NCBI RefSeq assembly: GCF_000801335.2
Contig: NZ_JSEH01000011.1
Span: 62,001-126,000, forward strand
DNA from: Desulfovibrio sp. TomC
Lineage (GTDB): Bacteria; Desulfobacterota; Desulfovibrionia; Desulfovibrionales; Desulfovibrionaceae
Direction: 5' to 3'
DNA length: 64,000 nt
Below are positions 1 to 64,000 of the stretch, piece by piece. Every line of letters begins with the position of its first letter. Position 1 is the stretch's first letter. The notes below the pieces were generated by a model. That model saw only the letters and a program-made list of their open reading frames with translations, was not told where the DNA came from and did no database searches. The position numbers and the translations under genes were made by a program.

Positions 1-1
1 C

Positions 2-787
2 AGCGTGGACCTGGCTCGTCTGGCCGGACTCAAGCCGGCTGCGGTCATCTGCGAAATCATGCGCGAAGACGGCAACATGGCCCGCATGCCGGACCTGGTC
101 GAATTCGCCGAGAAGCACAATATCAAGATCGCAACCGTGGCCGATCTCATCCGCTACCGGATGCGCTTTGGCCACACGGCCGTCACCAAGGTGGCCGACG
201 CCGCCCTGCCCACGGCCTTTGGCTCGTTTCGGGCCATCGCCTTTGAGGCCAGTTCGGATAAAAAGACCCACATCGCCCTGGTCAAGGGCGACATCGCCCC
301 GGGCGAAGAGGTGCTGGTGCGCGTCCACAGCGAATGTTTGACCGGCGACGTGTTCGGATCGCTGCGCTGCGACTGCGGCAACCAGCTGCATCAGGCCATG
401 CGCATGATCGAGGACGAGGGCAAGGGCGTCATCCTCTACATGCGCCAGGAAGGCCGGGGCATCGGTCTTGGCAACAAGATCAAGGCCTACGCCCTCCAGG
501 ACCAGGGACTCGACACCGTGGAAGCCAACCTCAAGCTCGGCTTCAAGGCCGATCTGCGGGAATACGGCACCGGCGCGCAGATCCTGGTGGAACTGGGCGT
601 GCGCAAGATGCGCCTTATGACCAACAATCCCAAAAAGATCGTTGGTCTGGAAGGTTACGGCCTGGAAGTGGTGGACCGGGTGCCCATCGAGACCTGCCCC
701 TGCTCCGAAAATACCTGCTATCTGACCACCAAGCGCGACCGCATGGGCCACATCCTGACCCTGCCGGACTGCGCCCCGGCCAAATAA
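2..787 (+). CDS. ribBA: 3,4-dihydroxy-2-butanone-4-phosphate synthase / GTP cyclohydrolase II, C-terminal part
   Basis: The 5' end lies outside the window, so only the end of the DHBP synthase domain and the whole GTP cyclohydrolase II domain are seen. The enzyme makes the two precursors of riboflavin. Counting from the GTG codon at 5, the zinc-binding cysteines are C111, C122 and C124 (SEC...RCDCG). The family motif RQEGRGIGL follows near residue 146 and TNNPKKI near residue 206. The frame is open from base 2 to the TAA at 785-787. ribH starts 49 bases downstream, followed by nusB and leuS on the same strand, so this is the familiar rib operon. A separate single-domain ribA is possible, but the residues before the cyclohydrolase ([16 protein letters not shown]) belong to RibB and support a fusion. 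Confidence 0.96.
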
Positions 788-836
788 CGACCTAACGCCA
801 GCAAGAAACGACGGGCAACCGTCCGGGAGAATCGCC

Positions 837-1307
837 ATGCAGCACGTGAGCACCATCGAGGGACAGCTCGACGCCAAGGGACTCAAGTTCGCCCTGGTGG
901 CCGGGCGCTTTAACGATTTCATCACCGACCGCCTCGTCGGCGGGGCCGTGGATTACCTGACCCGCCACGGCGGCGACCGGGCCGGCATCACCATCGTGCG
1001 CGTGCCCGGCGCGTTCGAGATTCCCCTGGCCGCCAAGAAGCTGGCCGCCTCGGGGGCCTACCACGGCGTCATCTGCCTGGGCGCGGTCATCCGCGGAGCC
1101 ACGCCGCATTTTGACTACGTGGCCAACGAGTGCGTCAAGGGTCTGGCCCATGTCATGCTCGAGACCAACGTGCCGGTCGGGTTTGGCGTACTCACCGTCG
1201 ACACCCTGGAACAGGCCATCGAGCGGGCCGGCAGCAAGGCCGGCAACAAAGGCGTTGAGGCGGCAGCCGCCGTGCTGGAAATGGTCCGTGTCCTGGAGCA
1301 AATCTAA
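837..1307 (+). CDS. ribH: 6,7-dimethyl-8-ribityllumazine synthase
   Basis: The product is 156 residues, the usual length for lumazine synthase, which condenses the RibB and RibA-branch products in the cytosol as the penultimate riboflavin step. Visible family signatures are [10 protein letters not shown] near residue 24, the phosphate-loop stretch GAFEIP at 58-63, and [14 protein letters not shown] with the catalytic histidine at 91. The ATG at 837 has GGGAG about eight bases upstream. It lies between ribBA and nusB in one operon. Nothing is unusual in sequence or length. Confidence 0.97.
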
Positions 1308-1319
1308 CCGAAGCCCACT

Positions 1320-1796
1320 ATGCCAGAACCTGAAGAGAAAAAGCCGGCTTCCCGCCGCAAGGCCCGCAAGCAGGCCTTCGAGTGCCTCTACGGCCTGATT
1401 TTCGAGTCCGCTGTTGATGAACGGTCGCTTCTGCGCGTCTTTCGCCACTGCCCCCACGACGTGGCCGAGGGCGACGATCCCGCCGGCCAGCAGTTCGCCT
1501 GGGAGCTGGTCCAGGGCGTGTGGCAAAACCAGACCGACATCGACGCCTTGATCGTGCGCTTTTCCAAGAACTGGAAAATCGCCCGCATCGCCAAGGTGGA
1601 GCTGACCATCCTGCGGCTGGCCGTGTACGAAATCCTCAAACGGCCCGATATACCGCTGCGGGTGTCGCTCAACGAAGGCATCGAACTGGCCAAACGCTAT
1701 GGCGACGAAAACTCGCGCAACTTCATAAACGGCATCCTCGACGCCATTGCCAAGGCCGTTGACAGCGGCGAGTTCGAGATCCAAAAAGACTTGTAA
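1320..1796 (+). CDS. nusB: Transcription antitermination factor NusB
   Basis: 158 residues, within the normal NusB range. NusB binds boxA RNA with ribosomal protein S10 in rRNA antitermination complexes. Recognisable pieces are [15 protein letters not shown] at the N-terminus, [10 protein letters not shown] in the middle and the C-terminal [20 protein letters not shown] family signature. It starts only 12 bases after ribH, as in many bacteria where nusB follows ribH. The leuS start codon lies 70 bases beyond its stop. Confidence 0.96.
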
Positions 1797-1866
1797 TCGG
1801 TTCCCGCGTCACGAAAAACGACTGGAGCCGGTCGCTGCCGACCGTATCGCCAAGGAGCATTTCCCC

Positions 1867-4380
1867 ATGAGCAGATATGTGCCCGAGGACGTCGAAACCA
1901 AATGGCAACGCATCTGGGAGGACGGCGGCCACTTCCACGTGGAAGCCGATCCGTCCCGGCCCAAGTACTACGTCCTGGAAATGTTCCCCTACCCCTCGGG
2001 GCGCATCCATATGGGCCATGTGCGCAACTACTCCATTGGCGACGTGGTGGCCCGGTTCAAGCGCATGGAAGGCCACAACGTACTCCATCCCATGGGCTGG
2101 GACGCCTTTGGCATGCCGGCGGAAAACGCCGCCATCAAGCACAAGCTCCATCCGGCCGCCTGGACCATCTCCAACATCGATTCCATGCGCGTCCAGTTGC
2201 AGCGTCTGGGCTATTCCTATGACTGGCGGCGCGAAATCGCCACCTGCCACCCCGGCTACTACGTCCACGAGCAGCGCTTTTTCCTCAAATTTCTGGAAAA
2301 GGGCCTGGTCTACCGCAAACACTCGCCCCAGAACTGGTGCGAAACCTGCGGCACGGTGCTGGCCAACGAACAGGTCATCGACGGCTGCTGCTGGCGTTGC
2401 GACAAGCCCGTGGTCCAAAAAGACCTGGAACAGTGGTTTTTGCGCATCACCGACTATGCCGAAGAACTGCTCGCCGACCTGGAAACCCTGGTCGGCGGCT
2501 GGCCCGAGCGCGTGCTCACCATGCAGCGCAACTGGATCGGCAAATCGGTTGGCGCGGAACTCACCTTCGCCCTGGCCGAGCCGGTGGCCGGAGCGGACGG
2601 CGTCACGGTCTTCACCACCCGGCCGGACACCCTTTTCGGGGCCACCTTCATGAGCCTGGCCGCCGAGCATCCGCTCGTGCCGGCCCTCATTGCCGGCAAG
2701 CCCCAGGAAGCGGCGGTTGCGGCCTTTGTGGACAAGGTCCGAAACCTCGACCGCATCGTGCGCTCGGCCGACGACCTGGAAAAAGAAGGCGTGTTTACCG
2801 GCGCGTACTGCATCAATCCGGCCACGGGGAAGCAGATTCCCATCTACGTGGCCAACTTCGTGCTTATGGGCTACGGCACCGGCGCGGTCATGGCCGTGCC
2901 GGCCCACGACCAGCGCGACTTCGAATTCGCCCGCAAATACGACCTGCCCCTGGCCGTCGTCATCCAGCCAGAAGGCGAGACGCTTGACGCGGCGGCCCTG
3001 GAAGCGGCCTACACCGAACCGGGCCTGCTCGTCGCCTCGGGCGAATTTACCGGCATGCCAAACGAGGCGGCCAAGAGCGCCATCATCGACTGGCTCGACG
3101 GGTCCGGACGCGGCAAAAAAAGCATCAACTACCGCCTGCGCGACTGGAACATCTCGCGCCAGCGCTACTGGGGCGCGCCCATTCCGGTCATCTACTGCGA
3201 CACGTGCGGCATTGTGCCCGTGCCCGACGTCGATTTGCCGGTGGAACTGCCGCGCGATCTGGCCCTTATGCCCGACGGCCGCTCGCCCCTGCCCCATTCG
3301 CCGTCCTTTTACGAGGTCGCCTGCCCCACCTGCGGCGGCAAGGCCCGGCGCGAGACGGATACGCTTGATACCTTCTTCGAGTCCTCCTGGTATTTCGCCC
3401 GCTACGCCTCGGCCCGGGAGCAGGATCGGCCGTTTGATCCGGCCGAGCTGGCCTACTGGCTGCCGGTCGACCAGTACATCGGCGGCATTGAGCACGCCAT
3501 TTTGCACCTGCTCTACTCCCGCTTTTTCGTCAAAGCCCTGCGCGACTGCGGGCTGGTCGCCTTTAACGAGCCCTTTGCCAACCTGCTGACCCAGGGCATG
3601 GTCATCAAGGACGGCTCGAAGATGAGCAAGTCCAAGGGCAACGTGGTGGACCCGGACATCATGATCGCCAAGTACGGGGCCGACACGGTGCGCGTGTTCA
3701 TCCTCTTCGCCGCGCCCCCGGAAAAGGACCTGGAGTGGAGCGACACCGGCATCGAAGGCGCGTCGCGCTTCCTGTCGCGCCTGTGGCGGCTGGTCACCGA
3801 CGAACTGTCCGGCCTGCTTTCGCCCGTTGCCCCGTGCTCCCCGGCTGCAAGCCTGGCCATCGACGCGCTGCCCCCGATCTTTGCCGAGCTGCGCCGCCGC
3901 GAACATGCCACGGCCGCCAAGGCCGGGGCCGACATCCGCGAACGCTTCCAGTTCAACACGGCCATTGCCGCAGCCATGGAGCTGGTCAACTTCCTCTATG
4001 CCAATGTCGACGCCCTGCGGGCCGAACCCAAGGGGGCCAAAGCCGTGTCCTCGGCCGTCGGCACGCTGCTGGCCGTGCTCTCGCCCATCGCCCCGCACAT
4101 CTGCGAGGAGTTGTGGCAGGCCATCGGCCACACGAAGCTTTTGATCGAGCAGCCCTGGCCGGCCCACGACCCCTCGGCCCTGGTGACCGACGAGGTGGAA
4201 ATCGTCATCCAGGTGTGCGGCAAGCTGCGCGGCAAGCTCACCGTGGCCCGGGACGCCTCCAAAGAAGACGTGGAACGCGCCGCCCTGGCCGAGCCCAACG
4301 TGCTCAAGCACATCGAAGGCAAGACCATCCGCAAAGTGATCGTCGTGCCGGGCAAGCTGGTCAACGTGGTGGCAAACTAA
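1867..4380 (+). CDS. leuS: Leucyl-tRNA synthetase
   Basis: 837 residues, a typical bacterial LeuRS that charges tRNA-Leu. The HIGH-type motif is HMGH at residues 48-51, the editing (CP1) domain carries [12 protein letters not shown], and the KMSKS motif lies near residue 585 ([11 protein letters not shown]). Two CxxC zinc-knuckle-like pairs are visible (CETCG and CWRC; CDTCG and CPTCG). The frame is open from 1747, but the ATG at 1867 has AAGGAG nine bases upstream and starts at the conserved YVPEDVE segment, so the longer start is rejected. It closes the rib-nusB-leuS operon and is followed by a repeat element and a bidirectional terminator. Confidence 0.98.
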
Positions 4381-4406
4381 CCAAGAGGGTATGAGACAGG
4401 GGGAAT

Positions 4407-4454
4407 GCCTCCGGCGGCCGGGGGGATGATCCCCCCGGACCCCTGCAAAGGGGA
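4407..4454 (+). repeat. Intergenic repeat, hairpin type A, after leuS
   Basis: Begins 26 bases after the leuS stop with the 13-base module GCCTCCGGCGGCC. A hairpin with CCGGGGGG and CCCCCCGG arms around ATGAT follows, then a small second hairpin (CCCCTGCAAAGGGG). Nine other loci in the window share these modules. This copy points the same way as leuS. Confidence 0.85.
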
Positions 4455-4491
4455 ACGGGGTGCAGCGCCACTCGTCGTGAGCTAATACAAG

Positions 4492-4528
4492 AAAAAAGCC
4501 GGGAGGATGGTCGTCCTCCGGCTTTTTT
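4492..4528. terminator. Bidirectional intrinsic terminator between leuS and acyltransferase
   Basis: Six As, a GCCGGGAGGA / TCCTCCGGC stem with one bulged base around a six-base loop, then six Ts. The symmetry suits the convergent leuS (+) and acyltransferase (-) transcripts. Confidence 0.9.
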
Positions 4529-4566
4529 GCGTCCGGCTGGGGCGGGGCCGTCGCGCCAACCACCGC

Positions 4567-5766
4567 CTAGCTCCCGTCCCGCTCGACAGCCGCCTCGGGC
4601 GGCAACAAGCCGCCGGCCACGCAGCCGGAAACGGAAAGCGGATTTCGCGCCGGCTCCTTGGGGCCAGGGTTTCGCCGCTTGAGCACCGCGCCGGTGGCCA
4701 CCGCGTAGAGCCCCGGCAAAGTCCGCGACAGGACCCGGCCCAGCCCGTACAGGACAATTATGGCCACAAGGCCCGGCAGGAAGAAGGCGACCATCTGCCC
4801 CGGGCCGGTGGTCGGCTGCCACAAGGCCAGCAAGCGCGACTGCAACACCGACACGGTCGGTTCGTGGGTTAAAAAGATGAAAAAGCTGTAGGCGGCCAGC
4901 CGGTGCAGCAGGGCATTGCCGGCCAGCCAGGACTGGCGCGACAGGCTCCACAGGGCCGCCACGCCCACCAGCTGATAGACCTTTTTGAGCGCCGCATAGG
5001 CGTACACATCCTGCCCAAGCCAGGGAGCCAGCCCCACCAGGACCGTGGCCAGGGCAAACAGCGGCAGCAGCCACCAATCCAGGGGCGCCGTCTTCCCCAC
5101 ATCCACCCGGCTGCGGGCCAGCAAGCCGCCAAGGTAAAACCAGAAGGCAAACCCGGCCAGGCCGTATTCGTCGGCCGGACTCTCCAGAAACCAAAGGGCC
5201 AGCAGCAGCCCCAGGCCGAGATACGGTATCCTTCGGAAAAAAAGCAGGAAAAACGGCGTGAAGGCAATGATCTTAAGCAGGTCGCGTAGAAACCACAGCG
5301 GATAGTTCAGCGGCGACGTGCCCAAACCAAAGAGCTTCGTCCCAATGCCGGCCTCCAGCAAATAGGAACGCCCGCCGAAGTTTTCAATGCTGCCGACAGT
5401 GAGCAGCCAGACGATCCAGATGCCGTTAAACAGGAGAAACGGCACACCAATGGCCAGAAACTTTTTCGCCATGAGGCCGGCATAGCCCGCTGGGGTCAGT
5501 TCGAGCTTTCGCAACAGCAGATAGCCGGAAATACAGAAAAAAAGCGGCACGGCCAGACAGGCCGGCCCCCGGTTGAAGGCTGTGGCGGCAAACTCCGTCC
5601 CCGGGTTGGCAAAGGGAATGAGGCTGCCGAGGAACCGGCCGCCGTGACACAAAACGATAAGCCCGATCAAAATGATGCGCAACACGTCGATGCGCGCCGA
5701 TACGGCGGCATCGACCGGACCGCGACACGGGATCAACCGGCCTTTTGCAGGAAAGGAAGCGGACAA
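4567..5766 (-). CDS. Acyltransferase family 3 membrane protein
   Basis: An integral membrane protein of about 399 residues with around ten hydrophobic segments, ending in a basic tail. The N-terminal stretch RIDVLRIILIGLIVLCHGG carries the Arg...Arg...His pattern of acyltransferase-3 (OafA/WecH-like) enzymes, which move acyl groups onto surface sugars or lipids. Further support comes from FCISGYLL and FLTHEPTVSVLQ. The start is uncertain. A TTG at 5766 has GGAG seven bases upstream and is used here; an ATG at 5847 and one at 6009 are in frame but lack a ribosome site and would add an Arg/Pro/Ser-rich leader. No neighbour points to the acceptor. Confidence 0.75.
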   Translation of the reverse strand: MSASFPAKGRLIPCRGPVDAAVSARIDVLRIILIGLIVLCHGGRFLGSLIPFANPGTEFAATAFNRGPACLAVPLFFCISGYLLLRKLELTPAGYAGLMAKKFLAIGVPFLLFNGIWIVWLLTVGSIENFGGRSYLLEAGIGTKLFGLGTSPLNYPLWFLRDLLKIIAFTPFFLLFFRRIPYLGLGLLLALWFLESPADEYGLAGFAFWFYLGGLLARSRVDVGKTAPLDWWLLPLFALATVLVGLAPWLGQDVYAYAALKKVYQLVGVAALWSLSRQSWLAGNALLHRLAAYSFFIFLTHEPTVSVLQSRLLALWQPTTGPGQMVAFFLPGLVAIIVLYGLGRVLSRTLPGLYAVATGAVLKRRNPGPKEPARNPLSVSGCVAGGLLPPEAAVERDGS

Positions 5767-6167
5767 GGATACACTCCGGGAAGAAGGGACCGGTCCTGGG
5801 CGAGAGCGTCGCCGGACGGCACGGGAGGGTGGAATCGCTACTGCCATGCCGGAAGCGTCGCCGGCGGCGGTAGCCAGGTTACAAAGAAGAAAGTCCTGGC
5901 CGGCCTCGGCCCTTTTTCGAGACCCAGGCCGGACGCAGCGGTCGCTTGGGGACGCTCCCGTGCCGCCATGGCCCAAGGCTCGCACCTTGGGCCACATCGC
6001 CGGGACCACCGGGACCAGCCTTGTGCGGAAGAACTGGCCCCTGTGTCAAGGGTGTCAGGAGACGCGAGGGGCCGGGTCCGAGCCGACCGTCGCCCCCGTG
6101 CCGTTTGTTGCAAGCCATGGCTGCGGCTTGCCAAGACTCTGGCCAAGCCTCCTGCCTGAACCCGACC
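5767..6167. other. Gene-poor gap with two small hairpins
   Basis: About 400 bases with no gene I can support. Two hairpins are visible: GGCCCAAGG / CCTTGGGCC at 5970-5993 with a six-base loop, and GCAAGCC / GGCTTGC at 6110-6131. Neither has a T-run. The first 240 bases could be an extended 5' end of the acyltransferase if an upstream ATG is used. The rest separates it from the phosphoesterase stop at 6168. Confidence 0.5.
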
Positions 6168-7676
6168 CTACCGGACAATCGCTCCAGGAGCCTTCCAGGT
6201 TTCCCAGACCGTCCGGGTCGGCGCGGCCATAGCCCGCCAGAAGTCCGGAAAATCCGCCTCGGTCACGTCGTCGACATGCTTGCTCCCCAGATCGAAAAAC
6301 CGGGCATACGCTGCCCGTCGGGCCGGACACGTGCCCAGATCGCGGTAGGTGGCCTGCCAATCGCCCGGATCACGAAGCCCCCGGCCATAGGTCTCGGCGT
6401 ACTCGTACTCCTGCCGCCAGCCTTTTCCCGCCGCCAGATCCAGGGAATAGGTGGTCACGTCAAGGACGGCCAGGGTGTCGCGGTCATAGGTGTAGGCCTG
6501 ATAGCCCGGATTATTGCCGGTTATCGGCGAGATGGACGGGGCCAGACGCATCCCGCCCGCAGGCTTCCCGTCCGGCGTTGTAAAAAGGCGCACATCGTCG
6601 CGGTGGACATGGCCGGCAAACGAGGCCCGGATGCTTGTGGCGTAATCGGTGAGCAGCCGGACATACGCATCATTTTGGGACTCGACCAGAAACGGCTTGT
6701 ACCGGGGCGCGCCCTGGTCGGCTGCTTTGCGAACATCGGACAGGGCATCGTCGCCGGGGGGGATATGGGCCATGACCCAGACCTTCTCGCCCCGCGCCCT
6801 GGCCCCGGACAGTTCACGCTCCAGGAAGGCCGCAACGGGCGCGCCAAGGCTGGCGTCCGGGTATTTGACCGACCAAAAGATGTTGTTGAGCACTATCAGC
6901 CGCAGACCGCCGGCTTCGGGCAGGGTCACGGCATAACACCCGTATTGCGGATAGGTGCCGAGAAAATCCGCCCGCGACGCCTCGTTTGGCAACAGCAGGG
7001 CCATGGCCTGGGCGGTCAGCGCCAGATAGGGGCTCTCCGGGCGGATGCGGTAGTCGCCTTCCACGCTGTCGTTGTTGCCAAGGGCCGCGTAGATCGGAAC
7101 GCCGGGGTAACGGCGGGCCACTTCCCCAAAAAAATATTCCACGGTTTTCTGGATGAAGGCTTCCAGGCCGGCCTGGGTGTGGTCGCCGGTCAGCTTTGGA
7201 TAGAGCTCCCAAAACTGATGGCACAGCAGGTCGCCGGGGAACAGGATGAAATCCGGATGGGGAACCTGCTCGGCCATGTCGTCTAAAAACGACTGCAAAA
7301 GCGCGTCATTGGTGTCCTGGCCATAGGGCGAGAGCCCGGCCGGCGCTTTGGACAAAATCTCGCGCCACTCGGCCACCGGCGCCGTGACCAGGGCTGGCAC
7401 CAGGGCCGGGGCGGCAAACGGGGTGAAGTGGACATCGGAAAACAGCGCAAAGGTCCCGGCCGCCCCGGCACTGGACGCCGTATAGGAGGTCGCCGGCCCG
7501 TCGGGACAACCCGTCCCGGAAGCCTTGGCCGCGTGGGCCTGTCCCTGGGCCGAAACCGCCAGCACGGCCAGACACAGCGCCAAGACCGTGCCCAAGAGCC
7601 GCAACGGCCGAAAAATCCCGTTCCCAGGTCTCTCTCCAGGCATCCCCTGTCCACCGCTTAACAAACCGTCCCGCAT
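6168..7676 (-). CDS. Exported metallophosphoesterase (acid sphingomyelinase-like fold)
   Basis: 502 residues. A signal peptide is clear: basic start, hydrophobic core LLGTVLALCLAVLAVSAQGQAHA, Ala-x-Ala cleavage near residue 50. The mature protein shows the full dinuclear metallophosphoesterase motif set: D81-x-H83 (FSDVHF), GD at 148-149 (FPGDLL), GNND, AHIPPGDD and GHVH. The wide spacing and GNNDS resemble acid-sphingomyelinase-like phosphodiesterases, so a periplasmic phosphodiester or phosphomonoester substrate is likely but unknown. The ATG at 7676 has GGGGGAGG just upstream. The reading frame extends to 8009, but that part runs through a terminator hairpin and part of a repeat. Monocistronic by spacing. 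Confidence 0.85.
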   Translation of the reverse strand: MRDGLLSGGQGMPGERPGNGIFRPLRLLGTVLALCLAVLAVSAQGQAHAAKASGTGCPDGPATSYTASSAGAAGTFALFSDVHFTPFAAPALVPALVTAPVAEWREILSKAPAGLSPYGQDTNDALLQSFLDDMAEQVPHPDFILFPGDLLCHQFWELYPKLTGDHTQAGLEAFIQKTVEYFFGEVARRYPGVPIYAALGNNDSVEGDYRIRPESPYLALTAQAMALLLPNEASRADFLGTYPQYGCYAVTLPEAGGLRLIVLNNIFWSVKYPDASLGAPVAAFLERELSGARARGEKVWVMAHIPPGDDALSDVRKAADQGAPRYKPFLVESQNDAYVRLLTDYATSIRASFAGHVHRDDVRLFTTPDGKPAGGMRLAPSISPITGNNPGYQAYTYDRDTLAVLDVTTYSLDLAAGKGWRQEYEYAETYGRGLRDPGDWQATYRDLGTCPARRAAYARFFDLGSKHVDDVTEADFPDFWRAMAAPTRTVWETWKAPGAIVR

Positions 7677-7863
7677 ACACCCTCCCCCGTGCCTCGCCAT
7701 GTCCGACCGATTGATCACCCCATGTGCCCCCGGCCGCCACAAATCCGTTTCCATTTCTCCCATGCCGGCGGCGACCTGACAAGGCCATTGGGCCACATCA
7801 TTCATCCCGGCCGTTTCTTTCCCGGCCAGGACCGGGCACTCTTCGGCCCCAGTCCCGGGACGC

Positions 7864-7899
7864 AAAAAAGCGGGGACCGCAACGCTGCGGTCCCCGCTT
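7864..7899 (-). terminator. Intrinsic terminator for the hemB-ahbD transcript
   Basis: A 14-bp perfect stem (AAGCGGGGACCGCA and its complement) around ACGC. On the minus strand the stem is followed by a run of six Ts. It lies 285 bases beyond the ahbD stop, past the repeat element. Confidence 0.85.
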
Positions 7900-7984
7900 G
7901 GTGGTTTACGGCAATGCCGCCGGCGCATCAGCCCATCCAGCCCGCGCTCAAAAGGACGCCGGGGTGCGCTGCCGGCTGGCGCAA

Positions 7985-8151
7985 CAACGGTGGTTCTCGT
8001 CAAGGTCAAACGCCGCAGGGCACGGCCCCGCCTCTTTTCCCATCTTCTCTTGCCGAACTTCCGACCGCCTATTTGGCAGCGTCCCCGGTCAAATCAAACC
8101 AACCCCAGGAGGGGATTCCAAAGGGACTCAGTCCCTTTGGCCGCCGGAGGC
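7985..8151 (-). repeat. Composite intergenic repeat after ahbD
   Basis: Read on the minus strand, the element begins 33 bases after the ahbD stop with GCCTCCGGCGGCC and the type B hairpin (CCAAAGGG / CCCTTTGG, loop ACTGAGT). It continues through a spacer of roughly 95 bases and ends in the conserved segment with GGCGTTTG and ACCACCGTTG. The spacer shares GTTTGATTTGAC with the trmO copy at 58201-58401. The terminal type A hairpin found in other long copies is missing here. Confidence 0.8.
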
Positions 8152-8183
8152 ATTCTTCCTCTCCCTCTTCTCTCTCCAGTCTT

Positions 8184-9329
8184 CTACTTGTCTGCCTTGG
8201 GCGGGGTGTAGTCGCAAAGCGGCTCCGGGGCCATGTAGTTGCCGGACATGGTTTGCGCCCTGGCCCGGCAGCCGCCGCAGACGCGGTGGTACTGGCACAC
8301 GCCGCACTTGCCCTCGTAATCGTCCTTGTTGCGAAACTGGAGGAACTGCCGGGAGGTGCGCCAGATTTCCGGGAACGGTTTCTCGCGCACCTGGCCGCAG
8401 TCGAGATCGAGGTAGCCGCAGGGCTGGACCTGGCCTATGGCCGAGATGAAGCAGAAGCCGGTGCCGCCCAGGCACCCGCGGGTCATGGCGTCCATGCCGA
8501 AGGTGTCCGGGGTGACGGGGACGCCCTCGGCCTTGGCCCGCTGGCGCATGATCCGGTAATAATGCGGGGCGCAGGTGGCTTTTAAGTGCATGTTCGTGGT
8601 TTTGCGGAAGTCGTAAAACCAGTTGAGCACTTCCTCGTATTCCTTGGCCGTGATGATTTCGGCCCCGAGCTGGGCGGCCCGGCCGGTCGGGACCAGCAGG
8701 AAGATGTGCCAAGCGGCGGCCCCGAGTTTTTCGGCCAGTTTGAAGATTTCCTTGAAGTTCCCCATGTTGTGCCGGGTCACGGTGGTGTTGATCTGAAACT
8801 CCATGCCGGCCGACTTCAAGTACTCGATGCCGCGAAGGGCTCCTTCGAAGGCTCCGGGCACGCCCCGGAAGTCGTCGTGGTCGGCGGCTGTGGGGGCGTC
8901 GATGGAGATGGAACAGCGGGCGATGCCGCTGGCCTTTATTTCCCGGGCGTTTTCCGGGGTAATGAGCGTGCCGTTGGGGGCCATGACGCAGCGCAGATCG
9001 TGGCTGCGGGCATGGCGCACGAGGTCGAAGATGTCCGGGCGCAGGAGCGGTTCGCCGCCGGTGAAGATGATGATGGGGCTGCCGGTTTCCGGGAAGGTGT
9101 CAATGAGGGCCTTGGCGTCTTTGGTGTCGAATTCGCCGGGCCAGGGATCGAGGCAGGCCTCGGCCCGGCAGTGTTTGCAGGCCAGGTTGCAGGCCCGGGT
9201 GACTTCCCAGGCAATGAGGCGAAGGGGCGGCGCGCCGGCCGGGCCGGTGGCCTGGGGATGGCCCCCCGGGTGGCCGAGAGGATCACTGCCGCCCGGATGG
9301 CCGGGACCTTTGGCATGGGGATGCTGCAT
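8184..9329 (-). CDS. ahbD: Radical SAM heme synthase AhbD (Fe-coproporphyrin III decarboxylase)
   Basis: 381 residues. The radical SAM cluster motif is CNLACKHC (C47, C51, C54), followed by FTGGEPLLRPD. The C-terminal SPASM-type region has cysteines at GCLGGTGFCFIS, GQVQPCGY, KCGVCQYHRVCGGC and PLCDYTP for an auxiliary cluster. GFCFISAIGQVQPCGY and the overall order match AhbD, which converts Fe-coproporphyrin III to heme in the siroheme-dependent pathway; hemB next door and ahbC 4.5 kb away support this. The start is uncertain. ATG 9329 gives a His/Gly/Pro-rich leader before the domain, and GGGAGG is 20 bases upstream, farther than usual. An ATG at 9488 is also in frame. Confidence 0.88.
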   Translation of the reverse strand: MQHPHAKGPGHPGGSDPLGHPGGHPQATGPAGAPPLRLIAWEVTRACNLACKHCRAEACLDPWPGEFDTKDAKALIDTFPETGSPIIIFTGGEPLLRPDIFDLVRHARSHDLRCVMAPNGTLITPENAREIKASGIARCSISIDAPTAADHDDFRGVPGAFEGALRGIEYLKSAGMEFQINTTVTRHNMGNFKEIFKLAEKLGAAAWHIFLLVPTGRAAQLGAEIITAKEYEEVLNWFYDFRKTTNMHLKATCAPHYYRIMRQRAKAEGVPVTPDTFGMDAMTRGCLGGTGFCFISAIGQVQPCGYLDLDCGQVREKPFPEIWRTSRQFLQFRNKDDYEGKCGVCQYHRVCGGCRARAQTMSGNYMAPEPLCDYTPPKADK

Positions 9330-9465
9330 ATGCGATGCGCCGGGACAGGCCTCCCGGCGTCCTCCTTGGTCGGGATTTGACGCGGCGTGTTCCCGCGACG
9401 GTTCGCTTGATATAATGGTTGGGCCGGGTGAGGCAAGGTGCGGGGAGGAGGGGCCCAACGATTGA

Positions 9466-9510
9466 AGGGCTGCGACCTCCCCGGCCAATGCCGGGACTCG
9501 TCGCAGCCCT
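9466..9510 (-). promoter_or_regulatory. Layered hairpin in the hemB-ahbD spacer
   Basis: An outer 11-bp stem AGGGCTGCGAC / GTCGCAGCCCT encloses an inner CCCGGC / GCCGGG stem. It sits 36 bases after the hemB stop and 137 bases before the ahbD start. No T-run follows on either strand, so it may be an mRNA-stabilising or processing structure rather than a terminator. Confidence 0.5.
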
Positions 9511-9545
9511 CATGATGGCGACAACCGTTTGCCTACCACCCCGGC

Positions 9546-10529
9546 CTACTTGATCCAGGGCAGCACTTCTTCCGCGAAATAGGTGATGATCATGTCCGCG
9601 CCGGCCCGTTTGATGCCGAGCAGGGCTTCCAGGACCGCCAGCTTGGGGTCGAGCCAGCCGTTGGCAATGGCGGCTTTGAGCATGGCGTACTCCCCGCTCA
9701 CCTGATAGGCGGCGATGGGGGTGTCGAAGTTGTCGCGCAGGAGGCGCAGGATATCGAGATAGGGCATGGCCGGCTTGACCATGAGGATGTCGGCTCCCTC
9801 GGCCAGATCGGCCGCAGCCTCGCGCAGGGCTTCGCGGGAATTGGCCGGGTCCATCTGGTAGCCGCGCCGGTCGCCAAAGGCCGGGGCGCTCTCGGCCGCC
9901 TCGCGAAACGGCCCGTAAAAGGCCGAGGCGTATTTGACGGCATAGGACATGACCGGGATATGGGCAAAGCCGGCCTCGTCCAGGGCGGCGCGAATGGCCC
10001 CGACCCGGCCGTCCATCATGTCCGACGGGGCCACGATGTCGGCTCCGGCCCGGACATGGCTGACCGCCGTCTTGGCCAGCAAATCGAGCGTCGGGTCGTT
10101 TAAGACCTCGCCGTGCCCGTCGAGCACGCCGCAATGGCCGTGGCTGGTGTATTCGCACAGGCACACGTCGGTCACCACCAGGAGCTCGGGATAGGTTTCC
10201 TTCAGGCGCATGACGGCCCGCTGCACAATGCCGTCATCGGCGTAGGCCCCGGTGCCCATGGGATCTTTCTTCTCGGGCAACCCGAAAACAATGGCCGAAC
10301 GCAGCCCCAAATCCATGGCCCGCCCCACCCTGGCAACCAGCCGCTCCACGGAAAACTGGGACTGGCCGGGCATGGAACCGATCGGCTTTTCAAATCCGGC
10401 GTCCGGGGTGTCGACCACGAAATAGCCCTGGATAAGATCGGCCGGCCGCAGTTCGGTTTCCCGGACCATCTCGCGCAGGGGAGCCGTGCGCCGCAGTCTG
10501 CGGCCACGGTGGAAGTCACCGATAAACAC
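9546..10529 (-). CDS. hemB: Porphobilinogen synthase (delta-aminolevulinate dehydratase)
   Basis: 327 residues, the normal size. HemB condenses two 5-aminolevulinate molecules to porphobilinogen, feeding siroheme, heme and cobamide synthesis. The Schiff-base lysines are K199 (MSYAVKYAS) and K252 (LMVKPAMPY). A zinc-site triad is present as C123, C125 and C133 ([14 protein letters not shown]), so this is a zinc-type enzyme. Translation starts at GTG 10529, with GAGG seven bases upstream. It follows the HDOD gene by 27 bases and precedes ahbD, so the three are probably co-transcribed. Confidence 0.97.
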
Positions 10530-10556
10530 GATACGACCTCGTTGTTGGGAGTTGTC

Positions 10557-11807
10557 TCAGCTTTTGCGAACAGGGAAAAAGGCGCTGACAATCTCGTCGA
10601 CCTGGCCAAAGCCTTCTTCGGCCAGCTCGCCCAGACGTTCGGGGGCCAGTCCCAACCGTTCCCAGGCCACGACGTCGAGGATGGGCACCGTGGCCGAAGC
10701 CGGCGGCGCCAGCCCCATGGCCACGGCCATGACGTCGGCCACATGGAGGATGGCCGGTTCCAGGCTGCCCTTGCACCCGGCCGGCTTATGGTGGCAGGCC
10801 ACGCAGGACACCAGGGCGTCGGGAAATTTCCAGGCCCGAAGGAGCAGCCCGCCAACAAGGGGATGGGCAAAGCCCATGACTTCCTCTTCGGCGGCGTACA
10901 GGGGCAACCCGTTGGCCTTGGCGTAGTAAATGGCCTCCACGGCGGCGTGGGGCATCTTTTTAAACAGCACGAGCCGTCCGATGTCGTGGAGAATGCCGGC
11001 CACAAACAGCCGCTCCGCCCCGCCCTGGCCGGTCGCCGCGCCAAGGAGGCGGGCATAGACGCCGACCGCCACGGAATGTTCCCAGAACGTGCGCATGTTG
11101 ATCAGTTCCGGGGGGATGTCCTTGAAGGCATTGATGGCCGAGATACCGAGCACCAGGGTGGAAATTTCCTGGCCGCCGATGACCATGACGGCCCGGGAAA
11201 TGGAGTCGATGCGATGGGGCAGACCGTAAAACGGGCTGTTGACGAGCTTTAAGAGCTTGGCCGACAGGCTTGTGTCCTTGCTGATGACGTCGGCCACCTG
11301 GGAGGGCGAACTGACCGGCGAATCGAGCACCTGGCGGATCTTGAAATAAATATCGGGGAAGGAGGCGAGCTTGACCTCGCTGGCCACCAGATCCTTGACG
11401 CTGCCTTCCTCGCGGAAAAACAGGTCGGAGGAGGATTCGGCCTGGGGACTGGGGAAAAAATCCGGCGGCAACGGCATGCCCCGGGCCAGCTCCCGGGCCT
11501 GATGCAGCGCAGCGGCCTCAAACAGGACGGCTATGGCCGGAAATTCGGTGTCATTGGCCGCAAAACGCCGGGCAACAGCCCCGGCCGCCGCTTCAATGAA
11601 AGCCGGATCGAGGCTGGCGGCATCGCCTTGAGCGTCGGCCGCACCATCGCCCACGTCGGCCCGGGTGACCCCGCGTCGACGAAGACTTGCGATATGGCTT
11701 TCAGTAAGGACAATGCCCTTGGGCAGAAGCATGGAACCATCCGGCCCCTTGAGGTCGGCGGCCAGCTTCATGCCGGATTCCAGGGCGTCCACGGGCAACC
11801 AGGCCAC
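10557..11807 (-). CDS. HDOD domain signalling protein
   Basis: 416 residues. The C-terminal two thirds form an HDOD domain (about 130-330), recognised by ASFPDIYFKIRQVL, KDTSLSAKLLKLVNSPFYG and the HD-like LFVAGILHDIGRLVL with CHHKP later. HDOD proteins are non-GYP relatives of HD phosphohydrolases, usually regulatory in c-di-GMP, motility or stress networks. The N-terminal 120 residues begin like DUF3391-type HD partners (WLPVDALESGMKLAADL). Start is GTG 11807 with AAGGGGGAAA upstream. Being first in a transcript with hemB and ahbD is unexpected, and a role in tetrapyrrole control is only conjecture. Confidence 0.88.
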   Translation of the reverse strand: MAWLPVDALESGMKLAADLKGPDGSMLLPKGIVLTESHIASLRRRGVTRADVGDGAADAQGDAASLDPAFIEAAAGAVARRFAANDTEFPAIAVLFEAAALHQARELARGMPLPPDFFPSPQAESSSDLFFREEGSVKDLVASEVKLASFPDIYFKIRQVLDSPVSSPSQVADVISKDTSLSAKLLKLVNSPFYGLPHRIDSISRAVMVIGGQEISTLVLGISAINAFKDIPPELINMRTFWEHSVAVGVYARLLGAATGQGGAERLFVAGILHDIGRLVLFKKMPHAAVEAIYYAKANGLPLYAAEEEVMGFAHPLVGGLLLRAWKFPDALVSCVACHHKPAGCKGSLEPAILHVADVMAVAMGLAPPASATVPILDVVAWERLGLAPERLGELAEEGFGQVDEIVSAFFPVRKS

Positions 11808-11979
11808 GGCTTTCCCCCTTCGCGGTCGCCGCTGCCAGATGGGCGACCAGACGTACCTTAAGATAGTATTCCTTTTTGCGGGGCACGGTCAACCGCCGAA
11901 GACGCTTTACAGCGCAGCTCCCAGGGCGTATCAAGCCGCCGGGAAAATAAACGCCCGCACGGGCCCCGGGGGAAAGACG

Positions 11980-12207
11980 ATGGACGTTATGGCTGTTGTT
12001 TCGGACAAGGAAATCGAATCCACGCCTGTTACTGTTGGCGAAACCCTCTCTGCCGAGGATCGCCTCGCCGTTGCCATGGAGGCGCTTGGCGCCATCGTGG
12101 CCGAAAACGACCTGACCTGCATGCGCGCCCTGTTCCGGATGCGCCGCCGGGCCGAAGTGGCCCTGGCCCGCATCGAGGCCGCCGCCGGCCACGACATCCG
12201 CCACTAA
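11980..12207 (+). CDS. Small hypothetical protein, 75 residues
   Basis: A short acidic protein with an ATG at 11980 and GGGGGAAA just upstream. The longer open frame from 11665 overlaps the start of the HDOD gene and is rejected. Predicted mostly helical: EDRLAVAMEALGAIVAEND, then RALFRMRRRAEVALARIEA. No family recognised. It is divergent from the HDOD gene and convergent with the GDSL gene, with 18 bases between stop codons. Function unknown; a regulator or adaptor would fit the size, but nothing shows it. Confidence 0.6.
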   Translation: MDVMAVVSDKEIESTPVTVGETLSAEDRLAVAMEALGAIVAENDLTCMRALFRMRRRAEVALARIEAAAGHDIRH

Positions 12208-12225
12208 GCCCATCCCGTCCGGATC

Positions 12226-13734
12226 TCAGGGGTCGGCAAACAGCACCGCCGGTCCCTGATGAAACACCTGGGCGTTTTCGCCTGTCACCCGCACCATGAT
12301 CCGCCGGTCGGCCCCCTCGGGCAAGGCCAGCCGATACCATTCCCCAACCGGCGACCAGATGCCGTCATCCGTGCCCTTTCGCAGGGCAAAGACTTCCGTT
12401 CGCCCGCCGTCCGGGGCCACGCTCTCCACGGCCACGACATCCCCGGGTCCCTGGATGCGCGGATAGATCCGAAGGCTCCTGGCTGTCGGCGGGACCGGCA
12501 GCACGATTTCCCCTGCCCCGCCCCCCTCGGCCACGCTGAAGCTGCTCCAGCCCTCGGCATCGGCCGGGCTGTCCTTGAGATTGGTCACGGCAACGGCCCT
12601 GACCGCGCCCTCGGTCGTCTTGGGCCGGCCGGAACCATCGGCCGGCCGCCAGGCGAGGCACTCGGGACAGACCGCCTCCAGCCGGGCGTCGTCCAGGACC
12701 GGTGCCCCGGCCAGGGCGGCCGCCGCCGGTTCACGGGCGGCCAGGGCCAGATACACCTGCCGGGCCAGCAGGAAATAGCCGTAGCGGGTGAGATGCAGGC
12801 TGTCCGACCAGACCCGGCGGACGGACGCAGGCGAGGCCAGGGCGGCGTCGAAAACCGGCTGGACATCAAGCCTGGCGGCCCCGGTCGCCTCGGCCACGGA
12901 CGCAGCCGCCGCCGGCAGCGCCGTGCGGCCAAAGGCCAGGAGTCGGGCCTGTTCGGCATTGGGACCGCCCGTGCCGGCCTCCGGGGCTTCCAGGCGCAGG
13001 GGATCGGACACCAGGAGCACGGCCGCGCCTTGCTTTTCGGCCAGGGACACGGCCTGGGCCAGATTGTCCCGGTAGCCGATAAGCGCCCACTTGGCCTCCA
13101 GGTCGTGCATCCCGGGCACTCGGGAGGCGGCCAGCCGGTCCTCCCCGGCTGCCAGCCGGCCCAGATCGCGCCGCCAGCCGGCCAGCCGGCCCAGCCGCGC
13201 CCGCTCCAGGGTGGCCAGGGGCACGGACCGGGCCGCGTCGAGGTCGTTTAACCCGTCCATGATGACGTAGACATCCGGGGCAAGCGCCCCCAGTTCGGCC
13301 ACGCGCAAAGGGGTGTGCAGCGAGTGGTAGCCAAACACCCCGGCGTTTAGGACCTCAACCCGACGCACGCCGCCGGTGGTGCGGTCGAACATGGCCTGGA
13401 GCAGGGCCGGATAGGCGTAGCGGTCGGTCTCCACCCCCGCCCCCAGGGTGGTCGAACCGCCCAGGCAGGCCACCCGCACGGTCCCGGGCCGCTTTGGCCC
13501 GATCTCCTCGCCGACCAGCCCGGCCGCGTTGTGACGAAAGCCGTACAGGGACACACTTGGCCTGAGGCGAAAGCCAAGGACAGGATCGAACGTGGCGGCC
13601 GGATCGTTGCGAAAGGCGTGGTGGTCAAGCCAGACCAGACGCGCCGCCGGGTCCGGCCCGGAAAAGGCAAACCAGGCCCAGGCCGCAACCGCCGCCAATA
13701 CCGCCGCCCCCGCCCATCGCCCTCGCCTGCCCAT
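12226..13734 (-). CDS. Membrane-anchored SGNH/GDSL-type hydrolase
   Basis: 502 residues. A single N-terminal hydrophobic segment (about 8-24) suggests a signal anchor. The SGNH blocks are visible: block I LGGSTTLGAG with the nucleophile S94, a second block NAGVFGYHS, DGLNDLD, and the C-terminal catalytic Asp-x-x-His in SDSLHL near residue 310. The last 180 residues look like a separate beta-rich domain with a Cys pair (CPECL). Such proteins often de-acylate surface sugars, but the substrate is not evident. Start ATG 13734 has GGGAGG seven bases upstream. The frame opens at 13788, but that start lies inside the ahbC terminator. Confidence 0.8.
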   Translation of the reverse strand: MGRRGRWAGAAVLAAVAAWAWFAFSGPDPAARLVWLDHHAFRNDPAATFDPVLGFRLRPSVSLYGFRHNAAGLVGEEIGPKRPGTVRVACLGGSTTLGAGVETDRYAYPALLQAMFDRTTGGVRRVEVLNAGVFGYHSLHTPLRVAELGALAPDVYVIMDGLNDLDAARSVPLATLERARLGRLAGWRRDLGRLAAGEDRLAASRVPGMHDLEAKWALIGYRDNLAQAVSLAEKQGAAVLLVSDPLRLEAPEAGTGGPNAEQARLLAFGRTALPAAAASVAEATGAARLDVQPVFDAALASPASVRRVWSDSLHLTRYGYFLLARQVYLALAAREPAAAALAGAPVLDDARLEAVCPECLAWRPADGSGRPKTTEGAVRAVAVTNLKDSPADAEGWSSFSVAEGGGAGEIVLPVPPTARSLRIYPRIQGPGDVVAVESVAPDGGRTEVFALRKGTDDGIWSPVGEWYRLALPEGADRRIMVRVTGENAQVFHQGPAVLFADP

Positions 13735-13767
13735 GCCCGCGCCTCCCGGCGCGGCCCGCGCGCCAAT

Positions 13768-13801
13768 AAAAAAGGCCGAAAGAGACATCCCTCGGCCTTT
13801 T
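13768..13801 (-). terminator. Intrinsic terminator of ahbC
   Basis: A stem AAAGGCCGA / TCGGCCTTT with a 12-base loop, followed on the minus strand by a T-rich tail (TTTATT). It lies 20 bases past the ahbC stop and just upstream of the GDSL gene start, separating the two. Confidence 0.85.
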
Positions 13802-13821
13802 GCTGTTTCCGCAATCCCGGC

Positions 13822-15009
13822 CTATTCGTCAGGCCGGATTTCGTCGTCGGTCAGATAACAAGCCGGATCGGGCGCCCAGACGTCGTCGTAGACCGCCTCG
13901 GCCCGCGCCCGGAAGTTGCCGCCGCAAATCGACAGGTAGCGGCAGGTGGCGCAGCGTCCCTTCACGTGGCGCTTCTTGTCCTTGAGCTTGGCCAGAAGTT
14001 CGATGGCCGGGTCGTCCCAGATCTGGGAAAACGGCCGCTCGCGGACATTGCCGAACACGTGGTGCCGCCAGAACTGGTCGGGATGGACCTTGCCGTCCCA
14101 GGAGATGCAGCCGATGCCCCGGCCGGAGTTGTTGCCCTCGTTAAAGGACAAAAGCTCCAGCACGTCGGCCGCCCGGGTCGGGTCCTCGCGCAGCAGGCGG
14201 TTGTACACGTGGGGGCCGTCGGCATGGTTGTCGACGGTCAGGACTTCCTTGGGCAGGCCGGCGTCGTGCAAGGCCCGGGTGTGGTCCATGATGAGGTCGA
14301 CCACGGCCCGGGTGCCGGCGTGGTCCAGGTCCTCACTGATGAGTTCCGAACCGCGGCCGGAATAGACCAGATGGTAAAAACAGATGCGCGGCACTTCGCG
14401 TTCGCGCAACAGTTCAAACAGCAGGGGGACTTCCGAGACGTTGCGCTTGTTAATGGTAAAGCGCAGGCCGACTTTGAGGCCCTCGTTCTGGCAGTTCTCA
14501 ATGCCTTGCAGGGCCTTTTGATAGGACCCGGGCACGCCGCGAAAGAGGTCGTGGACCGCTTCGCCGCCGTCCAGGGAGATGCCGACGTAGGACAGGCCCA
14601 CGGACTTGAGCTCCCGGGCCTTTTCGCGGGTGATAAGCGTGCCGTTGGTGGAAATGACCGCCCGCATCCCCTTGGACACGGCATGGGAGGCCAGTTCGGT
14701 CAGGTCCTTGCGCACCAGCGGCTCGCCGCCGGAAAAAAGCATCACCGGCGCGCCATAGGCGGCCAGATCGTCGATCATGGCCTTGGCCTCGACCGTGCCG
14801 ATGTCGTCCTTGCCTTCGGGGTCCACGGCCTTGGCGTAGCAATGCACGCACTTGAGATTGCACCGCCGGGTCATGTTCCAGACCACGACAGGCTTTTTAT
14901 CCTTGGAAAATTGCAGCAGATGCGACGGAAGTTTGCCGGAGTGGCGACCGTAGCGCAGGGCGTCGGAAGCCTCCACCCCGCCGCAGTAAAGCTTGGATAT
15001 ACCGATCAT
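13822..15009 (-). CDS. ahbC: Radical SAM 12,18-didecarboxysiroheme deacetylase AhbC
   Basis: 395 residues. The radical SAM motif is CNLKCVHC near residue 50, followed by FSGGEPLVRKDL. The C-terminal region has cysteines in GCISWDG, CATCRYLSICGGN and PACYL for auxiliary clusters. IGCISWDGKVHPDQFWRHH and the N-terminal MIGISKLYCGGVEASDALRYG are what I associate with AhbC, which removes the acetate side chains of 12,18-didecarboxysiroheme to give Fe-coproporphyrin III, the AhbD substrate. ATG 15009 has AAAGGACC upstream. It follows glgP by 112 bases and has its own terminator. Confidence 0.9.
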   Translation of the reverse strand: MIGISKLYCGGVEASDALRYGRHSGKLPSHLLQFSKDKKPVVVWNMTRRCNLKCVHCYAKAVDPEGKDDIGTVEAKAMIDDLAAYGAPVMLFSGGEPLVRKDLTELASHAVSKGMRAVISTNGTLITREKARELKSVGLSYVGISLDGGEAVHDLFRGVPGSYQKALQGIENCQNEGLKVGLRFTINKRNVSEVPLLFELLREREVPRICFYHLVYSGRGSELISEDLDHAGTRAVVDLIMDHTRALHDAGLPKEVLTVDNHADGPHVYNRLLREDPTRAADVLELLSFNEGNNSGRGIGCISWDGKVHPDQFWRHHVFGNVRERPFSQIWDDPAIELLAKLKDKKRHVKGRCATCRYLSICGGNFRARAEAVYDDVWAPDPACYLTDDEIRPDE

Positions 15010-15121
15010 TTAAGGTCCTTTGTTCGATGGGTGGGATGGCCCTATAATACATTTTGCGGGCAGGCGGTAGGGGCCGGCAGGGAGAAAAAACCGGCCGGCC
15101 CCGGGTGCGGCGACGGGAGAA

Positions 15122-17605
15122 TCAGGCCTTTGGTGCGCTCGTCTTGGGCGGCGTGGGCTTTATCCCCCAGATGTCCTTGGCGTATTCGCGGATGGTGCGG
15201 TCTGAGGAGAAATAGCCCATGCGGGCGGTGTTGAGCACGGCCTTTCGCATCCAGAGGTCGGGGCGGGCATATTCCATGCCGATACGCTCCTGGGCCTCAA
15301 TGTAGGACATGAAATCGGCCAGATGGAGATAGCGCTCGTTTTTGGCCAAGAGCTTTTCGAAAATCCAGTGGAACACGGCCGGTTCGTCGGGACTGAAGCG
15401 GCCGGCCGAGATGGCGTCGAGGACCCGGCGGATTTCCGGGTGCTTGCGGTAGTATTCCCAGGGATCATAGCTGCCCTCGGCCAAGTGGCGCTCCACTTCC
15501 GGGGTGGTGAGGCCAAAGAGATAGAAATTCTCCTCGCCGACCGCCTCGCGGATTTCGATGTTGGCTCCGTCAAGCGTGCCGATGGTCAAAGCGCCGTTTA
15601 AGGAAAACTTCATGTTGCCCGTGCCCGAGGCCTCGGTGCCGGCGGTCGATATCTGCTCGCTCACATCCGCGGCCGGAATGAGCTTTTCCGCCAGGGAGAC
15701 GCGGTAGTCGGCGGCAAAGACCACCTTGATGTATTCGCTGGCCCGCTTGTCGGCATTGATGACCCGGGACAGGCGGCAGATGAGGTGGATGATCTCCTTG
15801 GCCTCGAAATAGCCGGGCGCGGCCTTGCCGGCGAACACGTAGACGCGCGGGGCCGGCGGAATATAGCCGTCCTCGGTGATGCGCAGATAGTCGTGGATGA
15901 CGTGCATGGCGTTTAACAGCTGGCGCTTGTATTCGTGGATGCGCTTGGCCTGCATGTCGAAGAGGGCATCCGGGGAGAGCACGACGCCGGTGGTTTTGGC
16001 CAGAAATGCCGCCAGATGAGCCTTGCGCTCACGCTTGACCGCGGCAAAACTCTCCCGGAAGGCGGCGTCCTCGGCCAGGGGTTCGAGCCTTTGCAGTTGG
16101 TCGAGGTCGGTGATCCAGGCCTCGCCAATGGCTTCGGTGATGAGCCCGGCCAAGCCGGGATTGGCTTTGTACAGCCAACGCCTGGGGGTCACGCCGTTGG
16201 TCTTGTTGTTGAATTTCCCCGGCCACAGGGCGGCATAGTCCGGGAAGAGCACCTTTTTGACCAGCTCGGAATGGAGCTTGGACACGCCGTTGACCGAGTG
16301 CGACCCAACCACGGCCAGATGGGCCATGCGCACCTGTTTGCCGCCGTTTTCCTCAATAAGCGACAGGCGCTGGATCTTGCCCACGTCCACCGGGCCGGAC
16401 AAGCGCACGGAATCGAGAAAGCGCCGGTTGATCTCGTAGATGATCTGCAAATGGCGCGGCACCACCTTTTCCATCAGCTCCACCGGCCACATTTCCAGGG
16501 CTTCAGGCATGAGCGTGTGGTTGGTGAAGGCCAGGGTGCTGGTGGTGATGTTCCAGGCCCGGTCCCAGGGCACGCGGCGCTCGTCCACCAAAAGGCGCAT
16601 GAGCTCGGCCACGGTCAGGGCCGGATGGGTGTCGTTGAGCTGGATGGCGGCATGTTCCGGCAGTTCTTCGATGTTCCTGTTCTGCTTGAGAAAGCGGCGG
16701 GTAATGTCGCGGATGGAACAAAAGACCAGAAAATATTCCTGCACGAGGCGCAGCTCGCGGCCAAACGAGATGGATTCGCTGGGATAGAGAATCTTGGAAA
16801 TCAGTTCGGAATAGACCTTCTGGTGAATGGCCTTTATGTAGTCGCCCTGGTCGAAGATCTCCATGTTGAAGCTGTCCGTGGACTGGGCGGCAAACAGTCG
16901 CAGATAATTCACCGTCTTGAAACCGTAGCCCACGATCGGGATGTCATAGGGCACGCCGACCAGATCCTGCCAGTCCACCCACAAGGGCAGATAGCTGCCG
17001 TCCGGGGCCTGATGGTTCTCCACCCGGCCGTAGATGGGCACGATGACCGACTGGTCGCGCCGCTCAAGCTGCAGCGGCATACCTTCGGCCATCCAGTAAT
17101 CAGGACGCTCCACCTGCCGGTCGTTTTCAATGGACTGCTTGAACAGCCCGTATTCATAATGGATGCCGTAGCCGCAGCCCGGCATGTCCAGGGTGGCCAG
17201 GGAATCCAGGAAACAGGCGGCCAGCCGGCCAAGGCCGCCGTTGCCAAGGGCCGGGTCGCGCTCAAACTCCCGGATCTCTTCCAGATTGTAGCCCCAACTG
17301 GAGAGCAGCTCACCCATTTCGCCCTGGAGCTTCATATTAAAGATGTTGTTCCCCAGGCAGCGGCCGAGCAGATACTCGATGGAAAGGTAATACATGCGCT
17401 TGGCCCGGGCTTGGCGATAGCGGTCCCGGGTTTCAAGCAGTTTGTCCACGAGACGGTCACGCAGGGTCAGGGACAGGGCCGTGGCCACATCGCGGTTGCC
17501 GGCTTCGCTACAATGCTTGCCCAGGGAATGGGTGACGTGCTCGCGGATGGAGCAGGACAAATCTGCGGCTTCGAGACCGTGTAAGGGACAACTGTCGACA
17601 GGCAT
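15122..17605 (-). CDS. glgP: Glycogen/maltodextrin phosphorylase
   Basis: 827 residues, normal for bacterial alpha-glucan phosphorylases, which release glucose-1-phosphate from glycogen. Family landmarks are YYLSIEYLLGR near residue 72, DPALGNGGLGRLAACFLDS, and the PLP-lysine region EASGTGNMKFSLNGA near residue 665. ATG 17605 has AGGAGG six bases upstream. Neighbours on the same strand are a GT87-like gene upstream and ahbC downstream. No other glycogen gene is seen. Eukaryotic-type regulatory sites cannot be judged from the sequence. Confidence 0.97.
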   Translation of the reverse strand: MPVDSCPLHGLEAADLSCSIREHVTHSLGKHCSEAGNRDVATALSLTLRDRLVDKLLETRDRYRQARAKRMYYLSIEYLLGRCLGNNIFNMKLQGEMGELLSSWGYNLEEIREFERDPALGNGGLGRLAACFLDSLATLDMPGCGYGIHYEYGLFKQSIENDRQVERPDYWMAEGMPLQLERRDQSVIVPIYGRVENHQAPDGSYLPLWVDWQDLVGVPYDIPIVGYGFKTVNYLRLFAAQSTDSFNMEIFDQGDYIKAIHQKVYSELISKILYPSESISFGRELRLVQEYFLVFCSIRDITRRFLKQNRNIEELPEHAAIQLNDTHPALTVAELMRLLVDERRVPWDRAWNITTSTLAFTNHTLMPEALEMWPVELMEKVVPRHLQIIYEINRRFLDSVRLSGPVDVGKIQRLSLIEENGGKQVRMAHLAVVGSHSVNGVSKLHSELVKKVLFPDYAALWPGKFNNKTNGVTPRRWLYKANPGLAGLITEAIGEAWITDLDQLQRLEPLAEDAAFRESFAAVKRERKAHLAAFLAKTTGVVLSPDALFDMQAKRIHEYKRQLLNAMHVIHDYLRITEDGYIPPAPRVYVFAGKAAPGYFEAKEIIHLICRLSRVINADKRASEYIKVVFAADYRVSLAEKLIPAADVSEQISTAGTEASGTGNMKFSLNGALTIGTLDGANIEIREAVGEENFYLFGLTTPEVERHLAEGSYDPWEYYRKHPEIRRVLDAISAGRFSPDEPAVFHWIFEKLLAKNERYLHLADFMSYIEAQERIGMEYARPDLWMRKAVLNTARMGYFSSDRTIREYAKDIWGIKPTPPKTSAPKA

Positions 17606-17709
17606 GGCTTCCTCCTGGAAACGAGGCGGGAGACTAAGCCCGGCATAGCAAGAAATGGGACCCGTTGTCCAACCAGGGGCCTGCCGTCACAACATCGCGA
17701 CACCCAAAA

Positions 17710-18993
17710 TCAATCCGCCTTCTGTGCATTTTCCAGCAGGGCGGCAGGCTCCTTCGCAGCAGCGGCCAATGCGGCACGGGCAAGAAACACCAGGCAGCAA
17801 AATACCGCCACGGCCAGCAGGAACAGCGGACTGAAGCCAAGCAGCCCGGCCAGGGGTTGGATGAAACCCGCCGCCCAAAACGTCGCAAGAAGCAGGTCCC
17901 TTCGCGGGAGGTCGCCGTGGGCCAGAGCCGGAAAAGCCAGCCAAAGCAGGCCTGCGTCATAATAATAGGCGTGGGGCGCAATCAGGATGGTCCCGGCCGC
18001 AGCCAGCCCGACAAACGGCAAGGCCATCGCCGTCTCCTTGGCGCACCCGCCGTTGCCTGCGCCGGCCCTGGCCCAACGCAGCCAGAGCAGGGCAACGACA
18101 ACGGCTGCGGCCAGGGCCAGGGCATAACCGATCCAGGCGATGGGCAAATGCGTCTTGAGTGCAAGATTTCGAAAAACGCCGAGACAGGAAATGGCCTTCT
18201 CGCTTTCCATCGCCATGGACGTGCCGATAACCCACCGGGCATAGCCCAACCATTGTTGCGGCCACCCCGGGCCGAAGAGCAGCGTATTGGCCGCGCAAGT
18301 GATCCCAGCCGTGCCCAGGCCCCCGAGCAGGACGCGCCATCTGCCCCCCAACGCAGAGACGCCAAGGAGCGTCAGCCCGAACTGGGGCTTGTACAGCAAA
18401 AGCCCGAGAGCCACGCCGGCAAGCCAGTCCCGGCCGCGCATCCCGGACGTGGCGGCCACCGTGACCAGCAGGATGGTCAGCGGCGTGTTCTGCCCTCCAA
18501 GCAGGGCTCTGAAGACCGGATAAAAAAAGACCATGGCCGCAAACAGGGCCAGGACATGGCGCGACGCCGGCGGCGACACCCGACACAGGAGCGAGGCGGC
18601 CAGCAGGAGACACGCGGCCGAAAAGGCGGTCTGCAGGGCAAAGGCCGCCCGGTACGGCGCTTTGGCCAGCAGTGCGTACAACAGCGCCATCTGCGGCGGG
18701 TAGGCAAAAGGAACAAATCCGCTGTCTTCCCCAGGTTTCAGGGCAGGGATCAGGTCACGCTGGGCGTCGCGCTGGGTTTTTTCGTCATAGAGGTGCGACA
18801 GCTGGCCGCTGGCCACAATCCTGCCTGCCCCGTAAAATTCAGGGAAGTCGCCGCCAAGACGGCCGGTGGCGATCCGTGCCCCTTCGCCGGTGCAAAACAG
18901 AAACACCAACGCCACGGCCAAGGCGGCCAACAGCAGCCGGGGATACCAAGTGAGGCGCCATGGCGTAAGCAACGCCCCGATGCTTGAAGCCAC
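17710..18993 (-). CDS. GT87-like (DUF2029) membrane glycosyltransferase
   Basis: 427 residues with about ten hydrophobic segments. The first periplasmic loop has GGDFPEFYGAGRIVASGQLSHLYD, the pattern of the GT87/DUF2029 mannosyltransferase family (an acidic residue after TM1, then Y/F-x-AG). Later FAYPPQMALLYALLAK and YKPQFGLTLLG also fit. These enzymes use polyprenyl-linked sugars outside the membrane. The frame opens at 19164, but a GTG at 18993 has AAGGAG seven bases upstream and begins right before TM1, so it is chosen. It ends 104 bases before glgP. Confidence 0.75.
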   Translation of the reverse strand: MASSIGALLTPWRLTWYPRLLLAALAVALVFLFCTGEGARIATGRLGGDFPEFYGAGRIVASGQLSHLYDEKTQRDAQRDLIPALKPGEDSGFVPFAYPPQMALLYALLAKAPYRAAFALQTAFSAACLLLAASLLCRVSPPASRHVLALFAAMVFFYPVFRALLGGQNTPLTILLVTVAATSGMRGRDWLAGVALGLLLYKPQFGLTLLGVSALGGRWRVLLGGLGTAGITCAANTLLFGPGWPQQWLGYARWVIGTSMAMESEKAISCLGVFRNLALKTHLPIAWIGYALALAAAVVVALLWLRWARAGAGNGGCAKETAMALPFVGLAAAGTILIAPHAYYYDAGLLWLAFPALAHGDLPRRDLLLATFWAAGFIQPLAGLLGFSPLFLLAVAVFCCLVFLARAALAAAAKEPAALLENAQKAD

Positions 18994-19248
18994 GTCGCGT
19001 CTCCTTCCGGCAAGCACACCCGGGGCAGACCGGGAAAACAAGGCCGGACAAGCTGCCCGGATGCCGGGCCACCGCCGGAACCGACTACGGCAGCCGCCCC
19101 TTGGCCTGACCAGGGGCACGGTAGCGAATGTCCCCCAGCAGCACAACCTGCCCCTGCCTCCCAAAATACCGCAGTGAAGCTAAACTCCGACGGTGCGACG
19201 GCCGATAGGGTACGGTACACAGGGACTCTTTATCCCTCAGGAGGCCAC

Positions 19249-19446
19249 ATGGACGGTATTGGCGGCAGCACTGCCGGGGTCGCAGCCCCGGCCATGCAAC
19301 AGCAGACGATGGGCGCGCAGGTTGTGACGGAAACCATCAACAAGATGAACACCGAGCCCAACGGCCAGATGAACGCTGACCACGATTTCCAGACCAAAGT
19401 CCTCGCCGGCATGGGCAAGGGCACCCAGATCGACGTCGGCGTCTAA
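19249..19446 (+). CDS. Small protein, possible YjfB-like motility family
   Basis: 65 residues, Met/Gln-rich (APAMQQQTMGAQVVTETI), ending GKGTQIDVGV. The ATG at 19249 has AGGAGG five bases upstream; the earlier in-frame ATG at 19174 has none. The layout of a short helix rich in Gln/Met and a C-terminal Ile-Asp-Val end resembles the YjfB 'putative motility protein' family, but this is weak. It has its own terminator, so it is an independent transcript. Confidence 0.6.
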   Translation: MDGIGGSTAGVAAPAMQQQTMGAQVVTETINKMNTEPNGQMNADHDFQTKVLAGMGKGTQIDVGV

Positions 19447-19467
19447 TCCCCCACCGGGAATAGTTCA

Positions 19468-19510
19468 AAGCGGCGCGACCAGCGGAAGTTGGTCGCGCCG
19501 CTTGCCTTTT
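19468..19510 (+). terminator. Intrinsic terminator of the 65-residue gene
   Basis: A perfect 14-bp stem (AAGCGGCGCGACCA and its complement) with an eight-base loop, then GCCTTTTGC. It ends 27 bases before the dinB start codon, leaving little room for a dinB promoter outside the hairpin. Confidence 0.85.
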
Positions 19511-19536
19511 GCCCGCCCCCGTCGCATGGCACACCC

Positions 19537-20703
19537 ATGACGACCATCATGCACCTCGACATGGACGCTTTCTTCGCGTCCGTCGAACAACACGACGATC
19601 CGTCCCTGGCCGGACTGCCCGTCATCATCGGCCACGACCATCGCGGCGTCGTCTCGGCCGCCTCCTACGAGGCCCGGGTCTTTGGCGTGCGCTCGGCCAT
19701 GCCTGTGTCCGAAGCCCGGCGACGCTGCCCGCATGGCGTCTTTCTGCCCGGCAACCGACGCCGCTACGCCGAAGTCTCCCGCAGCATCATGCAGACCCTG
19801 GGCGAATTCTCCCCCCTGGTCGAACCCGCCTCCATCGACGAGGCCTACGTCGATATTACCGGCACCCAAACCCTCTTCGGACCACCCGAAACCCTGGCCC
19901 GCACCATCAAGGAGGCCATCCGCGCCGCCACCGGCCTGCCCTGCTCCATTGGCATCGCACCAGTCAAATTCATCGCCAAAATCGCCTCGGACTTCGAGAA
20001 ACCCAACGGCCTGACCATCGTCGCCCCCGAGGCCGCCCTCGACTTCCTCGCCCCCCTGCCCGTGGGCAAAATCCCCGGCGTCGGCAAACGCGCCGAACAA
20101 ACCCTGGCCCGCCTCGGCATCCGCACCGTGGCCGATATCCGCAACCATACCCCCGACTTCCTGGCCCGACACTGCGGCAAATACGGCCTCGCCCTCTACG
20201 ACAAGGCCCACGCCAAAGGCAGCGCCGCCATCACCACCGACCGGGCCGCCAAATCCATCAGCGCCGAAAATACCTTCGACAGCGATACCGCCGACCGCCA
20301 ATACCTCGCCGCCTGGCTGCTGCGCCAAGCCGAACGCATCGGCCGCGAACTGCGCCAGGAACACCTGCGCGGCCGCACCATCACCCTCAAACTCAAATTC
20401 AATACCTTCAAACAAATCACCCGCAGCCGCACCCTGCCCGAAGCCACCGACTCCGATACCGCCATCTTCCAGACCGGCCAGGACCTCCTCAACGCCGAAC
20501 CACTCCCCCACCCCCTGCGCCTTATCGGCCTTGGCGTCTCCCACTTCGGCGACGCGCCCCGGCAACTCTCGCTGCTCGACGATCCCGGCAAAACAGAACA
20601 ACAACACAACACCAAAATCGACGCCGCCCTCGACGCCATCCGAAACAAATTCGGACGCGAAGCCATCATCCGCGGCCGGTTGTTCGAATATAATAAAAAG
20701 TAG
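19537..20703 (+). CDS. dinB: DNA polymerase IV (Y family)
   Basis: 388 residues. Catalytic carboxylates are D8 (HLDMDAFFASVE) and D101-E102 (SIDEAYVD), with the aromatic steric gate following D10. Helix-hairpin-helix text (PVGKIPGVGKRAEQTLARLG) and a C-terminal little-finger domain are present. It performs translesion synthesis. The ATG at 19537 is used because the conserved N-terminus begins there, but no Shine-Dalgarno is visible and the previous gene's terminator ends 27 bases upstream, so the message may be leaderless or nearly so. No LexA box is recognised. The last 17 codons are AT-richer than the body. Confidence 0.95.
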   Translation: MTTIMHLDMDAFFASVEQHDDPSLAGLPVIIGHDHRGVVSAASYEARVFGVRSAMPVSEARRRCPHGVFLPGNRRRYAEVSRSIMQTLGEFSPLVEPASIDEAYVDITGTQTLFGPPETLARTIKEAIRAATGLPCSIGIAPVKFIAKIASDFEKPNGLTIVAPEAALDFLAPLPVGKIPGVGKRAEQTLARLGIRTVADIRNHTPDFLARHCGKYGLALYDKAHAKGSAAITTDRAAKSISAENTFDSDTADRQYLAAWLLRQAERIGRELRQEHLRGRTITLKLKFNTFKQITRSRTLPEATDSDTAIFQTGQDLLNAEPLPHPLRLIGLGVSHFGDAPRQLSLLDDPGKTEQQHNTKIDAALDAIRNKFGREAIIRGRLFEYNKK

Positions 20704-20742
20704 TTATTGTTGGCGGTTAGCTTTTTTTAAAAAAGAGATGAT

Positions 20743-20789
20743 GCCTCCGGCGGCCGGGGGGATCATCCCCCCGGACCCCTGAAGGGGGG
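20743..20789 (+). repeat. Intergenic repeat, type A, after dinB
   Basis: GCCTCCGGCGGCC plus the CCGGGGGG / CCCCCCGG hairpin and an ACCCCTGAAGGGGG tail, 39 bases after the dinB stop and in dinB orientation. A purely A/T palindrome (CTTTTTTTAAAAAAG, 20721-20735) lies between the stop codon and the repeat. Confidence 0.85.
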
Positions 20790-20854
20790 ACGCATGGCCC
20801 TGGCCGGGGAAGGGACTGCTGCGGACGCGGGAGCGCCTGGCGGCTGCGCCGCAT

Positions 20855-20928
20855 GGGCCGTTGCCATTGGGGCTGCCGACACTCCCCGCCGGAAGCGGGG
20901 AGCACGGCAGCCCCAATGGCAACGGCCC
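20855..20928. repeat. Long inverted repeat 1 (nested hairpin)
   Basis: Arms of 24 bases (20855-20878 and 20905-20928) are exactly complementary. Inside them is a second stem CTCCCCGC / GCGGGGAG with loop CGGAA. Immediately right, GCCCGGT pairs with ACCGGGC (to 20950), followed by TTT. No gene overlaps it. Confidence 0.9.
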
Positions 20929-20994
20929 GGTTCGCCCGAAAGACCGGGCCTTTCACCGGACAATTATGCCTTGTTACCGCGCCTTCAAGCAAAT

Positions 20995-21046
20995 GCGGCC
21001 GGACGGTCTTGGGCAAGGCTTTGCTTGCCCAAGACCGTCCGGCCGC
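20995..21046. repeat. Long inverted repeat 2
   Basis: Perfect 23-bp arms (20995-21017 and 21024-21046) around the six-base loop GCTTTG. The arms start GCGGCCGGACGG. The sequence is unrelated to repeats 1 and 3. No T-run follows on either strand. Confidence 0.9.
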
Positions 21047-21054
21047 TGGCGAGT

Positions 21055-21129
21055 TCGGGGCTGGGATTTGGGGCCTGGGTCTGATCGCGGTTTCCGCGAG
21101 CTGACCCAGGCCCCAAATCCCAGCCCCGA
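21055..21129. repeat. Long inverted repeat 3 (nested hairpin)
   Basis: 27-bp perfect arms (21055-21081 and 21103-21129), starting TCGGGGCTGGG, enclose an inner TCGCGG / CCGCGA stem with loop TTT. With repeats 1 and 2 it fills most of the gap between the convergent dinB and lipoprotein genes. Confidence 0.9.
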
Positions 21130-21185
21130 TATTCTCTCCGCCCCCACCCACCGAACGCGCTGCCGCCGCCCGCCTCACCCCCGTC

Positions 21186-21236
21186 GCAGGGGTCCGGGGG
21201 GATCATCCCCCCGGCGGGGTTCGGGGCAGCGCCCCG
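21186..21236 (-). repeat. Intergenic repeat, type A with alternative 5' hairpin
   Basis: On the minus strand it follows the lipoprotein stop by about 40 bases. Instead of GCCTCCGGCGGCC it begins with a CGGGGC / GCCCCG hairpin, then the CCGGGGGG / CCCCCCGG hairpin and GGACCCCTGC. The same alternative module occurs at 55141-55201. Confidence 0.8.
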
Positions 21237-21276
21237 ATTCTCTTCTCTTCTCTTCTCTACTCGACTCTCACTCCCC

Positions 21277-21981
21277 CTACGATCCAGCGCCGGCCGCAGG
21301 CACTGCAGGCGGCGCAGGGTTGGGGCTGGCCGGGGGCGGGGCTTTGTAGCCGTAGTTCCAGTTGGTCATGGGGCTGCCCATATCCATGGCCAGGGTGGCG
21401 GTGATGGCTGAGAGGGGTTCGGCGGGCATCCGGTTCTTGCGGGCGAAAATCACGTAATCTTCGGTCAGTCCGGTCTCCATCAGGCCGGAGTGGGCCATGG
21501 ACCAGAGGCGTTCGCCGCTTCGGGCGTCGATGACGTCGAAGGTGAACGACACGCTGGAGTCGCCCCGGGTACCGCCGGACATGACGTAGGTAAATTTGCC
21601 GACCACGACCACATCGACGCCCATTTTCCGGGCCATGGCCACGGCCTGGGGGGTGGAAGCGGTTTTGAAATTGGCTTCGTAGAGCAGTTTGGGGAACACG
21701 CGGTCGCGGGTCCAGGTCTGCCAGACGACGCGGGTGAGTTGTTCGCCGAGATCCTGGGCGTAGGCGATGTCCTGGGTGACCTGGAAGGGCACGATGAGGG
21801 CCGAAACGGGCACGGGCGGGGCCTTGAGGGGTTCGACATAGACTTCGGGATTGTTCCGTTTGGTCCAGGAGTCGATGGAAAGCGTGTGTTTATCGGTCAG
21901 TTTCGGTTCCACGGCGCAGGCGGCCAGGACCAGGACGGCGGCCAGGGCGGCGAGGAGGAGACGGGACGGGGTGTGGGACAT
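21277..21981 (-). CDS. Lipoprotein with LpoB/FlgO-like domain
   Basis: 234 residues. A lipoprotein signal ends in LVLAAC with the lipidated cysteine at 22. The body (IVPFQVTQDIAYAQDLGEQL..., GVDVVVVGKFTYVMSGG, SVSFTFDVIDARSGERLWSM) has the pattern of the CsgG/LpoB/FlgO-type alpha/beta lipoprotein fold: a family-like 'GEQL...', then 'D.vv.G.' strands and an assertion on induced behaviour. A Pro/Ala-rich tail ends it. ATG 21981 has GGAGG upstream. It follows the coiled-coil gene by 32 bases, so the two are likely one operon. Outer-membrane location is inferred. Confidence 0.75.
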   Translation of the reverse strand: MSHTPSRLLLAALAAVLVLAACAVEPKLTDKHTLSIDSWTKRNNPEVYVEPLKAPPVPVSALIVPFQVTQDIAYAQDLGEQLTRVVWQTWTRDRVFPKLLYEANFKTASTPQAVAMARKMGVDVVVVGKFTYVMSGGTRGDSSVSFTFDVIDARSGERLWSMAHSGLMETGLTEDYVIFARKNRMPAEPLSAITATLAMDMGSPMTNWNYGYKAPPPASPNPAPPAVPAAGAGS

Positions 21982-22013
21982 GGGGAAACCTCCAGCCCGG
22001 GCGGCTTGGCCCG

Positions 22014-22349
22014 TTATTGGCGCGTGGTGGTGACCACGGGCGCGTCGGAAAGGGTTTTGAGCAACTGCGCACGGGAGGAGAGCAGACTTTCCCGCAATTC
22101 GTGTCTTTTCTGGGGGGGCAGGAGGCGAAATTCCGGGCGCGAGGACATTTGCTTGAGCTCAAGCATTTCCTGGCGAATACGCCGGATTTTGAGCAGGAAG
22201 GCCTGTTCCTCCGGTCGAATCTTGGAGGCAACTTCAGCCAGTTCGGCCAATTCGCCGGCCATGGCCCGGAAGGTTTCGGGATGGATCTCCCTGGCCTTTC
22301 GTCGCCACTGCGCCACGGCGCGCCACTTTGCCCGCATCCATGTCCACAT
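22014..22349 (-). CDS. Hypothetical coiled-coil protein
   Basis: 111 residues, highly charged and helical (RKAREIHPETFRAMAGELAEL..., KIRRIRQEMLELKQMSS, LPPQKRHELRESLLSSRAQLLK). No signal peptide or membrane segment. It resembles the DUF3106-like/Spy-like small helical proteins in general character only. Start ATG 22349 is the first in frame with weak upstream purines; ATG 22337 is an alternative. It precedes the lipoprotein gene on the same strand. Function unknown. Confidence 0.65.
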   Translation of the reverse strand: MWTWMRAKWRAVAQWRRKAREIHPETFRAMAGELAELAEVASKIRPEEQAFLLKIRRIRQEMLELKQMSSRPEFRLLPPQKRHELRESLLSSRAQLLKTLSDAPVVTTTRQ

Positions 22350-22369
22350 GGCCCACCCCGTCCTGTCGC

Positions 22370-22405
22370 CTTGGTTTCCGCCCCTGGGGCGGGGCGGAAA
22401 CCAAG
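22370..22405. terminator. Hairpin between two minus-strand genes
   Basis: A perfect 15-bp stem CTTGGTTTCCGCCCC / GGGGCGGAAACCAAG with a six-base loop. Four Ts follow only on the plus strand, so as a minus-strand terminator for the upstream Yip1-like gene it lacks the U-tract. Confidence 0.55.
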
Positions 22406-22468
22406 CCGTTTTGTCAGTATTGATCTTTCGCGTTTCACCGCCGCCGCGTCAAGGGGATGGAAGCCGGA

Positions 22469-24145
22469 TCATTGCCCCGGGGTGAAGCTTTGCAGCATGG
22501 CCAGGAGCAGGAACAGGTAGATGGACCACTTGATGAAAATGGCGGCCAAGGTCTGGGTGTAAGCGGCTTCGTGGCATTTCTTGAGCCCGATGGCCTGCAA
22601 GGCCATGTACCAGATGAGAATGACGGGCGAGAGCAACTGGCCGGCCACGGGCACGGCGGAAAGCACTGTCGGCGCGGCGGAATAGCACAGCACCCGGAAG
22701 GTTTCATTGAAGCCTTTCTTGGTGCTGCGGAAAAGGAGCAAAAGGAGATGGGTAACCCAGGCATCGAGATAGATGCCGACGGAAAGCACCAGCGGCACAA
22801 GGAGCATGGCGCCCAGGAAGGTGAGGCTGGGCGAGTGCCCCAGCGAGCTCATGGCCTCAGGCCCCCCCGGGCTGCCGATGCGGGCGCGAAGGCCGAAAAG
22901 CGACCACATAAAATCGATCACCAGCAAAAATTCGCTGATGAGCAGATTAAAGACGAGGGCTTTGCCCTTGGGCCGGCCGATGGGCAGGGAGTCAAAAAAA
23001 TCCATCGGGTGCAGCAAAATTTGACGAAGCGTCAGGAACAGGCCCGGGAAAAATCCGTAGGCATCCTGGCGTTCCCAGGGGATGGGGTCGGTGACGGCCT
23101 CCCGCTGGGGTTCCTCGGGTTCGTCTTCGGCCGGACGCTGGTGCTCGACCCGGGGTTTGCCGGGTTTGCGGTCGTCCATGGCCTGCAACCGGGCCCAGAT
23201 GTCGCGTACGCCGTCGGAGCGCAGGGCCGGCTCGGGCTTTTTCGCGGCCGGCGGCGAGTCCTCGGACGCCTCGGCAGTCGCGTCGGCGGCGGAAATTTCT
23301 TTAGCACTGGGGGGTTGGACCGCAGGTGTTGCAACGACGGGTTCGACCGCCGCGGCGGGGGGCGGCGCAATCTCGGGGGCCGGCGGCGGGACCGGACGCT
23401 CGACCTGGGGTGGTTCGACCAATGCAACCGGTTCAACCGCTTCGACTGGTTCGACCGGAAGCCGGGTCGCGGGTTCATCTGTCCCATCCCGGGTCGCGGC
23501 TTGGGGCGCAGGGTCGGCCGGACGGCTTACGGGAGCCGGCGGCGTCTCGGGTTCGACCGGGGCCGCCGGGGGCCGCGTCGCACGGGTGCGGCTGCGGGCC
23601 GGGGCCGGGTCGACGAGACGCTGGTGCGTGGCCGGACGGTCCGATTCGACCGGCTTGGCCCAATGACTCAGCGAGACAGGTTCGTCCGGGTCGTCCCCCG
23701 GGGCGGACAAGTCTTCGGGTTCGACGTCCTGGCCCCGCCGCTCAGGGGGCATGGGCTCGGGCAGTCCGTCATGGGAGACCAGCGAAGCCTGCCCGGAATA
23801 GTCGGATGGGGGTGCAGGGGCGAAGGTGGCATCGGTCACAACGTCGAGTTCGGGAGCTTCGGTCGTTGCGACGCCGTCCTCGGGCACGATTTCCTGGGTG
23901 GACTCGTCCAGAGATTCCCAGGCGGCGGCCGGTGGTTGCCGGTCCTGCTTGGCTGCAGACCGACGCCATGAGGAAACGCCCTCCTCGCCGGCGGGCAGAC
24001 GACTGCCAGGGGTCGCAGAGATGGGGTCGGGACGAAACCGAAACCGATGGCGACACTTGGGACAAGTGGCCATGGTCGGTGTCACCGGAGCCTTGGTATC
24101 GGGCAATTCCCTGAAAAAACCGCATTGAGGACAAGTGATGCGCAT
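22469..24145 (-). CDS. Zinc-ribbon (MJ0042-type) protein with Yip1-like membrane domain
   Basis: 558 residues in three parts. An N-terminal zinc ribbon has C5-x2-C8 (MRITCPQCG) and C28-x2-C31 (ATCPKCRHRF), the MJ0042 pattern. A disordered Pro/Glu/Ala-rich linker runs to about residue 350. A Yip1-like domain with about five membrane segments follows, marked by LFLTLRQILLHPMDFFDSLP and CYSAAPTVLSAVPVAG. It is probably an inner-membrane protein with its ribbon in the cytosol; role unknown. ATG 24145 is preferred over the adjacent ATG 24148 because GAAGG is six bases upstream. It opens a run of three minus-strand genes. Confidence 0.8.
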   Translation of the reverse strand: MRITCPQCGFFRELPDTKAPVTPTMATCPKCRHRFRFRPDPISATPGSRLPAGEEGVSSWRRSAAKQDRQPPAAAWESLDESTQEIVPEDGVATTEAPELDVVTDATFAPAPPSDYSGQASLVSHDGLPEPMPPERRGQDVEPEDLSAPGDDPDEPVSLSHWAKPVESDRPATHQRLVDPAPARSRTRATRPPAAPVEPETPPAPVSRPADPAPQAATRDGTDEPATRLPVEPVEAVEPVALVEPPQVERPVPPPAPEIAPPPAAAVEPVVATPAVQPPSAKEISAADATAEASEDSPPAAKKPEPALRSDGVRDIWARLQAMDDRKPGKPRVEHQRPAEDEPEEPQREAVTDPIPWERQDAYGFFPGLFLTLRQILLHPMDFFDSLPIGRPKGKALVFNLLISEFLLVIDFMWSLFGLRARIGSPGGPEAMSSLGHSPSLTFLGAMLLVPLVLSVGIYLDAWVTHLLLLLFRSTKKGFNETFRVLCYSAAPTVLSAVPVAGQLLSPVILIWYMALQAIGLKKCHEAAYTQTLAAIFIKWSIYLFLLLAMLQSFTPGQ

Positions 24146-24253
24146 CATGTACCTTCGCAAAACGTCCCGGTGCTGCCGCCGGGCGCAAATCTGCAAGCAC
24201 CAGTGTAGCTCCTCAAAGCCCGCAAGGCAACCGGGGGGCTGGAGAGTCCCGCT

Positions 24254-25483
24254 TCAGGCCGACCAGGGCAGGACAAACAAGCGGCCAGGGCCGTCTGACG
24301 GGGACAAGGCCGTCAGGAAATCGAGCGGGAGACTGGGATAATCGGCGTTTAAGCGGTGGGCCGTCGCCCCGGGCAAACGACTGAAGGCCGCGAGCTTCCC
24401 GGTAACGGCGGCCGAATCGGCCACCAGCCGGTTGTGATGCAAAATGGGGGCATCCAGGGCCAGGACCGTGTGCCCGGACACCCCTTCCAGGCGTTCATGC
24501 AGGGGCCGCACGTAGCGCGGGCCGCTGGCGGGATCACGGCGAAACAGGCGCAGCTGCCAGTCCGGCCACAGGCCGTGGCCCACCTTGGCCCGGCCGGGGT
24601 CGGGATAGAGGGTGAGCCGGGGAAAGTAGGCTCCACCCAGGCCCGGCGTGGCCATGATCCGGGCCGCGCTCGCTCCAAATCCCGGGCCGGGCCGCTCGTC
24701 AGGATCCAGCGTCAGCACCCAGCCGGGCGGACAGGCGGCCAGCAAGGCGTTGCGCTGGGCCGCGAAATCATTGTCCAGGGGCCGGGCCAGGTGCGTCACC
24801 GGCATGCCAAGCAGGGCGGCGCTCGTCGCAGCCTCCGGCACGACGGCGGCGTCCCAGACGATGACGGCCTGTCCGGCCAGTCCCCGGGCTGCCCGGAAAA
24901 AGGCGTCGAGCCGGGGTTCCTCCGGCCGGGCCAGCAGGGCCAGCGTGGGCATTTCCGGCCTGAGGGACGGCTGCGGCAGCGGCGGGACAAGGCGGCTGGC
25001 CGTCAGGAGCCGGCGCAACTGGGCCAATCCCCTGGTTTCCAAGGGGCCGGCCGGCTCGGGATTGACCGTGGTCAGGGCGCTGTCCGGGGAAAAACCGGCG
25101 GCCAGGAGCAGATGGCAGGCGGCCTGGGGCGAGGAATCGGCCAGGAGTTGGCAGCGGCCGGCCGGAGCCAGCCAGGACAGGCGGCCGGCAGAAACCAGGC
25201 CCTGAGCCGCTTCGGGATGCAGGGAAACAACGGTCAGCGACGTGGCGGCCGGCAGGTGGGCCGCCAGGGCGGCAGCCAGATCGCCGCTGCCCAGGCCCAG
25301 CAGCACCACCTGCGTATGGCGTGTGGCGGCCCGCAGGATGCGCCCGGCCCGCAGCTCGGTTTGCGCCGCGCCGACCGGGACGGGCAACGGCCCGGCCTCA
25401 GGCGAACCAAGCCGCCAGGACAGGACCTCGGCGGTGTAGGCAAAAAACGGATGCGGCAGCGTGCCGGATGAAAAAGCGTCCAT
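24254..25483 (-). CDS. Glycosyltransferase (GT2-like) next to flagellin genes
   Basis: About 409 residues. The C-terminal half carries a GT-A-like pattern: VIVWDAAVVPEAAT, RPLDNDFAAQRNALL, then the metal-site-like LTLDPDERP and FPRLTLYPDPGR with HERLEG and HHNRLV, as in GT2 enzymes related to WaaE/KdtX. The N-terminal half looks like a small Rossmann fold (VVLLGLGSGDLAAAL). The frame extends to 25894, but that overlaps fliS and reads as low-complexity Arg/Pro, so ATG 25483 is taken; GTG 25531 is an alternative. Neither has a clear ribosome site. Its place after fliD-fliS suggests flagellin glycosylation, by inference. Confidence 0.7.
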   Translation of the reverse strand: MDAFSSGTLPHPFFAYTAEVLSWRLGSPEAGPLPVPVGAAQTELRAGRILRAATRHTQVVLLGLGSGDLAAALAAHLPAATSLTVVSLHPEAAQGLVSAGRLSWLAPAGRCQLLADSSPQAACHLLLAAGFSPDSALTTVNPEPAGPLETRGLAQLRRLLTASRLVPPLPQPSLRPEMPTLALLARPEEPRLDAFFRAARGLAGQAVIVWDAAVVPEAATSAALLGMPVTHLARPLDNDFAAQRNALLAACPPGWVLTLDPDERPGPGFGASAARIMATPGLGGAYFPRLTLYPDPGRAKVGHGLWPDWQLRLFRRDPASGPRYVRPLHERLEGVSGHTVLALDAPILHHNRLVADSAAVTGKLAAFSRLPGATAHRLNADYPSLPLDFLTALSPSDGPGRLFVLPWSA

Positions 25484-25640
25484 GGACGTTGGTATCCCGG
25501 GCCGGGCCGGGGAACAAGCGGCAAAGGGCACGGTGTCGGGCCAGAGCGTCCAGGCCGGGGTGTCTTTCCACCCTCGACCGATGGCCGGGCAACTGGCCGG
25601 GCCACTTTTTCCCGTGTGAACAGCCCAGGGGCGAACCGGC

Positions 25641-26501
25641 TCAGCGGCTGGCGCGGCCCTGGGAATAGGCGGCCATGACCCGGCGCACCGGCGACACGGT
25701 CGGATGCGGCGCATCTTCGGTGGGCTGCAGCGCTTCAGCCTGCGCCCCGGCATCCACGTCGCCGTCAAGCGCGGCGGCCGAGGGCGGCAGGCCCGAGGGC
25801 ACGGCCACGTCCGGCCTGGCCGTGGTGGCCGCCACGTCAACCTGGGCCGCGACAGGAGCTGCAACCGGCGGAACAGCCGGGGCCGAACCGGCAACCGTGG
25901 TCGACGCCGCAGCAGCCATGGCCGGGGTCACCAGCGTCGGCCGCGGGGCGGAGGAGGCCGCAGGACGCGTGGCGCTTGGCGCGGAGGCATAGCGGCCGGC
26001 CGCAGCCTGGGGAGCCAGGGAAACCATGGGCGCGACCGAGGTGGAACCGCCGATGTAGACGTTGCCTATGGTCGCTGCGGCCGAGCCCCCCGTGCGGGCG
26101 GCCTGGGTGGCCGACGAGGGTACGGCCTTGGTGGTCACCATGGCGTTGGCTTCGCTAAAGGCCTCGCGCAGGCCGTTTAAGATGCCGACCACTTCGTCAA
26201 TCTTGGCCACATCCATCTTGAGATTGGCCATAAGCAACCGGGCGCTGCAAAAAAAATACAGCTTTTGCAGGCGTTCAGCCAGTTCACCGCCCTTGTTGAC
26301 ATTGAGCGAACCCTGAAGTTCAGAGAGGATGTCCAGGGCCTTGGAGATGAGGATGCCCTTTTGGGCATAATTTTTCTCGGCAATCTTTTCCTTGGCCCGA
26401 TGCAGAAATTTGAGGGCTGCGTCAAACAGCATGATGACGAGATCACCTTGGGTGGTGGTGCTGACCTGGGTCTGGATATAATTTTTAACGGCGCTTTGCA
26501 T
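25641..26501 (-). CDS. fliS: Flagellar chaperone FliS with a long disordered C-terminal extension
   Basis: 286 residues, about twice the usual 120-140. The first 125 residues are a normal FliS (YIQTQVSTTTQGDLVIMLFD, then KALDILSELQGSLN and LYFFCSARLLMANL). FliS binds the flagellin C-terminus in the cytosol and prevents early polymerisation. From about residue 130 the protein is Ala/Pro/Val/Thr-rich, without predicted structure, ending RRVMAAYSQGRASR. ATG 26501 has GGGGAG upstream. It follows fliD by 39 bases, so they share the sigma-54-type promoter. No frameshift is needed to explain the tail. Confidence 0.93.
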   Translation of the reverse strand: MQSAVKNYIQTQVSTTTQGDLVIMLFDAALKFLHRAKEKIAEKNYAQKGILISKALDILSELQGSLNVNKGGELAERLQKLYFFCSARLLMANLKMDVAKIDEVVGILNGLREAFSEANAMVTTKAVPSSATQAARTGGSAAATIGNVYIGGSTSVAPMVSLAPQAAAGRYASAPSATRPAASSAPRPTLVTPAMAAAASTTVAGSAPAVPPVAAPVAAQVDVAATTARPDVAVPSGLPPSAAALDGDVDAGAQAEALQPTEDAPHPTVSPVRRVMAAYSQGRASR

Positions 26502-26540
26502 GAAACTCTCCCCTTTTGCACCCTTATCGGACGAAACGAA

Positions 26541-28232
26541 TTAATCTGAAGAGAGTTTGTCAACTGCCGACGTAAGTTGTTTTTGCTGTTCGTTGTAGGT
26601 GCCAAGCAGGGAGTCGACCTTGGCAAACCGCTTTCGCAAGTTTGCGGCATATGTGGAGATTCGCCGCTGCTCAAAGGCAATCTTGTCATCAATCATAGCG
26701 GTGATGTCGTCGTAGTTATCATCAAGAATATGCAGGGGGCCGTCGGTGGTATCGGTCAGTTCAGTGAGCAGATTGCTTAATTGCCCGAACTTGCCCTGCT
26801 TGAGCGCCACCTCGCCCGAGTGCGTTCCGGGAGAGACGTCGATGGCCCGGATAACCATACCGGCTTCGTCATAGCCGTGCTTCCCGGTGATGAGGTTGGA
26901 GTTGCTGCTAAAACTGGCCGGATGGCCGTTGATCGTGGCCGAGGTAATCTTCCCGTTGGAAGCAACGGTGTAAGACAGACCATACGTGCCACATTTAGTT
27001 GTATTTTTAATATATGATGTGATTGAAAAGTCAGAAGAACTCGTTCTTCCTGCATATTGATCCGCAAAGAGCTGGGCCACGGCGTCGGCATTCGACGACA
27101 GAATGGCGTCAAAGACGTCGTCATTAATGACAAGCAGACCTTCTGTTGTCGAACCTTCTTGCGCATCTGTCAATATGCCGAGCTGGGAAAGGGCGCTGTA
27201 CTTGTCTGCATCGTAGTCAAAACCAATGCCAATACCAGCTACAGCATCCTTGAGATTCGTATCAATGAGCTGGATACCGTAGTTGCCGGTGAGGAGCGAG
27301 GCCTGATTTGTGGACGTATCGACCTTGGTACAATCTTGAATCAACGTTCGAACGGTATTCATCTGCTTGACGAACGACTCCACCTTTTCCTTGATGGAAT
27401 CGGTATCGGTGGTGGTCGTCAACGTGGACGATCCTGTCCCTTTAAGGGTCAGGGTCTGACCTGTCACCAGATCCGTGATGCTGTTTGTTTCACGGGTGAT
27501 CCAGCTATTGGCGGCAGCGGGCCAACCATCGAGCTTGAGCTGGGCGCTGGCGTTTGACGTAATGGTGCTGAAATTGGCGCTCCCAAAACCGGAAAGCGAC
27601 GTGCCGCTGCCAATGGTCAAACTGGCGGTGGAACCGGTATCCATGCCGCGCAACTGCAGATAGTACTTGGTGCCGTCGTAAGAAACGCTGGCCTTGACGC
27701 CGGGATTGCTCGGGTCATTATTGATAATGCTCACAAGGTCGGTGAGCGTGCCATTGGCCCCGAGGGAGTTGGAATAGGTGACGCCCTTGTAGGTATAGGC
27801 AAATATCGCATCGCTGCTTGAGGGATTGATGTCGGTGGTGGCGCTGGCATAACCGGTGGTGGTGACCATGGCCTTGGCCGTGGCCAAGCGATTGACCACC
27901 AGTTCGTGGGTGCCGTTTACGGCTCCGGCGCCGGCCACGGCGGCAACCACCGTCGAGTCCGTGGAATCCGTCACCTTGGACATGAACTCGTCAATGGTGT
28001 CCATGCTGTCCAGGGTGGTCTTGAGCGTCAGCATCTCGGTGTTCAGTTCCTGGAAGGCTTCCTGCTTATTGGTCCAGGATTTTTTCCAGGTCTGCAGGGT
28101 CGTGATGCGGGACTGTTCGACCTGCACCAGCTTGGTGATAAGCTGTGTGAAATCGGTACCATTGCCGAGACCAGTATAGGTAATCTGGCCGGAAGTGGTA
28201 ACCGGCGTATAGCTGCTGACGGTACTCGACAT
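26541..28232 (-). CDS. fliD: Flagellar filament cap protein FliD (HAP2)
   Basis: 563 residues. The N-terminal domain has TYTGLGNGTDFTQLITKLV and the C-terminal domain ends in a heptad helix (KIAFEQRRISTYAANLRKRF...LLGTYNEQQKQLTSAV) typical of FliD. Five FliD subunits cap the filament and fold incoming flagellin. The middle is Ser/Thr-rich. ATG 28232 has GGGGAG upstream. Base use is less GC-rich than its neighbours around 27.0-27.3 kb, which often holds in surface-exposed variable domains. It lies between fliC and fliS on the same strand. Confidence 0.95.
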   Translation of the reverse strand: MSSTVSSYTPVTTSGQITYTGLGNGTDFTQLITKLVQVEQSRITTLQTWKKSWTNKQEAFQELNTEMLTLKTTLDSMDTIDEFMSKVTDSTDSTVVAAVAGAGAVNGTHELVVNRLATAKAMVTTTGYASATTDINPSSSDAIFAYTYKGVTYSNSLGANGTLTDLVSIINNDPSNPGVKASVSYDGTKYYLQLRGMDTGSTASLTIGSGTSLSGFGSANFSTITSNASAQLKLDGWPAAANSWITRETNSITDLVTGQTLTLKGTGSSTLTTTTDTDSIKEKVESFVKQMNTVRTLIQDCTKVDTSTNQASLLTGNYGIQLIDTNLKDAVAGIGIGFDYDADKYSALSQLGILTDAQEGSTTEGLLVINDDVFDAILSSNADAVAQLFADQYAGRTSSSDFSITSYIKNTTKCGTYGLSYTVASNGKITSATINGHPASFSSNSNLITGKHGYDEAGMVIRAIDVSPGTHSGEVALKQGKFGQLSNLLTELTDTTDGPLHILDDNYDDITAMIDDKIAFEQRRISTYAANLRKRFAKVDSLLGTYNEQQKQLTSAVDKLSSD

Positions 28233-28284
28233 AACGCTCCCCTGGCGGAAAAGAATTCCGGGCGACAGGCCTTCGTCGCATGGG

Positions 28285-28301
28285 TAGCAAGGGGGATGCC
28301 A
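28285..28301 (-). promoter_or_regulatory. Sigma-54-type promoter for fliD-fliS
   Basis: On the minus strand TGGCAT-N5-TTGCTA, with GG and GC exactly ten bases apart as sigma-54 promoters require. It lies 53 bases before the fliD start and overlaps the tail of the fliC terminator. Confidence 0.75.
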
Positions 28302-28335
28302 AAATTATGGTCGGGCCGCCGACGGCGGCCCGACC
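28302..28335 (-). terminator. Intrinsic terminator of fliC
   Basis: A 12-bp stem GGTCGGGCCGCC / GGCGGCCCGACC with loop GAC (plus-strand reading), followed on the minus strand by ATAATTTT. It begins 14 bases after the fliC stop. Confidence 0.88.
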
Positions 28336-28349
28336 GAAGTCAACGAGGA

Positions 28350-29243
28350 CTAGCCGCCGATGAGCTGGAGAGCCATCTTGGGCATGGAGTTGGCCTGGGA
28401 GAGCATGGCCACTGCGGACTGGGTCAGAATCTGGTTGCGCACGAAGTTGGTCATTTCCGTCGCCACGTCGACATCGGAAATCTGGGATTCGGCGGCTTGC
28501 AGGTTCTCGCCCTGGATCTGCAGGTTGGAGATGGTATTTTCCAGGCGGTTTTGCAGCGCGCCCAGATTGGCCCGGATCTTGTCCTTGGACGTGATGGCCG
28601 TGGTGATGGCCTTGAGCGCCTCCTGGGCCAGCTGCTGGGTGGAGATGCTGCGGCCCTTCGCCGTGCTGCTCGCGCCGATGCCGACACCCAGCGCCGAAGC
28701 GGTGGAGGTGCCGATCTGCACGTAGTAGTAATCTTCCGCCGAGTTGTTGCCGGAACCGAAGTGCACCTTGAGCTTGCCGGTGGAGTTGATCCCGGCGCCA
28801 CTGTGGGTGGAACTGGAAAGGTTGCCGTTGAGCAGATAGATGCCGTTAAAATCCGTGGCGTTGGCGATTCGGGTGATTTCCGAGGCCATGGCCTGATATT
28901 CCGAGTCGATGATCAGACGCTGGTCCGAAGTGTAGGTACCGGTGGAAGCCTGTTCGGCCAGTTCCTTCATGCGGATGAGCTTTTCATCGACAACCTGCAA
29001 GGCTCCGTCCGCCGTCTGGATCATGGAGATGGCGTCGTTGGCGTTGCGCACGCCCTGGTTGATCGAGGCAATGTCCGACCGCATGAGCTCACGAATGGCC
29101 AGACCGGCCGCGTCGTCGGCAGAACTGTTGATGCGCAGGCCCGAAGACAGGCGCGAGGTGGATGTGGCCAGAGCGGAATACGAATTGGACAGGTTACGGC
29201 TGGCCGTGGCGGCCATCATGTTGTGATTGATAACGAGCGACAT
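28350..29243 (-). CDS. fliC: Flagellin
   Basis: 297 residues. The conserved D0/D1 ends are clear: N-terminal SLVINHNMMAATASRNLS...LSSGLRINSSADDAAGLAI and C-terminal LQNRLENTISNLQIQGENL...QSAVAMLSQANSMPKMALQL. The variable centre is short (about residues 145-205), so this is a compact flagellin. Secreted by the flagellar type III apparatus, with FliS as chaperone. ATG 29243 has AAGGAGG upstream, and a sigma-28-type promoter lies about 105 bases upstream. No second flagellin copy is in the window. Confidence 0.97.
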   Translation of the reverse strand: MSLVINHNMMAATASRNLSNSYSALATSTSRLSSGLRINSSADDAAGLAIRELMRSDIASINQGVRNANDAISMIQTADGALQVVDEKLIRMKELAEQASTGTYTSDQRLIIDSEYQAMASEITRIANATDFNGIYLLNGNLSSSTHSGAGINSTGKLKVHFGSGNNSAEDYYYVQIGTSTASALGVGIGASSTAKGRSISTQQLAQEALKAITTAITSKDKIRANLGALQNRLENTISNLQIQGENLQAAESQISDVDVATEMTNFVRNQILTQSAVAMLSQANSMPKMALQLIGG

Positions 29244-29347
29244 GGTTGTTTCCTCCTTGAATGCTGCGGGCGTCCTTGCCCTTTCGCCAATCCGCGGCCT
29301 GCCGTGGGCCCTCGGCCAGCTGCGGAAAGTGTGCCTCTATGTCTAGG

Positions 29348-29375
29348 TTATCGACGCCGCCCACGACGTTCTTTA
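29348..29375 (-). promoter_or_regulatory. Sigma-28 (FliA-type) promoter for fliC
   Basis: On the minus strand TAAAGAAC, 12 bases, GTCGATAA, close to the TAAA-N15-GCCGATAA consensus of flagellar class III promoters. It would leave a leader of about 95 bases before the flagellin start. Confidence 0.75.
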
Positions 29376-29394
29376 GCCCTGCCCCGAGGCCACG

Positions 29395-29432
29395 CACAAA
29401 AAGACACCCGCCGGCCAAAGCCGACGGGTGTC
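29395..29432 (-). terminator. Intrinsic terminator after the 297-residue glycosyltransferase-like gene
   Basis: Stem GACACCCGCCGGC / GCCGACGGGTGTC (one mismatch), loop CAAA, followed on the minus strand by five Ts. It lies between the stop at 29458 and the fliC promoter. Confidence 0.88.
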
Positions 29433-29457
29433 CTTGCCTCAAACTGGGTCAGGCGGG

Positions 29458-30351
29458 TTAGCGGCGCGACTCCCGCCAGTCGGCCAGCACGGCCGCAGGC
29501 AGATGGGCGGCGTGAAACCGGCGCAGCAGGCCGTTGACCCGGCCAACGGCGGCATCGACCCGGGGCAGCCCCGGAGGCACGAGCAGGCCGGCGTCGTCCA
29601 GGCGGTCGTGGTAGTGGATGATGGACGGATCGAGGTCGTGGCCGGGACGGTAGGTGGCCGGGCGCAGATGGGTGGGAAAATTCATGGCCGGCCCGAGCAG
29701 CGTCGGCACAAGGCCCAGTTCGATCAGGGCCAGGGCCAGCCCCACCTGATCGGCGTGTTTGACGTAGGGGCCAAGCAGGCGGGCGTTGGCCAGGGTGAAG
29801 TGGGTCCATTTGAGCCAGTGCGGCCCGACCTGCCCGAAGGACGCGCGGTCAAAGAGGCACACCCCGCCGTTCATGTTGCCGGCCAAGGTCTCCCCGGCAA
29901 CAAAATCCGCCGCCGCGACCGCCGCGTCCCGGGGCAGCCCGGCCTGATGCAGCAAGGCGCGCAGCAGGGGGAGCGGCGGCGACGGCGTGTCCACGGTCTT
30001 GGCCCGCACCCCCGGGCCGGGCAGCACGGCCGAAAGATCGGCGGCCAGGGCCACGTCGGCATCAAGCAAGGCCACGCAGTCCGCCCCGGCCAGGGCCTTG
30101 GAACGCAGTTGCACGAGCTTGTTGCAATAGGGCGAGGCCGAGTCGCCGTACGGTCGGATCGGAACCACATTGACCCGGACCTCGGCCAGAAACTCCCGGT
30201 AGACGGCCGGATGGTCGCCGACCAGATGGACGAAGACGTCTCCGGGGGCAACCGTGCCGGTGCCAAGCAGCGTGGCCAGAAGATTCACGCTTTGCAGGCG
30301 GAATTTGGGCTGGGCGTCCACCACAAAGGACACGGCCAGGGATGGGCTCAC
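29458..30351 (-). CDS. Glycosyltransferase-like protein (nucleotide-diphospho-sugar fold)
   Basis: 297 residues. LAVSFVVDAQPKFRLQSVNLLATLLGT at the start, a DxD-like LLDADVAL near residue 100 and NGGVCLFDR near residue 160 follow the GT-A/GT8-like order. The acceptor is unknown. The frame extends upstream with TTG and GTG codons, but GTG 30351 has GGGGAG five bases ahead and starts right before the first strand. It lies 17 bases after the SPOR gene, so the two are translationally close. The terminator follows. It could be linked to surface or flagellar sugar work, by position only. Confidence 0.65.
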   Translation of the reverse strand: MSPSLAVSFVVDAQPKFRLQSVNLLATLLGTGTVAPGDVFVHLVGDHPAVYREFLAEVRVNVVPIRPYGDSASPYCNKLVQLRSKALAGADCVALLDADVALAADLSAVLPGPGVRAKTVDTPSPPLPLLRALLHQAGLPRDAAVAAADFVAGETLAGNMNGGVCLFDRASFGQVGPHWLKWTHFTLANARLLGPYVKHADQVGLALALIELGLVPTLLGPAMNFPTHLRPATYRPGHDLDPSIIHYHDRLDDAGLLVPPGLPRVDAAVGRVNGLLRRFHAAHLPAAVLADWRESRR

Positions 30352-30368
30352 GGCGCTCCCCGGCCCGC

Positions 30369-31532
30369 TCACCGGCAACGCAGCCGGGATACCTCGGCCG
30401 CGTCCACCGTGTACAAGATGGGGGTAAGGCCAAGAATGGCCTTCACGCCGCCCCGGGCCTCGGCAGCCGCCCGACGATCGCCAAAACGTCCGGCCAGCAC
30501 CCGATACCGGCGTTTGGCCCCCTCGCCGGAAACGGCCACACAGGCCGGCATGCCCCGGGCGCGTAATTTGACGGCCTGGACCCTGGCATTGTCGGCATCG
30601 GCGAAAAGACCGGTCTGCAGGGCCATATAGCCGGTCGCTGCGGCCGGCTTGGCCGTTTCTTTCACCTGCGTGGCGGGCGGTTGCGGTTTGTCTTTGGCTG
30701 CGGCCCCTGCCTTCGGCGCACCAGCGGCCGGCCCGGGGCCGGCGGTCGGGACCAGGGGAGCTGCGGCAATGCCCGGCCGGGGCGGGACGGCCCCTTCGCT
30801 CGGCGCGGCAGCCGGCGTCGCAGTCGGGGCCGGGTCCGCAGCCGGGGCAGGCGCTGCCTGGGGGGGCGGGGTCCAGGCCGGGGCGGCCTCCGGGGCAGGA
30901 GCAAGGCGCAGAGCAGCCCCCGCGTCCAGGACCGAAATCGGAGGCGGCCCGGCATCCCCGGAGGCAGGAGGCAGCGACGCCGGAGCCGGGGGGACAGGGG
31001 CGGCCGACAAGGCCTGCGGCCCAACCGGCCGGGCCGCAATCGCCGTCGGGACCATGGCCGGCGGCTCGCTGCCCGCCACCTGGAACCGGGCTTCGACAGC
31101 GGTCAGGCCCTCGGCCGCCAGGGTCAGGGTCCAGTCGCCAGGGGAAATGGGCAGGCCCGGGGCAAAGAGGTAGACCGCGCTTGCGGCCTCGCCCCGGCGC
31201 ACCGGCACAAACCAGCGGTCCACCGCGGTTCCGCCGCCGGGCAGCGGCCGGGCCAGCCGGGCTTCCACCACGCTCCCGCCGCCGTCCCCGGTCAGGAGAA
31301 ACCGGCAGCCAAGCCCCTTGTCGCCGGGCAGCGCTGCCTGGCCCGGACGCACGGCATTGCCCCCGGGCCAGCCGTCGCCAAGTCCCGTCTCCCGCAGCAA
31401 CGCGCCGCAGGTCTCAAGCGTCAGGGCGGGCTGCGTAGCCGCCAAGAGCACGCCGGGCCCTGTCGCGGCCAGCGAGACCAGCAGCAGGCAGACGGGCAGC
31501 ACATGTCCCAGGTGCGAAAGAAAACGCCTCAT
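30369..31532 (-). CDS. SPOR domain protein, secreted or anchored
   Basis: 387 residues. A signal peptide or anchor occupies residues 1-32 (VLPVCLLLVSLAATGPGVLLAA). Residues 35-160 are a small folded domain with ETCGALLRETGLGDGWPGG. A long Pro/Ala-rich linker follows, then a C-terminal SPOR domain (YMALQTGLFADADNARVQAVKLRARGMPACV...YRVLAGRFGDRRAAAEA), which binds denuded glycan strands at division sites. ATG 31532 lies 14 bases after the stop of the pseudo-receiver/TPR gene. No strong ribosome site is seen, so coupling is likely. Confidence 0.8.
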   Translation of the reverse strand: MRRFLSHLGHVLPVCLLLVSLAATGPGVLLAATQPALTLETCGALLRETGLGDGWPGGNAVRPGQAALPGDKGLGCRFLLTGDGGGSVVEARLARPLPGGGTAVDRWFVPVRRGEAASAVYLFAPGLPISPGDWTLTLAAEGLTAVEARFQVAGSEPPAMVPTAIAARPVGPQALSAAPVPPAPASLPPASGDAGPPPISVLDAGAALRLAPAPEAAPAWTPPPQAAPAPAADPAPTATPAAAPSEGAVPPRPGIAAAPLVPTAGPGPAAGAPKAGAAAKDKPQPPATQVKETAKPAAATGYMALQTGLFADADNARVQAVKLRARGMPACVAVSGEGAKRRYRVLAGRFGDRRAAAEARGGVKAILGLTPILYTVDAAEVSRLRCR

Positions 31533-31546
31533 GGTGGTGAAGGCCG

Positions 31547-32914
31547 CTATTCGGCCAGATACCCGAGCAGCCGCCGGGCGGGTTCGTGGCCGGGGTCGAG
31601 TTCCAGGGCCAGGCCGAGAAACCGGCGGGCCTCGGCGATATTGCGGCACTTATGATGGGCCGTGGCAATGTTGTAGCCAACGGTCGGTCCCTGGCGGATC
31701 AGGTCCGGATCGAGTTTGAGCGCCTCTTCGAAGTGCGTCAGGGCCGTATAATAATCCTTGCCCTCGGCCTGGGCCACACCGAGGTTGTAGTGTACCCCGG
31801 CATCATCCGGGGCTACGGCCAGAGCCTTGCGGTAATTTTCCACCGCCTCTTTCCAGTTGCCCTGGCGACGCAGCAAGATGCCGCGATTATTAAACATCCA
31901 AAGATCAGCCCGGGAAATGGAGTCGCCCTTGGCGGCAATGGCCTCGGTGACAAAACGCAGGGCCATCTCCTGGTCCCGGTCGCCGATCTTGCGGGCCATC
32001 TCCATGAGCGAATCACTGACCATGTCCGCCGCCACCTTGCCGACCACCCGCCGGGCCTCCTCGAAAAAGACCTTGGCCCGGTCGGTTTCGCCCCGATCGA
32101 AGTAGGCCTCGCCAATGGCCACCTTGCGCTCGAAATTCAGCGGCGAAAGCTCGTCCAGACGGGTCAGGCAGGCCAGACGCTTGGCGTCCTCGCCGCTTTG
32201 CCCGTACAACTCCACCAGCCGGTTGAGCGGCTCGATATAGAGCTTCTCGGCCTTGACCGCTTCCTTGTAATGGCGCTCGGCCAGGGCATGGTCCCCACGG
32301 CCAAGGGCCACGTCGCCAAGGAGCAGATGGGCCTTGAGGCTGCCGGGCTTGAGTTCAAAGGCCTTGTCCGCCACCCGGCCGGCCTGCTCCAGGTCGCCGG
32401 CGGCAAGAAGCGCCGCCGCCCGGTCAAACAGCACCCCGAGTTGGGTGTTGGGGCGCACGGCAAAGGCGAATTTCTCAATCAGGGCATTGGCCGAGATGGG
32501 CTTGGTAATAAAGCTGTCGGCCCCGACCTCGTGGACGAGCACCATCTCGTCGCGGGAAATTTCCGCGCTGGCCACCACCAGACGGACCTTGTCGCCGTAA
32601 AAATTCTTGAGCGTCTTGACGGTCTTCAGGCAGGTGTTCTTGTGCAGGCGGCGTTCCAGAAAAATGAGCAGCGGGCCGCTGAGGCGTTCCACGGTCTTGC
32701 TGGCCAGGGTGGTCACTTCGTCGTAGTCGGCGACCTCGCGCAAGGCGGTTTTGACGTCGATGCGCAGATTCCCCAAGGCGTATTTGAGCTGACGCACGAA
32801 ACTTTCGTCGTCGGTGCAGACCACAAAAAACCCTGTCTCGGCAAAATAATCAAGGGTGATCCGCTCGTAGCGTTTGGCCGCCTGTTCAGCCTTGAGCCGC
32901 ATGGCATTGGACAT
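31547..32914 (-). CDS. Pseudo-receiver plus TPR protein
   Basis: 455 residues. Residues 28-150 have a receiver-like layout: FFVVCTDDESF with the acidic pair at 35-36, LLIFLERRL and SFITKPIS with K140. The phosphoacceptor position seems to be E87 rather than Asp, so phosphorylation is unlikely unless the register differs. The rest is at least six TPR repeats (AKAHLLLGDVALGRGDHALAERHY, MFNNRGILLRRQGNWKEAVENY, GVHYNLGVAQAEGKDYYTAL). It is probably a scaffold. ATG 32914 has AAGGA about ten bases upstream. It lies 21 bases after the receiver/HD-like gene, in one operon. Confidence 0.8.
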   Translation of the reverse strand: MSNAMRLKAEQAAKRYERITLDYFAETGFFVVCTDDESFVRQLKYALGNLRIDVKTALREVADYDEVTTLASKTVERLSGPLLIFLERRLHKNTCLKTVKTLKNFYGDKVRLVVASAEISRDEMVLVHEVGADSFITKPISANALIEKFAFAVRPNTQLGVLFDRAAALLAAGDLEQAGRVADKAFELKPGSLKAHLLLGDVALGRGDHALAERHYKEAVKAEKLYIEPLNRLVELYGQSGEDAKRLACLTRLDELSPLNFERKVAIGEAYFDRGETDRAKVFFEEARRVVGKVAADMVSDSLMEMARKIGDRDQEMALRFVTEAIAAKGDSISRADLWMFNNRGILLRRQGNWKEAVENYRKALAVAPDDAGVHYNLGVAQAEGKDYYTALTHFEEALKLDPDLIRQGPTVGYNIATAHHKCRNIAEARRFLGLALELDPGHEPARRLLGYLAE

Positions 32915-32935
32915 GGGGACATGGTTCCTTTGCAG

Positions 32936-34150
32936 TTAGTCGCCGGGAACGGCGTTTCGCACCCGGCGCAGCAAGGCCAGGAGCGTCGGATCGGCCAGAC
33001 TCCCCACCAACGCCTCGCCCGCAGGCGCCGTCAGGACCCGGCACAACAGATCCGGCGGCGTGCCGCAACACGTGAGCCGATCGACAAGGCCCTCGTCCAC
33101 CACCGCTCCGGCCGCCAGCCGCGTTCCGTCAGGCAGGGGCACATCTTCTTCCAGGACCATGCCCGGGGTCAACGCCGAAACCGGCACCTGCGTCCGGGAA
33201 AATCCCTCGCATTCACCAGCCAGGACAGCCAGGACCTCAAGGACACGGGGGTCATAGACCCCGTCCCTGGCGGCCAGGGCGGCCAGAGCGGCTGCGCGGT
33301 TTTGGCCCGAGGTCAGCAACCGGTCATAGTCCAGGGCCGCCTTGAGCAGGCGCGCCCCAAGCGGAATGGCCGTCCCCCGGGGGCCGCCGCCCGCTTCCCC
33401 GGCATACGGCGTTTCCTGGTGGCGGATAATCTCAGCCACTTCCCGAAGCTTGGGAATGCTGTCCAGCAAATCTGCGGCAATGACCGGATGGCAGGCAAAC
33501 AACCGGGCCTCGTCCCCGGCCAGGACGCCCTGACGCCGCAATCTGGCGAACATGGCTTCAGGCATGACCATGGTTCCAATCTGGGACAAGGAGACGGCCA
33601 GCTCGATGCGCCAGGCATCGGCCGCCTCCAGGTAGCGGGCCATGTCCGCCACCAGACGGCGCACCCGCATGGCCCGGGCGTGGCCTTCGGGATTTTGCAG
33701 GGCGAGCAGGTCGGTTAGGACCTTGATGATGCCGCGAAGCGCCCCCTTGAGAAAATCCCGCTCGGCCGTGGCCTGGGCATACAGCGCCGCCCCGGTCGTC
33801 AGGGCTTCGTTGAGTTCGTCCTCGGCGCAGGGTTTGGCCAGGAAACGAAACACGTGCCCGGTGTTGACGGCGTCCATAGCGGCGTGCAGGTCGGCATACC
33901 CGGTCAGCATGATGCGCACGGTGTCGGGGTGGCTCTTTTTGAGTCTGGCAAAAAACTCCAGGCCGTCCAGGCCCGGCATCCGCAGGTCCGAAACCACCAC
34001 GGCATACGGGCCACGCTCGGCCACGGCCTCCAGGCCCCGCACCGGCCCAAGGGCCGTATCCACGACAAATCCCCGGCGCAGGGCACGCCGAAACGTCGCC
34101 AAGATCTCAGGATCGTCGTCAACGAACAGTATTTTCGCCTTGCCGCCCAT
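32936..34150 (-). CDS. Response regulator with degenerate HD-type output domain (copy 1)
   Basis: 404 residues. A canonical receiver (1-125) has D11-D13, phosphoacceptor D55 (VVSDLRMPGLDG) and K106. The output domain has HD/HDOD-like helices, but the HD signature is changed (VSLSQIG where LHDIGK is expected), and the usual GYP loop is replaced by YAGEAGGGPRGTAIPLGARLL. Phosphodiesterase activity is therefore doubtful. It is a paralogue of the 37607-38806 gene, sharing the order throughout. ATG 34150; the upstream purines are weak. It lies 21 bases beyond the kinase stop, so the histidine kinase at 34172 is the likely partner. Confidence 0.85.
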   Translation of the reverse strand: MGGKAKILFVDDDPEILATFRRALRRGFVVDTALGPVRGLEAVAERGPYAVVVSDLRMPGLDGLEFFARLKKSHPDTVRIMLTGYADLHAAMDAVNTGHVFRFLAKPCAEDELNEALTTGAALYAQATAERDFLKGALRGIIKVLTDLLALQNPEGHARAMRVRRLVADMARYLEAADAWRIELAVSLSQIGTMVMPEAMFARLRRQGVLAGDEARLFACHPVIAADLLDSIPKLREVAEIIRHQETPYAGEAGGGPRGTAIPLGARLLKAALDYDRLLTSGQNRAAALAALAARDGVYDPRVLEVLAVLAGECEGFSRTQVPVSALTPGMVLEEDVPLPDGTRLAAGAVVDEGLVDRLTCCGTPPDLLCRVLTAPAGEALVGSLADPTLLALLRRVRNAVPGD

Positions 34151-34171
34151 TGGCCCACCACACCTGCCGGT

Positions 34172-35833
34172 TTAGAAAAGGGGGCGACTTGCCCCAGCCT
34201 GCGTCTGTCCTCCGTCTTCAAGGGGAAAACGGACAAAAAAGGTGGTTCCTTCCCCAAGCCTCGTGGTAAAATCGATGCCGCCGCCATGCCGGGCCATGAC
34301 CGCGTGGCTGATGGCCAGCCCCTGGCCCGTGCCTTTGCCTACGGCCTTGGTGGTGAAAAACGGATCGAAGATACGGCCCCGGGCTGTTTCAGGAATACCC
34401 AATCCGTTGTCGGACACCGCGATTTCCAGATGGTCCGGCGTCAAGCGGCTGGCAATGACAATCCGGCCCCTGATCCACGGCTCGCCGACAACCCGCTCTT
34501 CCACGGCCTGGGCGGCGTTTAACACCACATTGAGCAGCACCTGGGAAACCTCATGCGGCAAACCGTACACCATGGGAAGCTCGGGGGAAAGCTCCAGGGA
34601 CACCTCGGCCACATGTTTCCAGGCATTGCGGGTGATGGTCACGATGTCGCGCACACTGGCGTTGAGATCAAAAAAAAGCCTCTCCCCGGGCCCAGGGTGG
34701 GACATCTGGCGCATGGCCCTTACGATGTCGGCCACCTGGCCGATGCCCTTCCGGGTGTTGGCAATGGCTGCCGGGATTTCCTGGCGCAGATACTCGAGAT
34801 CAGCCGCCTCGGCCAGTCGCCCGACCTCGACGGCGGCGCTGGCCATGGCCTCGGCGTCGCCGTCGCGCACCGCCCTGGCCAGCCCGTCGTAAGCCGAAAG
34901 CAGTGACAGCACCTCAGAAAACGCCTCGTCAAGAAAACCGGCATTATAGCCCACATACTGCACCGGGGTGTTGATCTCGTGGGCAATGCCGGCAGCCAGA
35001 TGGCCGATAGCCTGCATCCGACGCTCGTGGGCGACCTTGAGCTCCCGGGCCTTGATCTCGGCCAGATCCTGGCCAAGGAGCAGTACGCCCGGGCGGTCGC
35101 CCTGCGAAGCCGGCACGGGATTGACGGTCAACCCGAGAAGACGCTCGTGATTGCCGGCCGTGCGGCAACGCACCTCATCCACCCGCACCGGGACAAGACT
35201 GCGCCGGCTCTCCTCCACGGCCGAGAGCACCACCTGCCCGTCCCAGTCCAGACCCACATCGAAAAAATCACGACCTGTCACCGCCGCCGCCGACAGCCCG
35301 AAAATGGCCTCGGCGCTGGCGTTGAAGCGGCGAATGCGGTTTTGCCCATCCAGGCTGACCAGGATGGAACGGATGGAGGCCAACAGCATTTCGATGTCGC
35401 GGCTGGCCAGGACCATCTCCCGCTCGGCGGCATCCTGGCGCGAAATATCGCGCACGATTCCGGCCACGCCGAAAAGCGTCCCGGCAGCATCCGCCAGAGG
35501 GTGGCACACGGCCTCCAGGTAGCGCTCCCCACCGTCGGGCGCCGTTGCCACCACCCGGCGCGTGACCGGCTTCCCGGTCTCCAGGGCCTCGGCTGCCGGG
35601 CACTGGGCGCACAGGTCCGAGGCCTGCGCCCCAGAGGGCAGACACGGTCCCGACGGGGTGAAATCCCGGCCCGGGACCAGCCGGCGCATGGCCGCGTTGA
35701 CGGCCACCACCCGAAGCTCGCGGTCCAAAAAACACAACCCGGTATCAATGCCGGCGAACAGGGCCTCGAAAAAGGGCATCCGCGCATCCTGGGCCGACTG
35801 GTCCCCGGCCTGGCGGGCTCGTTGCCGCGTCAT
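34172..35833 (-). CDS. PAS-domain sensor histidine kinase
   Basis: 553 residues, no membrane segment, so cytosolic. PAS 1 (about 20-130) contains C64, C75 and C78 (CLPSG...LCAQCPA), a spacing that might bind metal or sense redox. PAS 2 spans about 145-260. The H-box is AAGIAHEINTPVQYV with H285. The ATPase domain has N (LLNVVLNAAQAVEE), G1 (VSDNGLGIP), F (FDPFFTTK) and G2 (GTGQGLAIS). ATG 35833 has GGAGGAGG upstream and overlaps the stop of the preceding gene as ATGA. The receiver protein at 32936 follows by 21 bases. Confidence 0.92.
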   Translation of the reverse strand: MTRQRARQAGDQSAQDARMPFFEALFAGIDTGLCFLDRELRVVAVNAAMRRLVPGRDFTPSGPCLPSGAQASDLCAQCPAAEALETGKPVTRRVVATAPDGGERYLEAVCHPLADAAGTLFGVAGIVRDISRQDAAEREMVLASRDIEMLLASIRSILVSLDGQNRIRRFNASAEAIFGLSAAAVTGRDFFDVGLDWDGQVVLSAVEESRRSLVPVRVDEVRCRTAGNHERLLGLTVNPVPASQGDRPGVLLLGQDLAEIKARELKVAHERRMQAIGHLAAGIAHEINTPVQYVGYNAGFLDEAFSEVLSLLSAYDGLARAVRDGDAEAMASAAVEVGRLAEAADLEYLRQEIPAAIANTRKGIGQVADIVRAMRQMSHPGPGERLFFDLNASVRDIVTITRNAWKHVAEVSLELSPELPMVYGLPHEVSQVLLNVVLNAAQAVEERVVGEPWIRGRIVIASRLTPDHLEIAVSDNGLGIPETARGRIFDPFFTTKAVGKGTGQGLAISHAVMARHGGGIDFTTRLGEGTTFFVRFPLEDGGQTQAGASRPLF

Positions 35834-36660
35834 GCCGGGGCCTCCTCCAGCCAAAATGTCAGGCCGAACTCTCCGGACGGGGTTTCAATGCGGATGTCCA
35901 GACAATCCTCGCACCCTTCCTGGGGCAAGCCTCCGGCTGTGACCCGGCCTGTTTCCAGGAGCAGGGAGCCATCCCGCAGCATGTCGCCGAAAGAGCGCAG
36001 GACCATGTCGTACCAAGCGGCCAGACCGGTTCGGCCGTCGGCGCTCTCCACCCTGTCGGCCAACCGGGCGGCCAGCGGCCGGGACAGGCCCAGGCAGGCC
36101 GCAAACCGCCGTCCGCCAAGGATCGTGCCCTCGATAACCGCGGCTTCCGGATAGGCCGCCGGCCGGGAGGCGCTGCCAAAACCGGTGATCGCCGCCTCCT
36201 CGCCGATGGCCCGGCGCACAATTCGGATAATGGCTGCGTACAGGCACTCGACCACCCTGTTTTCCGCGAAATACTCCTGGAGATAACGCAGGCTGACCCG
36301 GCTCTTGTCGCGCAGGGCATAGTGACGGCCCATGAGCTCCTGGTACTGCGACCGAGGAATATGCCCAAGAAGCAACAAGGCCTCGCCGAGGTAGGTATGC
36401 TGGATTTTCTGGATAAAGAGCAGGTCGTCGAGGCTTCGTCGGGACAAATGGCGCTCCCCCACGGCAATGTCGCCGAAGAGCCTGGGGTCGCCGTCCTGAC
36501 GGCCCCGGATGACGTCCACCTGGTCCGGGGAGAGCACGCCCCGCTCCACGGCAACCTCCCCGATCCGGCGGTTTTTCTCCCGCTGATAGCGCAGTCCGTC
36601 CTCCAGCTGTGCCTCGGTGATAGCCCCCTGCTCCACCAGAAAACGTCCAAGAAAGCTCAT
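35830..36660 (-). CDS. GspE/PilB N-terminal-type protein with CheX-like end
   Basis: 276 residues. The N-terminal half has two stretches of the GspE/PilB-N kind (LGRFLVEQGAITEAQLEDGL..., GVLSPDQVDVI) and then FGDIAVGERHLSRRSLDDLL and TYLGEALLLLGHI. The C-terminal half (AIIRIVRRAIGEEAA... to LDIRIETPSGEFGLTFWL) resembles CheX/CheC-type phosphatase folds, with weak evidence. There is no ATPase motif, so it is not a secretion ATPase. ATG 36660 has GAGG upstream; a GTG 12 bases earlier is an alternative. It overlaps the kinase by four bases, which suggests it works in the same phosphorelay. Confidence 0.65.
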   Translation of the reverse strand: MSFLGRFLVEQGAITEAQLEDGLRYQREKNRRIGEVAVERGVLSPDQVDVIRGRQDGDPRLFGDIAVGERHLSRRSLDDLLFIQKIQHTYLGEALLLLGHIPRSQYQELMGRHYALRDKSRVSLRYLQEYFAENRVVECLYAAIIRIVRRAIGEEAAITGFGSASRPAAYPEAAVIEGTILGGRRFAACLGLSRPLAARLADRVESADGRTGLAAWYDMVLRSFGDMLRDGSLLLETGRVTAGGLPQEGCEDCLDIRIETPSGEFGLTFWLEEAPA

Positions 36661-36693
36661 GCCCGTCCTCACACGGCGGCCTGGGCCGCCAGG

Positions 36694-37509
36694 TTAGTCG
36701 TCAACTCGCAGACGTGACCGCTCCACCGGAAAGGCGAACTCCTCCTGGACCTTGCGTTCAATGGCCCGTGAAAGCGTCTGGGCCTCGGGAAAGGCCGGAT
36801 TGATGGCCTGGGCCATGGCCAGAAACTTGCTCGCGAGCTTGAGCTTGCCGCGCTCGAAGTAGGTTCTGGCAATGTTGTAGAGGAGATGGTCGTCGGTTTT
36901 GCTCAGGCGGTAGGCTTTGAAATAGTAAAGCAGGGCCTGTTCGAACATTTTGTGCTTGCGCATCTTGATGCCGAACTCGTTAAACAGGTGCTTGTGCTCC
37001 GGGCCAAAAGCCGCTTCCAGCGAAATGATGCGCCGGCACACGAGCTTGGCGTTTTCAAGCTCCCCCCGATCCAGATAGGTCAACCCCAGACCGAACGTGG
37101 CCCGGATATGCTCCTCGTCCACGCGCAGGGCGTTTTTGTACTCGAACTCGGCCGACATGAGTTCGCTCTCGCTGCGATGGGCGTCGCCGGCTTCCACGTT
37201 TTGTTGCACCCGGCGCATCATGGGCACGACCTTGTTCATGTACAGGTCGGGCTCGGGGAGATAGTCGGTCAGCAACTGTTCCCGGGAGATGGGCCGCCCC
37301 TTCCCCGTAGGAATGAAATTCTTGTTGAGATTGCGCACCAGATAGGAGCCGTCGGGTTGCTCTTCGGCAAAGATGTGGACGTTTTGCTTGACCCGGCGTT
37401 TGGTGGCCCCAAAGCCGATATAGGCCTGGGTCTGGGTGGAGAACACCCCGCGAAACGCTTCACCCGGCGGCGAGGAAATTTCTTTTGGCGTATGCGGTGC
37501 TGTTTCCAT
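36694..37509 (-). CDS. TPR-containing protein
   Basis: 271 residues. After a basic N-terminal region (FGATKRRVKQNVHIFAEEQPDGSY) come TPR-like pairs (SAEFEYKNALRVDEEHIRATFGLGLTYLDRGELENA, FEQALLYYFKAYRLSKTDDHLLYNIARTYFERGKLKLA). No signal peptide. Likely a protein-interaction module in the signalling block. ATG 37509 is the only good start but has no clear ribosome site. It is 33 bases before the GspE-N-like gene. The receiver gene at 37607 lies upstream, with a weak terminator between. Confidence 0.75.
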   Translation of the reverse strand: METAPHTPKEISSPPGEAFRGVFSTQTQAYIGFGATKRRVKQNVHIFAEEQPDGSYLVRNLNKNFIPTGKGRPISREQLLTDYLPEPDLYMNKVVPMMRRVQQNVEAGDAHRSESELMSAEFEYKNALRVDEEHIRATFGLGLTYLDRGELENAKLVCRRIISLEAAFGPEHKHLFNEFGIKMRKHKMFEQALLYYFKAYRLSKTDDHLLYNIARTYFERGKLKLASKFLAMAQAINPAFPEAQTLSRAIERKVQEEFAFPVERSRLRVDD

Positions 37510-37552
37510 GGGGTCGCCGGATTATGAGGGTTGGGCGGCCAGGGAGGCCCGG

Positions 37553-37593
37553 AGAAAAAGGCTGCGCGAGCGGTCCAAACGGCCCCTTTTTCT
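37553..37593 (-). terminator. Possible weak terminator after receiver copy 2
   Basis: AGAAAAAGG pairs with CCTTTTTCT around a 23-base loop, 13 bases after the stop of the receiver gene. The stem is A/T-rich and the loop is long, so it may not terminate efficiently. Confidence 0.35.
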
Positions 37594-37606
37594 GGCGTAA
37601 AACCGC

Positions 37607-38806
37607 CTAGCCATCAAGCATCATGGCAAAGGCCAGCTGCTCCGGCGGCGGCACCAGGACCCGTATGCGGCCCCTGGTCCCCCGGTCGGCGTCCAGACGG
37701 ACCAGACGGCGAATGGAGACGGTATTGAGTTCCAGGCCCCGGCCCAGGGCGAGCTTGCCGCCCAGATCGGCCACATCCTGGTCCAAGAGCATCCCGGCCG
37801 CCAGCTCGTCGGTGGAAACCAGACGCGGTTCGTAGCCGTCGGGCAGAGTGGCCAGGGATTCCAGGGCGGCCAGCACTTCGGGATCATACCAGCCGGTGCG
37901 GTCGCGCATCCGCCCCAGGGCATCGACCTCTGGGTTCTCCGAGCGGCGCTTGCTGCCATAGTGGGCCTGCAGCGTGTCGAAGTCCAGGGCGACCTTGAGG
38001 ATGCGCGCGCCGACGGGGATATTTTCGCCAGCCAGGCCGTCCGGAGGCAGCCCGCCGCCGTCATAGCGTTTTTCCTGGTAGGCGATGATTTCGGAGACCT
38101 CGCGCAGCCTGGGGATGTTGGCCACCAATTCGGCGGCAATCTTGGGATGCATGGCGAATTCGTAGGCCTTGTCCCCGGGCAGGGGGTCCCCCTGATAGGC
38201 CCGACGCAAGGTCTCGGCCGGCATGGCGGCGCAGCCGATCTGGGACAGCATGGCCGCCAGCTCCACCCGCCACCCCTCGGGAACGCCGAGATAATTGCCG
38301 ATATCCACGGCCAGCCGCTTGACCCGGGAGGATTTGCCGAATGCCTCGGGACTGACCATTTCAAGCAGGTTGGTCAAAAGCTTAATGGTGCCGCGCACCG
38401 TCCCGCGCAACAGTTCTTTTTCGGCGGCGATCAGCTGATACTGGCGCAGGGCCGCAACCAGGGCCTCTTCCAGATCCTCTTCAGGGCAAGGCTTGGTAAG
38501 AAAACTGAAGACCTTGCTTTTGTTGACCGCAGCAATGGCCACGCCGATGTCGGCAAAACCGGTCAGGATGATGCGCACGGCATCGGGGCGCATCTCCCGG
38601 ACGCGGCCGAGAAATTCCACGCCGTCCATGCCCGGCATCCGCAAATCGGACACCACCACGGCCACTTCAGGCAAAGCGGCCACGCACTCAAGCCCGATCT
38701 CCGGCCCGGCCGCCACCTCCACGTCGTAGCGCTTGCGAAAAGCCCGGGCATAGGCTGACAGGATTTCCTGATCATCATCAACGAATAAAATGCACTGCTT
38801 GGCCAT
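37607..38806 (-). CDS. Response regulator with degenerate HD-type output domain (copy 2)
   Basis: 399 residues. Receiver 1-125 with D10-D12, D54 and K105. The output domain aligns by eye with copy 1 at 32936. The HD position again reads AMLSQIG, but the GYP-like loop is better kept (EKRYDGGGLPPDGLAGENIPVGARIL), as in RpfG-type HD-GYP proteins. The lost HD dyad makes c-di-GMP hydrolysis doubtful. ATG 38806 has GAGG seven bases upstream. It is the promoter-proximal gene of the signalling block and is 94 bases from the end of the phage-like cluster on the same strand, so read-through is possible. Confidence 0.85.
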   Translation of the reverse strand: MAKQCILFVDDDQEILSAYARAFRKRYDVEVAAGPEIGLECVAALPEVAVVVSDLRMPGMDGVEFLGRVREMRPDAVRIILTGFADIGVAIAAVNKSKVFSFLTKPCPEEDLEEALVAALRQYQLIAAEKELLRGTVRGTIKLLTNLLEMVSPEAFGKSSRVKRLAVDIGNYLGVPEGWRVELAAMLSQIGCAAMPAETLRRAYQGDPLPGDKAYEFAMHPKIAAELVANIPRLREVSEIIAYQEKRYDGGGLPPDGLAGENIPVGARILKVALDFDTLQAHYGSKRRSENPEVDALGRMRDRTGWYDPEVLAALESLATLPDGYEPRLVSTDELAAGMLLDQDVADLGGKLALGRGLELNTVSIRRLVRLDADRGTRGRIRVLVPPPEQLAFAMMLDG

Positions 38807-38900
38807 GGGGGACCTCGGGGCTTACGGACGCGGTCGAAGGATGGGGAGGCCGGCGTCGCCCCAGAGTAGGCGATTTTGCAGCGTTGCTCAAGGCGAGCCG

Positions 38901-39416
38901 TCAGCATTGCGGCCAGTTGACGGTGGCCCGGGCCGCCAGCACCCCGGCCACGTCGCTGGCCTCGCCGACCGCTTTCTTGCCGGCCAGCCGGGCGCGCTCG
39001 ACGGCCCGGCCGTAGGTGCGCCACTTCTCGGCGGCAGCCCGTACGGCCATGGCCACCTCGCCGGCAGAAGGGGCGGTGATGCCTATCTCGTTGAAGATGT
39101 CCGGGTATTCCGCTTCAGTCGGTGTGGGATCGAGGAGCAGCGCGGCGGCCTGGATTTCTTTGGCCTGATAGGCGGCCATCTGGCCGGAGCCTGGCGTCAG
39201 GACCGTGTTGCGCAGGCGTTCGGCCATGGCATCGAGTTCGGCACACACCGATTGCCTGGCCGCATCCAGGTCCGCCTCCCATGGTTGGCCGATCGCCACA
39301 GGCGTGTCGTCCGGGACAGTGAGGATGAGGCAGCCCCGATAGCCGGTGACGACTGTCAAGTCCTGGCCGTCCGAATGCCAGCCGGTGACGAAGCCGGATC
39401 GAATGACGATTTGCAT
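38901..39416 (-). CDS. Phage tail fibre assembly-like protein (DUF4376-like)
   Basis: 171 residues. The centre (DLDAARQSVCAELDAMAERL...MAAYQAKEIQAAALLLDP) has the 'A...R...l....Y..K..EA' pattern of phage tail proteins that carry DUF4376, and the position directly after the fibre gene agrees. ATG 39416 has AGGGG six bases upstream; the longer frame to 39593 overlaps the fibre. It is the last gene of the cluster. It probably assists fibre folding or assembly, by analogy. Confidence 0.65.
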   Translation of the reverse strand: MQIVIRSGFVTGWHSDGQDLTVVTGYRGCLILTVPDDTPVAIGQPWEADLDAARQSVCAELDAMAERLRNTVLTPGSGQMAAYQAKEIQAAALLLDPTPTEAEYPDIFNEIGITAPSAGEVAMAVRAAAEKWRTYGRAVERARLAGKKAVGEASDVAGVLAARATVNWPQC

Positions 39417-39424
39417 ATGCGCCC

Positions 39425-40831
39425 CTATTGCTGAATGAACGAGTTGGCATTCCCTGACGTGTTGAGCGCCGGAGAATACGGTGTTTGGCAATTCCGAAGG
39501 ACCAGCGTCGGGCCGTAGGTATAGACGGTCGATCCGGTATAGGCGACGATGCCGGCCCATTCCGCCGAATCGATAAGGGCTGTTCCCTCCCAACTGGAGA
39601 ACTCGATGAACGATCCATTGGACGGGAAGGCTCCGTACTTGACGTTTTTAATGATCAGCCCGGCCACATGCATGACTGACCCCATGAACGCATAGACCCC
39701 GATGGGGGCTCCGGTCAGGATGTTGCACCTCCCAATGTTTGCAAGGCGGCAGGTGTTCCCATAGATACACGCCGCCCCGTTCCACGTCGCAGACGAGACG
39801 ATTTTGAACCCGTCGATCAATTTGACGGCCGAGGTGATGTAGAATCCGTGGATGTCCCCGGACAAGAGCAACTTGCAGCGGTTGCAGGGCTTGATGACGA
39901 TGCTGCCACCGCCGACCGTCGCGGCGGCAAGAGCTTCAGCCGAACACACGATGGCGGTGTTCACCCCGTCAAAATTCACGCCGGACACCAGATAGCCACC
40001 ATTCAACCCGCTCGTGCTGCTGCCGGTCAGGCCGATGATGTCCCCAATGACAATATTCTTGGCGGCGTCTGCGTTTGAAACGTAGTTACCGGCAACCGTA
40101 AACGTCTTGGCCGCCGTGTCGATGGACGCAATCGCCACTGTCGTTTCGGCCGAGGTGTTGCCGAGTATTTGGATCTTATCCGCGTCGGGATGGTCGATGG
40201 CGATAGTGCTGCTGATCGCATACGTGCCGTCCGCCACCTGGATGGTCACGGTGACGCCCGAAGCGATCAGTTTCCCGGCGATGGACCCAAGGGCTTTGCT
40301 GATGGAGGCAAACGGCATCCCTGCCGCACCCGTACCCGACACATCGCTGCCGGTGGTCGCCACATGGATTGTCGTATTGGCGCTGAGAAGCCCCTTGGCC
40401 GCCGTAGCCAGCCCGGCCGGGGTCACGGCCGTACCGGTATTGGCTCCGGCCTGCGTTTCGGCGGCCAAGGCCAGCCTGACCAGCCCGGCCAGCGTCGTCG
40501 AGGCCGACGGCAACGGGTCGCGCCCGCCAAGGGTGTGATTGTCGGCATGGCTGCACAGCGATTCCGGGATGTCGTTGCCGTGGAGAACGGCGGTCAGATT
40601 GGGGGTCAGGGCCGCTCCGGCGTCGACGGCCACGGTCACAAGGGTGCGCCCCGCCCCGGCGTCGTGGGTTGCAGTCGTCACCGTGCCCAGGCGGATGCCG
40701 TCGGCCTGGCAATCGCCCCACACTCGCAGGCCCGGGACAAATTCCCCGGTAAAGGCCTCGCCAGCGGCGTTGGACACGGCAAAGCTGTCGCCGGAAACAA
40801 AGGCCACCGAGGTATAGATGGGATCGCTCAT
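39425..40831 (-). CDS. Tail fibre/spike with parallel beta-helix-like region
   Basis: 468 residues. Residues 90-150 hold a collar-like repeat (TTLAGLVRLALAAETQAGANTGTAVTPAGLATAAKG) common in phage fibres. From residue 155 the protein reads as a right-handed beta-helix (IHVATTGSDVSGTG... VTIQVADGTYAIS..., IQILGNTS...), as in spike proteins. Probably host binding. Base use is less GC-rich in this part than in its neighbours, and Asn/Ser/Thr are frequent, which may mark later exchange. ATG 40831 has GAGGAG five bases upstream. Confidence 0.82.
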   Translation of the reverse strand: MSDPIYTSVAFVSGDSFAVSNAAGEAFTGEFVPGLRVWGDCQADGIRLGTVTTATHDAGAGRTLVTVAVDAGAALTPNLTAVLHGNDIPESLCSHADNHTLGGRDPLPSASTTLAGLVRLALAAETQAGANTGTAVTPAGLATAAKGLLSANTTIHVATTGSDVSGTGAAGMPFASISKALGSIAGKLIASGVTVTIQVADGTYAISSTIAIDHPDADKIQILGNTSAETTVAIASIDTAAKTFTVAGNYVSNADAAKNIVIGDIIGLTGSSTSGLNGGYLVSGVNFDGVNTAIVCSAEALAAATVGGGSIVIKPCNRCKLLLSGDIHGFYITSAVKLIDGFKIVSSATWNGAACIYGNTCRLANIGRCNILTGAPIGVYAFMGSVMHVAGLIIKNVKYGAFPSNGSFIEFSSWEGTALIDSAEWAGIVAYTGSTVYTYGPTLVLRNCQTPYSPALNTSGNANSFIQQ

Positions 40832-40839
40832 GGTGCTCC

Positions 40840-41136
40840 TCAGGAAAATTGCGGACGCACGACCAGGGTCGCCGTCCGGCCGGTTCCGGACCAGTCGCCC
40901 AGGGTCAGGGCCGCCTGGATTTTATACGCGCCGGCCTCGGCCAGATCGCCGGGCCCGGTGACGTAACGCAGATGCGACGCGGTCTGGCCAACGACGGCTA
41001 CAGCCGCCGGCCAGGAACGCACCGCGCCGGACGGCGTACGCACCAGCAACGCCGGGTTGCCCGCTCCGGCGATGTCGCGCCCGCAGTCCACCAGGATCTC
41101 CAGGCCCACGTCGCCTCGGTATATACTGTCCGCCAT
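40840..41136 (-). CDS. Small phage structural protein
   Basis: 98 residues, beta-rich pattern (GLEILVDCGRDIAGAGNPALLVRTPSG, AGAYKIQAALTLGDWSGTGRTATLVV) resembling an Ig-like or BppU N-terminal domain of a baseplate protein. ATG 41136 has GAGGAAC upstream. It lies between a 173-residue protein and the fibre with gaps of about ten bases. Function inferred from place only. Confidence 0.65.
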   Translation of the reverse strand: MADSIYRGDVGLEILVDCGRDIAGAGNPALLVRTPSGAVRSWPAAVAVVGQTASHLRYVTGPGDLAEAGAYKIQAALTLGDWSGTGRTATLVVRPQFS

Positions 41137-41146
41137 GGGATGTTCC

Positions 41147-41668
41147 TCACGTCTGTTCGATATCGATGGTCGAGCGCAGGATGCGCGTCAGACCCACCAG
41201 GGAAAAAAGCCTGTCCGCAATGGTTGGCGGCGAGGCCAGCCTGGCCACTTCGCGCCGTCCGGTTCCGGCCAGCCCTGCGCCAGGCCTTACGACCAAGCTG
41301 GACACCCGGGTCAGGCCCAGCGCCGTCACCGTTGCCTGGACGGGATGTCCGCCAAGGGCCAGGCCAGGCGCCCCGGCCAACCCGAACTCCTCGGCCAGTC
41401 CCAAACCTGGTTGCACATCCGCCACGAGTCTTGCCGGCCGGCCCTCGGCCGTTGCCGTCGAAACCGTCGCCGCAGTCCCCGGCCGGGCCACCGCCGTTCC
41501 CGGGGGGCAGGCCGGATGGGCCAACGGCAGGGCTGCGGCGGCCGGCGCAACCAGCCCCGCCGCCGCCGCCGTGGCCCAAACCTCCACCGCCGGCGCTTGC
41601 GCATGCTGTCCCCAGGCGGCCGGCGCGGCTGTCCAGGCCCGGGCTGTCTCGCTCCACGGCCCATTCAT
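41147..41668 (-). CDS. Phage-cluster protein of unknown function, Ala/Gly/Pro-rich
   Basis: 173 residues, mostly Ala, Gly, Pro and Val (GLVAPAAAALPLAHPACPPG). The C-terminal end is more ordinary (TIADRLFSLVGLTRILRSTI). ATG 41668 has GGAG upstream and lies three bases beyond the previous stop, in the pattern of the cluster. The opposite strand also has an open frame, but the spacing and ribosome site favour this one. No family recognised. Confidence 0.6.
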   Translation of the reverse strand: MNGPWSETARAWTAAPAAWGQHAQAPAVEVWATAAAAGLVAPAAAALPLAHPACPPGTAVARPGTAATVSTATAEGRPARLVADVQPGLGLAEEFGLAGAPGLALGGHPVQATVTALGLTRVSSLVVRPGAGLAGTGRREVARLASPPTIADRLFSLVGLTRILRSTIDIEQT

Positions 41669-41671
41669 GGG

Positions 41672-42091
41672 CTACTCCAGGGTCAGGACGCCCGAGGCGT
41701 CAAAGCGCACCGTAAACGTCCCGCCGGTCACCCCCCGGTCTGCGCCGAAATCAAGCAGGCACACCAGCGGGTTGGTCAGGCCCCCGGCCGTCTTGGCGAG
41801 ATAGATGAGCGCGTATCGCGCCGTCACCGTGGTCTCGGTCCAGGCCGGGTCGTTGGCCCGCAGCGCAGCCTTGCCGCCGGACGCACTCCAGCCGACCCCG
41901 CCAAGCGTCTGGCCGCCGGCCGCATAACCTGGGCCGAGCGCCTCGAAACCGGCCACGTCAGCCAGCCCGCCGTGGCTGGCCGAAGGGACGTAGGCGCTGG
42001 TCAGCAGGGCGCAACGCAGGGTGTCGGCGGGCAGATTGAAAATGCCCCGGCCAAGTCCTTCCTTGAAGCTCGTAAAAATGAGATCCGCCAT
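41672..42091 (-). CDS. Phage-cluster structural protein
   Basis: 139 residues: MADLIFTSFKEGLGRGIFNLPADTLRCAL, then many Gly/Ala/Val turns, ending VTGGTFTVRFDASGVLTLE. Beta-rich small structural proteins of this kind ('.F.s...g......d...dtlk.aLlt..y.p') occur in phage clusters. ATG 42091 has AGGAGG five bases upstream; the longer frame to 42124 is rejected. Function unknown. Confidence 0.7.
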   Translation of the reverse strand: MADLIFTSFKEGLGRGIFNLPADTLRCALLTSAYVPSASHGGLADVAGFEALGPGYAAGGQTLGGVGWSASGGKAALRANDPAWTETTVTARYALIYLAKTAGGLTNPLVCLLDFGADRGVTGGTFTVRFDASGVLTLE

Positions 42092-42123
42092 GATTCCTCC
42101 TGGATCCTGCCGCCCGTTGGCCA

Positions 42124-42156
42124 TAAAAAAAGCGCGCTCCGTTTCCGAAGCGCGCC
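42124..42156 (-). terminator. Intrinsic terminator inside the phage cluster
   Basis: Stem GCGCGCT / AGCGCGC with a ten-base loop, followed on the minus strand by seven Ts. It separates the coiled-coil gene ending at 42452 from the fibre-end genes, so the cluster is likely at least two transcripts or is attenuated here. Confidence 0.85.
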
Positions 42157-42207
42157 CTGGCAGACCGGACTGCTGTTTTGCGCGAGCATCGCGCCTTTTA
42201 TAACCTT

Positions 42208-42415
42208 CCCCTTCGCAGGGGTCCGGGGGCTACTCTCACCCCAGCCGCCGGAGCAACGCTAGTTCCCGCCAAGGGCAAACGCCAACAGTCACGGCCCTGG
42301 CCTCTGCTCGCCTTTTCCCGCGCCACTGCCGCTAACCGACGGGCAACGCGCCCGCTCAAAGCAAACCTCCTCCATGTGGGATTCCAAAGGGGTCACCCCT
42401 TTGGCCGCCGGAGGC
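42208..42415 (-). repeat. Composite intergenic repeat, full length
   Basis: On the minus strand: type B module and hairpin (CCAAAGGG / CCCTTTGG, 42378-42415), a variable spacer, the conserved GGCGTTTG...GCGTTG segment, then a type A-like end (GCTCCGGCGGC...CCCCGGACCCCTGCGAAGGGG). It starts 36 bases after the stop of the 639-residue gene. The layout closely matches the copy at 58201-58401. Together with the terminator it fills the 360-base gap from 42092 to 42451. Confidence 0.85.
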
Positions 42416-42451
42416 ACGCTTTCGACTTCTCTGCTCCCTGCAGACGCCGCC

Positions 42452-44371
42452 CTAGACCCGGTAATTGTAGTTGTGGTTAAAGCTCTCGCGGGAGCCGTTG
42501 GATTTCGACGTGGTCTCGCTTACCGAGCGCTGGGTGGATTCGGTGGTCGAGGTCGAGGTGCGTTCGCCAATGGATTCGCTGTAGCCGATCTGGGCCGAGG
42601 CGTTCACCGAATTGAGCGCGCTGGCCGCCATCTGGGCCGAAACCTGCGCCCCGGACCGGATTTTTTCCGATTCCAGGCGCAGCTCGCCAAGCGAGTTTTG
42701 CAGCAGCATATCCGCCTGTTTTATTGACACTTCCGCCGATTTCAAAAAGGCGTCCACCTGGGCGCCGTGGTCCCGGGAGCGCAGTTCGGCCTCGGCCTGA
42801 CCGGCCTTGAGCCCGGCGTCATAGACGCCAAGGGCCAGTTCCTTGTCCTTGAGCAGAATGTCCGCCCGGGCCTGGGCCTGACGCAACTCGGCCTCAAACC
42901 GGGTGACGTCGGCTTTGTAGGCGTCAAGGCGCACGTCATTATTTTTTGAGGCCACGGCCAGGCGCGTCTCGGCCGCGACCTTGGCCGCGTCCACCTCGGC
43001 CCCAAAGGCCCGCACCTGTTCGGCATACAGACGCGCCTTGGCCTCCTGGCCGGCCAGGGCGGCGGCGTGGGCATTAAACCGGGCGGTATTGGCGTTGACC
43101 GCCGCTACATAGCCGGCCACTTGCGATTCGTAAGCAGCCAGCCGATCCCGGCCCAGGGCCGATTTGGCCGCCGCGCCTTCCATGCGGGCCTTGTAGAGGC
43201 CAATAAGGGCCGTCACCCCGGACAGCTCGGCCAGATACAGGTCGGCCGCCCGCTTCTGGGCCTCGCCAGCCAGCCGCGCCCCTTCGATGCGCACCTTGGC
43301 TCCTTCCAATTCGGCCAGGGAGGCCCGGATGCGCGCTTCAAACACGGCGGCATCGGCCTGATAGCGGGCCAATTGGGCATTGTGCACAGCCACTTCGGCC
43401 GAAAGCGCCTCATAGCCAAACTGGGCCAGGGCCTTGGCTCCTTCGAAGGCCCGGGCAGCGGACTGGTTGAAAAGCTCGATGCCCTGGGCTTCAAGGGCCA
43501 GGGCCTGCTCCACCGCTCCCCGGCCATTTTGGCTGGCCAGCTCGGCCTGCCGGGCCAGGAGATCCAGGTTGTGCCCGGCCAGGGTTTCGGCCGCGTCCTT
43601 GGCCGCCGCCCGGAACATGACGGCCATGGGACCGGACAGGCCTGATGCGCCCCGGGCGGCAAACTCGTCGGCAATGCCGGCGAGCTTTTCCGCCAGTTCG
43701 TCTTCCATGCGCCGTCTGGCCCGCTGCCACAGGCCGTCTTCCAGTTCCGGGCCAAAGCCGGCCCCGCCGTTTCGGACCTCGGCCTCCAGACGCTCGGCCA
43801 GGGCGGCGCGCAGGGACGAATCATAGGCCGCTTCCGGCGGCAGCATGAACAGATTGCCCGGGGCGACCAGGGCCGGCATGGGCGGCCGTTCGCCCTCAAA
43901 GACCGGGGTGACGGCGGCGGGCAGGTCCGGGATACGCAACTCGGCAAAGACCGGCGGATCAGGCAGCACGATGGCCGGGTCCGGCGGCAGTTCGATCTCG
44001 GGCAGATTGGGAACCGCTCCCGGGGCCTCGGGCAGGATCATGTCCGGCGTCTCCGGCAGAATGATGTCCGGCGGCACGAGGGTAAACCGGGGCATCTCCA
44101 GCCCTTCGAGAGCCAGGCCGGGCAGATCCGGCACCGCCGGGGCAGCCACAGCCTCCAGGGACACGGCCCCAAGCTGCGGCGGGGAGGCCACGCCCGGATA
44201 CTGCGGCGCGGCCGGCAGATCGGGCAGATCCACGTCGGGATAGGTCAGCCGGGCCACGCCGCTTAGCCGGCCCAGAAAACTGATGGCCGAAACCCAGGCA
44301 TCATTGGCATAATTCTGGGCCGTATCGAACTTGTTGCGGACAATGCCGGCCGCGCCGCTGGAATCGCTCAT
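42452..44371 (-). CDS. Large coiled-coil phage protein
   Basis: 639 residues. After a short helix (GIVRNKFDTAQNYANDAWVSAISFLGRL) come about 130 residues of Pro-rich spaced repeats (LPDLPAAPQYPG, DIILPETPDMILPEAPGAVPNLPEIELPPDP). Residues 190-590 are almost continuous alpha-helix with heptads (AERLEAEVRNGG..., AAVFEARIRASLAELEGAKVRI). The end is Ser/Thr-rich and closes NHNYNYRV. It may be an internal virion, needle or fibre-stalk protein. ATG 44371 has GGAGG upstream and overlaps the previous stop as ATGA. No homologue recognised. Confidence 0.75.
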   Translation of the reverse strand: MSDSSGAAGIVRNKFDTAQNYANDAWVSAISFLGRLSGVARLTYPDVDLPDLPAAPQYPGVASPPQLGAVSLEAVAAPAVPDLPGLALEGLEMPRFTLVPPDIILPETPDMILPEAPGAVPNLPEIELPPDPAIVLPDPPVFAELRIPDLPAAVTPVFEGERPPMPALVAPGNLFMLPPEAAYDSSLRAALAERLEAEVRNGGAGFGPELEDGLWQRARRRMEDELAEKLAGIADEFAARGASGLSGPMAVMFRAAAKDAAETLAGHNLDLLARQAELASQNGRGAVEQALALEAQGIELFNQSAARAFEGAKALAQFGYEALSAEVAVHNAQLARYQADAAVFEARIRASLAELEGAKVRIEGARLAGEAQKRAADLYLAELSGVTALIGLYKARMEGAAAKSALGRDRLAAYESQVAGYVAAVNANTARFNAHAAALAGQEAKARLYAEQVRAFGAEVDAAKVAAETRLAVASKNNDVRLDAYKADVTRFEAELRQAQARADILLKDKELALGVYDAGLKAGQAEAELRSRDHGAQVDAFLKSAEVSIKQADMLLQNSLGELRLESEKIRSGAQVSAQMAASALNSVNASAQIGYSESIGERTSTSTTESTQRSVSETTSKSNGSRESFNHNYNYRV

Positions 44372-45786
44372 GAGGCCTCCTTGGCAATGGTGATGGGGAC
44401 AAGCCCCTGGGCTGCGGCCTGGGCCACCTCGTGGTCATCGGCCACAAAAATCCCGGCCAGCGCCTCCAGGGACAACAGCCAGGCCTGGCCGGGCGACAGG
44501 GCGTAGTGGAAAAAGCGCGGCAGGGCCACGTCCATGGCCGGATTCAGGCGGTAGGCGCTTATGGCCTCGCCATCCTTCTCATTTCGAAGCGTCCAGGCAT
44601 TGACCCCGCTGGCTTGGTAGGTACAGGCCGCATCCAGGGCGCACAGGGGCATGGCCCCGGTGTAGGCCGCGCCCTGGGCCTCGTCTGCCCGGGTGACGAA
44701 CAACTGCACCGTGCCGTCGGCCTCGTGAGTCATGACCGCATGGTGCCACAGCCCGAGTTCCAGCGGGTCAGACACGGCCGGGACCAGGCCGAACTGGCTC
44801 TCGAAATGGGACAGCCGGGCAGCCAGCAGCCGGTTGCCGCCGCTTAGGAACAGGCCGGCCGCCTGCAGGCCCATCTCGAAGCCGTCGGGATACGGGTAGG
44901 CCTTGCCGGCGGCGTCGCGGTAGCCCTCCCCGGCCAGGACCGGCGCGCCGTCGCAGACCGCCAACGCCCGTCTGGCCCCGGTGAGCCGGTCGGTGTTGGC
45001 GGCGTAATCATTATTCCAAGGCGACCAGGGGTAGGTCAGGTCCTCTTCCCAGTCCGGGTGGAGATGGGGCGAGCAAAACCCGATCAGCGGCGACAGGTCC
45101 CCGGGACAGTCGTGGACAAAGGCCGCTCCATCCGCACTTCGCAGCAGGTAGGCGCGAATCGGATTCAAAACGCCCCTGGCGTCAAAGGTATAGTCGTACT
45201 CCAAAGGAGCATTCAGGCGCACCAGACAGCTCACGGAAAAAGGCGCGTCGTCAGGAATGTGCCCCCGGCCATAGAGCAGGCCCGAGGCCGCCCCGCCCGG
45301 CAACCGAAACACGCCGATGTCCCGGGCGATACCGGCCTGGGGCAGTCCGGCGTAGGCAGGCAGCCCGGCCTCGGCCGCCGGGACAATGGTCACGGCCGAA
45401 CCAAGGCCCAGGCTCCAACCAGCCAGATCGCCGTCCGGCACGACGTTTTGCAGGCTGTCCAGGCCATCGTAGCGGGCCAGACAGTCCGGGATGACGTAGA
45501 ACTCGCCTTGCCGCCCGGGTCGGCGGGCAGGCAGGGCACTCCCACCAGCCTCCCTCTCGCTGCTGCGCGCGCCAAGAATCTCGATATAATCCTGATCCCC
45601 CAGCCGGCGGCACAGGATGCGCTCCCCGGTTTCCAGCGCCACATGGCGGTCGTAGACAGGCAGATCCGAGACGTTTTCCCGGTGCATGACGGCAAGCTCC
45701 CGCAGGGCGTCACGGCGAAGCGGCGCGAGCAGGCCGGCATCGCCCACCAGCCGCACCCGTGGCGCGGGCCGAAAATCCGTTTCCAT
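44368..45786 (-). CDS. LamG-like/concanavalin-type phage protein
   Basis: 472 residues. The middle and end have a LamG-like pattern (FSVSCLVRLNAPLEYDYTFDARG..., LGLWHHAVMTHEADGTVQLFVTRADEAQGAAYTGAM), typical of carbohydrate-binding jelly-roll domains. ATG 45786 has GGAGG five bases upstream and overlaps the preceding stop (TGATG). A GTG one codon earlier is possible. Role likely in tail-tip binding to surface glycans. The fold call is from pattern only. Confidence 0.7.
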   Translation of the reverse strand: METDFRPAPRVRLVGDAGLLAPLRRDALRELAVMHRENVSDLPVYDRHVALETGERILCRRLGDQDYIEILGARSSEREAGGSALPARRPGRQGEFYVIPDCLARYDGLDSLQNVVPDGDLAGWSLGLGSAVTIVPAAEAGLPAYAGLPQAGIARDIGVFRLPGGAASGLLYGRGHIPDDAPFSVSCLVRLNAPLEYDYTFDARGVLNPIRAYLLRSADGAAFVHDCPGDLSPLIGFCSPHLHPDWEEDLTYPWSPWNNDYAANTDRLTGARRALAVCDGAPVLAGEGYRDAAGKAYPYPDGFEMGLQAAGLFLSGGNRLLAARLSHFESQFGLVPAVSDPLELGLWHHAVMTHEADGTVQLFVTRADEAQGAAYTGAMPLCALDAACTYQASGVNAWTLRNEKDGEAISAYRLNPAMDVALPRFFHYALSPGQAWLLSLEALAGIFVADDHEVAQAAAQGLVPITIAKEAS

Positions 45787-46244
45787 CACACCCTCCGGTC
45801 CAGGGGCAGCAGGGTCAATTCGATGGCGGCGATGTCCAACACCGCACCGTCCTCGCCAGCCAGACGTACTTCCCAGGTCCGGCCAAGCCCCCGAGGAAGC
45901 CGCGCCACGGTGCGACCGGGGAAGCCGTTTGCGCTGCCCGGCCCGACCTCGCCGTCAAGTTCGCTGCCGGCGTCGCTTCGGGCCTCAATAGCCAACCGGC
46001 CGGCAACCACGCCCTCGACCGCCACCCCCAACAGCCGGGCCGGGAGGCCGGCAGCAACCGGGGGCAGGGCCAGGCGCGCGGCAATAGGCGCACCGTCGTC
46101 CGTATCGCCGCCGATGCGGCCAAGGGACGCCCCATCGCTCACCATTACCCGCCCGCCGTGCAGGCAGGCGGCAACAACCGGCAACCCGGCCATGGCGGTC
46201 AGCGCCCCGCTCTCCAACTCCAGGGAATATCCGTACGCCGTCAT
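45786..46244 (-). CDS. Phage-cluster protein of unknown function
   Basis: 152 residues, beta-rich with Gly/Ala (MTAYGYSLELESGALTAMAGLPVVAACLHGGRVMVSDG). Ends in LPLDRRV. ATG 46244 overlaps the stop of the transglutaminase-like gene as ATGA and has GGAGGA seven bases upstream; ATG 46250 is less well spaced. No family recognised. Confidence 0.65.
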   Translation of the reverse strand: MTAYGYSLELESGALTAMAGLPVVAACLHGGRVMVSDGASLGRIGGDTDDGAPIAARLALPPVAAGLPARLLGVAVEGVVAGRLAIEARSDAGSELDGEVGPGSANGFPGRTVARLPRGLGRTWEVRLAGEDGAVLDIAAIELTLLPLDRRV

Positions 46245-47869
46245 GCCCATTCCTCCCCGTTGCCGCATCGACCAAGCGATGCCTCACCGGCTGTGCGGCC
46301 AAGGCCGGCCAGATGCCAGCGATCAAATCCGGCCGCCCCGCTGCCCCGGCTGTTTGGCAATCCCAGTCCAGCAAGCAAGGGTATCGGCGTGCTGACAGTG
46401 CCCTGCCCCAACTCGCCGGGCAGTCCGTGAGCGTAGAGACGCCAAAGCGGCCAGGCGCAGCCAGTTGCACCCAAACCGCCGGCCAAGCCCTGGCCGGCAC
46501 AGCCAGGCCGGGCCAACCGACAGCCCCCAGCACTGCGGGCCGCCGTGCCGGCGGCGCCCAGGCCAGCCGGACGCAGCAACCGGACAAGGCCCGTCCCGCC
46601 GCCGCCGCCCAAGGCCGCGGCCGCCGCCAGCGGCAAGCAGGCCCCGGTCGCGCCGCCGGCCAGACCAGCCGTACCGAGGGTCGCCAATACCGCCTCGCCC
46701 CAGCCGAACCGGCCGGCAGCCGACGCTTCCGGCCGGGCAAAGAGGCATTCCCCCCTGGCCCCGCCAAGCCCCAGCGCCCCGGCCCCGGCCGGGAGGGCCG
46801 CCTCACCAACCGCCCCAAAGCTCCCCGAAGCCGTGCAGGCTAACACCGGCAACCTGACCTGCCCGCCCGATCCCCGGACAAAAAACACCCCGGTCTCCTG
46901 CCGCACCGTGAAAAAGGCCCCGGCGGTCAGGGCGTAATCGACCCAGACATACGGCCCGGGATCACCCAGGACCGGCAAGCCGGCCACCGCGCCTTGCAAG
47001 GCCCCAAGCGTCCAGTCCAGGGCCACCCACTGCCCGTCCTCAACCCGTCTCCAGGCCACCCAGGCATGGCCGGACCGGTCCACCCCCACCCGACCAAAGG
47101 CCGTGGCAATGCGGTCGACCGGCAACCCGGCAGCCAGCAGCAAGCCGTGGAGAAGCACAGCCCCGTCCTCGCAGTCGCCGGCCCCGCTGGCCAGGGTAGC
47201 GGCGGCGCAGCGCCAGACGTCTTCGTTTCCATCGGCAGCATAGTCGATGCGCCCGGCCACCAGGGCCAGCAGGGCGGCAGCAACCGCGTCGGGTTCATCG
47301 CCGGCAAGCCCGGCCACGGCCTCGGCCAGATCAGGATCGCCCTGACAAAGAAGCGCCACCACCGAGGTCGAAGACGTGGCCGTGCCCCCGGCCGGGCTGT
47401 CCAGGGAACAGACATAGGCCCGGGTGGTAACGGATGGCAGCCCGAGCAAAGCCTGGGCCGTGCGACCCAGATCGGACAGGGCACTGACAGCCAGGGGCAG
47501 GCCGACCACGCCGGCAGCCCCGGTCCCGGCCAGGACAAACAGCGGCGACAGCACGGCCTCGGCCAGCACCGGCGTCGATCCCGTGCCCAGGCTCTGGAGG
47601 CCAGACAGCGACACCCCGGCCCAGGCCGGATGCCAGCCCCCCTCCGCGGCCAAAACCAGGGGCAGCGGCAGCGAACAGACGCCAAGCGGCGGCCAGGAAC
47701 CGACAGCAGCCAGTTCCGGCACAGGCAGCGGCAAGCCGGCCGCCTGAGTCGTGACGCCGCAGGTTCCGGAGCCGGCCGCCCCGACGGCCAGGGCCGCCAA
47801 TCCGGCAGCGGCAACGGTTTCGTCCGGAACCGGGGTCATAAACAACAGATAATCGTCAAGGCTGGACAT
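46241..47869 (-). CDS. Transglutaminase-like cysteine peptidase domain protein in the tail cluster
   Basis: 542 residues. A papain/transglutaminase-like triad is visible: C233 (GAGDCEDGAVLLHGLLLAAGLP), H268 (SGHAWVAW) and D285 (WVALDWT), the order and spacing of the bacterial transglutaminase-like family. The N-terminal 200 residues and the last 230 are low-complexity Gly/Ala/Leu/Val. Such domains cut or crosslink peptide bonds, so it could act on cell-wall peptides or process particle proteins. ATG 47869 has GGGAGG upstream; the frame to 47923 is rejected. Both ends overlap neighbours. Confidence 0.78.
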   Translation of the reverse strand: MSSLDDYLLFMTPVPDETVAAAGLAALAVGAAGSGTCGVTTQAAGLPLPVPELAAVGSWPPLGVCSLPLPLVLAAEGGWHPAWAGVSLSGLQSLGTGSTPVLAEAVLSPLFVLAGTGAAGVVGLPLAVSALSDLGRTAQALLGLPSVTTRAYVCSLDSPAGGTATSSTSVVALLCQGDPDLAEAVAGLAGDEPDAVAAALLALVAGRIDYAADGNEDVWRCAAATLASGAGDCEDGAVLLHGLLLAAGLPVDRIATAFGRVGVDRSGHAWVAWRRVEDGQWVALDWTLGALQGAVAGLPVLGDPGPYVWVDYALTAGAFFTVRQETGVFFVRGSGGQVRLPVLACTASGSFGAVGEAALPAGAGALGLGGARGECLFARPEASAAGRFGWGEAVLATLGTAGLAGGATGACLPLAAAAALGGGGGTGLVRLLRPAGLGAAGTAARSAGGCRLARPGCAGQGLAGGLGATGCAWPLWRLYAHGLPGELGQGTVSTPIPLLAGLGLPNSRGSGAAGFDRWHLAGLGRTAGEASLGRCGNGEEWA

Positions 47870-48041
47870 GGGGCCTCCCTGCCTGGGCCGGGTCCGACAC
47901 AAACCGCCAGCGCAGACCGGCAAACGGCGCAGGGATATGGCGGGCCGGCCGGGTCGCCGTCGCGGACACGAAAAACCCGTCGTCGGCAGCGGCCATCGAC
48001 CGGGTCACCAGGGGTGGGACCGGAAGAGCGACATATTCCAT
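47856..48041 (-). CDS. Small phage-cluster protein, 61 residues
   Basis: MEYVALPVPPLVTRSMAAAD..., ending GRPHVQP. ATG 48041 has GAGGG seven bases upstream, and the stop overlaps the start of the next gene by 14 bases. Another frame (47836-48072) is open but has a Cys/Arg-rich composition unlike protein. Beta-rich, function unknown. Confidence 0.6.
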   Translation of the reverse strand: MEYVALPVPPLVTRSMAAADDGFFVSATATRPARHIPAPFAGLRWRFVSDPAQAGRPHVQP

Positions 48042-48072
48042 GGCAGGCCCTCGTTGTTGTTTCCCGGCGCAA

Positions 48073-48741
48073 TCAGGCCGACACGCCGTAGAAGATGAGT
48101 TCACTGACGTTGTAGTTGCCGTTTTTGTCGGGTGTAAAACCCGTCACCACCAGCCGGTAACTGCGGTAGAAATGGTCGTTTGGGATATCCAGGCGATCCG
48201 AGAGAAACACGCCGTCCTCCCACCACCACGATCCTTCGTCGTAAAAAGGGCTTTGCGTGGCCACACGCATCCCGTTAAAGGCGGCAGCGGAAAACAGCGT
48301 GGTCCACTCGCTGTCGTCGTTTGAGGCCTGAAGCAGGAAATCCGTGGGATAGCCGCAGGGGCCGTAGCCGAAGGGACAGGAGCTGCCGTCGGACTGTCCC
48401 GAGGCGAACTGAAAGCCGGTCACCCGCACCGGATCGACAAAACGCACGCCCACGTATTCCGGGGCGGCGTTTCCCGGATGCGGCGACCAGCAGCCGTTTC
48501 GCCCGTCGCTGGAACCCACAGAGAAATCATGGACCTCTTCGGGACCAGGAACGCCGCTTGTGGAGTAAAAGACCTCCCCCTCGGCCAGGACCAGGACGTC
48601 GGCCTTGTCCGCCACATGGCCAAACGCATCCTGAAAGCGGTGCACCAGAAGCAGGTCGCGGTAAAAAGCAGTCTGCGCCGGATCGGGGACCACGGCGGCC
48701 ACGTCCTGGCCGGTCTGGTAATAGACCACGGAGCTTGTCAT
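48073..48741 (-). CDS. Discoidin (F5/8 type C)-like phage protein
   Basis: 222 residues. The second half has a galactose-binding-like pattern: YVGVRFVDPVRVTGFQFASG, then TDFLLQASNDDSEWTTLFSA and YRSYRLVVTGFTPDKNGNYNVSELIFYG, the usual F5/8-C order (ligand loop, 'S.dg..W..l', 'r.yr.v'). Probably a sugar-binding tail appendage. ATG 48741 has a weak AGGA upstream. It follows the 193-residue gene by nine bases. Confidence 0.75.
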   Translation of the reverse strand: MTSSVVYYQTGQDVAAVVPDPAQTAFYRDLLLVHRFQDAFGHVADKADVLVLAEGEVFYSTSGVPGPEEVHDFSVGSSDGRNGCWSPHPGNAAPEYVGVRFVDPVRVTGFQFASGQSDGSSCPFGYGPCGYPTDFLLQASNDDSEWTTLFSAAAFNGMRVATQSPFYDEGSWWWEDGVFLSDRLDIPNDHFYRSYRLVVTGFTPDKNGNYNVSELIFYGVSA

Positions 48742-48750
48742 GGGACCGTC

Positions 48751-49332
48751 CTAGGCTTGAAGGGAGAGGTCGCCGCCAAGTTGCAGGCGACCAGACACAA
48801 TGCGCCCGCCCGGCGGCACGGAGCCGGCGAACCAGGCGACCCGCACACGGTTGTAGTCCTCGGCGGCCGCGCCGTCCGCGGCGTCCTGGAGCCACACGGC
48901 CTCGGGCGCAACCGGCGGCGCGGACAGGTCTTTGGCAACCGGAATCAGGGTGTTCCAGAGGTCCAGGGTTTCAAAGGCCCGGCAGACGCCGGAGGCCTCC
49001 ACCCGTATCCCCTTGACCACGGCTAGGGTGAAAAACGCCGCTTCGGCATCGGCCAGATAGAACCGGCCGTAGCCGTAGTGGGAAATTTTGAGGTCAAAGA
49101 CATCATCGCGGCCGGTGTCGGCGTAGATGATTTCCGTGGTCGGCAGCGACAGGCCCACGGCCAGTTCACCAAAGGTCTGGCCGCTTTTCGGGGTCTGGGC
49201 CAGGGTGACCCGGCTGCCGAAGGAATAGGGCGTGCTGCGGGCCTCGGAAAAGGCCCGGCCGCACACCACCGCGATGCGGGCCGGAAACCCGGCGAAGCGG
49301 CAGGGCAACGATTGCGGATAGGTTTCGGACAT
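48751..49332 (-). CDS. Phage-cluster protein of unknown function
   Basis: 193 residues, beta-rich: YPQSLPCRFAGFPARIAVVCGRAF, FGSRVTLAQTPKSGQTFGELAVGLSLPTTEI, closing GGRIVSGRLQLGGDLSLQA. ATG 49332 has GGAAGGAAAGG upstream. No family recognised. Its placement between the repeat-containing gap and the discoidin-like gene suggests a tail or baseplate component. Confidence 0.65.
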   Translation of the reverse strand: MSETYPQSLPCRFAGFPARIAVVCGRAFSEARSTPYSFGSRVTLAQTPKSGQTFGELAVGLSLPTTEIIYADTGRDDVFDLKISHYGYGRFYLADAEAAFFTLAVVKGIRVEASGVCRAFETLDLWNTLIPVAKDLSAPPVAPEAVWLQDAADGAAAEDYNRVRVAWFAGSVPPGGRIVSGRLQLGGDLSLQA

Positions 49333-49437
49333 GGCCTTTCCTTCCGGACCCATGGCCCGGTCTGCGCACTTCCTCTCGGGGCCGGAACCAATTCCCGGCC
49401 CCCTGTCGTCGTAGGCGCTGTCTGGCCGTCACCGCTA

Positions 49438-49605
49438 GGATTCCAAAAGGAATCAGGCCCGTTGCAACAGCGGTTCCCGTCAGGCTCAAACGCCGACTGT
49501 CCCGGCCCAGAACCGACCGGATTATCCACCAGCGCCAAGCGCCCCTTGACAAACTTCTCCCATTGCCGGGGTCCGGGGGGATCATCCCCCCGGACCCCGG
49601 AAGCA
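49438..49605 (-). repeat. Composite intergenic repeat with swapped end modules
   Basis: On the minus strand it starts 32 bases past the stop of the 152-residue gene with a perfect 17-bp type A hairpin (CCGGGGTCCGGGGGGAT and complement). A spacer and the conserved GGCGTTTGAGCC...GACGGGAACC segment follow, and it ends in a reduced type B-like GATTCC / GGAATC hairpin. The hairpins are in the opposite order to the copies at 42 and 58 kb. It fills most of the gap 49333-49636. Confidence 0.8.
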
Positions 49606-49636
49606 CTCTTTCTCTTCCTGCCTCTCCCTCTCCCCA

Positions 49637-50095
49637 TTAACTCGCCGGCATGGTGACCACGAAGCTGTCGATGGTGGTGGTGGCCCCGGCGGTGATGGCC
49701 GTGCTGGACATATTGAGCTGCGCCCCGGAGGTGGACACCGAGCCGTCGAAGCGGGCGTGGCTGGTATCGGCTCCGGCGGTGCGGTCGTTGGCGTAGAACC
49801 GGAACCAGCCGGCCGTGCCCGAGGTGGTGGCCGCTCCGGACCAGACCTCGCCCGAGGCCTTGGCGCAGGCTCCGGCCGAAGGGGCGGCGAAGTTAAGGCC
49901 ATTGGTCGGCGTTCCCGGGGTAAACGCCCCGGAAGAGACGGTGATTTCCAGCAGCGGACTGGCTCCTTCGCCGTCGTCGGCGCTGGCCGGCTGCACCCCC
50001 GGGAAGATGCGGATGACGCCGTTTTGCATGATGGTCTTGAAGCTCGAAGTGCCAAGCAGCATGTTGCGAAGGCCGGTGGAAAGACGCAGAGCCAT
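49637..50095 (-). CDS. Phage-cluster structural protein
   Basis: 152 residues. MALRLSTGLRNMLLGTSSFKTIMQNGVIRIFPGVQPASADD..., then a beta-rich end (GQ-free, Thr/Ser/Ala: SGAQLNMSSTAITAGATTTIDSF). ATG 50095 has AAGGAG six bases upstream. It follows the propeller-like gene by 38 bases. It could be a tail or head decoration protein. No family recognised. Confidence 0.7.
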   Translation of the reverse strand: MALRLSTGLRNMLLGTSSFKTIMQNGVIRIFPGVQPASADDGEGASPLLEITVSSGAFTPGTPTNGLNFAAPSAGACAKASGEVWSGAATTSGTAGWFRFYANDRTAGADTSHARFDGSVSTSGAQLNMSSTAITAGATTTIDSFVVTMPAS

Positions 50096-50133
50096 GGTGG
50101 TCTCCTTGGGCAAAAGGTTGTCGCCGTAAGGCG

Positions 50134-51045
50134 TTAGTGACTTGCAAACAACAGGTAGCGGCCACGGGTGGCCGCGGCAGCAACCCGGCCTGGGGCCGGG
50201 ATGGCGGCAGCCGCAATACGCCGGACCCGTCCGCCCGACAGCCCCAGGTGGATGCCGTCGGGCGCGGCCCAGACAGCGCCGTCGCCGTCAAGACTGCTCC
50301 CGGCTACGCTCTCGTGGCGGCCGGCGGATAGCAGGGCCAGACTGCCCACTATGGGCGCAGCCTGATCCACCCGGGCAAAGGTCATCTTTTTCGGATCGGT
50401 TCCGGCCACATGGACCACGCCGGCGTCGTCGCCGACGAAAAGCCCGCCGCCGACCGGGGCCAGCATCCGGATGCGTCCGACAAAGGGCGGCAGAAAGCCG
50501 CCCAGGCCGTCCACCCAGTCATAAAGCCCGGCCCCTTCGGTGAAGTGGACGCAGTTTCCGACCGCAATCCAGATCCGCCCGGCATGATAAGCCAGGGCGT
50601 GTCCGACCGGAGGCGGCCCAAAGCGCCCTATGCGGTCCGGGCCGGGATAGCGCTGTCCGGCCCAGGCCTCGGCCACACCCTGTCGGATGCGGCCGGTTTC
50701 AAAGCCGTTGGCGAAGTAGACGTCACTCCCAACCGTTACAAAGGCCATGGACGCGCCCGGAGTCAGGCCGGGGCGCAAAAGCGCCGGCTCGCCCTGGCCC
50801 GGGATCAGATACAGCCCGTCGCAGCACACGCCGTAGAGGTTGGCTCCATCGGAGAAAAGACCCGAAAAGCCATGCCCGCTTTGACGCTCAAAGCCCGGCC
50901 GGCGCATGAGACGTCCGGCCACCACATCCACATTGACGGCCTCGGCCAGTTCGTACCGGCCGGTGTCCGGGTCGCAGACCAAGCCTTGCGGCGCAGCCGA
51001 CGCGCCGAGCCCCAGACAGGTGGTCAGGCGAAGCGGCCGGCTCAC
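50134..51045 (-). CDS. Propeller-like tail protein (P22 gp10-like position)
   Basis: 303 residues with repeated beta blades: NLYGVCCDGLYLIPG, GSDVYFANGFETGRI, GRIWIAVGNCVHFTEG, GGLFVGDDAGVVHVAGTDP. That rhythm, the N-terminal 'lt.c.g.......pe' opening and the place right after the adaptor recall podovirus tail-hub proteins such as P22 gp10. GTG 51045 has GGGGAGG upstream and overlaps the adaptor stop as GTGA. Identity is inferred from order and pattern. Confidence 0.65.
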   Translation of the reverse strand: MSRPLRLTTCLGLGASAAPQGLVCDPDTGRYELAEAVNVDVVAGRLMRRPGFERQSGHGFSGLFSDGANLYGVCCDGLYLIPGQGEPALLRPGLTPGASMAFVTVGSDVYFANGFETGRIRQGVAEAWAGQRYPGPDRIGRFGPPPVGHALAYHAGRIWIAVGNCVHFTEGAGLYDWVDGLGGFLPPFVGRIRMLAPVGGGLFVGDDAGVVHVAGTDPKKMTFARVDQAAPIVGSLALLSAGRHESVAGSSLDGDGAVWAAPDGIHLGLSGGRVRRIAAAAIPAPGRVAAAATRGRYLLFASH

Positions 51046-51764
51046 GGCCAGTCCTCCCCAAAGCCGTAGGGATCGCGCCCAGTCGGCACGTCCACGGGTT
51101 CGGTCTGCTGCGGCCCGTGCAAGGCGACCAGTTCGGCCAGCCAGGCCTCGTAGCGTCGCCCATAGGCCAGGGTCTGGACTTTGCTGCCATCAGCCCCTTC
51201 CTCCAGGCGCTCGAAAAGCTCCCGACAGGCAAAGGCAACCAGCAAGGGTCCGGCCAGATGCAGCGGCAGGCCATCGGGTTTGTCGCCCGCCCCGACCAGG
51301 GGCTGGGGCAGCCGGTAATAGTCGATCTCGATGCCAACGCCCTCCCGGGGCACGGGCCGGACATGCAGCCGACCGCCGGCCGCTGCGCCAAAGCGCACCC
51401 GACCCGGGGTCTGGCCCGGCGCAAGCCGCCTCAGGGCGGCCAGATCCGGGGCCAACCGGACCCGGCCGCAGGCGGGGAGGAGGACAGCAGCATCAGGTCC
51501 GTGCATCAAATCCGCCGGCAAAGCCGCGTCGGCCTGTCCCGGTTCCAGGCTGATCCTGGCCCGGGTCGCCAGCTCAGGCAGACGTGCAGCCCCGGCGGCT
51601 GCGTACAGGCCGCGCCCGAGCGCCCGGACGATGTCTTCCTCGGACACGCCCGGATCACCGACAATGCCGGCCACTTCGGCTACGAGACTGGCCAGGGTGT
51701 CGGGCAATGCGCGGCGAAGCCCCTCGGCATCCGCCCGGGGCAAGGAGATTGCGGCCAAAGCCAT
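51042..51764 (-). CDS. Head-tail adaptor-like protein
   Basis: 240 residues. The end has the adaptor signature of phage connector proteins: IDYYRLPQPLVGAGDKPDGLPLHLAGPLLVAFACRELFERL..., then QTLAYGRRYEAWLAELV. Early helix LPDTLASLVAEVAGIVGD. It probably links portal and tail. ATG 51764. The order scaffold, capsid, adaptor, tail protein is standard. Low-complexity Ala/Gly/Pro/Arg stretches lie in its middle. Confidence 0.72.
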   Translation of the reverse strand: MALAAISLPRADAEGLRRALPDTLASLVAEVAGIVGDPGVSEEDIVRALGRGLYAAAGAARLPELATRARISLEPGQADAALPADLMHGPDAAVLLPACGRVRLAPDLAALRRLAPGQTPGRVRFGAAAGGRLHVRPVPREGVGIEIDYYRLPQPLVGAGDKPDGLPLHLAGPLLVAFACRELFERLEEGADGSKVQTLAYGRRYEAWLAELVALHGPQQTEPVDVPTGRDPYGFGEDWP

Positions 51765-51794
51765 GGGTGTCTCCGTGAGGTTTGCCGGTTGGGG

Positions 51795-52514
51795 CTAATC
51801 GATGGTCAGCAGGCAGGGCTGATGCCGGCCGTCGGCAAAGGCGGCGGCAAAGGCCACGCCGGCCACAGGCTGGTCCACGTCGAGGGTGGCGTTCATGGCA
51901 GCCAGACTCCCAGGCGCGGCCCCGGGCACGAGCATGCTGCCGACCCCGGCCGTGCCGGCGGCCAGACAGCAGCCCACGCCCCCGGTCTGGGCAAAGAAGT
52001 AATGCCCGGCCGGCACGTTACACGTGGCCACGCCGGCCGGCAGGTTCTCCTCGGTGGCCGAAGCGGCCACGCCGCACCAGGGCGAGGGAATAAGCGACAC
52101 CCGGGAATCGGTGGTGAGCGCCGCCCGCACCGGCTCGGCCAGGGTGCAAACGACCGTGCCGCCAGCCGGGCAGGCGGTATTGGACAGGATGCGATACTGC
52201 CGGCCCTGACCGTCGCTGCCGGCCACCTGCAGGTAGCCGTCCTCGTAGGCATTTTCGGCCACGGGACTGATGCCGACGGTCACCTGGACCACGCGGTCGC
52301 CAACCGAGGCCGGGGTGGCCGGGCGGTTGACGTGCTGGGCCTCGGCCAGCGGGGCCAGGGTCAGGGAGCCGGCGGCGATGCTGGCGGAAGCGGCCTTGGC
52401 GTAGCGAAACTTGCGTCCGTCGGCGGTGATGCGCAGGGCGCCGATGGCTTCGCGCTTGGCCGGCGAGGTTTCGCCCACATCCTGGGTAAAGGAGAGCTTC
52501 ATGGGTTGGGCCAT
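51795..52514 (-). CDS. Decoration or capsid-associated protein
   Basis: 239 residues. MAQPMKLSFTQDVGETSPAKREAIGALRI at the start and a beta/Gly-rich body with several Cys (GTVVCTLAEPV, NPW-free SPWCGVAAS, VGCCLAAG). Between the capsid gene (31 bases upstream) and the adaptor, where decoration proteins sit in related clusters. ATG 52514 has GGAGGAAAA upstream. No family recognised. Confidence 0.65.
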   Translation of the reverse strand: MAQPMKLSFTQDVGETSPAKREAIGALRITADGRKFRYAKAASASIAAGSLTLAPLAEAQHVNRPATPASVGDRVVQVTVGISPVAENAYEDGYLQVAGSDGQGRQYRILSNTACPAGGTVVCTLAEPVRAALTTDSRVSLIPSPWCGVAASATEENLPAGVATCNVPAGHYFFAQTGGVGCCLAAGTAGVGSMLVPGAAPGSLAAMNATLDVDQPVAGVAFAAAFADGRHQPCLLTID

Positions 52515-52545
52515 TTTTTCCTCCGAGTGTTGTCGTTACAGCGGG

Positions 52546-53517
52546 CTAGGACAGGTTGGCGTGGCAGGCATGGGCCTTTCTGTTGGAACAGATCAGGTTG
52601 CCGTGCCACAGGATCTTCATGGACCGGCCGGCCGGCCCGGCCAGATCGACCCAGGGCTGGCGGGCGAAAAAGCCGTTCTGGTGGATGGCGAAGCCCAGAT
52701 GGTTGGTGTTGACGGCAAAGACGTGGCCAGCCGGGCAGTAGTCGTCAGCGGCCAGGACCATGCCTTCGTAGACAAGATGGGCAAAACCGGCCTGGGCCAC
52801 GCCGTCGTCGGTGACAAAACGCTGCTGCACTTGCAGGATGCGCGAGACTTTGTTGTAGAGCGACTCGGTGGTCACAGCCACGTTGGGCTTGCCGTCGCGG
52901 CCATCGGAGACCTTGGCGGCGCTGCGCAGGGCCTGCAGCACGTCCAGGCTCATGGTCTCGGGGGCGTCAATGGTCACGCCCCGCCAGGGCTTGGCTCCGT
53001 CGGAAGCCACCAGATCGTTTTCGGCAATGCCGCCGTAGGGCTTGTCCGCGTCGGAGCTGGTCAGGGCGCGCAGGCCGGTCAGGGTCGGGGCCTCGTCGCC
53101 GGCCGCGGAATAGAGGGTGGAGGCCAGCCAGCTCGAGCAAGTGCGCTGGGCCGTCTCGATCTTCTGGGTGACGAACTGGACCACGGCATAGTCGCCAGCC
53201 GCAGCCACCTCGTCGGTCAGGTAGACCGTGGCGTTGCCGTAGGCGTGCTTCCAGTTGAAGGCTGCGGCGTTGATGGTCGCCCGGTCGTCGCTGGAGAGCG
53301 TGTCGGCCCGGGTAAAAAAGCCGCCTTCGGCGTCGGAATAGGACAGGGGCACGCGAATCTTCTCGCCCCCGCCCGGCCGCTCGAACAGGCCGGCCTGCCG
53401 GTTCATGAGGAGATCCAGGAGAAAGGAGTTGCGGAAATAGATGTCCACGGCCCGGCCGCCGGCTGCGGCGAAATAATCGCTGGTGATGGACTCGATTTCG
53501 GTCAGGGAAAGCGACAT
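52546..53517 (-). CDS. Major capsid protein
   Basis: 323 residues. The N-terminal helix MSLSLTEIESITSDYFAAAGGRAVDIYFRNSFLLDLLM, then KIRVPLSYSDAEGGFFTRADTLSSDD and GVTIDAPETMSLDVLQALRSAAKV fit HK97-fold phage coat proteins. It ends in ICSNRKAHACHANLS with two Cys. ATG 53517 has AAGGAGG upstream. The scaffold gene lies 18 bases before it. The size and its place between scaffold and decoration proteins support the coat role. The specific family was not confirmed. Confidence 0.82.
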   Translation of the reverse strand: MSLSLTEIESITSDYFAAAGGRAVDIYFRNSFLLDLLMNRQAGLFERPGGGEKIRVPLSYSDAEGGFFTRADTLSSDDRATINAAAFNWKHAYGNATVYLTDEVAAAGDYAVVQFVTQKIETAQRTCSSWLASTLYSAAGDEAPTLTGLRALTSSDADKPYGGIAENDLVASDGAKPWRGVTIDAPETMSLDVLQALRSAAKVSDGRDGKPNVAVTTESLYNKVSRILQVQQRFVTDDGVAQAGFAHLVYEGMVLAADDYCPAGHVFAVNTNHLGFAIHQNGFFARQPWVDLAGPAGRSMKILWHGNLICSNRKAHACHANLS

Positions 53518-53535
53518 AGGGTATCCTCCTTCGGG

Positions 53536-54081
53536 TTACAGGCCGGCGTTGCGGCGACGGGCGGCCATGCGGGCGGCCAGGACGGCGTTTATGCCGCCGA
53601 ATTGTTCCGGTGCAGCCAGGTCCGCATCCGCGCCGGCCGTGCGGGCCTGGGCGGTTGCCGACGGCGATGCGCCAAGGGCAGCGGCCAGGCGTTTGGAGCG
53701 CACCCGTTCGATGGTGCGGGCCTCGGCCTCGGTCTCGGCTTCGGCCCGAGCCTTGGCCAATTCCTCGGCAGCGACCTGCTGTTGGGCGGACAGATGATGG
53801 GCGTAGTACGCGCCGACATCGTCAAGCAGTGGATTGTCGCGCTTCTGGGCGTCCAAAGCGCCGCTGGCCGCCAGTTCCCGGAAATCGGGATGACGCTCGG
53901 CAAACTGCTCGGCCAGCGCCATCCGCTCGGCCTCCTGGCGTCTGGCCGCAACCGCGTCGAGACGGGCCTCGACCAGATCGTCCAGACGCTTTTCCAGGTC
54001 GGCAAAAACCGACTCCAGGCCGGCGATGCCGGGGTCCGCGACCGCAGCGGTTCCGGGCTTGCCTGTGGCTTCTGATTCCAT
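53536..54081 (-). CDS. Scaffolding-like protein
   Basis: 181 residues, highly charged helix: ADLEKRLDDLVEARLDAVAARRQEAERMALAEQFAERHPDFREL, then AKARAEAETEAEARTIERVRSKRLAAALG, ending INAVLAARMAARRRNAGL. Acidic helical scaffolds with a basic C-terminal helix that contacts coat are typical of phages such as P22. ATG 54081 has GGGGAGG upstream; the frame to 54213 is rejected. It is directly upstream of the capsid gene. Confidence 0.75.
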   Translation of the reverse strand: MESEATGKPGTAAVADPGIAGLESVFADLEKRLDDLVEARLDAVAARRQEAERMALAEQFAERHPDFRELAASGALDAQKRDNPLLDDVGAYYAHHLSAQQQVAAEELAKARAEAETEAEARTIERVRSKRLAAALGASPSATAQARTAGADADLAAPEQFGGINAVLAARMAARRRNAGL

Positions 54082-54172
54082 GGCCTCCCCTTTTTGGGAT
54101 GTAGGTTGACGCGACAAGGCCCGGCACGCCTTTGCGCGCCGGGCCTTGTCACGGACACTGGTTGCGGGCCGG

Positions 54173-54436
54173 CTAGGGCATGAGATAGCTCCCCTCCCGC
54201 AGCAGGGTTTCAAAGCGCGCTGCCGTGGCGGGATAGTCGGCGTTGCGATCGGTCAGCGCCTTTTGGCCGGTCCGGCCAAGGCGCATGAGCATCCGTTCCA
54301 AGTCGGCCAAGGCAATGGCGGCATCAGCTGCCGGCCGGGCGTGGTAAAACGGCTTGGGCAAAGCTCCGCCCCGGGCCAGTTCACTGCGGCGGCGGCGATA
54401 CCAGCCGTAGGCGTCGGCAGCTCCGTGAAAGCGCAT
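54173..54436 (-). CDS. Small phage-cluster protein with repeat-derived ribosome site
   Basis: 87 residues: MRFHGAADAYGWYRRRRSELA..., then PAADAAIALADLERMLMRLGRTGQKALTD. Mostly helical and basic. ATG 54436 has GGAGG seven bases upstream, and that GGAGG is part of the repeat element at 54443-54486. The longer frame to 54538 reads through the repeat. No family recognised. Confidence 0.65.
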   Translation of the reverse strand: MRFHGAADAYGWYRRRRSELARGGALPKPFYHARPAADAAIALADLERMLMRLGRTGQKALTDRNADYPATAARFETLLREGSYLMP

Positions 54437-54442
54437 AAGAGG

Positions 54443-54588
54443 GCCTCCGGCGGCCGGGGATGATCCCCCCGGACCCCTGCAAAGGGAAAAGTTTATAATG
54501 CGATGCGGCAGACGCCACAGACTGCCCCTGCACCCCATTGTCTTCCATAAGGGATTCCAAAGGGGTCACCCCTTTGGCCGCCGGAGGC
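54443..54588. repeat. Two intergenic repeat modules in opposite orientation
   Basis: Type A (plus orientation, 54443-54486) and type B (minus orientation, 54551-54588) flank a 64-base spacer. The B copy follows the stop of the zinc-ribbon gene at 54615 by 26 bases. The A copy ends next to the start of the 87-residue gene and supplies its GGAGG. Confidence 0.85.
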
Positions 54589-54614
54589 ACTCTTTATCTA
54601 AATATATCTCAGCG

Positions 54615-54980
54615 CTACACGCTGCCACGCCGGGTCTTGAAGCGTTCCAGGACTTCGCGGCCAACGGCCGGCGACGTCGTCACCCCGCGCCGGCCTTCGC
54701 CGTCTTCCAGAGGCCGGAGGCCTTCGCCGTGCATCCAGCGGCGGTAGTTGGCCCGGCTGGGATCGGCCAGAAAGGCCTGGACATGGGGTTTGTCCGAATC
54801 CTTCTCAGCCACGACAGCGACCGATTCCAGCCAGTCGGCATCGGCCCGATAGCCCCGGCCGACAGAAAGGAGCCGTTTGGCCGAGCCGCCGCACAGGCAC
54901 GTTCCCTCCCCGGCGTCCATGGCGGCCATGGCCTCAAACGTCCGGCCGCAGACGCGGCAGGTGAAATCATAGAGCGGCAT
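54615..54980 (-). CDS. FmdB-type zinc-ribbon protein
   Basis: 121 residues. The start MPLYDFTCRVCGRTFEA and CLCGG are an FmdB-like zinc ribbon (C8-x2-C11 and C28-x-C30). The rest is charged with EGLRPLEDGEGRRGVTTSPAVGREVL. FmdB-type ribbons are found in cellular regulators and in some phages. ATG 54980 has AGGGGATG upstream. In the cluster it lies between portal and the 87-residue protein, an unusual place. Function unknown. Confidence 0.7.
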   Translation of the reverse strand: MPLYDFTCRVCGRTFEAMAAMDAGEGTCLCGGSAKRLLSVGRGYRADADWLESVAVVAEKDSDKPHVQAFLADPSRANYRRWMHGEGLRPLEDGEGRRGVTTSPAVGREVLERFKTRRGSV

Positions 54981-55105
54981 CGCATCCCCTTGGTGCTTGG
55001 CGTTTCGATACCCGTGCCCCGCATGGCGTCAGGCTGCCCCTGACCGGCCGGCCCACGGGCCTTCCGGACGGGCGCGACCAACTGCATTTGCCGGTTGCAG
55101 CCGGC

Positions 55106-56890
55106 TTAGGCCCCTCCCATGCTTCCCCCGCGCCCCGCCAAGGGGGTCCGGGGGGGATTATCCCCCCCGGCAGGGGAGTTCGAGGGGGCAGCGCCCCCTC
55201 GATTGGCCTCCGGCTCCAGGCGCGCCAGCACGGCGGCACGGCTGTTCCAGTCGAGCTTTTCCAGCAAATCCTGGCGGTCAATGGCCCCCATTTCGTACAG
55301 GGCCAGGGCTTCCTCGCGCTGCTGCACCCGGGAGACGGGCATGGTGGAGCCGGAAACGACGGTGAGTCGCGCCGGGACCCGGCAGTTGTGTCCGTAGATC
55401 GGTTCCACGATCACGGAGCCGTGCTCGGCAAAGCTGATCCAGCGTTCCTCGGTGTACCAGTTCTGCATGTGGCTTAAAAACATCCGGCCGCGTTCGCGCA
55501 CCAGCCGGGAATAGTTTCGTATTTTGCCGCGAAGGAGGGTTGCGGCCTGTTCAATCAGCGCGGCAATGGCCTGGTAGGCCACGACCGGATGGTCCGGAGC
55601 GGCGGCGCGCTCCAGTTCGCCGATGCCGGCGATCTGGCTGAACAGTTCCCGGTAGATGCCAAGCACGCTTTCAATGTCCTTGGTGTTGTTGGCAAATTCC
55701 AGATAGCGAATGCCTTGGGCGGCAGCCATCGACGTCGGGTTGACGATGCCCTGGCGGTTGGTAAAGGCCGCGTTGGCCACGCCGGAATCCCGGGGATTGA
55801 TGATCTTGGGCCTTGCACAGCGATCCTTATGATAGGTGAGTTGGGACAGGCACTTGTTGATTTCAAGCTGGAGTTCGGCCAACTGCTCGAAGTCGGACGC
55901 CCCCCACAGGCTGGCCGGGTCGGTCAGGGAATTGACCAGGGCAAAGGGATAGCGGTCGTAAAGGTAGCAGGCCATGGCCTGTTCCGGGGTCAGGGCCGGG
56001 TTGATCGAGGGGTTGGGCCGATCAGACAGGACCAGGCTGCCGGGACCGGCCACGGTGACGCAGCGGATGAACCCCGGATAGAGCGGCCCGGTTTCGGTCA
56101 TGGTGTAGTCGCGCACCCAGCACTCGCACACAAGGGTCGTGTCCTGGCCAAATCCATCCCCGCCGCCGACCCCGGCCAAGGTCCGCACCAGTTCGCCAAA
56201 GCGGGCGAAAAGGCCCTGGCGACGCCCGTCGCCGAGCATGATTTCCCGCCGCCCGTCGCCAAGGTCGGCCAACATATCGGCGTCGCTTGTAAGCTTCCCG
56301 GCTGCTTCGGGCCAACGCCGTGCGACCTGGCGCAGGCTCATGGGGGTGAAATGGAGCACGGCTTCGGCTTCCTGAATGTCCAAGCAGTTGGCCGGATAGA
56401 CGCCGAAAGCAAAGGGATCGACGGCAATCGTTCGCACCTCGCCCAGGCCGTATTCCAGGTCCGGATCGAAAACGACTTTCTCCACGGCCACGCCGTAGGT
56501 TTCGCCGTTTATGACCGACCGCTCGTAGACCGCCTGCTGCTCCTGCTCGCTCCACCACCAGGCGGCGGCCCGTTCCAGGACGGAAAACACCTGTTCGTCG
56601 CCGGCCGGGCCGACCCGACTGACGTTAAACGTCGGCTGGTTGTCCGTGAGCATATTGACGGTGCGCTGCCGGTGCAGATGCAGCAGGTTGGCCCCGAGCT
56701 GCGGCACGCCGGGTTGGGCCGGTCCCTGCCAGGTGCGGCCCTGGCCCAGACGGTAGTTGCGGGTCCAGGCGTCGGGCAAGCCCTGGCGGACCTTGTCGCG
56801 CACCACGGTTTCGAGCAATTCGAAGACGCGGCGGCCGACGAGATCGGGCGTTTCAGCGCTGGGCAAAAGCTGGTTGACGGCGTCGGACAT
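55106..56890 (-). CDS. Phage portal protein
   Basis: 594 residues. Features of a P22-type portal: TRNYRLGQGRTWQGPAQPGVPQLGANLLHLHRQRTVNML..., ITTER-free helical body, CYLYDRYPFALVNSLTDPASLWGASDFEQLAELQLEIN and RLVRERGRMFLSHMQNWYT. The portal forms the dodecameric DNA gate at one capsid vertex. ATG 56890 has GGGGGAAC upstream and overlaps the previous stop (TGATG). About residues 563-583 are encoded by a host-type intergenic repeat (55141-55201), giving the Gly/Pro/Ser-rich end GGAAPSNSPAGGDNPPRTPL. The real C-terminus before that insertion would be near DWNSRAAVLARLEPE. Confidence 0.88.
   Translation of the reverse strand: MSDAVNQLLPSAETPDLVGRRVFELLETVVRDKVRQGLPDAWTRNYRLGQGRTWQGPAQPGVPQLGANLLHLHRQRTVNMLTDNQPTFNVSRVGPAGDEQVFSVLERAAAWWWSEQEQQAVYERSVINGETYGVAVEKVVFDPDLEYGLGEVRTIAVDPFAFGVYPANCLDIQEAEAVLHFTPMSLRQVARRWPEAAGKLTSDADMLADLGDGRREIMLGDGRRQGLFARFGELVRTLAGVGGGDGFGQDTTLVCECWVRDYTMTETGPLYPGFIRCVTVAGPGSLVLSDRPNPSINPALTPEQAMACYLYDRYPFALVNSLTDPASLWGASDFEQLAELQLEINKCLSQLTYHKDRCARPKIINPRDSGVANAAFTNRQGIVNPTSMAAAQGIRYLEFANNTKDIESVLGIYRELFSQIAGIGELERAAAPDHPVVAYQAIAALIEQAATLLRGKIRNYSRLVRERGRMFLSHMQNWYTEERWISFAEHGSVIVEPIYGHNCRVPARLTVVSGSTMPVSRVQQREEALALYEMGAIDRQDLLEKLDWNSRAAVLARLEPEANRGGAAPSNSPAGGDNPPRTPLAGRGGSMGGA
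55141..55201 (-). repeat. Intergenic repeat inside the portal coding sequence
   Basis: Minus strand: a CGAGGGGGC / GCCCCCTCG hairpin, then CCGGGGGGG / CCCCCCCGG and GGACCCC. The same pair of modules occurs after the lipoprotein gene at 21186-21236. It keeps the portal frame open and ends 33 bases before the stop codon. Confidence 0.85.
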
Positions 56891-57177
56891 CAGTTCCCCC
56901 GTTTGGCAGACGTGCGTTTGGCCTGGGCAGCCACGGGCCGGGGCAGTAAAAACTCGCCGGCATCGGTGGCAAGACTCCCCTGTCCGGCCGGATCGTAACC
57001 CTGGGGATGATGCCGGCAGTGGGGACAGCGCACCTCCTCCCAGGCGGCGTCAGGAACAAAGGGCGGCGCAAACCCCGGCGCAAGCGGTCCGAACCCGGCG
57101 CTGGCAAGCGGCAAAGACAGGCGGGCGGGGTCAAAGGCGGCAATGTCGGCATGGCAGAGTCGGCAGCGCAGGATCAT
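56890..57177 (-). CDS. Small Cys-rich protein at the head of the phage cluster
   Basis: 95 residues. Two CxxC pairs, LRCRLCHADI and VRCPHCRHH, suggest a zinc-binding fold. ATG 57177 has AAGGAG nine bases upstream; ATG 57186 touches the ribosome site and is unlikely. It is the first gene of the minus-strand cluster and overlaps the portal start (TGATG). In a canonical podovirus order a terminase would precede the portal; here this protein takes that place. No terminase motif is seen. Confidence 0.65.
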   Translation of the reverse strand: MILRCRLCHADIAAFDPARLSLPLASAGFGPLAPGFAPPFVPDAAWEEVRCPHCRHHPQGYDPAGQGSLATDAGEFLLPRPVAAQAKRTSAKRGN

Positions 57178-57296
57178 GTTCGGCATCTCCTTTCGCGGCG
57201 GTTGTTCCCGCCGCCCTCAAGACCCATAAGTCCACGAATAGCGGCCTCAAACCAGCCAGTTTTTGTCCCGACGCGGCAATTTCCGGCCGATCTGGA

Positions 57297-57334
57297 GGAA
57301 ATCTTCCCAGAAGGCCCCGGGGGGCCTGATTTCC
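57297..57334. promoter_or_regulatory. Hairpin in the divergent spacer upstream of the phage cluster
   Basis: Outer GGAAATC / GATTTCC and inner AGGCCCC / GGGGCCT stems with a GG loop and an eight-base bulge. It lies between the divergent starts at 57177 and 57402, where an operator could be expected. No promoter is clear beyond TCTAAT near 57374. Confidence 0.4.
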
Positions 57335-57401
57335 ATTGAGCCGGAAATCGCTTTGGGTTAATGGTATTTGAATTCTAATTTTGCCTCGGAGGAGACACCC
57401 T

Positions 57402-57818
57402 ATGCTTGGCATGGAAAAGAAAGTCCGGGCTATGTACGGAGACGACGTCGAGAGCAAGGTCAACAACCCCATTGTCGCGGAGCGGGAAACCGCGAATTCG
57501 GCCCGGGCCGGCCTTGTCATCGGTCTTTTGGCCATTATCCTGGCGCTCGGCGTGTACGTGGCCCTGGACGCCAAAATGAGCGTGGTGGTTCAGTCTGTGG
57601 CCGACATGCCGGCCAAGGTTGCGGCCCTGGACGCCAAGGTTGCGGCGTTCGAAGGACTGCCGGCCAAAATGCGCAAACAGATGGTGGCTGATCGTCTGGC
57701 GGAAATGGCTGCCACGGCCGAGGCCTTGACGGCCGGACTGGATGCCGAGGCCCACAAAGCCGCCATGGCCAAGATTTCGGACATGGCCAAGCAGCTCAAG
57801 GCCGACGTGGCCAAGTAA
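57402..57818 (+). CDS. Single-pass membrane protein with coiled coil
   Basis: 138 residues. One membrane segment (about 33-55, AGLVIGLLAIILALGVYVAL), then a helical coil with periodic Ala/Lys (VADMPAKVAALDAKVAAFEGLPAKM..., KISDMAKQLKADVAK). The N-terminus is short and charged. Topology suggests a periplasmic or cytosolic coil anchored in the inner membrane. ATG 57402 has GGAGGAG upstream; the seven-residue extension from 57381 is unlikely. It is divergent from the phage cluster. Function unknown. Confidence 0.75.
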   Translation: MLGMEKKVRAMYGDDVESKVNNPIVAERETANSARAGLVIGLLAIILALGVYVALDAKMSVVVQSVADMPAKVAALDAKVAAFEGLPAKMRKQMVADRLAEMAATAEALTAGLDAEAHKAAMAKISDMAKQLKADVAK

Positions 57819-57841
57819 CGCGGCGCACAAGGAGGAGGATC

Positions 57842-58036
57842 ATGGGCGACTTCATGCTGGGATTTTCCGACGGATACCATTCCATCGCGTTTGCAAGCGG
57901 CCTGGAGCCGGCCAGCCGCCAAGCCTTCTCCATCACCTCGCCCTCGGCGCTGCAGACGCAGGAGGCCGACGTGCCCAAGGCTGATCCGGCCCTGGCCGAG
58001 ATCCGCACCGGCCGGCTCACCGACGTTGCGACCTGA
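57842..58036 (+). CDS. Small hypothetical protein, 64 residues
   Basis: MGDFMLGFSDGYHSIAFASG..., then Pro/Ala/Thr turns, ending TGRLTDVAT. ATG 57842 has AGGAGGAGG upstream, a strong site that supports translation. It follows the membrane protein by 23 bases, so the two are likely one operon ending in the terminator at 58053. No family recognised. Confidence 0.65.
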   Translation: MGDFMLGFSDGYHSIAFASGLEPASRQAFSITSPSALQTQEADVPKADPALAEIRTGRLTDVAT

Positions 58037-58052
58037 GGTTTTTCGGACGCAC

Positions 58053-58093
58053 AATAAAAACGGCCGCATCCGGAAGGATGCGCCGTTTTTATT
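58053..58093. terminator. Intrinsic terminator, bidirectional
   Basis: AATAAAAACGGC, GCATCC, loop GGAA, GGATGC, GCCGTTTTTATT: a long stem with one bulged C and T-runs on both strands. It lies 16 bases past the stop of the 64-residue gene. Confidence 0.92.
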
Positions 58094-58200
58094 GGAATCG
58101 CAAGGTCCCAAAACGAGCAACCCACTGGTTTGGAACGCTCCTTTTGCAACCGACCGGATTGGCAGCCCGCGCCCAAAACCCCTCGAAAAATCTCTCCCGT

Positions 58201-58401
58201 TGCGAGGTCCGGGGGGATCACCCCGGCCGCCGGAGCAACGGTGGTTCCCGTCAAGGGCAAACGCCGGCTGCTGCGGTCCCAGCCCTTTCGCGTCTTTTCT
58301 TGCGCAACTGCCGCTCTCCGGCTCCGCAACGTCCACCGTCAAATCAAACTTTCCCCAGGAGGGGATTCCAAAGGGACTCAGTCCCTTTGGCCGCCGGAGG
58401 C
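58201..58401 (-). repeat. Composite intergenic repeat, full length, after trmO
   Basis: Minus strand: type B module and hairpin (CCAAAGGG / CCCTTTGG, loop ACTGAGT), a spacer with GTTTGATTTGACGG, the conserved segment GGCGTTTG...GACGGGAACCACCGTTG, then a type A-like end (GCTCCGGCGGCCGGGG...CCCCCCGGACC). It starts 22 bases after the trmO stop. With the terminator it fills the gap 58037-58423. Confidence 0.85.
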
Positions 58402-58423
58402 CTCTTCTGCCCCTGCCTCTGCC

Positions 58424-58939
58424 CTACTCCCGGCCCGCGCCCTCGTTCGCCGTCACGAACCGGGCATCAGAGCGGGTGGCGGCCACGGCGTCCTTGCGTC
58501 CGTCCAACCAGCCGCTGCGTACCGGCCCGGCCGGGGCGTCGAAGGCCGGGGCGTAGGGCTTGATGTCGAGCAGTGGCGTACCGTCCAGGACATCGATGCC
58601 GCGCACGGTCAGGACATTGCCAGCCACGGACACCACTTCCACCACCGACAGGCCGATGGGATTGGGGCGTTTAGGGGCGCGGGTGGCGAAAAGCCCGCGC
58701 GGCGTGTCGTCGAGATAGGGGGTCACCGTGGTCTTGAAACCGGTCGACTGGTGAAAGCAGTAGAGGAGGTAGACGTGGGAAAAGCCGTCCACATCGGCCA
58801 GGGCCGGGGCCAGATCAGCGTCCAGCACCACCTGTCCCAGGACCTCCCTGGCCCCGCCGGGCTGAATGGGCATGCCTTCCAGGGTCGTAAACGGGGAGTG
58901 AATAATCCCGATGGGACGCATGGCAATGGTCTCGGACAT
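58424..58939 (-). CDS. trmO: tRNA (N6-threonylcarbamoyladenosine(37)-N6)-methyltransferase TrmO
   Basis: 171 residues, TsaA/TrmO family size. The signatures are MRPIGIIHSPFTTLEGMPIQP, DLAPALADVDGFSHVYLLYCFHQS, RGLFATRAPKRPNPIGLSVVE and VRGIDVLDGTPLLDIKPY. The enzyme methylates t6A at position 37 of some tRNAs using SAM. ATG 58939 has AAGGAG upstream. It is four genes from tsaB, which makes t6A, but is not in one operon with it. Some relatives act as radical-SAM-independent methylases of other substrates, so TrmO is a family-level call. Confidence 0.9.
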   Translation of the reverse strand: MSETIAMRPIGIIHSPFTTLEGMPIQPGGAREVLGQVVLDADLAPALADVDGFSHVYLLYCFHQSTGFKTTVTPYLDDTPRGLFATRAPKRPNPIGLSVVEVVSVAGNVLTVRGIDVLDGTPLLDIKPYAPAFDAPAGPVRSGWLDGRKDAVAATRSDARFVTANEGAGRE

Positions 58940-58965
58940 GAACTTCTCCTTGGCGGGACACGGCC

Positions 58966-59811
58966 TCAGTCGTCGGCCTCAAACGCCTCGCTGGCCCGGG
59001 AGACGCCGTAGGCAAAGGCCATGGCCGCAACACCGATAACCGGGGCATAATAGGCCGGTGCGGCCAGGGCGAACCGGATCAGCAGCGTGGCCAGAGCGAA
59101 TCCGGAATTACGGAACACCGAATGAAAGGCCGGCTGGTAGGTGTGGGAAAGCAGCACGATGAAGATGTCGCTGAAGATAAGGACCGTATAAAAGACGGAA
59201 AAGAAGGCATGGATATTGCCGGAAACGACGCTCTCCCAGCCGATCCACAAGCCGTAGGAAAGAAAGAAAATCAGCAGGCAGAAGGCCAGGAACTTCTTGG
59301 TGGCCACAAACGGGTAGAGCCAGGGACCCTTGCGGCCCTGGGCGCGCTTGCGGTAGCGCCGGTAATAGAGGCCAAGCCCCAAAAACACCACCAATGCCCC
59401 GGCCCCATCGGCCAGCATGGGCAACAGGACATCCACGGCCTCGACCAGGACAATCGGCTCGTGCAGATGCACCAGTTCCTTGAAGGCGTCGCGCAGAAGG
59501 ATCAGGCACAACACCTCGAACTGTTTGCCCAGTGATTTGGTCACGGAACAGGGCAACACGAAAATGAGGTCCACCACCTCCTGGATGAGCACCAGGGTAA
59601 AGGCCAGATTGATGGCGTAGAAGTGGGAGACGGGCGTCACCCGGGACAGCATCGGCGGCAGCAGGCCACGGATGTTGAGTTCAATGCCGAGCAGGCCGAT
59701 CAGAAAGGCAACGACCTGGCTGACGGCCACGACACGCCGGGTTTTGGGGTGCTCCCAGAAGGAGTGGAGCGGATCGAAAAGGTCGGTGGCGAGTTCGTAA
59801 AATGTACTCAT
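58966..59811 (-). CDS. Hypothetical integral membrane protein
   Basis: 281 residues with about seven hydrophobic segments: VVAVSQVVAFLIGLLGIEL, HFYAINLAFTLVLIQEVVDLIFVL, VVFLGLGLYYRRY, FLAFCLLIFFLSYGLWIG and others. A short soluble loop has RKRAQGRKGPWLYP. The stretch SVTKSLGKQFEVLCLILLRDAFKELVHLHEP suggests ion-channel-like or sensor topology, but no family was recognised. ATG 59811 has AGGA six bases upstream. It precedes trmO on the minus strand by 26 bases. Confidence 0.7.
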   Translation of the reverse strand: MSTFYELATDLFDPLHSFWEHPKTRRVVAVSQVVAFLIGLLGIELNIRGLLPPMLSRVTPVSHFYAINLAFTLVLIQEVVDLIFVLPCSVTKSLGKQFEVLCLILLRDAFKELVHLHEPIVLVEAVDVLLPMLADGAGALVVFLGLGLYYRRYRKRAQGRKGPWLYPFVATKKFLAFCLLIFFLSYGLWIGWESVVSGNIHAFFSVFYTVLIFSDIFIVLLSHTYQPAFHSVFRNSGFALATLLIRFALAAPAYYAPVIGVAAMAFAYGVSRASEAFEADD

Positions 59812-59976
59812 AATATATCCTAAGCAGGCTTATGCACCATGGTTGCCCGAAAGAAAAGCCCGGAGACGCCGGCTTGCTTGCCAGAAGACGCCTGTTCGTT
59901 CATAGAACTACATAGCCTTGTCAGCCGCTTCTGTTCCTCGCTGACGCACTTTATCCCCCTGTCCCGGAGAGGCCCC

Positions 59977-62631
59977 ATGAAAAAAATGCGCGACTGGTCC
60001 ATCAGCTTCAAGATTGCCATAGCGTTCATCGCCATGCTGACCGCCCTGTCGAGCTTCACCATGCTCTACTTCAGCTACGAGTTGGGCCAGTATCGGGAGC
60101 AAAACGGTCAGCTGCTGCGCACCAGACTGACGACCGAAGCCAGGGACCGCCAGCGCGAGGCCGTCAACCAGGCCTACGGCGTCGTCAACTACTTCTACGC
60201 GGTCTCCCAGGATGAGGCCGCACTGAAACAACGCGCCCACGATCATCTCAAAGGCGTGGTGGACGCGGTTCTCGGGCAGGCCAAGGCCTTCTATGACGCC
60301 AACAAAAATACCATGCCCCGGGAAGAAATCGAGGCACACATCAAGGAATTGGTGCGCAACGCCCGGTTCGACGACAATAATTACATCTGGATCAACGACA
60401 TGACCCCGCGCATGGTCATGCACCCCAGCCAGCCGGCCATGGAAGGCAAGGACCTGTCCGGCTACCGCGATCCCAAGGGGACGCCCCTTTTCATGGACAT
60501 GCTCAAGGTGGCCAAAGACAAAGGCCAGGGCATGGTGGCCTATATGTGGGACAAGCCCGGCACGAAAAATGATCCCAAACCCAAAGTGTCCTACGTGCGG
60601 CTGCTGCCGGAACTGGGCTGGATTTTCGGTTCCGGAGCCTGGATTGACGACGAAACAGCCCGGCTGCAGGCCGAAGCCAAAACGCAACTGTCCAAGATGC
60701 GCCTGCTCGACGGCAATTACTTCTTCATCTACGAAAATATCCGTCCCATCCCGCGCTTCCTCATGCACCCCATCCGGCCGGATTTCGACGGCAAGGTTTT
60801 CGACACGCCGCTGTTCGAACGGGCCACCGGCATGATGCCGGGGCTGGGTGCGCCAGAAGTCCCCTACCCGGCCGGCAAGACCAACATCGCCACGGCCATG
60901 GCCGACGCCGTGGCCGCCTCCGGCGAAGGCTTTGTCAGCTACACCTGGCCCAAACCCCTGCCCGGCGGCGGCGAGACCACGGAATCCTTCGCCAAACTCA
61001 GCTACGTCAAATTGTTCAAGCCCTGGAACTGGATCATCGGCATGGGCGACTACATCGACGGCATCGACCGCAACGTGGCTGCCGAAGCCGGGAAACTCAA
61101 CAACGCCATCCGGGCCATCATTATCAAACTCGTCATCTTCTCGGCCGTCTTTCTCGTGGGCATGGCCGTCCTGTGCCTCGTTATGGTGCGACGCCTGCTC
61201 AACCGCCCGGTCTCGGCCATCGTGACCTATGCCGACAAGGTGGCCGGCGGCGATTTGAACGCCACCGTCGAAGCCGACCTATCGGCTGAAATGGCCAGCC
61301 TGTCCGCCTCCATCCACGCCATGGTGGACCACCTCAAAACCGAGCTGGAATTCGCCAAAGGCATTTTAAACTCCGTCACCCTGCCCTGCGTGGTCGCCGA
61401 TCCCTCGGGCAAGATCACCCTGGTCAACCGCTGGCTGGCCCACTTCCTGGGCGAGAAAAAAGAACCCGAGGCCTACGTCGGCCGCGACATGCACGAGGTG
61501 TTCGCCCACCATGCCGTCGTGCCCAAGGTCCTTGGCGAGGTCATGTCCCGCCATGAGATCATGACCAACGTGGAATACGACGGCGCCTACGCCTGGGGTG
61601 AGCGGTTCTTCATCAAGATCGACGCCGCCCCCATTATCGACGATGCCGGCCGCATGCTCGGCGTGTTCGCCATGCTCGCCACCCTGACCAAGGTCAAACT
61701 GCAGCAGGAAGCCCTGGCTGAACAAAACCGGCTCATCGCCGCCGCCGCCAATACCGCCGAAGGGATCTCCGCCAAGGTCACGGGAAACGCCCGGGATCTG
61801 GCCCAACGCATCGAAAGCACCAACGAAGGCGTCTCCTACCAGCGCCAACGCACCATGGAGACCGCCACAGCCATGGAGGAAATGAACGCCACGGTCCTCG
61901 AAGTGGCCCAGAACGCCGGATTGGCCGCAGGCAGCGCCAATGAAGCCCAGACCCGGGCCCGCCAAGGCTCGGACATGGTGCGCCAGGTGGTGGCCGCCAT
62001 CGAAGACGTCAAGAAAATGGCCGAAACCCTGCGACAAGACATGGCCGAACTCGGCAACACCGCTGAAAATATCGGGCAGGTCCTGGGGGTTATCTCCGAT
62101 ATCGCCGATCAGACCAACCTGCTGGCCTTAAACGCCGCCATCGAAGCCGCCCGGGCCGGCGATGCCGGCCGGGGATTTGCCGTGGTGGCCGACGAGGTGC
62201 GAAAGCTCGCCGAGAAAACCATGACCGCCACCCGCGAAGTCGGCCAGGCCATCACTGCCGTGCAACAGGCCGCCCGGCGCGGCAACCAGGAAACCATCCG
62301 GGCCGCCGAAGCCGTTTCCCGCAGCACTGAACTGGCCGGAAAGGCCGGTGAAGCGTTGGCGGCCATCGTCGGCATGGTCGAAAACACCGCCGATCAGGTC
62401 CGAGCCATTGCCACTGCCGCGGAACAGCAATCGTCCACGGCCACCGAAATCAGCCGGGCCACCGAAGAAGTCAGCCGCATCGCCGAAGACATCCGCGCAG
62501 GCATGGACGCCTCGATCGAAGCCGTGCGCGGCCTCAACGAAGAGGCCCAGGAACTCGGGGAATTGATCGAAAGCATGCAGACCGCAGCCCAGGACGAGCC
62601 TGACGCCAAGCCGGCCCGCCTGCCCGCATAG
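59977..62631 (+). CDS. Methyl-accepting chemotaxis protein with Cache, HAMP and PAS domains
   Basis: 884 residues. TM1 at about 8-32, a large periplasmic region with two Cache-like stretches ([19 protein letters not shown]...[10 protein letters not shown] and [20 protein letters not shown]...SYTWPKP), TM2 at about 381-403, HAMP to 456, PAS at about 458-580, then the signalling domain with the hairpin tip [43 protein letters not shown] near 706-750. Ligands are often small organic anions, not known here. ATG 59977 has GGAGAGG upstream; the frame from 59839 is rejected. The receiver gene follows by 29 bases. Confidence 0.94.
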
Positions 62632-62660
62632 ACCCATCACCAGCCCAAGGAGAATCACTC

Positions 62661-63026
62661 GTGGCCCGGATACTCATCGTCGACGACGCCGCCATCACCC
62701 GCACCATGTTGCGGAGCATTCTGGAAAAAGCCGGCCATCGGGTGACCGAAGCCGCCGATGGCGACGCCGCCCTGGCCGTCTTCCGCGAACAGCCCGCCCA
62801 GGCCGCCTTCGTCGATATTTTCATGCCCGGCAAGGAAGGCCTCGCCACCATCAAGGAACTGCTCGAAATAAGCCCCACCCTGCCCATCATCGCCATCAGC
62901 GCCGGCAGCACCTTCACCGACACCGAAACCCTGGGCTGGGCCAAAAGCTACGGAGCCAAATATACCCTGCCCAAACCCCTGGCCGCTGCCGCCGTCCTGG
63001 AGACACTCAAACAGATCTTCGGATAA
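62661..63026 (+). CDS. Single-domain response regulator
   Basis: 121 residues, receiver only. Acidic pair D8-D9, phosphoacceptor D52 (AFVDIFMPGKEG) and K105 (TLPKPL). No output domain, so it acts like CheY or as a phosphate sink. GTG 62661 has AAGGAG eight bases upstream. Directly after the chemoreceptor gene with shared direction, it probably relays its kinase signal. A long perfect hairpin follows. Confidence 0.92.
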   Translation: MARILIVDDAAITRTMLRSILEKAGHRVTEAADGDAALAVFREQPAQAAFVDIFMPGKEGLATIKELLEISPTLPIIAISAGSTFTDTETLGWAKSYGAKYTLPKPLAAAAVLETLKQIFG

Positions 63027-63037
63027 ACAAAGAAGAC

Positions 63038-63094
63038 GCGAGCGTGAGTAGAAGCGGGGTGGCCACAGGCCACCCCGCTTCTACTCACGCTCGC
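63038..63094. repeat. Perfect 27-bp inverted repeat after the receiver gene
   Basis: Arms 63038-63064 and 63068-63094 are exact complements around ACA. The arms begin GCGAGCGTGAGTAG. No T-run follows on either strand. It lies 12 bases past the receiver stop, between convergent operons, as do the three inverted repeats at 20.9-21.1 kb. Confidence 0.9.
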
Positions 63095-63125
63095 ACCAAC
63101 CAATCGCACGCACTCCCCACTTCTC

Positions 63126-63170
63126 CCTTTGCAGGGGTCCGGGGGGATCATCCCCCCGGCCGCCGGAGGC
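63126..63170 (-). repeat. Intergenic repeat, type A, after tsaB
   Basis: Minus strand GCCTCCGGCGGCC, CCGGGGGG / CCCCCCGG around ATGAT, then GGACCCCTGCAAAGG. It starts 35 bases after the tsaB stop, in tsaB orientation. Confidence 0.87.
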
Positions 63171-63204
63171 CTCTTTTCGTCTCCGCTCTCCCCTCTCGCG
63201 CTCC

Positions 63205-63981
63205 CTAGCCCTGCATTGACTGCAGGACCCGGGCCTGGGCTTCTTCGGGACTGAGGCCGCGGGCGGCGGCGAAGGCGGCAAGGTTGTCTTCGGCATCGCA
63301 GGGCCGCAGGTAGAGCGGCTCGATGGCCGTAAAGCCATAGCTGGCCCGGGCGGCGGCAGCCAGGACGATCTGCGGGGCGGGTTCATGGTATTCGGGGCCG
63401 AGGATGGTGGCCAGGGGGGCGGTATTGAGGAAAACGTCCCGGGAGCGGGCAGCGCCTTCGCCGACCAGCCACAGCGGCCCAACGGCGGCGGCATCGGCCA
63501 GGCGTTCGGCGGCAGCGGCCACGGGCAGGGCCACGGGCGGTCCCATGGGCATGGGCGGACCGTCGGTCAGGAAGGTTTGCAGGTAGACGAATCCGGTGCG
63601 GGCGTAGGTGATGGCCACGAGGACGCCGGTGCCCTGTCCGGCGGCAGTGGCGGCCAGAAGCGGCAGGTAGTCCAGGCCGGCCATGGGCACGCCGCTGCCA
63701 AGCGACAGGCCAAGGGTGGTGGCCAGGGCAACGCGGATGCCGGTGAAGCTGCCGGGGCCGCGCACACAGGCGATGCCGCCGAGGCTGGCCGGGGCGACGC
63801 CGGCTTCGGCCAGCATTTCGCCGATGATCGGGATGAGTATTTCGGCGCTGCTGCCCGAGGTCACGGCCCGGCGATGCCAGAAGGCTTGGCCGGGCCGGCC
63901 GAGGGTGACGGCCAGTTGCGGCGTCACCCCGTTAATGACAAGGAGCGGCCCGCTTCCGGGCTGGGAAACGCCATCAGCCAT
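63205..63981 (-). CDS. tsaB: tRNA threonylcarbamoyladenosine biosynthesis protein TsaB
   Basis: 258 residues. The ASKHA-like fold shows VINGVTPQLAVTLGR at the start and the family motif GPGSFTGIRVALATTLGLSLG near residue 78. TsaB is an inactive paralogue of TsaD and forms the TsaB-TsaD-TsaE complex that makes t6A. ATG 63981 is the first start in frame, and its upstream sequence is weak; a gene further upstream may overlap beyond the window. The TsaD and TsaE genes are not seen. Confidence 0.9.
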   Translation of the reverse strand: MADGVSQPGSGPLLVINGVTPQLAVTLGRPGQAFWHRRAVTSGSSAEILIPIIGEMLAEAGVAPASLGGIACVRGPGSFTGIRVALATTLGLSLGSGVPMAGLDYLPLLAATAAGQGTGVLVAITYARTGFVYLQTFLTDGPPMPMGPPVALPVAAAAERLADAAAVGPLWLVGEGAARSRDVFLNTAPLATILGPEYHEPAPQIVLAAAARASYGFTAIEPLYLRPCDAEDNLAAFAAARGLSPEEAQARVLQSMQG

Positions 63982-64000
63982 TGATGAGACTCAGATTGCG

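Follow-up and report, generated by a model that had tools for sequence, protein, structure and literature searches.

Is a cluster of phage head and tail genes that comes without a terminase the remainder of a prophage or a particle device kept by its host? The question is raised by a minus-strand cluster at positions 38901-57186 of the window, that is, the whole stretch of 64,000 nucleotides from Desulfovibrio sp. TomC that was analyzed. The cluster represents the intact head and tail gene set of a short-tailed phage. A preliminary description had taken its portal, capsid, and adaptor genes to be intact and closely spaced, which agrees with the profile matches and with intact reading frames across the cluster. 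Most neighboring genes overlap or are separated by fewer than 35 bp, and there are five gaps of approximately 125-530 bp.

Head and tail genes of the particle locus

All genes of the particle operon (locus 1) lie on the minus strand. The first one encodes a 98-aa zinc-ribbon-like protein (56890-57186), recognized by its frame and CxxC in the sequence; it is kept in genus g44, in prophage G004b of genome G004, in G029, and in every genome of the genus that covers this stretch. It is followed by a P22-like portal (55106-56890; phrog_156, 1.1e-24; P22_portal, 3.3e-10), a 121-aa zinc-ribbon protein (54615-54980; Zn_ribbon_8), and, after the scaffold candidate, a major capsid protein of the podovirus type (52546-53517; phrog_9953, 1.7e-27; NCBIfam capsid_maj_Podo, 200 bits at a cut-off of 80). 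The scaffold gene of the preliminary description thus has a candidate, the 181-aa product of 53536-54081, which is a probable scaffold by position and composition only. Downstream of the capsid gene, we found a 239-aa conserved head protein with no role assigned (51795-52514), a portal-tail adaptor (51042-51764) with a profile match and a structure model resembling the adaptors of short-tailed phages, the head-closure protein Hc3 (50134-51045; phrog_8040, 1.6e-20), whose poor structure model (pLDDT 53) was left out of the argument, and a 152-aa virion structural protein (49637-50095; phrog_3758).

The remaining genes encode a 200-aa conserved protein of the tail region (48751-49353), a 222-aa protein whose F5/8 type C (discoidin) match is weak and under Pfam's cut-off (48073-48741), a 542-aa protein with a Transglut_core domain (46241-47869), two conserved proteins of 152 aa (45786-46244) and 472 aa (44368-45786), a 639-aa coiled-coil-rich protein of a function-unknown family (42452-44371; phrog_10969, 2.2e-80), and a 139-aa protein (41672-42091; phrog_644). 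These are followed by a 173-aa protein that evolves fast according to the comparison across relatives (41147-41668), a 98-aa conserved protein (40840-41136), a tail or collar fiber with a profile match, diversified between species as judged from its relatives (39425-40831), and a 171-aa fiber-linked protein (38901-39416; phrog_32459). What had been called a full tail set is thus a podovirus-type set for a short tail; the cluster has no recognized tube, sheath, or tape-measure protein. The ORFs at 54680-55087, 54173-54538, 49023-49637, and 57590-58342 were all dropped as shadow frames; the conserved genes are those at 54615-54980 and 48751-49353 rather than the first three of these ORFs.

As described before, the cluster holds no recognizable packaging, integration, or replication gene. 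No terminase, integrase, replication, or repressor gene was recognized among its ORFs by a protein-family scan of the window beyond position 34171, and a TerL-family search of the whole genome gave no match in the window's part of contig C11.

A distant terminase operon and a shared upstream element

The packaging gene was suspected to lie elsewhere in the genome, and this proved correct. Another contig carries TerS and TerL genes from this phage family in one operon (locus 2, G000:C31:9127-12845), together with genes for a zinc-ribbon protein and for two small proteins containing a hydrophobic segment. In favor of a function like that of a gene transfer agent (GTA), TerL of this family occurs with TerS at a separate locus in 14/14 genomes of the genus, and in finished chromosomes a distance of 0.27-0.62 Mb separates them from the head genes. 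The window genome, at 84 contigs, is a draft, which could suggest that the separation is an assembly artefact; we give this next to no weight, because it is refuted by the same separation, at matching host sites, in assemblies of one to six contigs (G004, G005, G008, G010). Of 19 aligned TerL rows, 17 contain the motif GGAAGPGKS, which we take to be Walker-A-like. A finding against a GTA-like function is that TerL is split into two pieces in G007, whose assembly is 89% complete. One genome of another genus, G123, has both modules in a single locus; this arrangement is therefore probably the ancestral one, and the gene set was split later.

Both operons are preceded by the same 31-bp element. 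Upstream of the particle operon, it forms the core (57230-57260) of a longer minus-strand element (57225-57268), and in front of the terminase operon it lies at G000:C31:9071-9101. The search pattern was built from the two loci themselves, and genome-wide scans covered 17 genomes and, separately, 247 genomes of the family; in a held-out matrix test, seven genomes served for training and the fetched loci of the other seven were scanned. The element occurs at both loci in all 14 genomes of the genus, which are also the only ones among the 247 family genomes to have it (0/233 others). Of 30 matches in the 17 genomes, 28 are the two loci, and the others are one weaker site in each of two close relatives, G008 and G005. 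A single weak extra site is not strong evidence, because a reversed control pattern gave one chance match apiece in 7/247 genomes. The element was not found at the portal operon of prophage G004b. Its absence from genus g44, where the two small locus-2 genes are absent as well, counts against the GTA-like reading. We infer that one regulator common to both operons acts at the element.

TerS has approximately 184 aa and a full Terminase_2 domain, including the N-terminal DNA-binding part. This counts against a GTA, since GTA TerS proteins are described as being without such a domain (PMC6854486, PMC11841831), a reported shared trait rather than a definition of GTAs. The retained domain would suit a particle supplied, in the manner of a satellite and its helper, to one mobile element whose pac site TerS reads and which the particle carries. 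We consider this very unlikely, as genus-wide vertical inheritance and an element limited to two loci call for no mobile element.

The weaker third site in G008 and G005 leads to a 227-aa gene, which presumably resembles phage lysozymes and has relatives in 12/14 genomes of the genus and in 3/3 genomes of g44. As a lysis gene it is a lead, because it has no match in Pfam, PHROG, NCBIfam, or PDB, G008 and G005 are the only genomes where the element near it stands out from shuffled sequence, the G005 gene consists of two pieces approximately 1.4 kb apart, and the sole copy of G002 lies on a contig with another terminase. Family and PDB searches with this gene left no endolysin firmly assigned, another point against a GTA-like function, and a holin match reached 0.16 only.

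Inheritance, selection, and probable function

According to named records, the genus is Solidesulfovibrio, which includes S. magneticus. The candidate device was detected in all 14 genus genomes examined, close relatives included, and no adjacent terminase or integrase was found. The synteny comparison proposed in the preliminary description revealed a particle-locus gene order common to the genus; so consistent a recurrence of genes and order puts the cluster far beyond chance. HD-RR and TPR genes flank the particle locus in 9/9 relatives with a contig spanning that end, TrmO and a membrane gene do so in 9/12, and 12 of 13 relatives have a TPR gene next to TerL. Trees of the particle and terminase genes, from which G002, G007, and G121 were omitted, have 10/11 splits in common; the particle and rpoB trees share 6/8, and the terminase and rpoB trees 7/8 (rpoB gave no match in G002 and G009, and G029 was dropped from its tree). 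Judged from these trees, both loci have been inherited vertically with the host.

Capsid relatives were found in 18 of the 348 genomes of the order, belonging to 4/59 genera, one of them marginal, and none were found outside these four genera in the 348 genomes. A tie to the Dd1 particle, mentioned in the preliminary description, gains no support from this narrow distribution. No portal relatives were found among viral contigs, and among phage records the only one was that of Methanosarcina virus MetMV (26%). PDB sequence searches with the capsid profile and with TerL gave no match.

The dN/dS values (Nei-Gojobori; at most five closely related pairs per gene) were 0.02-0.08 for the capsid, 0.08-0.16 for TerL, and 0.10-0.27 for the portal. 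By this measure, the core genes are under purifying selection. Faster evolution, which argues against the GTA-like reading, was observed for some genes, with maxima of 0.50 in TerS, 0.64 in the first zinc-ribbon gene, 0.63 in the 152-aa gene at 45786, and 0.52 in the transglutaminase gene. Among 325 copies of 22 genes in 17 genomes of two genera, 319 were intact, five were cut by contig ends, and one was broken; 22 of the copies are the window genome's own, and the 173-aa gene, the fiber gene, and the 171-aa gene were left out of the count. A cryptic prophage decaying by chance would explain the two separated halves and why integration, replication, and repressor genes were not recognized. With so many intact copies, low dN/dS values, and the element kept at both loci in 14/14 genomes, this explanation is highly improbable. 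Nor does a functional prophage agree with a terminase unlinked to the structural genes in 14/14 genomes and a cluster in which neither an integrase nor a replication gene was recognized.

Self-propagation is hardly possible, because no integrase, replication, or repressor gene was recognized and the packaging genes are so distant; selection on the host is therefore the simplest reason for the upkeep of the genes. As in a GTA, phage-derived head, tail, and terminase genes are present and intact, no integration or replication genes were recognized among the scanned ORFs of both loci, and inheritance is linked to the host and accompanied by purifying selection. The two loci are best read as a putative bipartite, co-regulated, podovirus-type device. 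The domesticated GTA that had been mooted gains support from the distant TerS/TerL, the genus-wide synteny, and the low dN/dS of portal and capsid: it is likely that a vertically inherited podovirus, split over two chromosomal loci, has a GTA-like function. A domesticated particle that packs host DNA and kills without delivering it, like PBSX, would look the same in sequence, and a fiber diversified between species is expected in either case; the comparison with PBSX has also been drawn for the FpGTA of Faecalibacterium (PMC12946183). We regard such a killer as unlikely, since a killing tail would not need everything that purifying selection has kept here, namely the head, the adaptor, the portal, and a complete terminase.

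For a GTA-like device, the common regulator would turn on both operons at once in a fraction of cells. Empty heads would then be made from the particle operon, TerS/TerL would load them with host chromosome until full, and short tails with the species-specific fiber would be added. Lysis might involve the small locus-2 proteins as holin or spanin together with an unlinked lysis enzyme, and the particles would bring host DNA to relatives. More tentatively, and with considerable doubt about the combination, the genes may form a host-owned bipartite machine of the podovirus type, in which the head/tail operon and the packaging operon make up a private regulon controlled by a single dedicated switch. 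Its DNA-reading TerS would start packaging at chosen host sites, making it a directed rather than random GTA that would date back to an ancestor shared by two genera. Few kinds of GTA are known, five being listed in one account (PMC11409702), and the present candidate spans all 14 examined genomes of an environmental genus. With packaging and head genes apart and a single element in front of both operons, the regulon can be predicted from a short sequence. The split also suggests a hunt for tamed phages by sequence alone, in which a distant terminase is sought under the same upstream element.

Comparison with known systems

RcGTA is multi-locus, as is the device described here, and particles of its type are long-tailed, whereas the present gene set is short-tailed. 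Dd1 of Desulfovibrio desulfuricans is reported to have a very short tail, and its host belongs to the same bacterial family in the broad sense. The TerS of Dd1 (Ddes_0720) is listed with 125 aa (PMC6854486), compared to approximately 184 aa here.

The RcGTA-type or type I GTAs of alphaproteobacteria are described with host-congruent inheritance, purifying selection, carbon-poor proteins, and no replication or integration genes (PMC9662315, PMC7360931); the inheritance, the selection, and the lack of such genes resemble our observations, and the carbon content may do so too. Their TerS is described without a DNA-binding domain, in contrast to the TerS encoded at locus 2. Carbons per residue were lower than in prophage G004b, the single comparator, in 11/13 genes (p=0.0024), the exceptions being the portal and the 639-aa protein. 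The portal, capsid, and TerL of this prophage are 59%, 71%, and 68% identical to those of the window genome, and the gene order of its head region is similar. Unlike in the window cluster, its TerS/TerL genes lie directly upstream of the portal gene, and its surroundings comprise recombinase, RecT, VRR-NUC, and MucR-like genes.

Another close likeness in description is to FpGTA, termed the first podovirus-like GTA, which is present across the Faecalibacterium genomes examined and is encoded, according to its description, by two operons, approximately 125 kb apart in one strain, without replication genes (PMC12946183). Both are of the short-tailed type, with two operons, a genus-wide distribution, and no replication genes recognized. 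FpGTA particles have been seen, whereas our candidate device is known from its genes. The FpGTA TerS is described without an obvious DNA-binding domain, whereas the TerS found here has one. In FpGTA, TerS/TerL stay with portal and capsid, and the second operon comprises tail and lysis genes; in the device described here, it is TerS/TerL that have moved away.

Particle and terminase loci

In the window, the phage morphogenesis genes run from 57186 to 38901 on the minus strand, in the order zinc-ribbon-like protein, portal, second zinc-ribbon protein, probable scaffold, major capsid protein, 239-aa head protein, adaptor, head-closure protein, several tail-region proteins, fibre and fibre-linked protein. 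Most neighbours overlap or lie less than 35 bp apart, and five gaps measure approximately 125–530 bp. At one end the cluster is bordered by genes for TrmO and a membrane protein, at the other by those for an HD-domain response regulator and a TPR protein; no tRNA was found in the window. The space separating the cluster from TrmO holds a conserved small gene (57381–57818, plus strand), which is present in 13 relatives, lies on the strand opposite to the cluster and encodes a protein with a membrane segment and a coiled-coil region. The sole phage record matching the portal (55106–56890) was Methanosarcina virus MetMV, with 26% identity, indicating that isolated phages scarcely represent this podovirus lineage.

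The preliminary description had noted a cluster without terminase and integrase, and this was confirmed: none of its genes was recognisable as a terminase, integrase or replication gene, and whole-genome searches revealed no TerL anywhere in the window. The packaging gene does lie elsewhere in the genome, as had been considered. With the TerL of G004b, a related prophage in genome G004, as the query, we detected TerL at a separate locus in 14 of 14 genus genomes, with 68–71% identity in 13 of them and as two pieces (67 and 71%) in G007; G003 gave an additional distant TerL match. In the TomC genome, this distant locus (G000:C31:9127–12845) encodes a zinc-ribbon protein, two small proteins containing a hydrophobic segment, TerS (PF03592, 2.7e-27) and TerL (phrog_979, 5.6e-39). 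Its neighbourhood is conserved, with a TPR gene adjoining in 12 of 13 relatives and a short contig in the 13th. In assemblies of one to six contigs, the two loci are ~0.27 Mb (G008), 0.43 Mb (G004), 0.61 Mb (G005, assuming a circle) and 0.62 Mb (G010) apart.

Conservation, origin and selection

The portal was found in 15 of 59 genomes, namely TomC, all 13 other genus members (74–92% identity; a second G004 copy at 58%) and G029 of another genus. Named records (S. aerotolerans DSM 16695, S. magneticus UBA7700, Desulfovibrio sp. DV) identify the genus as Solidesulfovibrio. Across the order, 18 of the 348 genomes gave a capsid match: 13 of the 14 in the genus, three in another genus (g44), G029 and one that is marginal. 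G002, the genus genome without a capsid match, is 69% complete, and its contig stops inside the portal. When 395 genomes from the whole phylum were searched with a profile, two further weak matches appeared outside the family. In G029, portal, capsid, head protein and a TerL of the same family lie within ~22 kb (G029:C40:234336–256043), where none of the particle-locus tail genes was matched; this is probably a prophage with a different tail.

The comparison of synteny across relatives showed that the flanks are kept. The response regulator and TPR genes follow the cluster in all nine relatives whose contig spans that end. Of the 12 relatives with sufficient contig at the other end, nine have TrmO and the membrane gene ahead of the cluster; G010, G011 and G004 lack them there. 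In G123 (g44), a single locus comprises histidine kinase, zinc ribbon, TerS, TerL, TPR gene, zinc ribbon, portal, capsid, tail and fibre; a TPR gene and a kinase flank the terminase locus in Solidesulfovibrio too. In G122 (g44), the modules are ~87 kb apart on opposite strands. The simplest history is that one phage inserted in a common ancestor and a rearrangement then parted the halves, both of which were retained. A phage dependent on packaging its own genome would scarcely persist after such a split, whereas a host-serving device could.

Pairwise dN/dS ratios, from up to five close pairs, were low for capsid (0.02–0.08) and portal (0.10–0.27), in agreement with the selection suggested previously. 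These values and those of TerL (0.08–0.16) and the 639-aa protein (0.10–0.19) fall within the range of the flanking host genes (0.05–0.31), as does their dS. Faster genes were TerS (0.12–0.50), the 542-aa protein (0.34–0.52), the scaffold (0.18–0.45), the first zinc-ribbon gene (0.22–0.64) and the 152-aa gene at 45786 (0.29–0.63). The fibre (39425–40831) had a dS of 0.78–1.75, far above its neighbours, and no match in G004 and G011, which suggests that its receptor-binding parts were replaced or exchanged. The 22 genes compared over 17 genomes amount to 325 copies, TomC itself contributing 22; the frame is intact in 319, five are cut by contig ends, and the only broken copy is TerL of G007, an 89%-complete assembly. 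Tree splits were shared by particle and terminase (10/11), particle and rpoB (6/8), particle and flank (5/7), terminase and rpoB (7/8), terminase and flank (6/7), and rpoB and flank (5/6); every conflict had support of ≤62 on at least one side.

The G004b prophage (G004:C1, about 700–748 kb) carries TerS and TerL directly upstream of its portal, with an IS1595 insertion upstream of the terminase. Unlike the particle cluster, it is surrounded by mobile-phage genes (serine recombinase, RecT, VRR-NUC and MucR-like genes, IS1595 transposase). RcGTA-type proteins are described in PMC7360931 as containing fewer carbons than viral homologues. Carbon content was lower in the cluster than in G004b for 11 of 13 genes (means 4.657 versus 4.787, p=0.0024), the exceptions being the portal and the 639-aa gene. 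With one comparator only, this counts as support and falls short of proof.

A shared upstream element

Comparison of upstream regions revealed one element common to both loci. A 31-base pattern (≤2 mismatches) gave 30 matches in 17 genomes, 28 of them at both loci in each of the 14 genus genomes; a separate check confirmed the terminase site of G007. There were none in g44, and the reversed pattern gave zero in the same 17 genomes. Among 247 family genomes, the element occurred in the same 14 only, while the reversed control matched once in each of seven. With seven genomes as the training set, a weight matrix scored 45–62 bits at 13 sites from the seven others, the next best of 582,502 positions reaching 7.1. 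The common element makes it very probable that the two loci are switched on together, and we infer that it is a promoter or activator site.

The two remaining matches are an orthologous third, weaker site (two mismatches; G008:C1:4386171–4386201, G005:C2:5096078–5096108). It lies 69 bp upstream of a gene of 227 aa that is flanked by DnaJ-type and LpxK genes. This gene had no family match and is split in two pieces in G005. With regard to lysis, the gene is only a lead, and the holin match obtained in the analysis was weak (0.16).

Proposed function and known systems

Anatomy, conservation and the shared element are observed. In the proposed model, both operons would be expressed together, TerS/TerL would load host DNA into particles, and cell lysis and DNA delivery would follow. 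The domesticated gene transfer agent (GTA) proposed in the preliminary description gains sequence-level support from the distant TerS/TerL, the conserved host site, purifying selection and the intact frames; as far as sequence goes, the cluster is GTA-like rather than a proven GTA. A TerS without its DNA-binding domain is a reported GTA trait (PMC6854486, PMC11841831), but the TerS found here keeps the domain, and packaging may thus start at preferred sites.

The available text of Crispim et al. (PMC6006170) does not name the particle locus, and we found no report of this GTA-like system among the papers listed for Desulfovibrio/Desulfovibrionales GTAs, including Dd1, and for Desulfovibrio/Solidesulfovibrio prophages. 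The nearest precedent in design is FpGTA, which is podovirus-like, has two operons and has been seen as particles (PMC12946183). Its TerS/TerL genes lie beside the head genes, whereas here they stand apart from them.
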